DNA from: Tetradesmus obliquus
Taxonomy: Eukaryota; Chlorophyta; Chlorophyceae; Sphaeropleales; Scenedesmaceae
Assembly: GCA_030272155.1 (NCBI GenBank)
Contig: CP126204.1
Span: 4,703,501-4,767,500 of the forward strand
DNA: 64,000 nucleotides
Direction: 5' to 3'
Part shown: in pieces, positions 1-64,000 of the stretch
How the letters are laid out: the number at the start of each line of letters is the position of its first letter
How positions within the stretch are numbered: position 1 is the stretch's first letter
Notes under the pieces: generated by a model
What the model was told of the DNA's origin: nothing
What the model saw: the letters and a program-made list of their open reading frames with translations, nothing else
Database searches by the model: none
Program-made: the position numbers and the translations under genes

Positions 1-3000
1 CCGCCGCTCGCCTGCACAGGCAGCAGCGCAAGTACTTCGTCAAAGCAGGTGCGATGACAAGCAATCGTTCATTGATGCATGCTACACAATACACGTTTGC
101 CTGCACCCAAACACACAAGGTATATGGTGCGCCACTCGTTTGCCTGCCCCGCACACCGTGTCGCAACATACGCCCCCTGCATGCTCACCTGGCACGGACG
201 CAGGCCTGTAGCTGCTGCCCCTGCCGCTGCTGCTGCCAATCTGGGGGCTGCCAGGCCGGGCATGCACAACACCTCTTGCACTGCTACCTGGCCGGGCCAC
301 GCCAGCCTTCTGCACCAGCACACCATCATGCAGCAGGCCCCTGCTGCTGATGCTGCTGCCAGCAGCTGCACTGCCAAGCCAGCCAGCAGCAGAGCCTGGC
401 CTGCTGGGGCTGGCTGGGCTGACTGCACCAGCCAGGAAGGCGTTGGCTGCAGCAGCCTGGCTGCGCTGCACGCTGCGCACCGTGCACAGCAGCGCAGCAG
501 CACGTTGCCGCTCAGCAGCTAGCTCCTGCTTCGCCCTGCAGCAGTAGCGGCGGCAGTAGCAGCAGCAGCAGCAGCAGCTTGCGTCACACGGTAGCTTCCA
601 CGTGTTCTTCGTCTGATGCTGCTTCCTGGTTGTGCTGAACATGCCCAAGCAGGTTTGCCGTTATGTCACAACAGTTGTGACTATGGTGAACAAGCTGCAG
701 GCCATGTGTGCACACCATGTGTGTAGGTCACAGCTTGCATAAAGAGTGGCTGCATGTTTCATAAATTGTGCACTGCACCACATGGCCTGTTTTACATGCC
801 CCTGTGCACTCACCCCTCAAGCTGCTCTTGCAGGGTGCAAGCATACTGAGCAAGCACTGCTGCATCAGCAGCAGAAGCACTGGTGGCAGCAGCACTGTTA
901 TCACTGTCTGTGCCGGCTGCTGCTGCGGCTGCTGCTGCTGCTCCAACAGGTGTCAACAGTGCAGCAGCTCGTTGCCGCAGCTTGAGCTCAACCTGCTGCT
1001 CCACCTGCCGCTTGAGCTGTTCCATGGAGCCTGGGCTGCAGGCAGCGCCGCTGCTGCCCAGTGCACTGCAAGGCCTGCTGCCACGCCCTGCTGCTGCTGC
1101 ACCGCCATTGGGTGACCTGCAGCGGCTGATTTTGCTGCTGCTGTGCTCCAGCAGTGCCCCTGCAAGGGCCAGGTCGGCACGGTAGTGCTGCTGCGTGATG
1201 CATGCAGTGCCAGAGCCGACCCACGCCCGCTGCTGCTGCTGCTGCTGCTGCCGCCTCTGTCCACCACTAGGGGAGCAACAGCTGACAGGTTGCACGGCTG
1301 ATCCAGGTCTGCTGCATCCCTGCTGGCTTGGTACAACAGCAGCTGGCGAAGCAGGCCTCATGCCAGGTGCGTTTGCTGCTGCTTGCTGGGCCTTGGCGCT
1401 GCCTGCTGATGCTGCTGCGGCCCCGGCAGCCTCAGCAGACAGCTGTGCCTGCTGCAGCTGCCGCTGTGCGTCAGCCAGCTGTGCCTGCAGGGCTGCAATC
1501 CTGGCATCCTTCTGCTGCAGCAGCGCACTGCTCTGCGCCCTCACTTCAGCCAGCTGCGTGGCCAGCAGCTGCTGGCTGGCAGACACCTACAGCAGCAGCG
1601 CCACCACGGCTGATATCACTATGCAAGCATATGCTTGCAGCACTACCGCACCGCTGGCAGCAGCCCCACTACTCCACATAGACACACAGTCCGACAGATA
1701 GAAGCGCTGCTTCAGCACATGTGTGAGCACACAAGCATTGCATACTGACCATGCAGGCACAGCGCCAAAGCACAGAGTTCATCACCTGCTGCAAGCAGTG
1801 GGCGTTGAAGTGTCTCACTTGCTGCTCCTGTGCACGCGGTTGCTGCTGCTGCTGTTGGCCTGGAATGCCACTGTCCTTGCATGATGCGCTGCTGCCATGG
1901 CTGCCAGCAGGGGCCTGCAGCTGCTGGCTGAGCCGCTCGCTGAGCTGGGACACCTGCTGCTGCGCTGCTGCCAGCTGCCCTGCATGGCCGGCCTTCAGCT
2001 CAGCCAAGGTATCCTGCAGCGCACGGAACTGCAGCAGCAGCAGCGGCGGCAGCAGTCATGTGCTGGCACAGTAGATTTCAGCGCTGCAAGCAGATGAACG
2101 CCACAGCGAGTTGCACCTGGATACGTCAGGCAAGCAGGCGCATGCAGCTCAAGAAAATACGCGCTGCACGGCTGCGCATGTGCAGAGCATTGCGCCAGTG
2201 CACCCACCTGCCCCAGCAGCACTGCCTTGTCCTCCGCTGCTGCTCTCAGCGCCTCTGTACCCTTCACTCCAACGCGCCGGATCTCAGCAGTCAGCGCGCC
2301 CTCGCGTGCTGCAGCATGGCCAGCCGCTGCCGCAGCCTCAGCCTGCAGCCCAGCCAGCTGCTGCTGCAGCGCCTTCACCTCCTTGCGTGCTGCTGCTAGC
2401 TGGCTGTTTAGCGAGGCCAACTGCGCCTCACTTGCACCAGCTGCACCACCACCCACGCTGAGCCGCCGAGTGGCGCCCTGCAGGCCTATCACCACACCTG
2501 CTGCTGCTGACAGAGATGCGTGGGTAGGCATTGCGCCAGCATTGCCACCGCCGCTGTCAGATGCCCTCCTCATTGACAAACGTGATTGCCGGCCTGCTGT
2601 TGATGTATCTGCATGCTGCTGCTGGCTGGCTGCCGCTGCAGCGTCTGCTGCTGTCTCCAGGCCGCCCGTGTCGTGACTCCAGGCAGGCCCCAGCTGGTCC
2701 AGCAGCTGCTGGTAGTGGGTGTGCGCGTCATCCAGCTGCTGCTGCAGTTGATGCACCTACACGGTGGTGCCAGCAACAGCAGCAGCTGCGTTACAACGGG
2801 GCAGGCTGTGCAGCGGACAGCAACGGGCATGGCAGTGCAGCACCGCTCCCTACCAGGGCAAAACGGCACGCTACCAATGGTAGCTACTATTGCAGCACAA
2901 CCACCAGCAGAGTGGCATCGCAGTGCTGCTTGGCAGCAAGCAGCTCGTCCCAGCCTGTTCACGCAGCCCACCTGCTGGCTGAGCTTGTCTGCGAGAGGGT

Positions 3001-4455
3001 TGCGCTGCGCAGCAGCAGTTGAGGCACGGCTGACACCGCCAGCTGCTGCAGCATGTGGTGCTGGCGGCTGCGGCACACACGCGCTTGCCAGCTGCAGCAT
3101 GCGGGCTGCCAACTGCTCAGCAGCTGCCCCTGTGGCTGAGGGCAGCAGCAGCATAAGCGACACACTGCTGCTGTCCCCGCTGCTGCTGTGCACCAAGCGC
3201 TGTAGGTTGTGCGGCAGCTGCAGGGTTGAGTCCAGCGCCCATTTTGGCAGCTGCTGCTCCTGCAGGTGAAACACAGACATGCGATGTTGATGAGCAAGCA
3301 ATGGATGCAGGCAGTGCACATGATCTGTTAGCCTTAAAATCCCCTTGCTGTTGGTGCCGTACTGGCAACATGATGAGGCACGCTGACAAAATGCACACAA
3401 AGAGCTGGCGGCCCGGCCGATGCTTGCGATGCTCACCTGCACACCCGCAGCTGCCAGGAGCTTTGCAGCTGCAATGTCGGACCTGCTGCTGCTGCTGTTG
3501 CCGCTGTGTTGCGCTTCCAGCTGGGATGCAGAGACAGCTGGTTGGCTGGGCAGCAGCACCAGCTGCAACTCTCCTGCAAGCATGAGCATGTCACATACAC
3601 ATTCATTTGCACTGGCTCCGACCAAGCGTTGTACAGCGTCACGTGCAGCAGCTGCGGCATGCAGAGCTGCCATGTTCAACAAACAGTATGGCACTCGCAG
3701 CTGTCTGCCGCAGGCGTTGCATAGAAGCTTTGCACAGCAGCGGCCCCAGCTCACCGGCAAAGGCTGTGCCAGCTGGCAGGTGCAGGGTCAGCAGCAGGCC
3801 ATCTGCTGCAGGCTGCTGCTGTGCCACACTCTGCAACAGCTGCTGGATGTCAGCAACACAGCAGACCTGCAGGCAGCGTAAAGCATGCATGCACGCCTTT
3901 AGTGTGGCTGTCCTGCAAGCATGTTCATAGCTGTGTCACGCAGGTATAGTGACTGCAGAGCAGCAGATTACAGGGAGGAAGGATGCAAGCATCATGCAGC
4001 TCCAAAGTGCTCACCTGGCACTGCAACGGCTGGCTGCTACATTCATTGCTTTGGCCTGATGCTGCTGTTGCAGCGTCAAGCGCTGGAGTGAAAGAGAAGG
4101 AGCTGTCTGGACTGGCGTCCTGCTCCTGCAGCTGCCAGGCTTCACCAGAAGCCAGCCAGCACGCCTGCCCTGCTGCTGTTGCAGGCTGTCCAGCTGTGCA
4201 GCACTGGATGTTGAAAAGCTGTTCAACGACAGCTGTGGCCTGGTCAACTAATCGTCCTTGTACTGAGAAGCTGCCATACAGTATCGCTACTGTACTGCTG
4301 CTTGTCCTGTTGGTGGACAGCACTAGCTGTGCAGCATGGGCAGCATCAGCGCATATGCGGCTATATCTGTACTCCGTACAGCTGTCTCTCACTATTCCAT
4401 GTGACCTGTAGGTGTCCTCATGCTTAGGCAGCAATGCTGCGGACTGGACAGCCAT
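1..4455 (-). CDS. Coiled-coil protein with a degenerate kinesin-motor-like N-terminus (3' end outside the window)
   Basis: Exons read on the minus strand: 4455-4015, 3866-3437 (needs one frame change, not resolved), 3259-2972, 2756-2208, 2028-1819, 1586-814 and 535-189, continuing past the left edge. Splice phases agree at the junctions downstream of 3259. The start is the ATG at 4455. Residues about 20-85 and the exon at 3259-2972 loosely follow a kinesin motor: a stretch like TVAILYGSFSVQGR sits where the P-loop would be, and a late segment resembles the motor's final helix region. The GxxxxGK[ST] nucleotide-binding loop is absent, so ATPase activity is unlikely. From 2756 on, the protein is heptad-rich (Leu/Gln/Ala/Glu) coiled coil interrupted by Ser/Gly/Ala-rich linkers. 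Likely a cytoskeletal scaffold, but this is inference. The kinesin relationship is weak and the function is unassigned. Confidence 0.55.
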
Positions 4456-4726
4456 GGCATGGTGCCAGTCAAGGCCGAATGTGTTCTCAAGCTGTAGCTT
4501 GCTAGCTGAAGTTCAACATTTTGTATGATTGACGACATAAAGTTTCGTCCCCGTCCTGCCGATACTCACCCACGTGGCAGGCACCACTGGTGTGTTATCA
4601 AGCCCTAGTTCATCCCATCACACTCATTCAACCTTCTTCAATCAATCAACGATCACGTTCGTTTTCATCTGCTTCCGCAGCTGTGCTCTCCTGCTCGTGT
4701 CGCAGATACCGCTGGTGACTGCTACT
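4456..4726. promoter_or_regulatory. Bidirectional promoter interval between divergent genes
   Basis: This 271-bp gap separates two divergent start codons (4455 on minus, 4727 on plus). It must hold both 5' UTRs and core promoters. It is less CAG-rich and more AT-rich than its surroundings. I see no convincing TATA box or other named element. Confidence 0.4.
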
Positions 4727-5180
4727 ATGGCAGAGGAGTCAGCAGTGCAGCCACACTTGCCACCATTCCACCTCGCATTTCCTGTCAGGGATGTGCAGGA
4801 GGCACGAGAGTTCTACACCAAGTAAGTTCAGCGACAGCAGCCGCTGCAGGTGCAGCTGCTTGCAATCTGGCACCAAACACCATCAGCAACTGCAGTGACA
4901 GGTGTGGTTCACACGACATGCTGCTTGTCTGCACAGCATGACTTACCGCAAACTTGAAAGGTACAGAGGCATTGGAACTGCCTAGATATGCATTTTTGAC
5001 GCATTGCATGCTGGCAAGGCGTGCTGTGCTCCTGCACTAGCGACTTCCAGCTCTTTTATCAACACCACGCGCTGTCAATTGCCGCTGCCAGGGTGTTGGG
5101 CTGCACCGAAGGCAGGTCGTCAGCTCGCTGGCAGGACTTCTCTTTGTTTGGGCACCAGGTGCGTGCGGTAGTGCTGCCCA

Positions 5181-5258
<78 letters not shown>

Positions 5259-6383
5259 CAGCAGTTCAAGCACATCTGGGGTGCACAACAGCTGCAGATC
5301 GCTGGAGAACAGCCTGCCTTACAGCAGCGCCTGCATTTTTTACTGTAAATCAATCATTAAATGATGACTTCGGCTGACAATGCTTCAGCACCCGCCACCA
5401 ACTCACCAGCAGAGTGCTTGTTGTGCACGCGCGCTGCAGATAGTTGCGCATCAAGTAGATGGCTACAATGCAGGTGTGAGAGGGGACAGATAAGGGGCTG
5501 ATGAACAGCTGCTGGCCATAACTCTTGAGTGTAGTTGTGTCAGTTGTCCGCAGCAAAGGCGGGCGCATTCAGTACGGCAGAGCAGTGAGGAGCAGCCGCA
5601 GCCATGTTCTTGGGCACCCCTGATGCCTCCGCACTACTGCCAGACCTCTTCAACCTCCTTCGCACCATCCCTTGCTGACCACTCTGTGTGCCACCCCAGC
5701 TGGCCCAGTGGTACATCGCCTTGTCAGTAATACAGGCAGCCTGAGCCCTGCATGCCCCTCGAGCCAGCCACCTGCCAACACACTGCTGCTTCCGTGCCTC
5801 CCTCCCTTCCTGCCTGCCTGGCCGCACTGCACCATTGCCGCAGATGCCGCCTGCAACGCCGTCGATGGCGACCCAGTGCCTGTGCCGCACTTTGGCGCAG
5901 CGCTGACTGTGCAGCAGTTCCAGGCGCTGGCGGAGCGTGTGCGGGCTGCTGGCGTGGCCTTCATCATCGAGCCACACCTGCGCTTCAAGGGGCAGCCGGG
6001 GGAGCAGGTGCGGCGGCAGCAGCAGCAGCAGCTGCTGGAGGGGCACCAGCACTTCATGCAGCCCATGACGGGTCATTGCTTGTTTTCTCTCATTCTCACT
6101 GAAATGCATCTGATACATGCTTGCATACCCTATGACTGCATGAGCTCCAGCTGCACCAACGCCTCTCACGCCCAGCAACCACCTGCTGATCTGCTGCTGG
6201 CTGCTGCTGCTGCTGCTGTGCCATGTGACCGGCTGCTGCGCCACTCCTGTACGCCTGCTGTTTTTTCACCCTACTGGCCAGCTGACCCTGTTCTTCAAGG
6301 ACCCCAGCGGCAACAGCCTGGAGTTCAAGGCCATGAGCAACCCGGGCAACCTCTTCGCAAAGTACCAAGTGCAAGAGGGCTGA
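4727..6383 (+). CDS. VOC superfamily (glyoxalase/extradiol dioxygenase fold) protein
   Basis: Four exons, 4727-4821, 5092-5162, 5844-6007 and 6282-6383, join in phase to give 143 residues, the usual length for a single-module vicinal-oxygen-chelate protein. The product starts MAEESAVQPHLPPFHLAFPV, then has the motifs EGRSS..W.DF.LFGHQ, VDGDPVPVPHFG, FIIEPHLRFKGQPGEQ and FFKDPSGNSLEFK. The likely metal-binding triad is His15, His71 and Glu124. Members bind a divalent metal in a paired beta-alpha-beta-beta-beta fold; substrates vary widely and cannot be read from sequence here. There is no obvious targeting peptide, so it is probably cytosolic. The donor at 5163 was preferred to the one at 5159 because only it keeps the frame into exon 3. 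Intron 2 contains a 24-unit CAG tract. Confidence 0.85.
5183..5254. repeat. (CAG)24 microsatellite inside an intron
   Basis: Twenty-four uninterrupted CAG triplets lie 20 nt after the chosen donor of intron 2 of the VOC gene. Because the flanking sequence stays open in frame, an unspliced transcript would read it as poly-Gln. Confidence 0.95.
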
Positions 6384-7213
6384 GGCCAGGCAGGGACAGA
6401 TGCTGTGTACTTTGTGGCTTGGCTGGCGGCATGTTGTTATGGCGGCCGACCCCAGGCAGCAGCAGCAGCAGCCGCCTCATGCAGCTGGGCAGCGCTGCGG
6501 GCAGCTAGCTGGCTGGAGAGCTCTGGGGTGGTCCACGGGACACGTTGGGGTGGCGGACGGCGCACAATGCAAGTTAGCGGCAAGAAGATGCTGTATTGAT
6601 TGCATGATGCAGGTTGATTGCAAGGTGCAGGCCGACAGTGTGTATTGTTCAAATGTGTGTTGTTGCGGTGCTGGCGATGTTCAGATGCTGTCACAGCAAC
6701 GGTTGCTATCTACCAGCTCACGATCATCAACCAATTATTTTTCGCTTGTGCTGTCACTGCAGCATGAGAACTGCTTGGACTGGCTTATTCTGTTTGAGTT
6801 TGACCATTGATGTTGGTTGCACCTGCTGTTGCTGATAGCAGGCAGCCTGTGACGTGAGAGGAATCGGCACTGCATGCCAAGGAAGTTCTGGGTGATGGCG
6901 CTGAGCACGGCGCAGCACTGCTTTATGGCATGGCTCACCAGTGGGTCTCACATTATGGATTATCACCAGCTGTTTTGAAATGACGAGTTGCTGCTTAAGT
7001 ATTGGCTCATCGCAGCATAACTGCTGCAGCAGTGGTTCGTGGTCCAGGGTATGCTATTTGATGTCATACAAACGCTGAAGCTTGCTTGTTATCAATATTA
7101 TTGTTTGATGTTACTGTTGCAACATCTCCTACAGACAGTACGACACATCGACTTTTCATCACAGAACGCAACCCCGTCCGGCCTGCACTGGCGGGTTGAC
7201 ACCAGACAACACC
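6384..7213. other. Intergenic: 3' region of the VOC gene and promoter of the next gene
   Basis: This 830-bp stretch between two plus-strand genes holds no ORF with family resemblance. It becomes more AT-rich after 6700, consistent with 3' UTR followed by upstream promoter. I see no clear polyadenylation signal or tRNA. Confidence 0.4.
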
Positions 7214-10200
7214 ATGGCAGCAGCTACGAGGCCGTATCAGGTGGATATGACAAAAAGAAAATGAATAGTAGCTAGCGGGCTTGCAGGACGATGTGGCAGA
7301 ACGTGTGCACTACTGGTGCTGGGGTGACCACAGGCTGACCGCAGCATCCCGCACTGCAGGTGGTGGTATGGGGCGCCACTGGCTTCACCGGGAGGCTGGT
7401 GTGTGAGCACCTGGTGCGGGACTACCAGGTGAGGGAGGGCAGCCTGTTCCTGCAAGCAGCTGTGCTGGTGCTGGCAGCAGCACAGCAGGTGGCAGCAGCA
7501 GCAGCGTGCATTGCTGCACTGCAGGACAAAACTGTGGCCTTTTTCCAGCTTGATTGTAGCGTAGCGTTTCAAAGACTACTTTAAAATGCATGCTATGTGC
7601 TTCTATTCAATCAAAGTATGTGTGCTGCAGTCCAAGGGCATCCGCTGGGCCATGGCAGGGCGCAACAGGGCCAAGCTGGAGGAGGTGAAGCAGGCGCTGG
7701 CACAGATCGACCCGGCTTGCGCGGTGAGCTGCTGCTGCTGCCTCTGCTGTGGAAATGATGGTCCACTTGGGCTGCTTGCAGCGGGCATGCACGCAGTCGC
7801 ACGCAGTCGTTTGGCGATGAGGTCTGCTGACATGGAGAGGAGTGGGCCCAGGCTGGGCCGCCCAGCCCAGCCTCCTGCTTGCAATGACCAGCAGCTGGAG
7901 TAGATACTGCGTGCGATGCATCCCTGCTGTGGCATACAATTTGGTTGAGTAATGTAATCCAACCTCTTTTGTCTGCACACCCCTCTCCTGCAAACATTTG
8001 CCACCGCGCAGGCTGTCCCTTTTGTCATTGCTGACGCGGATGACGAGGCCAGCCTGGCAAGGCTGGCTGCAGACACAGACGTGATCATCGCCACTGCCGG
8101 GCCCTTTGCCAAGTATGGCAGCAAGGTGGTGGCGGCAGCAGTGGAGGCGGGCACACACTACTGCGACATCACAGGTGGGGCCGGCAGCAGGCAGCAGGCA
8201 GCAGGGACCTGACTGTAGCTGCGTCTGCTCAGAGCATAAGCTGCAGCTCTGCCTCCAGCATGCATTCCAGCGGCAAGTCTGACAGGCCTAGCTGTGTGCT
8301 CAGCAGCTGTGTGGTGCCTGCACCATGTCCTCACTCCAGCTGTGCTGTGTGCTGCTGTCTGTGTGCAACATGCAGTTCAAGGCAAGTATGACGTAACATA
8401 ATCTCAGCTGTGTGGTTGCAGCAATGCGCTGGCTGCGTGGGATGGTGCACTCTGACGTCACCTCCTTGCTGTGCGCGCTGTCTTGTTGCAGGCGAGCTGG
8501 TGTGGGTGAAGCGCATGATCGCTGCGCACCACGAGGCAGCGGCAGCCAAAGGTGTGAAGCTGGTGCACTGCTGCGGCTACGACTCCACACCCTTTGACCT
8601 GGGAGTGCTGCTGCTGGCTGACCACGCGCGCAAGCAGATGGGCAAGTGAGTGCCAGGGCCCTGCAGCCGGGACAGCAGCAGCAGCAGCAGTCGCAGGGGC
8701 AGCAGCATGTGTGGCGGGCCAGCCTCGTGACAGCAGAAGCAGGGGTGGCAATGGCGGCTGCAGCAGCAGCAGACACAGCAAGCAGTGGCAGTAGCAGCTG
8801 GAGCAATGGGAAGAGCAGGGGTTACAGCAGCAGCTGCTGCCGTCTCATGTGTATGCGTTTTGTGTTTCTATCACTGTGCCGCAGGTAGGTGGATCACACA
8901 GGCCGGCGCAGCATGTTGCGTGATTCATTAGGTCACACTGTTTGTTATTGTTGCTGCACACACACCCTCATTCTCACTTGCCGCTCCCGCACCCGCAGGG
9001 CGCTGAGCCAGGCGTACGGGCTGTGTGTTGACGCGCGGGGCGGCTTCAGCGGCGGCACCATCGCCAGCGGCTTCAACCAGGCTGAGAGCGAGGCGCCTGA
9101 AGAGGTTGGCCGCTTCATGAGTGACAAGTACTACCTGTGGCCCAAGGATAAGCAGTGAGTGGCTGCTGGTGCAGATCATAGTATGATGTTTGAGGTAGTG
9201 CTGGTTGCTTTTGTCAAGCGGCTGCAGTGGCGCTCCCTGTGTTGAGTGATCATCACCAGTGCTGGCTTCCCATTTGTACTCGGCGGCACTCAAAACGGCA
9301 TGCATCGCATGTGGGCATGCCCAGGCTTGATGCTGCATCACTGCTCAATGGCATACTATGCTGCCTCAGTCCCTCATCGTGGCTGCTGTGCTGTCTTACC
9401 CTGCCTGCAGGCGTGGCAGCGACAAGCCTCCCGGGCTGCTGCCGGAGTGGAATGAGTACGCCAAGACGTGGATGGGGCCCTTTGTGATGGAGGCCATCAA
9501 CAGCAGGTGAGGGATGCGCTGCAGAGACGGTGTCACAGCGTGTGCAGGATCGTGCAGCGCAGCAGCCTGCTCAACAGGCTGTACGGCCTCTTTGAATAGC
9601 AGCTACCCTGCGCTCATGACCGCCCCACTGCTGCTGTCATCAACACCCCTGCTGCTGCCCCTCATTCAACTTCTCTGCAGGATTGTGCAGCGCAGCAGCC
9701 TGCTCAACGGGCTGTATGGCCCTGACTTCAAGTACAGGGAGGCCATGGCCCCTGGGGGCCTGCTGGGCGCTGCTGCCATGAGCGGCATGATGGCAGGCAT
9801 TGGGGCCATGTTCGCGCTGGCACCACTACGCAACCTGGCCAAGAAGTGAGTGGGGTCACTGCGCTGGTATGATTTGCTTCGGGTCTCCTGCAGTATATAT
9901 GCTTGATGGGTGCTGCTGACATTGCTGCGCAACCTGACCAAGAAGTGCAGTTGCAGGGAGTGCACATGCTGCTCGTCCGTCTGCTGCCGCAACTCACAGC
10001 TGCTGCTGCCTGCTGCGTGCTGCTGCTGCTGTCTCATCAGGCGGCTGCCGCAGCCTGGCGAGGGCCCCACTCGTGAGCTGATGATGGGCGGCTACTGGAA
10101 GCACACCATGGTGGGCCTTACGCAGGAGGAGCCAGGCCAGGCGCCGCAGGTGAGGCGGCACTGCGGTGCTGCTGCTGGGTTAGAGGGCTGGCAGCGGGCC

Positions 10201-10884
10201 AGAGAAAACAGTGGGGCAGGGCCAGAGACCACAAGCAGCATCTTCTTTGTGGCATCTGAGCTGGAAGCTACAGCAGCATGGCTCTGGCTGCAGCAGTTGC
10301 GCGAGACATGCTCATGGTGCCTGACAGGTGTGCCTGCCGCATGCACTGCACTGCTGCCTCCCTTGCCTGCGGCCTCGACATTGTTGCGGAGTGCGCGCAC
10401 ACTCTGCTGCTTGCTTGCGCTCACGCCGACTGCCTCCGCTGCTGCCCCTTGCATGTGGTAACTGCAGGTCATCGTTGCGGAGTGTGCGGACCCAACTCGC
10501 GACCCCGGCTACTGGGGCACTGTGCAAACCGTCTGCTACCTGCTAGTGCTCACGCTGACTGCGTCCGCTGCTTCCATCTTGCTATTGCAGGTCATTGTCG
10601 CGGAGTGCGCCGACCCAGCACGTGACCCCGGCTACTGGGGCACTGCGCGGCTGGTGCTGGAGGCGGGGCTGTGCCTGGCCCTGGACAGCGCAGCATGCAA
10701 AGCCGCCGGCTGCGCTGATGGCGGCGTGCTCACCCCTGCCAGTGCCATGGGCATGGTGCTGGTGCAGCGGCTGCACGGTGCGGGCATCAAGTTTGAGGTC
10801 ACGCAGAGCCCTGCGCTGGGCAAGCAGCAGCAGCAGCAGCAGGTGGAGGTGGAGGCAGTGGCTGCTGGCGCCGGCAAGCAGTAA
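7214..10884 (+). CDS. Saccharopine dehydrogenase-like oxidoreductase (SCCPDH / trans-acting enoyl reductase family)
   Basis: Ten exons, all in phase: 7214-7240, 7360-7428, 7631-7723, 8012-8174, 8492-8645, 8999-9154, 9411-9506, 9681-9845, 10041-10149 and 10591-10884. They encode 441 residues, the normal family length. A Rossmann NAD(P)-binding motif GATGFTG sits at residues 14-20. Further family blocks are AMAGRN, TAGPFAKYG, GTHYCDIT, CGYDSTPFDLG, GGFSGGTIAS, SLLNGLYGPDFKYREAM and PGYWGTARLVLEA. The C-terminus has a short poly-Gln run. Family members are oxidoreductases on lipid-droplet or endomembranes (eukaryotes) or enoyl reductases (bacteria); the substrate here is unknown. Introns 7, 8 and 9 and the 3' flank contain duplicated exon edges. 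A TGTAA at 11835-11839 may be the polyadenylation signal. Confidence 0.9.
9543..9590 (+). repeat. Exon-edge echo: acceptor plus start of exon 8, in intron 7
   Basis: About 47 nt repeat the 3' splice site and first 15 codons of exon 8 (9676-9722) with roughly four to five differences. The lag is 133 bp. Two of the clear codon changes are synonymous (Ile ATT/ATC, Tyr TAT/TAC) and one replaces Gly with Arg. Confidence 0.85.
9917..9951 (+). repeat. Exon-edge echo: end of exon 8, in intron 8
   Basis: The copy repeats the last codons of exon 8 (CGCAACCTG-CCAAGAA, real copy ending at 9845) about 100 bp downstream. The donor is altered from AAGTGAG to AAGTGCAG, so this echo can no longer act as the same 5' splice site. 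Confidence 0.75.
10373..10527 (+). repeat. Two exon-edge echoes of the start of exon 10, in intron 9
   Basis: The acceptor region and first about 20 codons of exon 10 (from 10591) are repeated at 10466-10527, and partly again at 10373-10400, with a lag of about 122 bp. Against exon 10 the nearer copy has synonymous changes at Ile, Val, Cys, Ala and Arg codons and replacements at two Ala codons. A GCAG acceptor is retained. Confidence 0.85.
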
Positions 10885-11171
10885 CTGGGAAGCAGTGGCG
10901 CAAAAGCGGGCACGCGGAGCAGGGTTGGTGGTGCATCAGCTTGCAGGGTGCGGGCGTTGTCGGCTTTGTAGTGCTGAGTGGACTAGTAGCGTGCAGGCGG
11001 AAAACTTGAGTTTTTCACGGCGCATTGAGTGCGCTGCGTTTGATGCGCGTGACTGTTTGTTGCAGTTGCGCAGTTGGTGACAGGCTGGGCATTCTGGGGT
11101 ACCTGTACGCACGGAGCTGCAGCAGCCTCTGCAGAGGCAATGTGTGTGCCTTTGTTGGGGCGGCTCGCACC

Positions 11172-11345
11172 GAGCGGCGTGCTGACCCCTGCCAGTGCCA
11201 TGGGTATGGTGCTGGTGCAGCAGCTGCGCAATGCGGGCATCAAGTTTGAGGTCACGCAGAGCCCTGCGCTGGGCAAGCAGCAGCAGCAGCAGCAGCAGGT
11301 GCAGGTTGAGGCAGCGACTGCGGATGCTGGCAAGCAGTGATAGGG
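11172..11345 (+). repeat. Echo of the 3' half of the terminal exon, including a stop codon
   Basis: About 170 bp, lying 445 bp downstream of the original, repeat exon 10 from about 10727 through its stop. It still reads open in the same frame: LTPASAMGMVLVQ, then GIKFEVTQSPALGK, a poly-Gln run and ...AGKQ-stop. It could serve as an alternative last exon or be a dead duplicate. Confidence 0.85.
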
Positions 11346-11508
11346 AAGCATGGGGCAGGGAGTAGGGTTGTTGGTGCAGCAGCTTGCAGCGTGCGGACGT
11401 TACTGGGCTTCAGTGCTGAGCGGGACTGGCAGCGTGCAGGAGAGAGGTGATGGTTGCATGGCGCAGCAATTGCGCTAATCGTAGTATCGTTGCAGGGTGA
11501 AGCTGCAT

Positions 11509-11556
11509 CGCTAAGTGAGCCGCTGGCTGCATGTGCAGCCAGCGGCTCACTTAGCG
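11509..11556. repeat. 48-nt perfect inverted repeat (23-bp arms, 2-nt loop)
   Basis: The arm at 11509-11531 is exactly the reverse complement of 11534-11556, separated by TG. It would extrude as a cruciform or fold as a near-loopless hairpin in the RNA. It lies about 625 bp after the SCCPDH stop and before a TGTAA at 11835, so it may be in that gene's 3' UTR. Confidence 0.95.
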
Positions 11557-12859
11557 GTGGCGGCAGAGGGCAGTAGGATACAGGATGGTGTGTGTACGTG
11601 TGTAGATAATTTTGTTCATGGTTTTGAGGATCGGTCATGACCGACCTGTCAGCGCAGTTTGTGACATGCTTGTGACAAGCTGGATGCCTGGCATTGCCAG
11701 GCTGACCGTGCAGCAGCCATTGCAGACGCGTCTTGTGTATCTTTGAACCAACATGAAGCAGGCTCACACATCCCCGGTGATAAATGGCCATGCGCGTTGC
11801 TCAGCAGTTTCTTGTACCATAGCTTCGAATTGCTTGTAACAACCCAGCGGTCAACAGCATGCGCTCTTGTCAAGCACTCCGAGTGCCTGAGTAATACAGC
11901 GACGCCCTGGGTGGCCACAAGGGCCACTCAAACCAGCACAAACAGATGCATGGCTAATGCAGCACTGCTGGTGCCATGCTGCGACAGCATGCACTGCAGC
12001 AGCACCTGGCACCTCACGCAGCCTGGACCGTGCATGCAGTTCCAAGCAGGGTGTGGCAGCTGCATACCCGGAGCCATCGCCTCTTTTTAAAGATGACTTT
12101 ATGCATAAATTCATGCATGAAATCATCTAGTGCAGAGCCGTGCCATGTGCTGCTGCAACAATGCAATGCAACAGGCAGACATGCAATGCACCGATCATGA
12201 GCTGCAGGAGCAGCCTCACACAGGCTCTTCAACACTGGCATGCATACTGTGTAGTACATGCCGTACGTGCGGAGCTACATCAATCAAGATCGATTTGGAG
12301 CCGCATGTGCGATGCCTGGTCAAGCATTCATGATCATGCCACTGCGGTGCATCGTGCCATACGCTGCTCATTGGGGCACAGGTGGACATGCACCACGCAG
12401 ATGACAGGTGGACATGCACCACGCAGATGACAGGTGGACATGCACCACGCAGATGACTCATGCTGAGGCATCGGCATGCATGTGATTGTGCGTGCAGCTG
12501 GAGCACAACAGGTGAATGATTGCAGTCTCACTGAAAAACCATCGAGAGCAGGCAGGTGGGCGTGGACACCCCTATATCACAACACCACAGCGTGCACCCT
12601 GGAGCTCGAGGACAACCGCACAACTAGTGCGTCGACAGGGCTGAACACAGCCAGCAGTAATGCAGCTGCGGCTGCGATGCAACGTTGAGCGCATTCAACC
12701 TGGCATGCATGCAACGCGTGCAACCAGTAGCAGCCTGAACTGAGCAGGTGTCGCTGCACAGCCAACACTGCTTTAAGTTCAAGCCTCAGGCGCAGCCTCC
12801 AGCCCTGCAACTGCTGCCGTAACAGCACCATCCTGATCCTGTGACTGCTACCACTGCTG
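11557..12859. other. Intergenic region between convergent genes
   Basis: No protein family is recognisable here. The stretch holds the probable polyadenylation signal of the SCCPDH gene (11835-11839), a three-unit 26-bp repeat (12380-12457) and AT-richer sequence around 12090-12130. It presumably also contains the 3' UTR of the minus-strand MYND gene. Confidence 0.5.
12380..12457. repeat. 26-bp tandem repeat, three identical units
   Basis: Units lie at 12380-12405, 12406-12431 and 12432-12457 and are identical. The core reads ACATGCACCACGCAG. The unit length equals that of the large array at 22024-22775, and both contain CATGCACC. Confidence 0.95.
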
Positions 12860-13619
12860 CTACTGCTGCTGCTGCTGCTGCTGCTGCTGATCCTGCGGCT
12901 GCTGCACATCCTGCTGCTGCTTTTGCTGCTGCTGCTCCTCCCGCCGCTTCTTTGCAGCACGGCAGACCTGCTTGTGGTGTGGCCACATCGCCACCAGGCA
13001 CTCCTTGCTGCAGAAGCGCACAGCCATGCAGCCGCTGCACACACAGGCCTTGCCACCCACCAGCTGCGCCTCACTTGTGTGAGCAATGTTGGTGCAGGCA
13101 GGGTTGTTGCAGCAGCAGCTTGCAGCAAAGTGACCAGAGAAGGCCAGGCACCACTGCTGCAGCTGCTGTGCCAGCTCCTGCACACTCAGTGCATGTAAGT
13201 GCCTGCAGTTTGCTATGTCATGGGCAGCTGCGCTGCTGGGGCTGCTGCTGGCATCGCCGGCCTCTTCTTCTGATGCTGCGGCACGGCTGCTGCTGCTGCT
13301 GCTGCTATCATTGTTGGCCTCTTCTTTCAGTGCTGCGGCGCGCCATGCAGCTGTGCGCGTTGGTGACCATAGCTGCTCAAGCTGTTGCCGCAGGTGCAGC
13401 AGCCCGCTGCTGCTGTCTGCGGCTGCAGCAACCGTCCCTGCCTTGAAGCCTTCAGCAGCTGCATCCACCAGCAGCAGGCACTCCCGAAACCCCTCCACTT
13501 CCAATTCCTTCTCTTCCAATTGCACTGACGCAAGGCGCTCTGCTACCTTGCTGCCCACAAAAAGCAGCCGCACTAGCAGCAGCGACCACGGCACCGCAGC
13601 ACCGCAGGCATAGCCACTG

Positions 13620-13670
<51 letters not shown>

Positions 13671-14650
13671 AGCTTTGCCAGCTGGCCCACAGCAGCAGAT
13701 ATAACCTGCAGCACATCACAACTCATCACGTGCGCAAGCAGCGCACGCTCAAAGAACAGCCCGCCCGGCAAAGCGCCCGGCGTAGCTGGCTGCCGGCTTG
13801 CATGCACTGCAGCCTTCATGAAGGTTGACAACAGCCCGAACAGCTGCTGCTGCTCCTGCTGCTGCTGCTGCTGATCTGCGCTGCCTGCACATGCGCTGGC
13901 AGTGGCGTCCAGCAGCATGCCTGCCAGCAATGCACTTGGGCCGCCGTCTGCCATGCAGAGTTCGTCAAGCACACGGCACATGAGTGCGCACGCCTCACCT
14001 TCCAGCCCAGCAACTTCGGCGGAAGGCGCCCACAGCAGCGGCAGCATCTCACTGCGCAGGAGCTGCTGCAGCAGCGCCAGTATCTCTGCTGACGAGCACC
14101 TGAGTGCTCGCTGCTGCTGCTGGTGCTGTTGCTGCTGCTGCTGCTGCTCTGCTGAGCTGTTTAGGATGGCCACACACCCGTGCACAACAGCCAGCCTAGT
14201 TGAGCAGGAAGATAGCAGTGCCGCTGCTGGGTGCGGCCCCTGCCTGCCCTGCGAGCGGCTGCTGCTGATGCTGCTTTGTGCACAGCCAGGCAGGACACTG
14301 CATTCCTCCTTTGCTGTTGCCTGTTGGTCTGCAGTGGGCGGCGATGCCTTCATGCTGCATGCCACCCGCAGCAGCTGCTGCAGCAGCGTGTGCCGGCAGA
14401 GCGCCAGCTGCGCATGCAGCTCGAAAGCAGGTGGCACTGCTGCAGAGCTGTACATGTGAGAAGAGCTGCTGGCTGCTGTGCCGCTGCTACTTGCTGTGCT
14501 GATGCTGCTTGCTGTGCCAAGCAGCCGCCAGCAGCTCATTGATGGCGGTACTGCCTGCAGCACATTGTCCAAGAATCAATAATCAATAATGCCGGCTTTG
14601 CAGGCTGTGCTGCTACTGCTGCCACCGCCACTGCTGCTGCTGCCACCGCC

Positions 14651-14717
<67 letters not shown>

Positions 14718-14742
14718 TGAATGCCACCACGGCTGCCGCTGC

Positions 14743-14817
<75 letters not shown>

Positions 14818-15130
14818 AGATACCGAGACTGCTTGCTCGTTCAGCTACATCCATCAGCAGCAGCGGCACCGGCATCGCCATGGTTGCCAACTGCACATGC
14901 TGCCTGGACAGCTGCGCTACTGTTGGCAGCGGGCCCCCAGGCCACTTTGCTTTGCCAAGCAGCCACAGCGGCTGAGCTGCCGTGTGCACAGCCTCCCGAA
15001 AGGCTGCACACGCTGTGGTGCATGTGGTGTATTTGCGTGCTGCTACTGCTGCCTGGTGCAGCAGGGCCTGTGGCAGCTTGAGATCCTGCCACAGCTGCAG
15101 GTGATACGGCACAGCAGGCACTTCTGCTTC

Positions 15131-15165
<35 letters not shown>

Positions 15166-15646
15166 TGTTTGTACTGCGACTGGCGCTTTCTTTCCAAGCA
15201 CGTGTGGCCAGCGCTGAGGCGTGCTCCTGCAGCATGAGCTGTGCCATCACAGCAGTCATGACCAGCGTCAGCTGCCCAAAGAAGAATGAATGACCTGCCA
15301 GTGCCGCACGCTCGCACGCCTCCGCACTGCTGGCTGAGCCGTGCGGCTGAGTGCTACGCAGGCGCTGCTGCTGCCAGCTGCGGATCAGCAACCTCCCAAA
15401 CTGGATGCACGCTGCGATGTTAACGCCCACATGAACAGCACTAACAGCATGTGCTGCGCTGCGATTGTGCTGAGCAGCTGCTGCTGCCCTGAGGGCTGCT
15501 ACTGCGAGCCGTGCTGCTGGGGCAGCCAAGGCTGCGCTGAACAATGCTGCTGGCTCTATGCTGCTTAGCATGGACATGAGTCTCAGCAGCTCAGCGGGCA
15601 GGCTGAAGGCCGCAGGCGGCAGGCCCACCACGTGATGGGCGCTGAC

Positions 15647-15680
<34 letters not shown>

Positions 15681-16330
15681 GTGCTGCTGCTGCTGCTGCC
15701 GCTGCTGCTACTGGTGCTAGTGCTGTTGCTGCTGCTGGTGTCAGTGGTGCTGGCCTGTTCAAGCACTGCTGCTACATCTGTCACGGCCAATGATAGCTGC
15801 CGCAGCAGACTGGCACGCCAGATCTCAGGTAGCAATGCGCCAGCTGCGGCATCATGTCCTTCTTTTGCTGCTTCCAGTGCTGCTGCCGTGCTGTTGCTGC
15901 TGCTGTTGCTGCTGCCGGCAGGGCTGCCCTCTACCGTGTTAGCGCTGTGCAGCTCTCCTGCAGCTGTTGATGGCTGCTGCTGCTGCAGCAGCAGCTGCTG
16001 CAGCTGCTGCACTTGCTGTTGCCTCTGCCAGTTTCCAACTATGAACAGCACTGGAACAAGTGCTCGGATCACATGCATCACACGCACTGCATATCCTTCT
16101 GTGCGCCAGTCATGCGGCTGCTTGCGCTCTGCCAAGACAGCAGCTGCGGCTTCAGACAACGATGGGAAGACTATCCCCTTGATCACTGTCTCCACTACAA
16201 CATCGGGGATTGCTGCAGGCTGCGCAGCCAACGCGAGAATGGTCTGGCAAGCTGCCTCTAGCTGCTTTCTGTCCATGAGCTGCTGTGATGCGTCCAACCA
16301 GGCCTCGACAGCAACATCTGCTGATTCCAT
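12860..16330 (-). CDS. MYND zinc-finger protein, algal low-complexity type
   Basis: Two long minus-strand segments lie in the same reading frame: 16330-14579 and 14575-12860. They are separated only by a TGA at 14578-14576. The likely start is the ATG at 16330 (MESADVAVEAWLDASQQLM). The body is helical, Leu/Ala-rich, with poly-Ser and poly-Gln inserts from CTG tracts. A C-terminal MYND-type finger has Cys/His ligands in the order CVCSGC, FCSKEC and HHKQVC, followed by a Gln-rich tail ending at a TAG (12862-12860). MYND fingers bind proline-rich protein partners. The TGA lies beside a long poly-Ser stretch, so it may be inside an intron; I could not find a donor/acceptor pair with fully convincing phase. 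Function beyond the finger is unknown. Confidence 0.7.
14576..14578 (-). other. In-frame TGA splitting the MYND ORF
   Basis: Both flanks are open in the same frame for more than 570 codons each. A branch-like TTGAT and a CTGCAG acceptor (AG at 14556-14555) lie just downstream in the gene's direction, which favours an intron covering the stop. Confidence 0.6.
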
Positions 16331-16703
16331 CACTAAAAACGCGGTGACACGGCGATCGATCTGTTCAGCCCAGCGTATAAGCACAAGGCACGAGAGAATC
16401 ACGTCCAAGGTAGCATGCTTCAGCTTTGTGGCAGCTATGGAGCACAGGAAAACCGCAAGAGCATGCTATCCAAGAAACGTGTACTGAGATGGAAACATGC
16501 CAGAGCGATAACCAAACTGCAGTTCGTAATCCTCGACCCAAAAGCTCGAGTGCCAGAACCTCCCCAAGGCCTGTACGCCACAGGCTGGCCGGAGCAGCAG
16601 AGAGATACGAAACAATAACACCATTGGTTACGCGTGGTTAAAGCAAAATTGGCATCGAGGACAGCTATCAGCAGCCAGAAATGACAGGTGCCTGTATGGT
16701 GTA
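16331..16703. other. Short intergenic stretch upstream of the MYND gene
   Basis: The interval holds the presumed promoter and 5' UTR of the minus-strand MYND gene and ends at the transposon's target duplication. I see no other feature. Confidence 0.4.
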
Positions 16704-16706
16704 CTG
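16704..16706. other. Left target-site duplication (CTG)
   Basis: CTG directly before the left CACTG terminus equals the CTG directly after the right terminus. Removing the element leaves GTGTA-CTG-TACAC, a near-palindromic empty site. Confidence 0.8.
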
Positions 16707-16736
16707 CACTGTCAGCTGACCCCCCCTGTTTCAGCA
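16707..16736 (+). repeat. Left terminal inverted repeat of the CACTA element
   Basis: Thirty bases that pair with the reverse complement of 21783-21812 with one mismatch (G versus A at position 9). Confidence 0.93.
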
Positions 16737-17130
16737 ACTTTCAGCCACTGGCAGCTGGTGAATCCAGCAGTATTCAGTGCTGAATCTGTGCAGTTAATGT
16801 TACTTAATGTTGCCGAAAACGCTGAATTTGCGGAACAGCGTAGCTTTTTCAGTGTGCTTTCAGCGTTTTTAAGCAATATTCACTGCCTGCTGCTGAAAAA
16901 TTCACCGCGAGTAAAAGCGCGCGATAATTCAGCGGCGTCTTTCAGCACTGAAAGATCGTTGATAATCGAGTGATATCGAGTAATAATTCACCTCTTTCTG
17001 CCGCTGATAATGGCGGAAATCTTCACTGGGACTGGATTATTCACTGTCTTTCCCTGCCGAATTCTGCGCACAATTTCACCAAAATTTCGTTGATTTCTGG
17101 GGACGGCTGATAATTCAGCAAATACGGGGC
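16737..17130. promoter_or_regulatory. Left subterminal repeat zone of the CACTA element
   Basis: Roughly a dozen TTCAG/CTGAA motifs in both orientations lie in markedly AT-richer DNA than the rest of the window. In CACTA elements such clusters bind the transposon-encoded proteins. Confidence 0.6.
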
Positions 17131-17462
17131 AGCGGGGGTGATCAGGGGCTTGCCATGCAGGTGCTGCTTGGGATCTGGGTGACGTTACCGCTCAGGCTGC
17201 AAACACCTGCTCCAACTACTGTACAACACCCATTGCACCATATGGCATGCATGCCGTGCGCACAAATGGTGCATGTGCACACCAAGTGCACATATTCATC
17301 ATCATCATGATCATCATCAAGCTCATATTTTGCAGCTGGTCCAGCGCTGTAGGCGGTGGCCCTGCCGCTGGTTGATGCAGCGTGGTGCCCTGCATGAACA
17401 GAAGAATGGAGGACGCGTGCCACACACTTGGGTTGGTGCTTGTATTCAACGATCGCAGCTGC

Positions 17463-18603
17463 TCAACTAGGTAACACAAAACTATGCTGTTTCGCCACGC
17501 GCAAGCATGCTAAGCCTTGTAGCTTGCATTGAGCATGTAAGTCTGCAGTGACTGCACTCACGTGGCAGTGGCCTCCAGCGTGTTGCGCTGCATCACTTGT
17601 AGTCTGTAGTTCTGGCGGCGCAGGTGAAGGCGCCGCATGCTGCTGAGACAGAGCGCAGCCCGATGTTGCACCACCTGTGCTCAATGCCGGGGCCATCGTT
17701 GATGCAGCCGCTGCTTCTTGACTGCCCATCTCCGCCCTGTGCTGCTGCTGCTGCTGCTGCAGCAGCTGCTGCCGGTCAAGATCGTGAATAAGATCGTGTG
17801 TTGCTGGAAGGCCAGGAATGCACCTGCTGCTGCTGCTGCTGCTGTTGCCGTCATGCGCGTGAGACGGCACTGTGTCATGCTGCAGCCCCCTGAATAGGTG
17901 TGTGCGCAGTACACCATCTGAAAGCCCTGCTGACAATGCTGTCGTGGCTGCTGCTGTCGCGGCATAGGCATCGGCATTGTAGCTGCTGCCAAAGGCGTTG
18001 CTAAACATGTTGCCCGCCGCGAACGCCCCTTGCTGCATGGCATGCTGGTGACTGATCAGGGGGCATGCCCCCCGGCAATGTCGCCACCGCCGCCGCCTCT
18101 GCTGCTGCAGTCTGCCCAAAGCCAGCCATTTCAGAAAGCGAGAACTGCTGAGGGTGCAGCGCCCCTGCTGCTGCTGCTGCTGCTGCAGCAACGTCTGCCG
18201 CAGATACGCTGCCGGGTGTGTTGCCAAACATGACCTGCGGGTATCCAACAGCTCCTGCTGCTGCTGCTGCCGCGGCTGCTAGTGTGGACGCAGTCTGCGC
18301 TATGCCAGCAGCAGCAAAAAACTGTTGCTGCGTTGGCGTGGCCCACAATGTTGCAGCTACAGCAGCCTGTGCTGCTGCGTATAAGCTGTCAGGCGTGTGA
18401 CCAAACATGAACTGCTGTGGCCCCACAGCTCCTGCTGCGGCGGCTGCTGCTGCTGCTGCTGCTGCTGTTGTGGTGTGCCACAAGTCAGCAGTGCTGAACA
18501 TGTGCTGCTGTGAGTGCAGTGGCCATGCTGCTGCTGCTGCTGTGGTGCCCAGGTGATCACCGTGGCAAGGCTCACTGTTCAAAGAGCCATGCTTGGCCTG
18601 CAT
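17463..18603 (-). CDS. Ala/Gln-rich tandem-repeat protein within the CACTA element, one frame change
   Basis: It starts at the ATG at 18603. The N-terminal part carries repeats of about 50-60 residues alternating poly-Ala with blocks such as GAVGPQQFMFGHTPDSLYAA and GAVGYPQVMFGNTPGS. The first frame stops at 18001, but a second minus frame (from about 18070 to 17463) continues the same repeat style (MFSNAFGSSYNADAYAA). A single-base shift near the C6/G5 homopolymers at 18058-18076 would join them, or a short intron might. No domain is recognised. It may be transposon cargo or a host gene captured between the TIRs. The poly-Ala stretches derive from GCT/CTG repeats. Confidence 0.5.
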
Positions 18604-18713
18604 TCAGTCGACACAAACCACTGGTCATGGCTCGCGATCGGTGATATCCCCTGTACAGGGCCACATGTGGCAACTTGATGTGTCCAACTGCTGGTGCTTC
18701 CAACTGCCCTCTG

Positions 18714-18992
18714 CTAACCCACCTTTCGCCTAGCCCGCAGGTGGCGCCTCTTCTTCTTTTCCTTCTCCTCATTTGGTGGCCCTTTGCACCAGCCGCGCTC
18801 CTTGTGCACTGCCAGGCAGTCCGGGTGGCAGGCCGGCTTGAGGCAGCCATCACAGTTGACCTTGTATACGCCACAGTTCCTGCCATTACGAATGTCTGGG
18901 TTAGGCTTCTTTGTGCAGTCCTTCGCGAGTACACATCGCTGCCTCTTTTCAGTTTCTGGCTCGCTTTCAATCTCGCTGTCAAGCGCCATCAT
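18714..18992 (-). CDS. Cys-rich zinc-binding-like ORF with basic tail
   Basis: 92 codons from an ATG at 18992. An acidic start (DSEIESEPETE) is followed by a Cys/His cluster: CVLAKDC, then NCGVYKVNCDGC, CHPDC, AVHKERGWC. The tail is strongly basic (KEKKKRRHLRARRKV) and looks like a nuclear localisation signal. The layout resembles cysteine-rich C-terminal domains of DNA transposases (for example the piggyBac cross-brace domain), but similarity is only in ligand pattern. It could be the last exon of a transposase or a separate DNA-binding accessory protein. Confidence 0.5.
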   Translation of the reverse strand: MMALDSEIESEPETEKRQRCVLAKDCTKKPNPDIRNGRNCGVYKVNCDGCLKPACHPDCLAVHKERGWCKGPPNEEKEKKKRRHLRARRKVG

Positions 18993-19669
18993 GCAGTAAA
19001 AATTTCAAAGTTGAAGCCTGCAGTCAGGCTGACGCTTGCGGCCACTGGTCAAGACAGGCAAGTTCAAATGTCTTGAGAGCGACTGACAGCAACGGGTGTT
19101 TATTGAGCCCCAAGCCTCCAAGCACCGCATATTGTGCTGCAAAAGTTTTATGTAGTTTATATTAATAACTTGAGGGCCAGTGAGCATAGTACTGTGGTGT
19201 ATGACCTCCCGGCATGCCTTGCGCTCAATTGCTCTCAGGCACCAGGTCTCTTGCACGTCAGTTTCTTGCGCTGAATAACGCTCAATTGTAATAGCGTTGT
19301 TTTTAGGGGTGCGACGTTTGCCGTGCACCACACGCGTGCTCCGAGCAACTGGAAGCAGTACTGGCCTTGAGGGAACTGGCTTGGATGTGGGTCAATCTTG
19401 TGTGCATGCTCATGTTTTACATGAAATGCTCATTTATCGGTCAATATCCAATAATAAGCCACAAGATGAAAGCACGCCTAGACAAGGATAGCATGTTGTA
19501 CATGGTGTGCCTGTGAATACACCTTGGCACATGCATGTGCATGTCATGTGTGTGCTCTTGACCCGTCCAGTCACCCATGAGATAATAATGATGTCTACCA
19601 CATATGCTTGCAGTCAATGTATTTGGAGTTCCTGTGCAACACCACCCATTTGCCCTGTGCTGTATGAGT

Positions 19670-20560
19670 CTAACAATGAGGCACGAGCACTGGGTGTGTG
19701 GGCAATATCCTGCGAATAGGCCACATGTCATCTGCGCGCGGCTGACTGAAGTTGCGTGAAATGATAGGGCAGTCCTCAAGAGGCCTCGAGGCACGGCCAC
19801 AGCGCACCAGCTGGGTCTGCTGGTCATGTGAATAAGCAAACCACTTCACATCAGCAACGTTGCTCAATGTTAACATGCTCAAAAGCTGGCTGCGAAGGGC
19901 TGTGCTCGCTTGCAGGTGTCCTATGCTTGTACATAGCCTGTATGCAACCAAAGAAGATGCCCTCATCAGTGTCAATCATAACAATGCAATTCTTGCCATT
20001 GAATGACTGGCATTGGCTTTGAGAAGTGAATGGTACACCATGCACCTTGACACGATGCAGTGGCTCAAACTCCATTCGGGGCCCGTTTGCCATGAACACT
20101 AGTTGCGCAGGCTTGCCCGCAGACTCTGCCCAACCGCTCCATCTAGGTAGCAACTGCAAGGTCAGGGCCTGAGGCAGGCGGCCCCGCTGCTGCTGACCAA
20201 TTGCAGCGAGATACTCATCCCCCAACCCAAATACACTGGATCTTCACGCAAGTAGTATGTGTGCATGTACCACAGCAACCGCTCGTATTCCTGTGTGCCC
20301 CCGTGTGGGCCATCGCGCTTGGGCGTGTAAGGCTTCTGCGCATGTGACATCACCTCAACGTGGAACCCATCGATGCTGTTTGAGTTGGTGTAAGCCCAAG
20401 GCGGCATCACAACAGAATCAGCAATGCGTGTGCGGTGGAACAGTTGGCTAAACAGCAGGCGCTCAGTATCATGCTTGTGTTGCTGACCTCCTGGCATCGG
20501 AGTTTGCTGCTCCGCACCATCCACCCCATCTTCTCCACTGTTCATCACATCATGGGTCAT
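19670..20560 (-). pseudogene. Frameshifted C-terminal part of a CACTA-type transposase
   Basis: Three minus-strand reading frames carry consecutive pieces of one protein: about 20560-20220 (PPWAYTNSNSIDGFHVEVM, then YLREDPVYLGWG), 20222-19855 (LHRVKVHGVPFTSQ, IDTDEGIFFGCIQAMYKH) and 19870-19670 (VADVKWFAYSHDQQTQLV...). The order 'v.G..F.t', 'FFG.I', 'WF' and a terminal block before a C-terminal VLVPH is the layout of the tail of TNP2-like CACTA transposases (DUF4216 region). The breaks fall at a GGGGG run near 20220 and near 19860. They look like two one-base indels, so the gene is broken or the assembly has homopolymer errors. Confidence 0.5.
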
Positions 20561-20594
20561 CGCTGCCAGGTTTGGTGTGGCTGCAGTTGGCAGC

Positions 20595-21248
20595 ATGCTG
20601 GCGTGCAAGCTCACAATTGTGTCTGTTGCAACAGACGTGTTGTTTCTGGTAGGGGCTGCAGGCAGCCGAACGGGGGGCCATGTAGACCCTGCTGCTGTTG
20701 TGACGTTTGCGTGGTTGCTGCATACCGGCTTGCCGTCAGACCATATGCAGCAGCTGCAGCAATCAGCGCTTGCTACTTGGTTGTTCATCAGTCCTGCTGT
20801 CTTCAAGGACCGTGCATTGCTGGACATGTTGTTGGATGCGCTGCTGTCAATCAAGGCTGTGACGGCGTGGGACAAAGACAGACCCAAACGGCAGCAAGCT
20901 TGGGATCTGCTGATGGGCAGCAAGCATGGCACCCTTCCGCTGAGTCTCACAATGATGCACCATGTGCTGGAAAAGATGGGCAAGCACGCCAAGTTGGTTG
21001 AGCAAAAGGCTGGGCAGGGTGTGTGGGTGCCCCCTGGCTGGCTGCACTGGGTCTTCAACAACCAGGCATGCTTCAAGATTGCATATGAAGTGTGCCCCAC
21101 CACACATGCTGCAGCGTGTTGCTACATGCAGTGGCGTGTGCGCTTTAGCTTTTGGACAGATGACAAGGAGGGGGGTTACATCTGTGTGCGCAAGCTGGTG
21201 ATGGAGGCATTCGGCCGCTGGTGCAAGTCATGCCCTCCATCATCTTAG
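20595..21248 (+). CDS. JmjC-like Fe(II)/2-oxoglutarate dioxygenase ORF inside the CACTA element
   Basis: 217 residues from the first in-frame ATG at 20595; the frame is open upstream to 20487, so an upstream exon or earlier start is possible. The segment GGHVDPAAVVTFAW supplies the HxD iron ligands (His29, Asp31). The segment VPPGWLHWVFNNQACFKIAY supplies the distal His (His151) in the classic JmjC 'PPGW.H.V.N' context, with a following Lys (161). The spacing of about 120 residues fits a JmjC core. Such enzymes hydroxylate or demethylate protein or nucleic-acid substrates in the nucleus. It lies divergently from the transposase remnant with overlapping upstream sequence. It could be cargo or an epigenetic accessory of the element. 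The substrate is unknown. Confidence 0.65.
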   Translation: MLACKLTIVSVATDVLFLVGAAGSRTGGHVDPAAVVTFAWLLHTGLPSDHMQQLQQSALATWLFISPAVFKDRALLDMLLDALLSIKAVTAWDKDRPKRQQAWDLLMGSKHGTLPLSLTMMHHVLEKMGKHAKLVEQKAGQGVWVPPGWLHWVFNNQACFKIAYEVCPTTHAAACCYMQWRVRFSFWTDDKEGGYICVRKLVMEAFGRWCKSCPPSS

Positions 21249-21782
21249 ATGGTGCAACCACACTGTTGGTGTGTGTTTGTCACTGCTCAGCATGGGACTT
21301 GCCACAGATGTGCCAATTTGATTTGAATGCTTGGACCATGTGTGTGCATTGTGCGAGGGACTCTGTTGCATTCACATGGGCAGCGGGCAGGCAAGCACTA
21401 GAGCAGATGTGCGTGTGTGGCACATGCGCACTTGAACTTCAGTCACTTTGCTGTGAAAGGTTCAACAGAGTGTGATGCATTTGGTCGTTGCCCAATGAGC
21501 CTAACATATGCTAACAAACGAATGTTCTTCCTGTTATCGTGTAACAGCCAACCTGTGGACCAGCAGTGAACCATGTTTCAGTGTGGGGTATGGCACAGCC
21601 ATAGTGCCGCTATGGCCAGTGGCCTAAAGATGATGACAATTTCAGGGATACTCAGCAGTGAGGAATGCTGAAAGTGTGCACCCAAGAAATTAATTGTTTT
21701 CAGCCAACTTCAGAGGCCAGCTGAAAAATTCACTGCAGTCAGCAGAATTCAGTGGTGCAGGCGCTGAATTTTGCCTAATGTC

Positions 21783-21812
21783 TGCTGAAACAGGGGGGGT
21801 CAGTTGACAGTG
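21783..21812 (-). repeat. Right terminal inverted repeat of the CACTA element
   Basis: Reverse complement of the left TIR with one mismatch; ends ...ACAGTG at 21812, followed by the CTG target duplication at 21813-21815. Confidence 0.93.
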
Positions 21813-22023
21813 CTGTACACTACGATTTGCATTCGAAGCTGCTGGAAAGACACTTTGCAACAGCTTAATGTGTGTTACACTACGAGAACACACAATATTC
21901 CATGAAAACAGTAGCATCTGGCAGTGTGCGTACCCTTCAAGACAAGCTGGCAGGCCACCTCATCAACCTACCCGCGCTGCAATCAGCTACAGCTGCAGTT
22001 TGTCAGCGTCCACGCTCATCTGG

Positions 22024-22775
22024 TGTGCAGCCCATGCACCTACTTCTAGTGTGCAGCCCATGCACCTACTTCTAGTGTGCAGCCCATGCACCTACTTCTA
22101 GTGTGCAGCCCATGCACCTACTTCTAGTGTGCAGCCCATGCACCTACTTCTAGTGTGCAGCCCATGCACCTACTTCTAGTGTGCAGCCCATGCACCTACT
22201 TCTAGTGTGCAGCCCATGCACCTACTTCTAGTGTGCAGCCCATGCACCTACTTCTAGTGTGCAGCCCATGCACCTACTTCTAGTGTGCAGCCCATGCACC
22301 TACTTCTGGTGTGCAGCCCATGCACCTACTTCTAGTGTGCAGCCCATGCACCTACTTCTAGTGTGCAGCCCATGCACCTACTTCTAGTGTGCAGCCCATG
22401 CACCTACTTCTAGTGTGCAGCCCATGCACCTACTTCTAGTGTGCAGCCCATGCACCTACTTCTAGTGTGCAGCCCATGCACCTACTTCTAGTGTGCAGCC
22501 CATGCACCTACTTCTAGTGTGCAGCCCATGCACCTACTTCTAGTGTGCAGCCCATGCACCTACTTCTAGTGTGCAGCCCATGCACCTACTTCTAGTGTGC
22601 AGCCCATGCACCTACTTTTAGTGTGCAGCCCATGCACCTACTTCTAGTGTGCAGCCCATGCACCTACTTCTAGTGTGCAGCCCATGCACCTACTTCTAGT
22701 GTGCAGCCCATGCACCTACTTCTAGTGTGCAGCCCATGCACCTACTTCTAGTGTGCAGCCCATGCACCTACTTCT
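22024..22775. repeat. Minisatellite: 26-bp unit, about 29 copies
   Basis: Consecutive units with the core GCAGCCCATGCACCTACTTC run for 752 bp with almost no variation; I noticed two single-base variants. There are no spacers, so it is not a CRISPR array. It begins 211 bp after the CACTA element and ends where the retroposon-like insert begins. Such homogeneity implies recent expansion. Confidence 0.97.
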
Positions 22776-22787
22776 GATGCCGCTTCT

Positions 22788-23714
22788 GACATACGTATCT
22801 GAAGGATGTGCTTCAAGCATGCAGCGGTGTAGCAGGAGTACCTGCCATTGTGTGCAGAGCATGTTGGCACTATGAGGATGTTACCAGTCGTGGCTGAAGT
22901 CTGGATGGTTACTTCTGGTGATAGTGGCATCAACAACACTTCTGCTGCAGATGGGCTCTGGCCAGGGTCGCATGAGGTGAAGAAAGGCCCCCCACACATG
23001 CAGCTTTGTGACCTATCTGGGCCGGGCAGGCGGGTTAGTGGGGTTTGGCATGCCACACTTTACTCATCTTGGTGCTGTGGATGTTGATGCACACAATGTA
23101 CTGTGGAATCTGTGATAGCCGATGATTGTACGGGCTCTGATAACTCCCATGCATGCATGCGCAACATGCTGTGAGGTGTGTTGCACGTTGCTTTTGCAGT
23201 GCCTGGTGCACCGATCGTGCCAGCCATGCCACCATGCAGGCTGCGTGCGGGGGCTCCTCGCCACTTTCAGTTCGGCTGGCTCCTCCGGGGATGTGGCGGC
23301 TGAGTGGAGCGGCAAACCCTGTGACTGGGCCACAGGGGAGCCTGGAACATGAACAACTCGGTTCTGTGGAGGATTGCATGCTACATGATAGAGTGACTGT
23401 TGCACGATGTGAAGCTTTGCTGCTGTGCATTTTGTCTGCATCTGCATGCATGCTACTGCACCATGTGCACGTACGCTGTGAATGTTGCATCTGCATTAGC
23501 TGCTTGGCAGTATGTGGTTTTTCTGCAGCTCTCATTCTAATGATGTGCAGGCAAGGTGGGCGTCACCCCCACCCGTAAACTGTGTGGCAACCCCTCGTAG
23601 GGGGATGGCAGGAGTCCCGGTACATGACCGAGGTTTTGTGTGTCGGCCCTGCCGTCTTCCCTCCGTTAATTCCGCCCTCTGAAAAGACGGCGTAGACACT
23701 TTCAACTTTCAACT
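22788..23714 (+). mobile_element. Retroposon-like insertion, about 927 bp, with 16-bp target duplications
   Basis: The 16-mer TTCTGATGCCGCTTCT occurs at 22772-22787 and again at 23715-23730, bracketing the insert. The 3' end has a perfect 8-bp stem (23651-23658 with 23684-23691) and a tail of repeated ACTTTCA heptamers (about 23697-23714). A long variable target duplication, a 3' hairpin and a simple-repeat tail are the signature of non-LTR retrotransposition (a SINE or 5'-truncated LINE). No reverse transcriptase fragment is recognisable. Confidence 0.7.
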
Positions 23715-24335
23715 TTCTGATGCCGCTTCTAATGCCTATAGTGCGGCTGGCAGCTCTGCAGCAACGGCAGCCGCAGCCAGCACACACGCAGAGCACAGCT
23801 GTAGCCGCCGTCGCACCATATGGTGCGATGCATGCATGGTTGGCACTCCCGTGGCTGCTGCTCGCATCAAACGCATGGCTGCCACCAAGACAGTCCACCA
23901 CCTCAACAGGGATGCATGGGCCAGCTGCGCAGCCCTGAGCAGCTCAGAAGGCATGTCAGCTGGTACCAGCTCAAACAACACAACCATATGCATCCATGCA
24001 TCCATGCTGATGCTTCCATGACAGTGCACTGCCAACTTTGGTTTAAACCAGCGCTGGCTAGCCGGAGCCGCAGGGTTCTGGCTTGGAACCTTCTTGGTGT
24101 ATAAAATGCAACAGCCGCATGTGTCAGATGCTGCCATCTCTTGAACTGCAACATAATGTTGCCAGTGACAGGCGCACGTGTGCACAGTAGTCTGCAGTTG
24201 GTGGCTGGCTCACACGGCGCATCCTGCACCTGAGGTCTTTGGGTGGGCTGCTTGCCTACCTTGCCACCGGCCTCGACATAGAACATCCTCCAGGCTGGTT
24301 GCAGCTACTGCAAGCTATTAGCTCTCCGCTTCAGC

Positions 24336-24380
24336 CTCAGAAGGTGGACGCGGTGCGCAGGCACGTGCCGGAGTGGTGCT
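24336..24380 (-). repeat. Distant echo of the ADH 3' coding end
   Basis: About 40 nt resemble the last codons of the ADH gene (HSGxCLRT...TF-stop), with several replacements, about 1.1 kb downstream of the real stop. Confidence 0.6.
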
Positions 24381-25302
24381 TGCTGATCGACACGGAGGGG
24401 CATACGTGTACCTGTTCAAGAAAACGTACCAAACCATGGAAAAATAGCCTCGCAGTAAAGTCTTTTGACACAGCGACGCCAAGTATGGCTTGTGTACGAA
24501 GGTGTACCATCCGAGTACTGCTGCCACGGGGAAGCCTGGAGCTGCAACACGCATGGTGTAGAGCGTCGTCGGTGCAGATGCAATTAGCGATGGTAATTAT
24601 ACACAGCCACTTGCACAGGTGGAGCGCTGTCGCTTCTGAAGAGTGCCCACTGTGGTGGTGCCATCCAGTGCTGCTTCTGCTTCCAGCCTACTCAGGCTCA
24701 CAGCACCGTCCAGTTATGCGTTCACTCGCCCAGACAGGACCAGTATAAAGAAAGTTGCCGACCAGTAGAAAGAATTGCAGGACCAAAACGTCACTGCATC
24801 AGTTACCGCGTACCAGCACAGCAGCAGGCACTGTTGCTTCACTACATCAGCCCAGCAACGGAACACAGCCGGAACTGCTTTTTAAAGCAGAATGAATCCG
24901 TCACTGCAATGTCAAAGCACTGCTCCTGTGTGTGCTCTGCTGCTGCCTGCTGAGGACTTTAAGAGTACTTCACAGTAGTCCGCCTTATGGCCTAGCAGCA
25001 GCTCCGCCTGCAGGGGGTGCACTGCTGCCATTCATCTTGATCAAGAGAGGGGCTGCACCACCAAGACAGTCTACCCTCCCCACATATCAGCACCGATGCA
25101 GCTGCAAGGTGCCCTCCATGCACATACAGCTGCAGCTCACATCGCAACCACCATCACCCGCCAAACGGCAGGCGCTCATTCTGCATATGACCATAGCACT
25201 GCGCACTGCACTTTCGCAGGTGGCCCTCGCCAAACGGCCCTAAGCCACCCTTTACAGCTGCAGCTGCGCAGCAGCTGCTGTAGCAGTCCCACTGTGCGCC
25301 TC

Positions 25303-25341
25303 AGAAGGTGAGCACGGTGCGCAAGCACTTGCCGGAGTGCA
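25303..25341 (-). repeat. Near echo of the ADH 3' coding end
   Basis: The copy repeats the last about 12 codons and the TGA of ADH (25422-25460) 120 bp downstream. The changes seen (Leu CTG/TTG, Thr ACA/ACC) are synonymous and the stop is kept. Confidence 0.85.
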
Positions 25342-25421
25342 GCCGTAGTGCTGCGTGTCCAGTCTGGCCCGGCGACTGCCTGTCTTCGTAATGTTGCCAG
25401 GCAAGCCAGGCGACCTCCCCC

Positions 25422-29565
<4,144 letters not shown>

Positions 29566-30306
29566 GATCGTTGCACGCACGCGTTGATGAACGTGGGGAT
29601 GGATTGCCTGCTTGCGTTGTAGTGCTGTGATGCTCAACTGTGCAATGCAACTACGGAAACGGTGATCAAGGCGTTAAGTCTCAAAGTGAAAGCGCTGACG
29701 TTCAAGCTCCGTGCGTATGCTGCTGCTTCTCAGTATGCTCTGGACTCGCTGCTTCGTGAACCACCGCTGTGTAATGATCAGGCCGCAAACGTCACATCGC
29801 AGCGCTCACGTGTTTCTTTAGTACTACTTCTACGCACCACAGCACTGCCTTCAGGTACGTAATTGACGGCCGGTGTCAGGCACACATAATAGGCGTCGAA
29901 CCAGCCAACCTGGACGCCAGTGTCACGCACATTGCTGCGCAAAGGCTACAGTTGCACATTTTAACCGTGTTTGATGTCCATAACCCCTAGTCTGCCTCCC
30001 AAACTTGAAACCCTAGGGCCACAGCAGTTTGACTCCCGAGACAGCCCTCAACCAGGGCGACCTCCTGCATGCTGCTGCCCCCAGGAGGCATCCACATGCC
30101 GTATGGACGTTTACAGGTGCGATCACCGCCTTAGTCTCTGTCCGACAGCCTCAGCAACCAAAGCTGCCAACCCTCTCTGCCTGTCAACTGTCAACTTGAA
30201 CTTGACCAGGGGCAAGCACATCCAACACGCCACACCAAATTCCGCCAGCAATCAGTGCAGCTTTGCAGCGCCCTTCTTTCAATCCTCGCTCCACACCCAC
30301 CACGCT
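29566..30306. other. Intergenic: ADH promoter and PRMT3 3' UTR
   Basis: 741 bp between two minus-strand genes. A TTACA at 30111-30115 (TGTAA on minus) lies 192 nt past the PRMT3 stop and is a plausible polyadenylation signal; the remainder should hold the ADH promoter. I see no ORF with family resemblance. Confidence 0.5.
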
Positions 30307-35508
<5,202 letters not shown>

Positions 35509-36296
35509 GCTGCTGGCTGTGTGCTGGGCTGCTGCCGCTGCTGCTACTGCCAGGCTGCTGCTGGTGCTACTGGGTGACCAGGGCGTTGCTGAACGACTGA
35601 GCCTGCGTTAAAAGCCGACTTAGACTACTTGAAACGTTTTGTGCAGCTTGCACGATACAGTCGAGCCATAGCCGAGAGACCAAGTAACATCAGTCAGCAA
35701 GGGCTTTGCACGATGGTACAGCATGGGGTTCCTGGCGTTGTTACACCTCCTGTATGCTTCCTGATAGCACTACGATATGCGTTTGAAGCTTGCGGATTAC
35801 GTGTGTTGTGTGGTTCCTCCGGCAGGACAATTTGTTCAGACAGTTTGAACCTCAGTGTGCCTTGGAGACAACTAAACGCTTTCCACGTTTAAGGTGTGCT
35901 GGTGGATCAAGAGCTAGGCCTATCTATAGACGTGTGCTGGCCGTGGAGAAGCTCAGGTGCGATGCTTGCCAGGCGTGCAGCGAACAAGGCGCGGCGAGGG
36001 TTAGATTTTGCTTCTACTCGCCGATCAGGGTTGTGATGATGTTTTGATATACATAGGGCACCCATGCAGCGGCCTAGGTGCTGCAGGCTAGGCAACAGCA
36101 GTGTCAACCTGATTGGCAAAGCCCCTTGCCCTTCACACGCACACAGATCGTATCGAGCCTGATCTGTAGGGATTCTGACAGTTTCTTTCCTGTTGGACGC
36201 TCACGATGTGCGCCTGCAGGGCGGGGAGGGCCAACTGCAGCTCATCACAGCAGCAGCTAGCGCAGCAGTAGCAGTAGCAGTAGCAGCAGCAGCGCC
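35509..36296. promoter_or_regulatory. Bidirectional promoter region, PRMT3 / RING-box gene
   Basis: 788 bp separate two divergent ATGs. The middle (35600-36060) is notably AT-richer and free of CAG tracts, as expected for promoter and 5' UTR sequence. No specific element could be named. Confidence 0.4.
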
Positions 36297-38033
36297 ATGG
36301 CTGACACGCAGGACATGGAGACCGAGCAGCAGCAGCCTCGTGCCAGCGAGGGTGCAGGCCCCAGCAGCAAGGCTGGCAAGGGCTCCAAGGGCGGCAAGCG
36401 CTTCGAGGTGAAGAAGTGGAATGCTGTGGCGATGTGGAGCTGGGCCATCTGCACCGACACCTGCGCCATCTGCCGCAACAACCTGTACGAGCCCAGCATT
36501 GAGTACCAGGCCAACCCCACAGGTGTGCAGCTGCGTGTGGTGCTGCTGCTGCTGTATGGATGTTGCTGCGGCTGTGTGGCACACGCTGTTGCGTGGGGTG
36601 CTGCAGTTGATGATCAGGCACAGGGGTTGCATGCAAACAGCGGCAGCAACGCTGCTGGGATGTTGCCGTGGGCTCTCTGTGACGTGGGCGCTGCAGTAAA
36701 TGGTTAAGGCACCAAGGTACGGCTGTTTTGTGGCGGGGTGGCGGCATCTGGGAAGCTGTCGGGCGTTGGGCTGCTGGCTGCTTGGCTACAGCAGCTGTGA
36801 AGTGGCTGCAAGATCAGCACGGCCAGCACCCCTTAACGCGAGGAGCAACACATATTTGTTGCTAAGGCTTCGTTCTGGGGTGTTGGCGATGGGCAGGCAT
36901 TGGTGTGTGCTGCGCTCTGTGTCACAATGGGCCTGTAGATGAGCTTCCTGCAAGCGTCTGCACCTTGTGTGCCGCACAGGCAGTAGCTGCGTGGATCATG
37001 GGGAGGCAGCTGCAGCAAAGGAGGTGTACACACTGTGTGCCTCCTGCTGCCGCAGCCATTCCACTTGGGTCTGCACGTGCATGATAGGGTCATGTGTGTT
37101 TAATTTAAAGGGCGGTTGATTCACGTCTAGCTATGCGCCCAGTGCAGGGCTTTGCAGGAGGTGCTGCTGGCCATGGAGCCCGTGCTTGCGACAGCTGTGC
37201 TCGATGTGAGATTTGCCTGGCCAGCATGCTGTATGGCGCCTCCTGTGCCTTCTGCATGGGTTGCAGCAGGCCTTGGCTGTTCTAAATTGCCACTGACCAA
37301 CCAAGCTGATGATTGCTGCTCACGTGCTGCTTGCCTGCTGCTGCTGCTGCTGCTGCTGCCCCGCCTCCCCATACAACCACCTTGCTCATGCCAGGCGACC
37401 CTGACCACCCCGGGCTCTGCATCTCCTGGGGCTGCTGCTGCTGCTAGACTGACACACTGCCTGCTGCTGCTGCTGGCGCCCTCTATGCCGCCCCACCTTC
37501 ACCCCTACTGCAGGCGACCCTGACCACCCTGGGCTGAGCATCTCCTGGGGCTGCTGCGGCCACGTGTTCCACCTGGACTGCATCCAGCGCTGGCTTAAGA
37601 CGCGCTCCGCCTGCCCGCTGTGCAACAAGGAGTGGGAGTTTGCAAAGATTGAGAAGATCCTGGCAGGTGGGGTGGTGTGGCACGGGCAGCAGGTGCCCTG
37701 CATCATAGGTGCTGCGGTGTACCATAGCAGTGCCTCTGTGCATGTGCTTTGCATGTGCTGCAACAAGGGTTGGGAGTCTCCATGAAGATCTAGCTGAGGC
37801 TGGAGTACGTGCAGCAGCGTGGGGGTAGGTTGCACCTGCGGCTGGCGCAAGCGATGCAGCTGGCGCAGTGCCGCTTCTTTCTGCAGCATTGCAGGCAAAG
37901 CAGCAGTTAGTGCTGGGTGCGCTGCAACTTATGTGCAACCTGCTCGGCATTGTCTTCCCAGCATCCCTGACATTGCCTGCTGCCCACTGCGTGCTCTTCT
38001 GCTGCTGCAGGCAGCTCCATGGCTGTGGACTAA
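36297..38033 (+). CDS. RBX1: RING-box (RBX1/ROC1-like) cullin-RING ligase subunit
   Basis: Exon 1 (36297-36522) and exon 2 (37514-37666) join in phase; a short last exon at 38011-38033 (SSMAVD-stop) is the best phase-compatible end but is tentative. The product (about 133 residues) has the RBX strand [20 protein letters not shown], then [31 protein letters not shown] and [11 protein letters not shown]. The eight cross-brace ligands are present, with Cys replacing the usual RBX1 Asp in the last position. RBX proteins dock on cullins and recruit the E2 for ubiquitin or NEDD8 transfer. The four ligands of the extra third zinc of canonical RBX1 are all absent. Intron 1 has an echo of exon 2's start and intron 2 one of its end. 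Confidence 0.85.
37386..37434 (+). repeat. Echo of RING-box exon 2 acceptor and start
   Basis: The copy repeats the acceptor and first 16 codons of exon 2 at a lag of about 122 bp. Two changed codons are synonymous (Pro, Leu) and two are replacements to Cys. The frame is open to the end of the copy. Confidence 0.85.
37753..37787 (+). repeat. Degenerate echo of RING-box exon 2 end
   Basis: Resembles the coding sequence for [11 protein letters not shown] (exon 2 end) about 135 bp further on, with several substitutions and an early stop. Confidence 0.55.
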
Positions 38034-39079
38034 GCAGGGCTGCAGGGCAGCGCCTGGGGGCTAGCGTGTGCGTGGCATGCACATAGCGTGGCGATGACAT
38101 GGGAAAGCAGCAGCAGCAGCAGCGCAACAGTACCGGGTACTAATGCGCGGTTGCATGGGAGCCGCCAGCAGCAGGCTGTGCTCAGCAGGTGGCTGGGAGA
38201 TCCAGTCGCTGTCTGCTGGTGATTGTACAGTAGCATAGCATGGGCGATGTGTGGTAGTTGTGCTGCGTGCTGATGCTGCTTGCTGATGCTTATGTGTGCA
38301 GTTTGGGGCAAGCCTGCCAAAATGTCTGGCAGAACGGCCTCGCATACTGGCATTGTTAACAGGTCTTTGTGGTGTGAGTGGCTCGCTTCGGTGTTGCTCT
38401 TCAGTCACCTGGTGTTTGGCGGTGGGCCAATGAACCTGCCAGGTGTACTATCACATTGGGCTTGAAACAGCTCAGCGGTCTGTGGCAGTGTTGCGTGACA
38501 GGGCAACTTTCCTTATATGACAGGGACTTGACCGGCAGTTGAAGCGTCACCCCCCACACACAGCGCTGCATGCTGCTGTGCGTTGCGCCCTGCACAATCC
38601 TACCCAGCAGCAGCAGTTTTAACAAGAAGCGCGACGGAACGCTGCCGTGTTCTCTGATAATCAATTTGTTGTGTTGCGCAACAGATTGTGGAAGAGCGCT
38701 GTCTCGAATGGTCTGACCATGCAGCTGCAACGGAGTTGTCTGGAGTCACCACGACAAAGCCGTGGCTTGCCAAGCCCTATACCACTGCGCAGAGGTGGCA
38801 GTGTCTGTGAGCTTTGAAGTAAGCTGAAGTTCCCTGTCTGCACCTACGCTGCACAGTGTATGGCAGCTAGCACTTCTGAGCAGCGCTTGTGGATGGGGTT
38901 CTACGGGTGTGACAGGAGGATGCCCTGCACCACGTGTGTATGCCGAGCGATACATCAACCTTCAACCGGTGTCTGCACGAGCGTTGCCTATCTGTAGATG
39001 TTTATGTTTCGTTCCTGGTTCTGCGCGATGAGATAGCGCCACATCCGTAGCCAACGGTCAATGGGAGCTGATTGCCAGC
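38034..39079. other. Intergenic region
   Basis: About 1 kb between two plus-strand genes. It contains no ORF with family resemblance and no strong repeat. It should hold the RING-box 3' UTR and the promoter of the following gene. Confidence 0.4.
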
Positions 39080-42000
39080 ATGAATGCTTCCAGGGCTACA
39101 GCTGTTGACGATAATATAGGTGGCGGCGATGAAACAACGCATGAACTACTTGAGGCCGTCCTCGCAGGTGAAAGACGGTGGGGTTTCGGCCAGCAACACA
39201 TTCCCTCCATGACTGGGACGCAGCTGAAAGATGTAACCGCTGCCTCTTCTTGTTGATGCAGCTGGCAGATGCAGCCCCCATGTTCTGTTCAGTTTATGCA
39301 GCAGCAGCAAGCAGACGCATAAAGAGGTCCTGCAGTGGCTGAACCAGCAGGAAGCCCAAGTGACAGCGCTGCTAGAAGGAGTGAAAGAGGCTGCGTACGC
39401 TACCACAGCATCCAAGCAACAGAGGTCTGTCCAGGCATTGTGTTGGTTTCTGAATGAAGCTTTGCCCTCTGGTGCTGTTACCAAGCTGCTGCTGCACCCT
39501 GGCCTCATCAGTGGGCTACTGCGCCTCCCCAACTGCCCTCACTGGCTGGCTGCAAGCCTGTGCACGCGTGGCCTACGATGACATAGCAGCAGCTGCATGC
39601 GGCACAGACCGTGTAGCAGGTGCGGCTCCGCCTTGCAGCCTGCGCAAACTCCAGCAGAAATGCCCATGGCCAGCTTAGGACTTGCAGGAACCTTGTTCGG
39701 TGATGCAGCACTGGTGTTGCTGGTCTGTGCAGCCATAGGCACATACTCAAGTGCTCATTAACAACATGAGACGGTATGCACTGTCAATGCAACGTTGACA
39801 GCTGGTATGAATCACACGGGCATGCATGTGCAGCACGTCAGCAAGGTATGTCATGTTGCAACTGTACAGCCTTCAGGCGCCAGTACTACCCACACTGTAC
39901 ATGCTGCTGAAACGCTTGCAACCCTGTGTTTGCTGCTTTTCGCTATGTCTCATCAAAATGTACATGTACGCATGTGTGCAGGGGTTGAGGTGTGTGTCCT
40001 GGCACAGCCGGGCCAGAAAGGCATCGCAGCAGGCATACCAGAAGAAGCACAGCAGCTGCTGCGTCACGGCAAAACACCAGTTGCAGGCGCGCTGCAGGTG
40101 AGCTCCAGCACTATCGGCTGCTGGGTCGACAGCCAGCACCTCTGCTAGCATCCCAGGTCTGCTGCTCCTGGATGTGCTGATGCAACGGTTAAAATCCCCA
40201 CACGCATTGTGTTGTCTCTTGCATGCAGTGACACCCCTTAGCGCTTGTTGCTTCAAGCACCAATATGCTGCTTGCTCTGATAGTATGTCGCTTCACTTGG
40301 TGCGACATACGTTGCTGGTGCCAACAACTGCTTCGGCTAGTAACGCTGCTGGTTTTTGGCCAATGCAGGATGCAGACATGGTGAAGTTGGTTCAGCTTGG
40401 GTTCAACTGCAGCAGCAGAACAACAGCAGCAGCAACAGCAGGGATGCTGCCTCAGCTGCCGTGCCTCACAACCGCTACAGTGGTGGAGCTGCTCGGTACA
40501 GCAATGGCGCGGCACAAAGACAACAATGTGTTGATTCACCTGTGTGCGGCAGTAGCCATTGGCTGGCGCCCTTGTGTACCTTGTCCGCTGTCAGGAGAGC
40601 AGATATCGGTGAGCGGCATCACAAAGGCTTAGTGGGGTGAAGCCCAAACTCGTGCCAATCCTGTGTATGCGCTGCTACGTAGTTTGATGCAGAAGTACCA
40701 AAGCACATGTGCAGAATTCAGAATGCACTGCCGACATGCAGACATGCATTGTAGCATTTGTTAGTTTGACTGATGTTACTAACGTATACAACCACTTACA
40801 CAATTACAACTACGTTGGCTGCTGCTGCTGCCACCTCTGCTGATTTTAGGACGCTTGCATGTCCTCAATCATTCGGCTTAAGCTGAGCAGCAGCATGTCA
40901 GCAACAGCAGCAGCTGCAGCAAGCAAGCTGCTGTACCTGCCGCGTCTGAAAGCTGGTGAAGTGGTTCAGCTGCTGGACACAGCAGTAGCGCAGCACGCAA
41001 TCAACCATGAGCTGGAGCACCTGGCTGCAGCAGCAGCCTATGGCTGGCGCCCTTGTCAGCTGTCAGGGGAGCAGCTGCTTCCGGTGCTGCAGCATGCAAT
41101 AGCACTGGGTGTCCAAGCTCCACATAGTGCGCCCACCATGTTCTGCCACTTACAGAGGCTGCTCGATGTACTGCCAGTCAAACGGATCTCAGCAGACGCA
41201 GTGGCTGGCCTGTTGCACATAGCGATCAAGGCCGGCAGCCACAGCAGCCGCTATGTTCAGCTGGTCGAGCTCCCAGCGTTGCGAGATATCAGCAGATGGC
41301 AGTTGATAGACCTGCTGACAGCTGCTCTGCTGGCACCCAGCAGCAGCTGTGCGTGCGCCCTACACACACTTCGAAAGGTCCGTGCTTTCCGCCAGCTTGA
41401 TTCAGCAGCAGTGACCTCCATCTTTACGAAGGCATTCACAGGAGCAGCAGCTTCACAGACCAACAGCATGTTGCCCAACCTGAGTCGGCTGTGCCAGGAC
41501 CTCCGCCAAGGACATGTGCCTGCAGCAAGAAGCAGCCGTTCCATTACGCAGTGGCTTCTGCCAGTGCTGACTGTGGCATTACCAGCAGGCATGCTTGAAG
41601 AGGCAAGCATCCTCGTGAGCGTGGCAAGAGGGATCACCTTCAGCCCATATGATGTCACGGAGCTGCTGCAAGCAGCACTGCAGCTAGAGAAAACTGGCGC
41701 AGCTTTCATGGCAGTTCTTGAGCTACTGCCATGCACCTGCTTCGAACCTCCTGAGAACAACCTTTGCGACAAGGAAACACTGCAGCTGTTACGATATGTC
41801 AGCCCCCTGCTTGCACAGAGGGTGAGGCACACGCTGGTGCACAGCAGGGGCTGGAGCAACATCAGTGCACAGGACAAGCTAGGTGAGCTGCTGCCGATGC
41901 TGCTGCCCTGGCTGGATCAGACGGAGTGCAAACAGCGACTGCAAGCAGCCAGATTGCCGCCAGGGGCAGCAGCAATCATTGCAGACTCTGTCAGCCGCCT

Positions 42001-45000
42001 TTGGTCATCAGAGGAGCCCAGTGGTCTGACTGACTGTGGCTGCTGGGCACAGCTGCAGGCAGGCAGCCAGGTGCGCTACTGCATGGAGTCATGGTCACAG
42101 ACGTGCGCAGCAGTGCAGCTCAGCGAGGTGTTGCTGCCGGCTGCATCAAGCCCAGGCCAAGATCTACATGTGACCTGCTGCCCAGCACAGCCAGCTGACA
42201 ACACCACAACTACGCTAGGCAGCTGCATGCAGCATGCACCATTCAAGGCATGTCAGACACTCAATGTACCGTGTATGGGCGGCTCAGCAGTGCAGTCTAG
42301 CAAAGCAGCAAGGACAACTGCCAGTTTTTGGGCTGTCAGCTGCCCAGCAGTCGGATTGCCAGTGTCGCAACAGCAGCAGCAGCAGCAGCAGCCTGCTGCA
42401 GCAGCTGGTGCTGTTTGCAGGTCAGCAGCTATGTTGGGCAGCATCAAGCAAGGTGCAAGGTACGCAGCACCACCACCAGCAGCAAGGGATGCGAGTACGA
42501 GGGATAATTGAAGCAGCGCTGCAGGTGGCATGGCAGCAGCAGCAACAGACAGCAGTGCAGAAACAGCCATGCTGCGCCGGCAGCTCTGCGTTGCGGAACA
42601 CTGATACAGCTTCCTTCTGCACTGTTCGCTCAGCAGCGCCTGGCAGCGCACAGGAGGCAGCAGATGGGCAGCTGGTAACGGCACCAGGTGCAATGACAGC
42701 TGCCTTCGTTGCTCCAGCTGGTGGGACTGGCGCTGGTTTGGTTGCTACAGTCCTTGCAGAGGAGCAGGGTGAAGAGGATGCTGCTGGCATTGGCAGCAGC
42801 GCCAAGGTGGCGGCACGTGAGCAGCCTCTACTGCAGGGTGCTGCCTGGGCAAGCGCAGCAGCCGCCTCTGATGGGCACGGTGCTGGCTGGCCGCTACTGC
42901 AGACAGCAGAGCTAGCATTGGCACCACCAGCAGCACCACCAACAGCAGTAGTACAGACTGCAGCATATAAGCCAGCAGCAGTTTGTGGTGTCATGCAGTG
43001 TATTGCTGGGCCTAGCACTGGCCAGCAGCTTGAGAGTGGAGCAGCAGCATCCCACCCTGCAGACGTTCAAGAAGCTAGCGTGCAGCAACCAGCATCCCAT
43101 ATGGACAGCATGTGGCTCAACCGGAGTGAGCTGTGCCAAAGCCTCCGCCTAGGACATGTGGCTTCAGCAAGGAGCAGCGTTGCAACCATGCAGTGGCTGC
43201 TGCCAAAGCTTACCGTGGCGTTACAAGCAGGCAGGCCTGAAGAGGCAAGCAGGTTGATCAGTAAGGCGAGAGGGGTGGTCTTCAGCACAGATGAAGTCAT
43301 GGAGCTGCTGCAGGCAGCACTGCAGCTGGATCCAACTGGCACGGCTTGCCTGGAAGTGCTGGAGCTTCTGCCACGATTCGGCAGCGAACCTGCTGTGAGC
43401 AGCCTCAGTAACCAGCAAGTACTGCAGCTGCTGCGCTGTGCCAGCCCGCTGGTTGGGCAGAGGGTGAAGCACACACTGGTGAACAGCATTGGCTGGAGCA
43501 TCATCAGCGCGCATGACAAGCTGGACGAGATCCTGCCATTGCTGCTGCAGTGGCTGGAACCAATGGAGTGCAAGCAGTGCATGCAAGCAGCCGATTTGCC
43601 AGCTGAGACAGCAGCAGCATTTGCAGATTTTGTCAGCCGCCTGTGGGCAGCGGAGGAGCCCAGTCACCTGGCCGAATGTGGCTGCTGGGCACAGCTGCAG
43701 GCAGGCAGCCAGGTGCGCTGCTGCCCAGCAGCGTCAGGGCCAGTATCATTCTGGCAGCAGTGTGCAGCAGTTCAGCTCAGCAAGGTGTTGCTGCCTGCTT
43801 TTTCAAGCCCAGCCCCAGAGCATGCGACCTGCTGCACGGCACAGCCAGCCAGTGCAACTGCTGCTACGCTAGGCACCTGCATGCAGCAGTCGCCACACAA
43901 GGCACAGCATGGGAGCGGTGTGAAGAGTGTGAGTTATCCGACAGTGCAGTCCAGCAGAGCAGCAATGACAGCAGGAGATGTGGGGCCTGTAAGCTGCCCA
44001 GTGCTTGACTCACCAGCGCGACAGCAGCAGCAGCAGCAGGGAGTAGGCAGCGCGCTTTCATGCTCTGTGCTGGCACGTTTGCAGCTGCCTGAGGACCTTG
44101 CCCAGCTGTCGCAAACAGATGTGATGTATGAACGTACTCCAAACAGCAGCATTGGCTCGCTCCAGAGTCAGCCGTCTCCTCATCAGCAGCACTAGCAACA
44201 GCAGCAGCAGCTGCACGGCATGATGAACTGGGCAGGGGGGAGTTAGAAGCTGCAGCGGCAGCCAACCTGGTTGCTGCTTGGGCTGCTGGTAGCAGCAGCA
44301 GTGTTAACGGTCCTGCTTCTGCAGCACCTGCAGCAGCTGGCTCTGGGCGCAGGTCACCAGCATCCTTGAGCTGCAGCAATCAAGAGCTCCCAGCTCCGCA
44401 GCATCACCAGCAGCAGCAAGGAATGTCAGCGCCAGGGAGCCTCAATGCAGCGCTGCAGGTGGCACGGCAGCAGCAGGCTGGCTGCGCCAGCGGCTCTGCA
44501 TTCTTCAACAGTGAGACATCCTCCATCTGCACAGTCAGCTCAACAGCGCATAGCAACGCACAGGTGTCAGCAGACGGACAGCTGTTGACGGCACCGGGCG
44601 CATCGGCAGCTGCCATTGTCGCTCTTGCTGGTGCGGCTGGCCGTGCGCTTGTTGCTACGGCCATTGCAGAGCAGCAGGGAGAACAGGATGCTGCTGGCGT
44701 AGATGACAGCACCAAGGTTGAGGCAGCAGAGCCGACAGTGAGGCACCTGACTGCTTTTCAAGGCGTGCCAGGCGCATGTGCCCTCTACAGCCAGTGCAAT
44801 GTTGAGCAGCCACTACTGCAGGGCGCTGGCTCAGCAAGAACAGCAGCGGCCTTCTACAGCTCGTATGGTGGTGATCGGCCACCGCAGGGTGCTGGCTTGG
44901 CAAGCACAGCACCTACTTCACTCAGCTGTCATGGTGGTAATCGGCTGCTACTGCATGGTGCTGGCTCGGCAAGCACAGCAGCTGCCTTCTACAGCTCGTA

Positions 45001-45481
45001 CGGTGGTGATCAGCTGCTATTGCATGGTGCTGGCTCGGCAAGCACAGCAGCTGCCTTCTACCGCCCGTACGGTGGAGATCAGCCGCTACAGCAGGCAGCA
45101 GAGCCAGCCGTGGTACCACCAGCATCATCATCAGTACCAGGGCCAGCACCAATAGAGGCTGCAGCATCCAAGCCAGCAGCAGTGGTGGAGCCGACAGCGC
45201 CAGCGGCAGAAGATGAAGAAGACACTGCACCCGCAGCAGCAGAAAGAGAAGATGATGCCAGCGTGCCTGCTGCCAGCGCTGTTCATGGTGCTGGTGGGTC
45301 AGCAATCGGCGGCCTGCTGGAGTCCTTGCTGAAGCCTCTGCTGCAGAAGGGGCAGAAGCAGCAGCAGCAGCAGCAGCAGGTGGCGGGTGAATCTGTACTA
45401 GCAGGCGGCGTGCTGGACAGCGTGGGAGCAGCAAGCACGGCGGCAGTTGCCAGCGCAGCAGTGCAGCACCTGGGCCACTGA
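39080..45481 (+). CDS. Unrecognised, internally duplicated helical/low-complexity protein (possibly more than one gene)
   Basis: Proposed start MNASRATAVDDNIGGG at 39080. Exon 1 (39080-39167) joins in phase to an exon from 39262. A small exon (about 39981-40097) may follow. Exon 40369-40608 and the exon starting at 40850 are tandem copies: both begin D-A-x-M and end near GWRPC..LSGEQ. A 1.6-1.9-kb coding block is then duplicated: 41460-43030 against about 43100-45200. The shared motifs are ELLQAALQL..TG, LELLP, QRV(K/R)HTLV and CGCWAQLQAGSQV. The second copy carries about four 23-residue repeats (AGSASTAAAFYSSYGGD) at 44818-45095. Frames change near 42500 and between 44195 and 44366, probably at introns. 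The C-terminus matches part of the neighbouring VPS9 protein. No known domain is seen and the function is unknown. Confidence 0.55.
44818..45095 (+). repeat. 69-bp coding tandem repeat, four units
   Basis: Four consecutive 23-codon units of the type GAGSASTAAAFYSSYGGD plus a variable QLLLH end, all in frame within the duplicated protein. The middle units differ little at DNA level. Confidence 0.85.
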
Positions 45482-46539
45482 GCTGTGCCAGTGCACATTG
45501 GCGGCGTGTGGTGGCCTTCAACAGCTGTGCCACACCTGCAGGTGATGGCTGCCATAGCACTGGTGGCATTATGCATTGCATGGGCGGTGCTGGCCCCAAG
45601 CAGGATGTCTCTGACTGCGCCGTAAGCATTCATTGTCAGACTAGCAGCTCAAGTGCCTGTTGAACATATGAGATGTGAGACAGCATGCGCGGTATGGTTG
45701 TAGGTTCGATGAGGTTGCTACTGGTACTAGTATTTGTAGCATACTGTAGTGTCACCTCGCAGCATGATGGGTTAAGACACGAGGGTTGTGCAGATTTAAA
45801 TTTGCATAATTGTCTTCAGATCATTTCAGGCTTCTGTGAGTAGGCCGGGGGGTTGCATGTACCGTACAGGAGGCTCCTGTAGCTCGCACTTCAGGGCCCT
45901 TGATGGCTGAGATGCCTCAGCGTTATAACGTAATCACCATGTTACAACAGTCCAGACTGATCACTTTGGCCATCAAAGTCTGACGGCTTGCCAGCAGGTA
46001 TTGCTGCTGGGTATGCTGTGTGCATGTATGCCGGTAGGTCACGACTGGCGGTGTTGCCTGAACCATTCAAGGGGAGGTACGTAACCTCTACAGTCACAAG
46101 AGCTGCAGTGCTGAATTGCACGTCGACGTGCGACCGCAGCAGACGTCTGCTTGTTGCCCACCCTCCCAGATGATGAGTGAGCGCCACTGGCTGTGACAGT
46201 TCACGCCAGGCAATACACACACTTGCAGGGGTACACCAAATCAGTCGCGGAAATGGCATTTCGCCCAAAGCCCATTTCCCAGCCACGGAGAAAAGAATCA
46301 CATTTGTAGGTTACATCTGTACGTGGACTCGCCTGTATAAGCAATTGATACATGCCCATCAAGCAATGGGCGTACGTGTAAAACATATGTTGTTGTTGAT
46401 TGTACAGGCAATATGCCCTGCACCAGTTACTATGCACCACGCATAACCACCATTGAGCACACCACTAGTAGCGCCCAGCCCGCAGCAGCTGCACCAGCGC
46501 AAACATCAGCAGCTCGAAATCCACACCAAGCTACACAGT
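45482..46539. other. Intergenic region between convergent genes
   Basis: A TTACA at 46311-46315 (TGTAA on minus) is 225 nt past the VPS9 stop and is a good polyadenylation candidate. The rest is AT-richer, CAG-poor sequence with no recognisable gene. Confidence 0.5.
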
Positions 46540-48524
46540 TCAGTCTAGAAGAGATGGTGCAGCCTGCACTGCACCACCTGCAGCTGCTGCTGGCGCTGGG
46601 ACTGCAGATGCAGTCGTCACAAAGTCACCAAACAAGTCGTCGTCGTCGTCAGCTGCTGCTGCTGCTGCAGCAGCCTCTGCAGCGCCAGTGCCAGGAGGTG
46701 CTGCTGCCGCCGTGCTGCCTGCTGGCCCCAAGCTGTCCAGCAAGTCTCCTGCTGCTGCAGCATCACCAGCCACCTGCTGCTGCTGCTGCTGCCCCTCCAG
46801 CAGAGACTCCAGCAGGGCATCCACTGCTGACTCGCCAGCAGCACCTGCAGCAACTGCAGCAGGCACATCGGCAGCGCCTGCTGCTGCTGCCGCTGGTGGT
46901 GGAGGTGCAGCGCCCTCTGCTGCTGGCACTCCAGGCCCTAATGCTGCTGCTGCCTCGGCCATTGCAGCAGGCGCTGGCGGCTGCTCGCCTGTGTGCGTGG
47001 CCGTGTCTGGCGCTACAGCACTTGCTGCAGCTGCTGGCAGTGCTGCTGCCTGCTGCGCGTCAGCTTCGTGTGCCTCTGCAGGAAGGGCTGCTGCAGCTTC
47101 CTCTTGAATTTGCGCCTGATGGTCAGTGCTGGGCCCAGCAATAGGCTCCACAGGGTCAACGGCTGTTGCTGGCTGGAATGCTGCAGCCGCTACTGCTGCT
47201 GCTGGTGGTGCTGCAAATGCTGCTGGTGCCTCTGCTGCAGTAGGCGCTGCGTCCTGTTGCTGCTGCCACTCCGGCTGCGCGGGCTGCGCAGCAGGTGCTG
47301 CAGGTTGAGACACAGGCTCTGCAGACCGAGCAGCCGCCGCAACAGATGCCTCAACAGCAGCAGGCTCCACGGCAGCTACGTGGACCGCAGCCGGCACAGC
47401 AGGTGGCTCAGCTGGCGGCGGTGGCGGTGGAGGCGGTGCTGCTGCTGCTGCTGCCGGCTGTGGTGGCATTGATGGTGCGACGGCTGCTGCTGGCACTGCC
47501 ACCACTGGTGCTGCAGGCACCACTGCTGCAGGTGGCGGCCCTGGCGGTGGCGGCGGCACCCACTCGCCAGCAGCAGCAGCAGCGACTCCATGTCCACCAT
47601 GCTGCTGCTGCTGCTGCTGCTGCTGTACATGCTGTGTGTGCTGCTCCAGTGCTGCCGTGAGCGCCTCATGCCGCAGCACCAGCTCCTTATAAGCAGCCAG
47701 CAGCCGCGCCACATCACCCAGGCTGAGGCTGTCCAGGCTGCTGCAGCTGAGGGGGTGGCGGCTGGCCAGGCCCTGAGTGGCGGCAGCAGCGCCACGGGAC
47801 GCCAGCAGCGCAACGCCTTGAGCTTCTAGTTCGGCGATGCTAGGCAGCGGCGCGGGGACTAATGCGATGCGCTGCTGCTGCTGCTGTGGTGGTGGCGGTG
47901 CAGGTGGCTGGGGCGGTGGGATCGCCTGCTGCTGCTGAGCGTAGTATGGCTGCTGCTGCTGATACTGCTGCTGCTGCTGATACTGCTGCTGTTGGTACTG
48001 CTGCTGCTGGTACAGCGCCGGCGCGGCCGCGTGCTGCTGGTGAGCCTGCTGGTAGGGTTGCTGGTAGACCTGCTGCGGCTGCAGCACCTGCGGCGGTTGA
48101 TAGGCCTGCCCCTGCTGTGGCTGCTGGTACTGCTGGGCTGCTGGCTGCTGCTGCTGCTGCTGCCAGCCAGGTGCGGAGTTGCCACTGGTGCTTGGCGCAG
48201 CTGGTGGCAACGCCTGCATCTGCAGCTGCTGCTCGCCCTGCTGGTGCTGCCAGCCGGACGCCGGCTGCACAATGCCTGCTGCTGCCGCTGCTGAAGCCGC
48301 CTGTGCAGTGGACTTGGCCACTCCATTGCGTGTCGAGTGCCTGGGCGAACCCGCAGCTGCTGCTGCCGCTGAGCCATCTGCGCTGTTGCTGTTACTGCTC
48401 TGCATCATTGCCAGCTGCTCGTCGCTCATGGCTCCTGCTGCCAGCATGTGTGCGATGAACTCGTCGGGGTGCACCTTGAGGCTGGTGGCGTCCATCATCT
48501 CAATGAAGGTGGCAGCAGAGCACT

Positions 48525-48559
<35 letters not shown>

Positions 48560-51309
48560 GCAGAGGGAAGCTATGAGCTGTGCAGAGATGATGATGCGCA
48601 AAGTAAAGTCACAGGCACAAACTGCAATTTCACAGCGCTGGCCGCCTGCCGCACCAGCTGTATGCGGTGCTACTGTGCACTGTGCCTCACCAGCTGTATG
48701 TGGCATGGTGAGATCTTGAGACGCGACGATGCCACAGCATTGCCGCATATACTGAGCACTGCTACCCACCAACTGAATGTAGTAGTACTGCGCCTCGTTG
48801 AACAGCTGCATGCTATTTGACAAAAACCTCTCACAAAAGCCCGCAAAACAGCAGTTCCCCAAGGCATTGCGTGCCCCGCCGCTCACCAGCTGTATGTAGT
48901 ACTAGTAGTACTGCGCCTCGTTGACCAGCAACATGCTATTTGACAAAGACCTCTCACAAATGCCCGCGAAACAGTATTTCCCGAAGGCACCGCATGCCCC
49001 GCCGCTCACCAGCTGTATGTAGTAGTACTGCGCCTCGCTGACGAGGCGTGCGTGGTAGCGGTAGCGCTCGATGTAGGCCAGGTTGCTGGCCAGGCAGGTG
49101 GGGCGCGCACGAATGACCGCCAGGATGAGCAGCGGCGTGAAGTCGTCAGCGCCTGAGGGCCCCAGCAGCAGCAGCAGCAGCAGCAGCGGCGGCGGCGGAT
49201 CACTTTAGGTTTGAAGCGATGAGGTGCACTGCTGCTGAGCCAGTGACACTTACACGTACTTGGACACGTACACACATGATGCAGGCAGCGGCAGCACAGT
49301 GGAAATGCAACTGCTGCAGCTCGCAAGGCAGCACACAAAATGCAGCAAGCCACAGCACGCGCTGCAAGGCCTGAGTGTATAGGCAGCTGCAGGTACAGCT
49401 GTGCTTGAAGGTTGTTGGCTGTGCTGCACAGTGCTTTGTAACACAGCAGCCTGTGGTCGTCCATCAGGCCGACCAGAGGGGCAAGCGAGGAGCACATGAC
49501 CTGCAGGCAGCGTCCCTGCAGCATTACTCACCGATGCCGTCTGCCGTGCTGCGCGATGTGAGCAGGTTGTTGAGCATGCGGCAGCAGTTGAGGATGCACA
49601 CCAGCTTGTCGCGAGGAGCCTGGCAGCAGCAGCAGCAAGCAGGGCAGCAGCGCAGTCTCAGCGCCTGTTGCTAGGGCTGAGCTGATGCCAAGCATGGCCA
49701 TCGCACCTTGCCAATGAATTGCACAGCAAGCACTGTACTTGGATCGCTGCTTGATTCCACCTGCAGGCATGCTCACTCATCGCACTGACACATCACTCTT
49801 ACTGAATGGCCAGCCGTTTCCCCCCACCTCAACCCTCCCCCACCTCAACGCATGGCTGGCCATACACAGCACACTCAGATCTTGGCAACCCCTCTCCTCC
49901 AATGCCCCACCCACCTTGAAGTTGTTCATCCTGTTGAGCTCCGCAGCAGCGCGTGCCAGGCAGCCCTCATCCACGATGCCATCAGGCACCTCCAGGTGCT
50001 GCGGCTGCACAAAGCCCAGCCCTGTGCAGCGCACCGCCAGCAGCTCATCTCGCTCCACGTCATCGGGGGCCGCCCTGAAGGTGCGCTCATGCAGCTTGGT
50101 CATCAAGTACTTCTCCATGGCCTGCAGGGGCAGTGCAATGAGACACAGCAACGCAACATGCAGTGAGCCACACAGCAGTACACCACTACACGTCAGCTTG
50201 GTCGTCAAGTACTTCTCCATGGCCTGCAGGCGTCAGTTGAAAAACACATTTGTTGCTAGCCTGCCTGCATGTCGTGATGTGTATCCTCTCTCCGTTTGAC
50301 ACAGAGCCGCGGCGCACACATCATGGCCATAATGTACTGTGCTTCATGGCGTGCAGGGCACTCCTTCAATGGCAGCGCATTACAATGTAAGCAACCATGC
50401 TCTCTGTTTGTTTGCATCTCAGCAGCAGCTGTGGCTGCTGCTGCTGCTGTTGCTGTTACGTGCGACACACAGCACTCAAGACACACATGTCATGCTGCCT
50501 GTGGGGTTGCATTTGGGCCGCGCATATGTTGCTGCTGCCGCCGGGCGCACCTCAGTCGCCGCGTCCAGCTCAGCGGGGCTGCTGGCCGCGAACAGTGGGT
50601 GCTTGGCCATGGCCGTCTCCATCTGCTGCAGGAAGCCCTGCGGGGTGAGCAGCAAGCAGCAGCAGCAGCAGCAACAGCAGCAACAGCAGCAACAACAGCA
50701 GCAGCAGGCACGTGCGTGTGTCACTGCCTGGGCCTGCCAATGTTGTGCAGGGTGTTTAGAGCTGTGCTGTACAGCAGGGCAGTTTCGATTACAGCAGGCA
50801 TCATGATGTACAGCTGACATGGAGTCACAATCATGTAAACTTCCAAAGCAAGGGTCAACATGCATGCATTTGCATTCTGCTGCCGCAGCTGTTGCCGCTG
50901 TCCTCACTGGTGCTGCTGCTGTGCTCAGCTGCTGCTGCAGGTGGTTGCACGCACCTGCACTGCCTGGCTGTCAGCCTCCGCATTTGGTGTGCGGTGCTTG
51001 AAATCCTTCATAAAACTGCAGCAGCAGTACCAACAAGCACAGCAGCAGCAGGGGGCTCCATACTTTCAATGCACAGTGCAACAGCAGCGGGACTGAACTG
51101 GGGTTGTGTGGGTGGGATGCAGAAAGTCCCAGCAGCTGCCTCTGGATGCACTGCCGGCTTTGACTGCTGTGCTAAGGCACTCTTGCTCCTCCAACTTACG
51201 TGTTGATGGCTCGCACCAAGTCCTTCGCCTGGTCCATGTTCATGACTTCAATGAACTGGTTGAAAGCCAAAGGCACAGCCGCGTTCTGTGCCGTATCCGG
51301 GTCGGCCAT
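46540..51309 (-). CDS. VPS9-domain Rab5-type guanine nucleotide exchange factor with long low-complexity tail
   Basis: Seven phase-consistent exons on minus: 51309-51200, 51015-50955, 50637-50551, 50121-49915, 49619-49532, 49152-49010 and 48522-46540 (892 residues). Residues 58-250 form a RABEX/VPS9 unit: HPLF....ELDAATE, AMEKYLMTKL, DKLVCILNCCRMLNNLL, GADDFTPLLILAVI, NLAYIERYRYHARL, EAQYYYIQL, AATFIE. This domain catalyses GDP release from Rab5-class GTPases on endosomes. The rest is Gln, Pro and Ala-rich. The C-terminus carries acidic/aromatic and di-leucine motifs (LLESLLEG, LLDSLG, DDDDDLFGDF and a terminal SLLD) that resemble clathrin-box and adaptor-ear ligands. Exon 6's end is echoed in intron 6, and exon 4's start upstream in intron 3. 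It shares a promoter gap with the plus-strand gene at 51713. Confidence 0.88.
48775..49005 (-). repeat. Two echoes of VPS9 exon 6 end with about 117-bp period
   Basis: The unit comprises the end of exon 6 (EAQYYYIQL), its donor and about 75 bp of intron, repeated twice more downstream. The nearer copy has a 6-nt insertion creating a TAG. The farther copy reads NEAQYYYIQL with synonymous changes at Ile and Leu. Shorter traces lie at 48650-48710. Confidence 0.88.
50193..50236 (-). repeat. Echo of VPS9 exon 4 acceptor and start
   Basis: Repeats the acceptor and first 10-11 codons of exon 4 (AMEKYL-TKL) about 102 bp upstream in the gene. One Met-to-Thr change; homology then ends. Confidence 0.85.
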
Positions 51310-51712
51310 GGTTTATTCGTTTCGATCTTGAAAATTCACAGGTCAAACGTCGGCAGACGCCCGGGCTAGTGCCTCTGCGCTCTGATCAGGGGACTGTGGG
51401 AACAGCAGCAGGAACCTCCCATGGCGTGAGGCACAGCCAGCAAGAAGCAGAGCTTGATGTTCGCTTTAGAGTCCTGCTGCTTGCAGTCGACGCACGTGCT
51501 GGTTGCCTAGGGCTCAAGGCTGGACGGGTGTGTTACCTCGGCTTGAATTTCTGTTTGCGTCAGGCGATCCATATGCATCCCTGCGGCTGCAATGATTGTA
51601 TTGCTGCTCGGTAACATAGGCTGTTAGCAAGACTTTGAGCAGCTCCTGCCAGTCAGATGCACATCACCAACCACCTGGCGCGCCCTCACAACGCAATCAG
51701 CAGTTGTCGCGA
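51310..51712. promoter_or_regulatory. Bidirectional promoter interval, VPS9 gene / 51713 gene
   Basis: 403 bp between divergent ATGs, low in CAG repeats. No specific motif could be assigned. Confidence 0.4.
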
Positions 51713-53111
51713 ATGTTTGCAGCAGTAGGTGTAGCAGGACTCTACCTGCTTCAAGCAGCCGGTGGAGGGCGCCTGACGGAGTTTGGCCGCGGCAGTCAGC
51801 ACACCCAGGAGCAGCAGGCGCACCAGCCACAGCAGCAACACAAGCAGACAGCAGATGCCCTGCCCAGCTCTCCTGCAAAGCTCAGGCCGCAGCAGTTGCC
51901 TCAGGCACGTATCAGGCATGGCTCAGTTGTGTTCTTCCAGGACAAGCGCGGCCAGACAGCACTGGTACAGCCATGCGGCACAGGCCGCAGCACCTGGCAG
52001 ATGGCAGTGACGTGCGCTGCCAGCGGCAGTAGCAGCATGCTGAAAGGTTAGTGGAGAGGGGATATGTGCATGGTTGATATTTGGCCGGCATGCACACAGA
52101 GCATTGTAGCTGACAGTAACGGTGCATTGTTGCGTCCAGTGGCTGCAGTTTTGGTGGAGCAAGCGAGCAAGTGGATAACAGCACAGCGCGAAAGGTGCAT
52201 TGCTGCAGAACATCTGTGTCTCTGCATGTCAGCCAGCAGCAGCGGCATCTGGTGTCTTGGTGCGTGCTCACCACCATCCACACCGCATTGCAATCGAATG
52301 AGTACACTTGCACTGCTTGCCTGCGCATCCTGCTGACTTCTGTTATACCATACACTGCTGTGCTGCTGCAGGCGAGGCTGAGCTGTGCTATGTGCCAGCA
52401 GAGGCGCTGTTCTTGGCAGTGCAGGTCGACAGTGACAGCGGCAGCAGCAACAGCAGCAACATGTTTGCATTCAGGAGCCTGGGGTGAGCAGAGCATTCTG
52501 CGCAAGGCCTCAGCATGCACTGCCATTGCTTGCTGCGCCTGCAGCTGCACTTTTGGACTCGCGCGCGGCTGATGCCACCTTTGGTGCTGACATGTACCAC
52601 CGCAGCTGCACTTGGCCCATGCAGTCAATTGCATTCATTAAGCTGACCGTGTCATGCACCTAGGGCACGTCAACTGCTGCAGCAGGTTTCCTCATGCGCT
52701 ATGCAATGCTGCATGTGCTGTGCTGTGTTGTGTGTGCCTGCGCGCAGCGCTGAGGGGCGCTACCCATCTGCCGGGCAGCCCATGCTGCCAGTTGCATGCA
52801 TAACTCCAACTGACTATGTCGTACAAGCAGGGGGACCTCGCTGCTGTAGCGAGCATTTGTCAGCCGTTGCCCCCTGCATCTGCTGCTCTCTGCGGTGTGT
52901 GCCTTGCTGCAGCGCTGAGGGGCGTTACCTGGCAGCCAGCCGCGACCTCTCCCAACCGCCAGTGCTGGAGGCGCAGCGAGTGACAACGGCAGGGCAGTGG
53001 CGGCTGACGCCTGGCGGCCTTGTCAACGTGCAGCACAGCCACAAGGTGCGGCATGGGCGCTCCACATCTGAGGGCAGCAGAGTGCTCGCAGTGGAGTCAC
53101 GTGTGACCTAA
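51713..53111 (+). CDS. Small protein with a possible beta-trefoil (fascin-like) fold
   Basis: Three phase-consistent exons, 51713-52046, 52372-52483 and 52913-53111, give 214 residues. The ATG at 51713 opens MFAAVGVAGLYLLQAAGG, a possible signal or membrane-proximal segment. A Gln/His-rich spacer follows, then ARIRHGSVVFFQDKRGQTALV and, across exons 2-3, MFAFRSLGAEGRYLAAS..L. Strand patterns such as 'F.FRS..GRYLAA' are typical of fascin/actin-crosslinking beta-trefoils, but the match is by pattern only. A weak echo of exon 3's start lies at 52741-52776. Function unknown. Confidence 0.6.
52741..52776 (+). repeat. Short echo of exon 3 start of the 51713 gene
   Basis: The sequence GCAGCGCTGAGGGGCG, with the acceptor and first codons of exon 3 (real copy at 52909), recurs 165 bp upstream. 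The first four codons match with one synonymous Arg change; similarity then fades. Confidence 0.7.
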
Positions 53112-53445
53112 ATGGCTTAAAAGTGATGGTCACACAACAACCTTGCCAGCTGCAAGTCCCACGAACATATACAGCATTGCGGCAGCTCATGGCGCTGTAG
53201 CAGTGGCGGCTGTGTGCTGTGCAGGCATGGGTATGCCAGGCATGTGGGGCCAGCTCAGGGCTTTCCCAGGACTCACTTTGAGTCGCAAAAGCCTATGCCA
53301 CACACTAGACGCGCCAGCTTTGGGTGCAAGCATACGTGCAGTACATTCCTGCAGCTCGTTGATGCCGCAGCATTGGCTGCGGTGCGCTGTGCGGCACTTG
53401 GCTGGTTGGCACCTGGTGCGGCTGTTGTGCTGTGCGTGCCGTATG

Positions 53446-56400
53446 CGTCTTGAGCAGATGTCCTGCGCATGCTTGCATCTGAAGCTGCTGCTGCTGCTGC
53501 TGCTGCCGCAGAAGCTGGGCTACAGCGTGCACGAGGCCAAGGCGGTGCCGCTGGAGGGGGCTGGGTCCCTGGCAGGGCTGGAGCGTGTCTGTGAGGGCCA
53601 GCAGGCCCGGCAACAGGCGCAGGTGCGTGGCCTGCTGGCAGCCGGCAGCCTGGCTGTGCAAGCATATGTTGAGTCTAGCTTGGATGCTCAAGCCAGACCG
53701 CAAATGATCCAGTGTTTGCAGAGCACATGTGGGGCGCATGGCCGGTGTTAGGCCTGCAGCTGTTGTTGACAATTTAGATCAAAACAGCCGGTGTGTGCGT
53801 GCTGGCTGCGCTGTGCTGTGCCTGCAGGCGTCCGCCAACGAGGCTGCCTGCAAGCAGCTGGAGCGCACGCTGCAGGACATCACCGCCAAGCTGGTGGCAG
53901 ATAGGCAGGAGCACGCAGACAAGGTGCGGCGGCCACTGAAGGCAGTAACTTGTTGCTGTTGGACTGTGCTGTGCAGCATGGCGGTGGGTGACAGGCGGCT
54001 GCGTCAGACAGGCTGCGGCATGCAGTGAGCCGGCTGCTGGCGGTAGGGGTGAATGCGTTGGTTGATGTGTAGTAGCGTTGTGTGGCTGCAGGGCGTGCCC
54101 AGCAGGGCCTCACAAAGCAGCTGCATGGTGCATTGGAGATCCTCACAACACATGCAAATGCAGCCTATCATGCTGACAGTGTAGGGCTCATGTGCAGCTC
54201 ATGCCATGGAAGTTGATGTCGTGTCATTTGGCGTGTTGAAACTGTGTGTGCTGCTGTCGCTGCCGCAGGTAGAGCATCTTACAGAGCAGTTGTGTGTCTG
54301 GAAGGACCGCGCGCGGCGGCTGGATGCGGAGCTGCGGCAGCAGCAGCAGGCGCAGCAGCAGGCCAGCCAGCAGCTTCAGGAGCTGCAGGCGCAGCACCAG
54401 GTGCGGCTCCAGTGCTGGCATGGTAGCGTCACCAGCACTGCTTGGCTGAATGCAAAAATCACGATGTGTCTTTGTTGGCCTCCTGTCACTGGGATGGGCT
54501 GTAGATGACTATCCTTCTCTCCAGCAGCATGTGCCTGTGCATCCGGCTGTCATTTGTGGGCGTTTTGATTCCATGTGCCAGGTTGTGTGTGTTGGCGCTC
54601 CCCACTCCGCCTGCCCCTGCTTGCCATGCGCACAAAACACAATTGTGCTTCCTGCTGGCCTGCACATGCTGCTGCTGCTGCTGCTGCTGCAGCGTGACGA
54701 GTCTGAGCTGGGGTCGGCCTACCAGGAGGTGGCAGCACTGCAGCAGCAGCTAGCGGAGCAGCAGCAGCATGCGCTGCAGCAGCGCCAGGCGATGCAGGAC
54801 GCGCTGGCCAGGTGGGGTGGCTGCTGCAGGGGTGGCAGCCGCCTGCGGCAGCACGAGTGTCGGCTGTGGCAGTGATGCATCCTCAGCAGCATTTGGGCCT
54901 GGCTGTTGTGGCTGCCTAAGATGCTTTGTGTAGCATGCATGGCACCAACAGGATATGCGCGATTCACATCCCCAGCATGGCAAGCCACAGCCATATGCAA
55001 ACTCTCTGTGAACAGCGCAACAACGGTCCTGATCTTGCATGTAAGTGTGCTGCTGGGACACTTGTTTTCTGCTGCTGCTCCTGCTGCCAGGGAGCTTGCT
55101 GCGCGTGATGCGGAGCTGGCTGAGGCGGCGGCTGCGCAGCAGGCGCGGCTGGAGCAGCAGGCGCTGCGGCACGCCAAGGAGAGCCGGCAGTGGGTGAGGG
55201 ACATGGGGCTGGCGCCGGGGACTCACCGGATGTGTGCAGAGGGCTGCGTTTGCATGGTACTCAATGGACTAGCTTGCTTTGCAGACGCACTTGCTGCTGC
55301 GCATATGTGTGGCCAGCCAGCTTGACAGCCATCATGTGTTGGCTGCATTGCCGTGCTGCCCGCTCTTGTTGCTGCTGCTGCCTCCTGGTCTGCCAGGCTG
55401 AGGTGCGCAGCCGGCTGGAGCACCACCTCCATGGCAAGGACGACGACATCGCGGCGCTGAGCGGGCAGGTCACGCGCCTGGACCACGCGCTCAAGGTGGG
55501 TGGCGGGTGTTGGTGTGCAGCTGGCTGGCTGTTCTGCAGTGGGAAGTGATAAGGGAGTGGCTGCTGTATGATGCTGCCACACTGCCGGTGAAGACTAACC
55601 GCCTACAGCCATGGCACTGGCTCTTGAACAGGATGCAGATATGTGCAGGTGCCTAGTAGGTACATGTTCCCCATCTCAGCTTGTGTCCATGGGCTGACTG
55701 CTTCTGGCGTTGGTGATGTTGCTGTGCCTGCCGCCTGGGCTCCTGTGTGCCTGCTGCAGCAAGTGCAGCGGCTGATGGGCGGCAACAGCAGGCGGCAGCA
55801 GCTGGACCGCGCCTCGCTGGACGCGGTGTCCATCCAGCAGCTGCAGGCCGCGGTGGCGCAGTTTGCGCAGGGCGAGGTGATGCTGCCGCCGCCCTCGCCC
55901 GGCTACAGGTGGGTTGGTGCTGCTGGGCTACACGGCTGCAGCAGAGGTATTGCTGGTTTGAGGTGGCTGTGCTGTGCAGATAACGAAGTTGCATTGAGGC
56001 CCTTGAAGCTTTGCTTGGTCTTGGCATGGCGATTGGTAATGGCAGTCTGGGGCAAAAGGGTGCACTGCATGTTTGTGTTGATGTGACCAACATAAGTCAA
56101 GTGCGATGGCTTGAGGTGCAGGTAATGGGCGACGTGGTGCTTGTTATGCATTGTGTGCATGCTGCAACCTGGCTGGCAGCCGTGTGGAAGGCTGGCTGCC
56201 GCACTTGTTAGCACTGCTGATGGATGTCCTGCAAGCGCTGCTGCCGCCGTGACTGCTGCTGCAAGACCTACCACTGCGTTTGTGCTAGCTTCTGCTACTG
56301 ATGTGCTTTCCTGCTTGTTTTCTTTTGCTGCTGCAGCTCACTGCACGAGTCGCGTGCACTGCATGCACTGCTGGTCAGCAGCCAGGCCAGCGATGGCAGC

Positions 56401-57721
56401 GCAGCAAGCACCCACGAGCAGGACGCAGTGCCGCAGCTGACGCTGCCGCTGCAGGACGCGCCCCACCACAGCAGCCAGCAGCAGCAGCACCGGCGGCCGC
56501 TCAGTGCGCAGGCCTACTACGGCAGCAGCGGGGGCGACCTGGGCCCAGCAGCTGACCAGAGCCCAGGCGGCAGCATACAGGTGCGGCAGCTGCAGCAGAG
56601 CATGCCTTGTGCTGCCGGCTGGCACGCGCTCTGGATGTGTGGCAAGATATGCCGCAAAAGGATTATCTTCTGCTGACGCCCCCGTATGATGTGCTGCTGC
56701 GTGGCGTTCTGGTGTGCCGTGGATGAAGAGCCTGGCGGCTAAGCTGTCTGTACTTGTGTCTCTTTGTGCTTTTGTGTTGCAATGCTGCTTGATATGCAGG
56801 AGTCGCCTCGCCCAGCGCTGGGCTCTGTGGGTGCGCTGACCAGCACCTGCGAGGCGCACGACTCGCCCCTGCTCAAGCTGGCAGCAAGCGCCAGCGCATC
56901 AAGCACTGGTGCTCTGCTGAGGGGCAGCCAGCAGCAGCAGCGTGTAGGCGCGCTGGGCAGCAGCAGGGTGGGCGGCATGAGCCAGCGCAGCAGGTGAGGC
57001 GCGCCATGTGATGTGTGCAGCCGTGATGACTGCTGACAGACGCCATCCACCAGCTACAAGGGGAGCACTGCACAGCTTCCTGAGCAACAGGAGGTCATGC
57101 AGCAGGAGCTTGTGTGCACATGTGCTGATACCCACTTGCTGTGCGCGTGTGGCAGGCGCTCAGGCAAAGCTTGTACTGTGTCACGTTGTTGATTGCCGCA
57201 GGCCGCCTGTGCCTACTTCCAGCAGTACGTCTGCTGGCGCCAACTGGCTGGCGGCAGCTGCAGCTGCAGGCAAGGAAGCGGCAGGCAGCAGCAGCTGGGC
57301 GGGAAGCTCAGGTGGGCAAGGGCAGGGGGCTGTGCTGGCTGCACCAGTAGTGGGGCCACCGTTGCTTGTGGCTGGCAGCTTGTCCGTTGCCAGCAATTGG
57401 CCTGTCATGGAAGCTGACCCAGCCGGCTGCAAAGCAGCTTGCAGGAGCTCAGCTCAGCTCACAAAAAGTGACGGCTACTCGCGCTGCTCGCCGTTCAACC
57501 TGTCACTGCATCGCCCTGCAGGCACTCCTGGACGGCATGGCATGCGCACTGGCAGCAACAGCAGCAGCGTCGGCGGCAGCCGCATCGCTGCGCCGGGTGC
57601 TGCAGACGAGGCGGTGCTGCCAGCTGGCGGCGTGTGGGGCATGGCTGATGTGGGCGCCAGCGGCGGCAGCAGGCGGGCAGCCAGCTCGGCAGCCAGCGAG
57701 GAGCATGCCGGAGGGTGAGGC

Positions 57722-57759
<38 letters not shown>

Positions 57760-58248
57760 GAGTCTGGTGTGGGGTTGTGCGCAGCTCCTCAACACATGCT
57801 GCATGCTGCTGCTGGTGCTGCTGCAGGCATTGCAAAGCAGTCCCAATTTAAGCAATTGGCATGCCTTATGTCAGTCGTCCTCGACGCATCCCCTGCAAGC
57901 TGTACCTGTATCTGCAACACAAGAGCAGAGCACACCCTTATAATCATACATGTATGGAACGTTTGTTGGTTCCCTCCTGTGACGGCGCTGCTCTGCTTGC
58001 TTTGGCTGCACTGCTGCTCTGCAGCCACCGATACTCCTGCTCAGACCTGTCAGACGCAGACAGCGGCAGCACCGCAGGCGGCGACGCTGACGCAGACGCC
58101 ACCAGCAGCAGCCAGCAGCAGGGGCCTGCTGGCAGGAGTGAGGCACGGCAGCACAGGCGCAGGAGTAAGGCTGCTGCAGGCCAGCAGCAGGATGATGCAG
58201 CAGATGCGTCAGCCATTGGTGATGCTGATGCAGACACAGCCAGGTACC

Positions 58249-58285
<37 letters not shown>

Positions 58286-58947
58286 CGATGATGATGATGA
58301 TGATGAGGATGATATGGATGCTATCCACAGCCTGGGGCAAAGCATGGAGGAGGACGTGCTGCGGCAGCAACTGCGCATCAGCAGCCAGCAGCTGCAGAAG
58401 CAGCAGCGCGGCGAGGCGGCCAGCAGCAGCCCGCGGCTGTCTCCTCGCGTGGCGCTGGCGATGCGCGCAGCGGCAGCAGCGGCGACAATAGCAGCCAGCG
58501 GTGCGGCGCGGCGCAGCAGCGGCAGCGGCCTGCTGCCAGTGAGGGAGGAGGAGCAGCATGGCGAGGTGCAGGTGGGTGGCCTTCGCTGCGCGCAGCAGCA
58601 GGGCAGGGGGAGGGGGGAGGGAGTGTGTATTGCGGAAGGGTCGGTGCAGCTGGATCACACTGACACGCCGGGGTGATGAAGGAACTGATGGCACTGGGGG
58701 CCATGCAAGCAGACTAGCAACACACCTTGTTGTGTGCGTGGCTGCTTTATCAGTACGAGGGGACCGTACAGTGTTCACCGTGCTGGCTGCTGTGCGCATC
58801 ACGTGCTGCTGCCGTCACTCTGCCACTCTTGTTGCAACAGTCTCACGTGCGTTGTTTTGTGTCTTGCTGCTTTCTGTTTGACCTCCTTTGCAGGCAAACA
58901 CTACATGTGCGCCTGCCACACAAGCAGCTGCTGCAACAGCGTTGTGA
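53446..58947 (+). CDS. Coiled-coil protein with Ser-rich and poly-Asp C-terminal region
   Basis: Exons with matching phase: 53512-53622 (or from an ATG at 53446), 53828-53923, 54269-54400, 54693-54811, 55091-55193, 55397-55495, 55760-55908, 56337-56580, 56800-56993, 57202-57714, 58025-58571 and 58894-58947. One further exon near 54093 is possible. Exons 1-7 are nearly pure heptad coiled coil (for example LEHHLHGKDDDIAALSGQVT). The later exons are Ser/Ala/Gly/Gln-rich, and the eleventh has an 18-residue poly-Asp run from a GAT tract, followed by more helix (DVLRQQLRISSQQLQKQQ). It ends ...TQAAAATAL. No enzymatic domain is visible. Likely a structural or tethering protein (centrosomal, ciliary or Golgi) by composition only. 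The true start is uncertain. Confidence 0.6.
57720..57756. repeat. (CAG)12 tract in an intron
   Basis: About twelve CAG triplets just after the donor at 57715. Confidence 0.9.
58248..58310 (+). repeat. GAT microsatellite encoding poly-Asp
   Basis: About 20 GAT/GAC/GAG triplets read in frame as Asp with one Glu in the coiled-coil protein. It is one of the few simple repeats here that is not CAG/CTG. Confidence 0.92.
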
Positions 58948-59883
58948 TGAGACCAGTGCATCCGCTGCCTGTGAGGTGCAGCGCGCCATGGCGGCTCTTT
59001 ACGCCTGGCGCTGCTAGATGGCGAGTACTGCATGCGGGCCAGCACCTGGTGTTGACGTCGTTGAAACAGCCGGTAGAGTGGCTGGAATGTACGCTGTGCT
59101 TGGCAGCCGAATAACAGCAAACGCTGCTGGGGCTGACCACGCACGTGCCAGGCATAGGCAGCTGTGTGCGTTGAAAAGCAGACCTGGCCCCACCGTTCAT
59201 GTGCACGCCGGCTTGCGTGCCGAACTGTATTTTACACAGGCGGGGCCAGCACACTGCAGCAGAGTATGGAGATGCTGTGTCTTCTGTGCATTGTCTTTGC
59301 TGATCGTCAAGTCCGCAACAGATGTGTTCATGTGGATATATTGACTTAATGGGGAGCAGCTGACGCTTGCCTAGGCACTGCAGGCAAGCTTGGGCCATGC
59401 TAGCATGCGCGGTCACCCCACCGGGTGCTGTGCAGTCTGCAGTAGGTGGATTGCCACTTCCTACGAAGTAAGAGGTTCTGAACATCTGCTTGGACATGAC
59501 CGAACCTCACTACCACGGCGATACCTGCATGGTTTGTTGCAATTGGCTGGGGGTGCGCTGTGGCAGGGTGGCAGTTGTGATTGTAGTTGTTTGCCAAAAC
59601 GTTGACTGTGAAAGCAACAACTGCCGCACAGATCAGCCCCTATTATGATGATTTCATTGTGTTTTGCAGATCTCGCAGACATCCTCTCCACACACGCCGA
59701 TGACAGACGTGCTTTGACCGCGTGGGGGTTCTATGAGCCACTTGCACCCGTCTAAGTGCCTGCCGCCGTGCACGTACGGACGTCAATCAGACCACTAGAT
59801 CTCAACGTGCTTTGAACAGACGCTGCTGCTTGATTCTGCTGTGTGGTGCTAGCTGTTGCTGACGTTCCAAGCAATCAGACAGC
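58948..59883. other. Intergenic region
   Basis: 936 bp between two plus-strand genes with no recognisable coding or RNA gene. Its right part should contain the peroxiredoxin promoter. Confidence 0.4.
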
Positions 59884-62125
59884 ATGCTGGCTCGTGGAGT
59901 AAGTCGCACATGCGTTAGGTGAGCTCAAGCAGAACGCTAGAGTGCACGCAGGTTCGGTAGCACGCTTTTGCCACCCACCAGTGCCTGTCGCACTGCCAGC
60001 CCTTGTTCGTTTAGGCTCTCTCAACGGCCTGAGCGTTGACACACGTCGCTAAAAAGCTGGAAATGTGCACTGTCCAGCAGCAAGCAAGCTTTTGAGCGAT
60101 CACAGGTGTCACCTCGGCCTTTCCTGGCGCTGTCTGTCTCCCTAGCAGCCTGATCACACACAGCTAGCTCATTGGAGGCACTGGAACAGCAGACTGTATC
60201 ACTGAATAGCGATGCTGCGCCGCTGCTGTGCTGCGCAGGGGCAGCAGCAGGCTGGTGCAGCAGGGCATCTTGGCCCGACCAGCAGCTGCCTCCAGGGCCA
60301 GCAGCGTGCGTGCGTACGCGCTGTCGGTGGGGGACAAGCTGCCGGAAACAAAGTTCCGCTACTTTGACAGCGAGGGTAACATGAAGGAGCTGGGCACTGA
60401 GCAGCTGTGCAAGGGCAAGAAGGTGGTGCTGTTTGCTGTGCCTGGCGCGTTCACGCCCACCTGCAGCATGAAGCACCTGCCGGGCTTCATTGAGAAGGCG
60501 GAGGAGATCAAGGTGGGGCGGCTGGCTGGCTGTCTTGGGAGGGGTGAAAGGTGGCCTGGGATGCAGCGTGCTCCTGCAGCTGTGAAAGAGGCAAGGGAGG
60601 GGAGGGGAACAGGGAAGGTTGTCTGGGGCGCAACAATGAAGGTGGGAGAGTCGGAGGGGCTGCCTCAGCTGCAGCATGGTGGCGGCCTGGGACGTGGCAT
60701 GCTGTGGCAGGCAGTGTTGTCATGCTGATTGCACTACAACACAGCGGTGACGGCAGCAGCAGCAGCGGTGCCAGGCAGCAGGGTATGAGCAGGGATCGCC
60801 TGCTTGCTAGTCTGGCAGGCGAACCAGCAGGGTGTGCTGGACGTACAGCAGTGCATGCTTGCAGGATAAGGATATGCAATGCATGCACAGCAATTGCACA
60901 AGTGAGCTGTACGATGCTGCTGTGGCACAGCAGCTTGCGCCGCCTCTGCACAGAGCCTGCAGCCGCGCTCTGTCCCTTCCTGGCTTGCAGCAAGCCGCCT
61001 CAGCTCCTGCTGGCTCCATGGTCTGCCAGGCTGCTGCCTCCATGCCTGTGTGCACATTCATGTTGCCATGCTCTACTGCCTGGCACCTGCACATACTTGA
61101 TCCGGCGCTTGCCTTGCTGACACACATGTAACCTTCCCTTGCACTGCTGGCTCCCTCCGCAGTCTCGCGGCGTGGACGCCATCGGCTGCGTGAGCGTGAA
61201 CGACGCGTTTGTGATGGACGCGTGGGGCAAAAGCGTGGGCGCGGGCGACAAGGTGCTCATGCTGGCGGACGGCAACGGCCAGTTTGCCAAGGCCCTTGGG
61301 GTGGAGCTGGACCTTGCCGACAAGGGCCTGGGGCTGCGCAGCAGGCGCTACGCGCTGCTGGCCGAGGACCAGGTGGGTTGATTTTGGGGGATGCTGCAGC
61401 TGCTGATGGGGAATGGAACACGGCATTGGTGGGAGTGGTGTGCGAGCTGTTGCATAAGGTTTGGCATCTGTGGCGGTGGCAGTGGCAGCAGATGGCGCTA
61501 CGCGCTGCTGGCTGAGGACCAGGTGGGGGCTGCTGGCAAGTTGGTAGTACACCTGGTAACAAAGGGTGTAATGGAAGGCGGTTAGACTGGTGGTGGATGA
61601 GCATCGTGGACAGCGGCAGTGGCAGGCGCTACGCTGTGCTGGGCGAGGACCAGGTGGGTCAGCTGATGCTTGGGCCGTCTGCTGCTGCTGTTGCTGCTGT
61701 GGAGCAGAACAAAAGTACAGCGGGGTTTGGGGTGGGCTGTTGCGTGGCGGGTTTCAGGGTTGGCTTTTGTGGCGGTGACAGCGAAGCAGATGATGTAATT
61801 TCGTGATGGTGTGGGGCTGGGGCTGCTAGCAACCAGTGAAGGTGTGCTATGCTGCATCTGCACTGCTGGTGGTCCATCGCCATCCAGTGCTGGCGATGAT
61901 GGCTGTGCGTGGCCGCTCATCGTTGCTTGCAGGAACTGCGCACAGCTGGCTCTGAGGTTCTTTATGTTGCTGCTGGGTGATACAAGGCACTCACACCTGT
62001 TGTCGCTGCTGCCGCCGCTGCTGCTGCTGCTGCTGCCGCCTCAGGTGGTCAAGGTGCTCAACCTGGAGGAGGGCGGCGCCTTCACAGTCAGCAGCGCAGA
62101 CGCCATCCTGGAGGCGCTGGCTTGA
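59884..62125 (+). CDS. Type II (PRX5-like) peroxiredoxin, probably chloroplast-targeted
   Basis: Exons 59884-59898 (MLARG, strong GTAAGT donor), 60261-60512, 61163-61372 and 62045-62125 join in phase to 185 residues. The first exon is inferred: no in-frame ATG precedes the conserved part of exon 2, and this 15-nt exon supplies one in phase. The N-terminus ([20 protein letters not shown]) is Arg/Ser/Ala-rich like a transit peptide. The peroxidatic Cys73 is in [14 protein letters not shown]. The resolving Cys98 is in [11 protein letters not shown], 25 residues later as in type II enzymes. It reduces H2O2 and alkyl hydroperoxides using glutaredoxin or thioredoxin. Intron 3 contains two echoes of exon 3's end. 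A TGTAA at 62915-62919 may be the polyadenylation signal. Confidence 0.92.
61488..61530 (+). repeat. First echo of peroxiredoxin exon 3 end
   Basis: The last nine codons (RYALLAEDQ) and the GTGGG donor are repeated 148-155 bp downstream, with one difference in the coding part, a synonymous Ala change. Confidence 0.9.
61618..61658 (+). repeat. Second echo of peroxiredoxin exon 3 end
   Basis: The copy reads RYAVLGEDQ with the GTGGGT donor, about 131 bp after the first echo. One changed codon is synonymous and two are mild replacements. The flanking intron, with a GTGGCGGTG-CAG motif, is also partly repeated but more diverged than the exonic part. Confidence 0.88.
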
Positions 62126-63565
62126 GCAGCAGCAGCAGCTGGTGAAGCTGGCGAGGGTGGCAGCAGCAGGCAGTGATTCAGCAGTCCAGTGACTGGCTGG
62201 CTGACTGCAGCAGCAGGGCGCTGCCAGGCCAGCGGCGCAGACATTGCTGGAGCTTGCAGAGCGCAGTGGCATTGCGGCAGCAGCCAGCGCGGCATGGCAC
62301 CGGCGCAATGCACTGCAGGTTTCTGTCTGCTGGGGGCGATGCCATGCTGATGTGCAGTGACAACTATTCAGAGGGTTGGTCGCGCCAGCAGCATCTGGCC
62401 AGCGCACACCTGTGTCCACTGCATCATGCTGCACACGCTGTCATGCATGGACTGCAGCCAGTCAGCCCGCTGCTGTCGTACTCGTAGTTACAGCAGCAGC
62501 AGCAGCAGCAGTGCGGCGCAGCGCTCTTTGGGGTGATGGAAGTGCCTGTGGTGCACCAACAGGCTGCCCACAGTTGCGTGTGCGGTTTGTGAGTAGGGTT
62601 GGCCATCAGGATAGGCACAGGCCAGTGTGTGTGAACAACATGCCAGTGACGAGTTGTATTCTGGTGCAACCAGCACTTTGGGTGATTTGCATGTGCAGCT
62701 GCGGCAGCAGGTCGGGAGTGACATCACCATGTTTGAATGTTGATCAGGCAGCACAGGGACGGAGTGTGCATCAGCCGCTGGCAGTGGATGGTTGTATTTC
62801 TAGCGACACTGTGACTGCACTATGCCTCATTTTGTATGGCAGATGCGTGCATCATGATATTGTGCTACAGCATAGTAGTACTTGCTATCGCTGACTTGGT
62901 CAAGGCAGGAAAGTTGTAAGCATCACACATTTCAACCGCTGTAGTCCTCCTGTAAGGCGGCTACGCGTGCTGGGGCAATCTGGCTAGGGGTCGATGTCGA
63001 TAACATGGTTATCGACTTGTGAGGCAGAGTTGGTGCTTACATGAGCAGCTGGCTAGTCAGCAACAGCAGCAAAACAAACTCTGGGTAAGGCCGATGGCGA
63101 CGTTAGCTATGGCTTACATGGTAACATGGTTGGCAGGCAGCAGCAAGCACCGGCCATTTGCCTTTATGTAAGTCTCTTGGGTGCATGAGTCAACTCATGC
63201 TGGCTGGTTGACCCGCCCAGCAGATGCCGCTGCATGCGGAGCAAACAGCCACTGACAACATACCCAGTAGGAACAATCAACGCATCAGACTAGGCTTTCA
63301 ACGCAACCACTTTAATTGGGTTGTTGGATCATGCGGTGTCAGCGATCATCCGGGTGCAGGGCGTACTGTCATGTTACTTGTTTTTGAATGAGTGCGCACG
63401 AACGCCGCTTTGAGCGTCTAAGAGTAGGTGACGATAAATGTTTGGTTGTATCTTCACATACTAGGTAGCCCAAAGATAACGAGCTTGAATTGCCACCATA
63501 TTGGACTGGAGCACCACAGCCCACAGTGAATCCACTTGTGTGTTGCCGCAGCTCAATCCCTCGGG
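62126..63565. other. Peroxiredoxin 3' UTR and intergenic region
   Basis: A TGTAA at 62915-62919, 790 nt past the stop, is the best polyadenylation candidate. A perfect 9-bp-arm palindrome (GTCGATAAC-ATG-GTTATCGAC, 62996-63016) follows. No gene is recognised. Confidence 0.5.
62996..63016. repeat. 21-bp inverted repeat
   Basis: Nine-base perfect arms around ATG, in the intergenic region about 80 bp past the candidate polyadenylation signal. It may be an operator-like site or chance. Confidence 0.8.
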
Positions 63566-64000
63566 ATGTTGGCGTTCATTGTTGCAGCGTACCAGCGCTC
63601 AGTGGACCTTGTGCAGCAGTTGCTTGACAGAGGGCAGCCAGTGGCAGCAGCAGATGTGCAGCGCCCCCCACCACTCCACCATGCAGCAGATGCTGAAGGC
63701 TGGACTCCGCTGGCCGATGCAGCCTTAGAAGGAGATGTGGACCGGGTGCGACTGCTGCTTGAGGAGGGGGCACCAGCGGCGGCAACAGATGCTGAAGGCT
63801 GGACGCCACTGCACCTCGCAGCTAGAGCTGGCCATGGCAGTGTGGTGGAACTGCTGCTACAGCATGGCGCCATAGTAGCAGCAGCAACAACAACCGGCAT
63901 CATGCCTCTGCACAAAGCAGCCCAGCATGGTCATGCTGGCGTGGTGCAGCAGCTGCTGGCCGCAGGCGCGCCAGAGGCAGCTGCAGCAGCAGCGCACACC
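63566..64000 (+). CDS. Ankyrin-repeat protein (runs off the window)
   Basis: Open from the ATG at 63566 to the edge (145 codons). Four ankyrin units of about 33 residues are visible: AYQRSVDLVQQLLDRGQPVA, then DAEGWTPLADAALEGDVDRV..LLEEGA, DAEGWTPLHLAARAGHGSVVELLLQHGA and TTGIMPLHKAAQHGHAGVVQQLLAAGA. The TPLH and LLL..GA signatures are intact. Ankyrin arrays mediate protein-protein contacts; any effector domain would lie beyond the window. An acceptor-like CAG precedes the ATG, so an upstream exon is possible. Units two and three share a near-identical start (DAEGWTPL), suggesting recent unit duplication. Confidence 0.85.
   Translation, partial: MLAFIVAAYQRSVDLVQQLLDRGQPVAAADVQRPPPLHHAADAEGWTPLADAALEGDVDRVRLLLEEGAPAAATDAEGWTPLHLAARAGHGSVVELLLQHGAIVAAATTTGIMPLHKAAQHGHAGVVQQLLAAGAPEAAAAAAHT

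Follow-up and report, generated by a model that had tools for sequence, protein, structure and literature searches.

Exon edges with local direct copies in Tetradesmus obliquus: distribution, decay and possible origin

Exon-edge echoes in seven genes

The window considered here is a 64-kb stretch of the T. obliquus contig CP126204.1, and contains seven genes (SCCPDH, ADH5, PRMT3, a RING-box gene, a VPS9-like gene, the 51713 gene and a peroxiredoxin gene) in which the first-pass annotation had described about 18 "echoes", repeats of an exon edge and its splice site close by, on the donor and acceptor sides alike. This description is borne out: with hand-set edges and a local score of at least 17 as the cut-off, 21 echo copies are found at 15 exon edges, comprising donor edges, acceptor edges and also the stop codon of ADH5. 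The features are listed below, with echo-source identity as a fraction.

9543..9588, + strand: SCCPDH, echo upstream of its source, the acceptor edge at 9681 (43/46)
9681..9721, + strand: SCCPDH, exon start, the source edge
9915..9947, + strand: SCCPDH, echo downstream of its source, the donor edge at 9845 (27/33)
10463..10525, + strand: SCCPDH, echo upstream of its source, the acceptor edge at 10591 (55/63)
24335..24375, - strand: ADH5, echo of the coding-sequence end with stop codon, farther off and more diverged (36/41)
25299..25343, - strand: ADH5, echo of the coding-sequence end with stop codon, in the 3' flank (43/45; source 25420-25464)
25625..25674, - strand: ADH5, exon 10 acceptor echo (44/50; source edge 25565)
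25895..25957, - strand: ADH5, exon 9 donor echo (source edge 26042)
27467..27511, - strand: ADH5, exon 6 donor echo, second (41/45)
27575..27623, - strand: ADH5, exon 6 donor echo, first (42/49; unit 108 bp)
27692..27790, - strand: ADH5, exon 6, the source, with its donor edge at 27692
31771..31840, - strand: PRMT3, acceptor echo (source edge 31708)
32166..32251, - strand: PRMT3, donor echo (source edge 32319)
32960..33005, - strand: PRMT3, donor echo (42/46; source edge 33210)
37392..37441, + strand: RING-box gene, acceptor echo (46/50; source edge 37514)
48652..48678, - strand: VPS9-like gene, third donor echo, weak (22/27; score 17, a level that the null also reaches)
48767..48928, - strand: VPS9-like gene, two donor echoes at 48767-48801 and 48880-48928 (unit 123 bp; source edge 49010, the alignment query having used 49011)
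50194..50230, - strand: VPS9-like gene, acceptor echo (36/37; source edge 50121)
50312..50358, - strand: VPS9-like gene, second acceptor echo, weak (35/47; score 19)
52709..52764, + strand: 51713 gene, echo of the acceptor edge at 52913 (20/21 at the edge; score 19)
61488..61527, + strand: peroxiredoxin gene, first donor echo (37/40; source edge 61372)
61622..61659, + strand: peroxiredoxin gene, second donor echo (35/38)

Against the flanks of other genes, a score of 17 was reached in 2 of 184 comparisons and never exceeded; three of the 21 echoes are weak, one scoring 17 and two 19. Similarity extends 17-60 nt into the exon, and on the noncoding side stops at 3-7 nt in 19 copies, the other two running into the 8-nt limit of the query. 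In the 51713 gene the repeated unit is 165 bp long, and its intron part is also similar (z 6.6, shuffle test).

Frequency in the sample and in the genome

Frequencies were estimated in a 254-kb sample consisting of the window and 19 further loci, a twentieth (L022) being all N. Gene models came from a home-made, self-trained predictor seeded with ADH5; two self-trainings of the gene finder drifted onto CAG repeats or tandem repeats, and a third (4.5% coding) was fed into the predictor finally used. Of the 10 ADH5 exons, this predictor placed 9 exactly, a result that cannot count as independent validation because ADH5 was the seed; it also called four spurious ADH5 exons, three of them at echoes. 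A Pfam search with 20 single open frames gave no match above the cut-off.

The comparison of exon ends with their flanks, as suggested in the first-pass annotation, gave a match in the gene's own flank at 68 of 488 exon edges (13.9%), against 16 of 1464 (1.1%) in flanks of other genes. Stop-codon edges (11/47) and exon-interior pieces (52/488) also match their own flank and, since stop-codon edges are echoed too, the phenomenon is not splice-specific. Among downstream-flank matches at score 30, edge-spanning windows are enriched (6.5% of 509) relative to intron (2.3% of 751), intergenic (3.0% of 2092) and exon windows (2.0% of 1169), the counts being of overlapping windows; four loci (L021, L024, L028 and L033) were dropped from both comparisons. 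In the whole genome, arrays included, the donor word CAGGTGAG recurs 100-130 bp further on 1,048 times, compared with 480 times at a spacing of 200-230 bp and 11 times for the backward pattern, the latter being a weak control because donors are common in themselves. The echoes are thus recurrent, genome-wide and far in excess of chance, as had been claimed. Chance likeness or an assembly artefact retains practically no probability, being already contradicted by the 13.9% against 1.1% of edges; moreover, copies in the window differ from their sources by about 3-26% and the spacers differ, which misassembly would not be expected to produce.

Orientation, spacing and sharp ends

The duplication is local and almost exclusively direct: at distances of 40-600 bp and at least 34 bits (L021 and L028 dropped), 287 pairs are direct and 5 inverted, counts that are not independent because pairs within arrays are included. 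The start-to-start shift is 80-170 bp in 43 of the 67 simple repeat families of the sample, with a median of 123 (usually 100-170 bp in the first-pass annotation), and 46 of these families have a spacer of at least 20 nt between the copies. The spacer is clearly like the flank (z>2.5, shuffle test) in 4 of 17 hand-chosen pairs. In an anchored test for likeness past the block, 9 of 25 hand-chosen pairs gave p<0.1 on the noncoding side (Fisher 0.003), with little likeness on the exon side (3/25; Fisher 0.92). Elsewhere in the genome, donor chains with units 102-130 bp apart yielded 18 consecutive unit pairs (from 31 strings among 100 listed of the 1,048 matches, near-identical arrays left out), with an overall identity of 0.55-0.95 and of 0.68-0.82 per position bin, a comparison that has no null behind it. 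The three lowest of these pairs (0.55-0.62) may be unrelated.

Exon edges are enriched both among the repeated sequences and among their ends. Families pairing exon with noncoding DNA outnumber purely noncoding families by 55:14, where 42.5:26.4 is expected from shifts within 1 kb and 35.7:33.3 from whole-locus shifts. Alignments end at exon edges in 28 of 81 families (seven arrays dropped), against 6.3 expected and never more than 15 in 1000 shifts, and the donor-side reach peaks at +5 (10 of the 57 values listed, each pair contributing both of its copies). Fifteen families are at least 92% alike, of which nine touch an exon edge and have a spacer (identity 92-97%); of the other six, three are noncoding, two lack a spacer and one is exon-exon. 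In eight of these nine youngest spaced edge pairs the copies end 3-8 nt beyond the edge, the exception being L034 9434, whose similarity takes in 26 nt of the intron. In the shuffle test, likeness of spacer to flank reached z 2.5 in none of the nine, the best value being that of the RING-box gene (z 1.9), although the anchored test did single out L034 8774 and L034 9434. Among families at least 88% alike, 5 of 24 are purely noncoding.

Decay of the copies

The echoes decay like neutral DNA. In 24 pairs of exon and noncoding copy, 43 synonymous and 87 nonsynonymous codon changes give a synonymous share of 0.33 (43/130), the reference values being 0.30 for random, neutral change and about 0.46 for a neutral echo compared with a constrained source; coding constraint on the copy, as in a functional alternative exon, is therefore not seen in these pairs. 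In 26 mixed pairs the share is 0.41 (106 synonymous, 156 nonsynonymous). The ADH5 echoes look synonymous by eye, and coding constraint on echoes in general was considered and dropped on the neutral pooled count. A few pairs, such as L026 8208/8442, are clearly two real exons. The exonic part of the repeats had been described as clearly better conserved than the intronic part, which holds in part only. The similarity does reach farther into the exon than into the noncoding side; inside the aligned blocks the 24 pairs differ about equally in both parts (0.16/0.14/0.18 at the three codon positions, 0.17 at noncoding bases), and in the 26 mixed pairs the noncoding part diverges somewhat more (0.11/0.12/0.21 and 0.20). 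Differences are clustered in 8 of the 28 testable pairs among 31 hand-chosen ones (p<0.1; Fisher 5e-4).

The first-pass annotation had proposed a process that makes spare splice junctions, which does not fit the stop-codon and exon-interior matches or the neutral decay. That the echoes are functional spare or decoy splice sites maintained by selection is very improbable. Most listed echoes do retain the edge-adjacent GT or AG, in alignments that were conditioned on reaching there; codon change is neutral, however, stop codons are also echoed, and differences are evenly spread between the edge and the far end of the copy (198 against 198 in 27 pairs), so that a gradient of constraint toward the splice site was likewise rejected. 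An intron gained by tandem duplication should be as long as the shift and have two similar ends; among 267 predicted introns, two candidates exceeded the null maximum of 28/50, PRMT3 31709-31827 (44/50) and L026 8356-8457 (31/50). The PRMT3 candidate was discarded, as it rests on a spurious predicted exon: in our reading of the sequence, the protein with the preceding exon runs IANCARQ then VVAANKLD, which places the true intron at 31709-32318 and makes the upstream copy an acceptor echo. A dispersed element as the source of the echoes was rejected on the one intron tested, that of SCCPDH, which in the genome matches only itself and its own exon.

Origin of the echoes

The favoured reading, at a probability of roughly 0.55, is that small local direct duplications throughout the genome, most with copies 80-170 bp apart, left the echoes behind as relics. 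In its favour are the near-absence of inverted local pairs, the genome-wide excess, the neutral decay, the enrichment of edge-spanning windows, the donor chains, the 165-bp unit of the 51713 gene with its similar intron part, and the likeness past the block on the noncoding side. Those within exons would mostly be lost because they wreck the frame, while purely noncoding ones would be tolerated but quick to fade, because both copies drift. If a duplication straddles an edge, the proper copy remains available to splicing, or as the first stop codon, and the duplication would therefore be tolerated; selection would hold that copy while the other drifts neutrally and, with one copy constrained, edge pairs would stay recognisable about 1.6 times longer (simulated lifetime ratio 1.56-1.60). 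Tandem duplication would have been the founding event, with tolerance through splicing, and spare splice junctions would be by-products. Against this reading stand the 55:14 excess at edges, which exceeds 1.6-fold on either expectation, the 28 of 81 families ending at an edge, and the frequent spacers (46/67), with just 4 of 17 tested spacers clearly flank-like. Plain tandem units predict spacers roughly 84-94% alike in the nine youngest pairs, none of which reached z 2.5. The reading does not account for the youngest pairs having sharp ends and spacers unrelated to the flank.

An alternative is a process in T. obliquus that would repeatedly copy exon ends, running on for about 5 nt at most beyond the splice signal or halting at the stop codon, without the intron and into the adjoining intron or flank about 100-150 bp away. 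This is unlikely, though the +5 peak, the coincidence of alignment ends with edges and the absence of a flank-like spacer from all nine youngest pairs (shuffle test) favour it. An edge-tied process of this kind could be conceived as involving RNA, chromatin or break repair. It is opposed by the involvement of stop codons, by the 26-nt intron reach of L034 9434, by faint intron likeness in some sharp pairs, and by the donor chains, whose units are similar into the intron (on the comparison without a null). The ADH5 exon 6 copies also count against it, having a 6-nt reach past the edge yet similar intron parts, and therefore a short reach alone is no proof of a sharp copy. Still less likely is concerted evolution, in which exon copies from old tandem duplications are converted by the constrained exon while free intron parts diverge, trimming the surviving block to the constrained stretch (exon and splice signal, or stop codon). 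This would account for clustered differences, for high identity beside unrelated spacers and for sharp ends at functional edges, but conversion between 40-60-bp repeats is unproven in this genome, and clustered differences can be multi-base mutations. Staggered double-strand breaks, with overhangs filled in and joined around unrelated filler, are improbable. They yield direct, spaced copies and were proposed as the origin of direct repeats in new Daphnia introns (PMC4202315), where the repeats are 4-17 nt long against about 30-110 nt in T. obliquus; they leave without account the alignment ends at exon edges and the scarcity of purely noncoding young pairs.

Relation to known systems and significance

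Small intragenic duplications are reportedly known to duplicate or activate splice sites and in this resemble the echoes, which differ in their density, their spacing of roughly 100-150 bp and their sharp ends. The first-pass annotation knew of no named class for such features; tandem genomic duplication across an intron-exon boundary has, however, been described (PMC4974935, PMC3443670). In potato RdRp, one young case became a new intron, and an 83-bp duplication within an intron is also reported (PMC4974935). Common to both systems is that an exon edge, together with its splice signals, is duplicated locally and in direct orientation, whereas in the T. obliquus sample roughly every seventh edge is affected and no new intron is confirmed. 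Relative to known boundary-crossing duplication, the density and the sharp ends are unusual. Novel intron positions in Drosophila have likewise been attributed to tandem duplication (PMC2891723) and, as in those cases and in the models of intron gain outlined in PMC3443670 and PMC4974935, tandem copies supply spare GT and AG; in contrast to these, the echoes adjoin existing introns, and none is confirmed with intron length equal to the shift. The Daphnia case, in which the repeats are also proposed to lengthen introns, shares direct repeats in introns with the present one (PMC4202315). Direct repeats at or near intron borders are interpreted as insertion scars in another study, but measure 4-30 bp (PMC11782384). 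Introners (PMC9860276) similarly represent a genome-wide process acting on introns, but the one echo intron tested, that of SCCPDH, has no match elsewhere in the genome.

For gene finders the echoes call for caution, as several were called as exons by our own predictor. The sharp ends of the youngest copies pose a testable question, and if edge-directed copying were true, introns would grow partly from their own exons. If about one exon edge in seven has a local copy, the genome offers hundreds of natural cases for studying the origins of intron sequence and of spare splice sites, and how splicing picks the right edge when a near-identical copy lies about 100 bp off, making T. obliquus a good system for the study of intron growth and the origin of spare splice sites.

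Exon-edge echoes in the window

The first-pass annotation had described local copies of exon ends with their splice sites (echoes) in seven genes, and comparison of the window with itself located these repeats where they had been claimed. With exon edges set by hand, 21 echo copies were found at 15 edges at a score of at least 17 (three are weak, scoring 17, 19 and 19), while edge queries against the flanks of other genes reached 17 in 2/184 comparisons and never exceeded it. The copies are intronic, apart from those of ADH5 that lie in the 3' flank beyond the stop codon. Similarity stops 3-7 nt past the edge on the noncoding side in 19/21 copies and extends 17-60 nt on the exon side, measurement being limited to 8 and 60 nt, respectively; a short reach does not always mark the end of likeness, because the 108-bp units at ADH5 exon 6 are alike over their full length, yet their measured reach stops at 6.

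Assembled by hand, ADH5 has ten exons and nine GT-AG introns and encodes a clean 382-residue protein, with top two matches at 97 and 93% identity and, among the matches listed, closest organism-named relatives in green algae (85-87%). Pfam matches were obtained for SCCPDH (saccharopine dehydrogenase domain), the RING-box gene (zf-rbx1), the peroxiredoxin (Redoxin) and the VPS9 candidate (DUF5601, its sole match), and none for the 51713 gene; the names PRMT3 and VPS9 are putative assignments, taken from the first-pass annotation and from reading of the sequence. CAG/CTG tracts are very numerous in the window, some directly upstream of acceptors. Other repeats and duplications of the window (forward-strand coordinates) are:

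10721-11476, last SCCPDH coding stretch and its flank, repeated 453 bp further downstream with 71-79% likeness
22019-22779, 26-nt minisatellite, 29 copies, about 99% alike
34697-35044, array of 34-nt units organised into a higher-order repeat of 104 nt, 97-99% alike
40391-45183, large imperfect duplication in blocks of about 950 and about 430 bp, offset by 1.6-2.2 kb, with copies 72-74% alike
44813-45095, 69-nt array within the preceding duplicated region

Frequency across the genome

For a wider search, the window was joined to twenty 10-kb stretches of other contigs; one of these, L022 (G000:C2:700001-710000), reads N throughout, matching the 10,000 N counted in the sample, and was dropped from later steps. 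Gene models came from a small gene finder trained on this sample, 3.6% of which is masked as period-3 repeat. The comparison of exon edges with their own flanks, proposed beforehand, bore out the wider occurrence of echoes: with a 58-nt query, a 450-nt flank and a score of at least 20, 68/488 edges matched (donors 31/220, acceptors 26/221, stop codons 11/47), versus 16/1464 for flanks of other genes and 12/488 for reverse-complement flanks. Exon-interior pieces also matched their own flanks (52/488); the matches thus prefer the exon edge without being restricted to it. In a scan by evenly spaced, mutually overlapping query windows (score 30), the downstream flank was matched by 6.5% of 509 edge-spanning windows, compared with 2.3% of 751 intron, 3.0% of 2092 intergenic, 2.0% of 1169 exon and 3.5% of 256 unclassed windows; the inverted orientation gave 0.0%.

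In the whole genome (104,662,953 bases, 17 contigs), where the window occupies G000:C14:4703501-4767500, a second copy of the donor CAGGTGAG follows the first after 92-122 bases in 1,048 cases, a count that takes in arrays and divides into 607 on one strand and 441 on the other; the backward pattern occurs 11 times. After 192-222 bases there are 480 cases (2 for the backward pattern), and many of the 100 listed for that distance belong to tight arrays of short units. Since donors are common in themselves, the backward pattern controls only weakly, and the contrast between distances is the better control. At G000:C1:799004-800002, nine such donors are chained 114-133 bp apart over 1 kb.

Kind of duplication event

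Local repeat pairs are overwhelmingly direct (287 versus 5 inverted, at least 34 bits, pairs within arrays counted). Snap-back or theta-type templated insertion is expected to yield inverted copies also, and is therefore disfavoured. Shifts cluster, falling at 80-170 bp in 43/67 families. Among the matches listed at 92-122 bases, 18 consecutive donor-to-donor units have overall identities of 0.55-0.95, and most appear, by inspection alone, to stay alike into the intron, which would be the trace expected from ordinary tandem duplication; against this process count the spacers of at least 20 nt that separate the copies in 46/67 simple families.

Alignment ends coincide with exon edges in 28/81 families (shifted mean 6.3, maximum 15 in 1000), and donor-side ends spike at +5 (10/57 values, both copies per pair counted). 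In old pairs such ends may result from quicker loss of free intron, but this has no explanatory power for the youngest. Fifteen families are at least 92% alike, nine of which touch an exon edge and carry a spacer; in one of the nine (sample locus L036, 6717) both copies are called exons by the predictor, and another (L034 9434) extends 26 nt into the intron. Were the nine plain tandem units, their spacers should remain roughly 84-94% alike; in a shuffle test of spacer likeness to flank, 0/9 reached z 2.5 (best, RING-box, z 1.9). An anchored test on hand-chosen pairs found likeness at p<0.1 on the noncoding side in 9/25 (including L034 8774, L034 9434 and RING-box among the nine) and on the exon side in 3/25. 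Apart from L034 9434, the nine all stop 3-8 nt beyond the edge. Differences within pairs are somewhat clustered (8/28 pairs, Fisher 5e-4). The sharp ends and unlike spacers of the youngest pairs could come from edge-directed copying or, equally, from old copies being converted by the constrained exon.

Enrichment at edges was assessed with seven arrays, several of them noncoding, excluded. Noncoding-noncoding, exon-noncoding and exon-exon families numbered 14, 55 and 12, versus 26.4, 42.5 and 12.0 expected when coordinate shifts stayed inside 1 kb and 33.3, 35.7 and 12.0 when they ran over the whole locus, which raises the exon-noncoding to noncoding-noncoding ratio 2.4- to 3.5-fold. In simulations, pairs with one constrained copy stay detectable 1.56-1.60 times as long as two free copies, and on this model a factor of 1.6 of the excess is accounted for by lifetime; the remainder may reflect tolerance, mutation bias or gene-model error.

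Relation to known duplications at introns

Duplication across intron-exon boundaries is already known. Potato RdRp offers a tandem duplication that spans such a boundary (PMC4974935). A review treats tandem genomic duplication as a demonstrated route of intron gain (PMC3443670), and some novel Drosophila introns are ascribed to it (PMC2891723). Direct repeats of 4-30 bp close to intron borders have been surveyed (PMC11782384), and Daphnia introns carry direct repeats, attributed to staggered breaks, that are shorter than the echo copies (PMC4202315). A search of titles and abstracts, covering few subscription journals, returned no report of such density in a green alga.

Sequence change and possible roles of the copies

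Side observations in two sample loci are:

L020 4872-5059 and 8552-8732, one noncoding repeat unit in two nearby copies, each internally duplicated
L026 8356-8457, predicted 102-nt intron, donor and acceptor surroundings 31/50 alike (null maximum 28), which possibly arose by duplication
L026 8917-9263, C2-domain-like exon (from sequence reading) with echoes flanking both sides

By eye, the acceptor echo at the last of these departs from the exon, within its coding part, by synonymous codons only, including a serine AGC/TCG switch; some echoes may thus descend from once-coding copies.

In 24 exon-noncoding pairs, differences at codon positions 1/2/3 number 56/48/64, and changed codons are 43 synonymous and 87 nonsynonymous, a synonymous fraction of 0.33 (expected 0.30 for random change, about 0.46 for a neutral echo and a constrained source). 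For 26 mixed pairs the fraction is 0.41 (106 versus 156), this set being mixed because it includes pairs in which both members are clearly real exons, e.g. L026 8208/8442 (6 synonymous to 2). Differences do not thin out towards the edge: 27 pairs have 198 near it and 198 far from it. Neutral codon change and evenly spread differences argue that, as far as can be judged at the sequence level, echoes are not maintained as coding spares; they may have a role confined to splicing.
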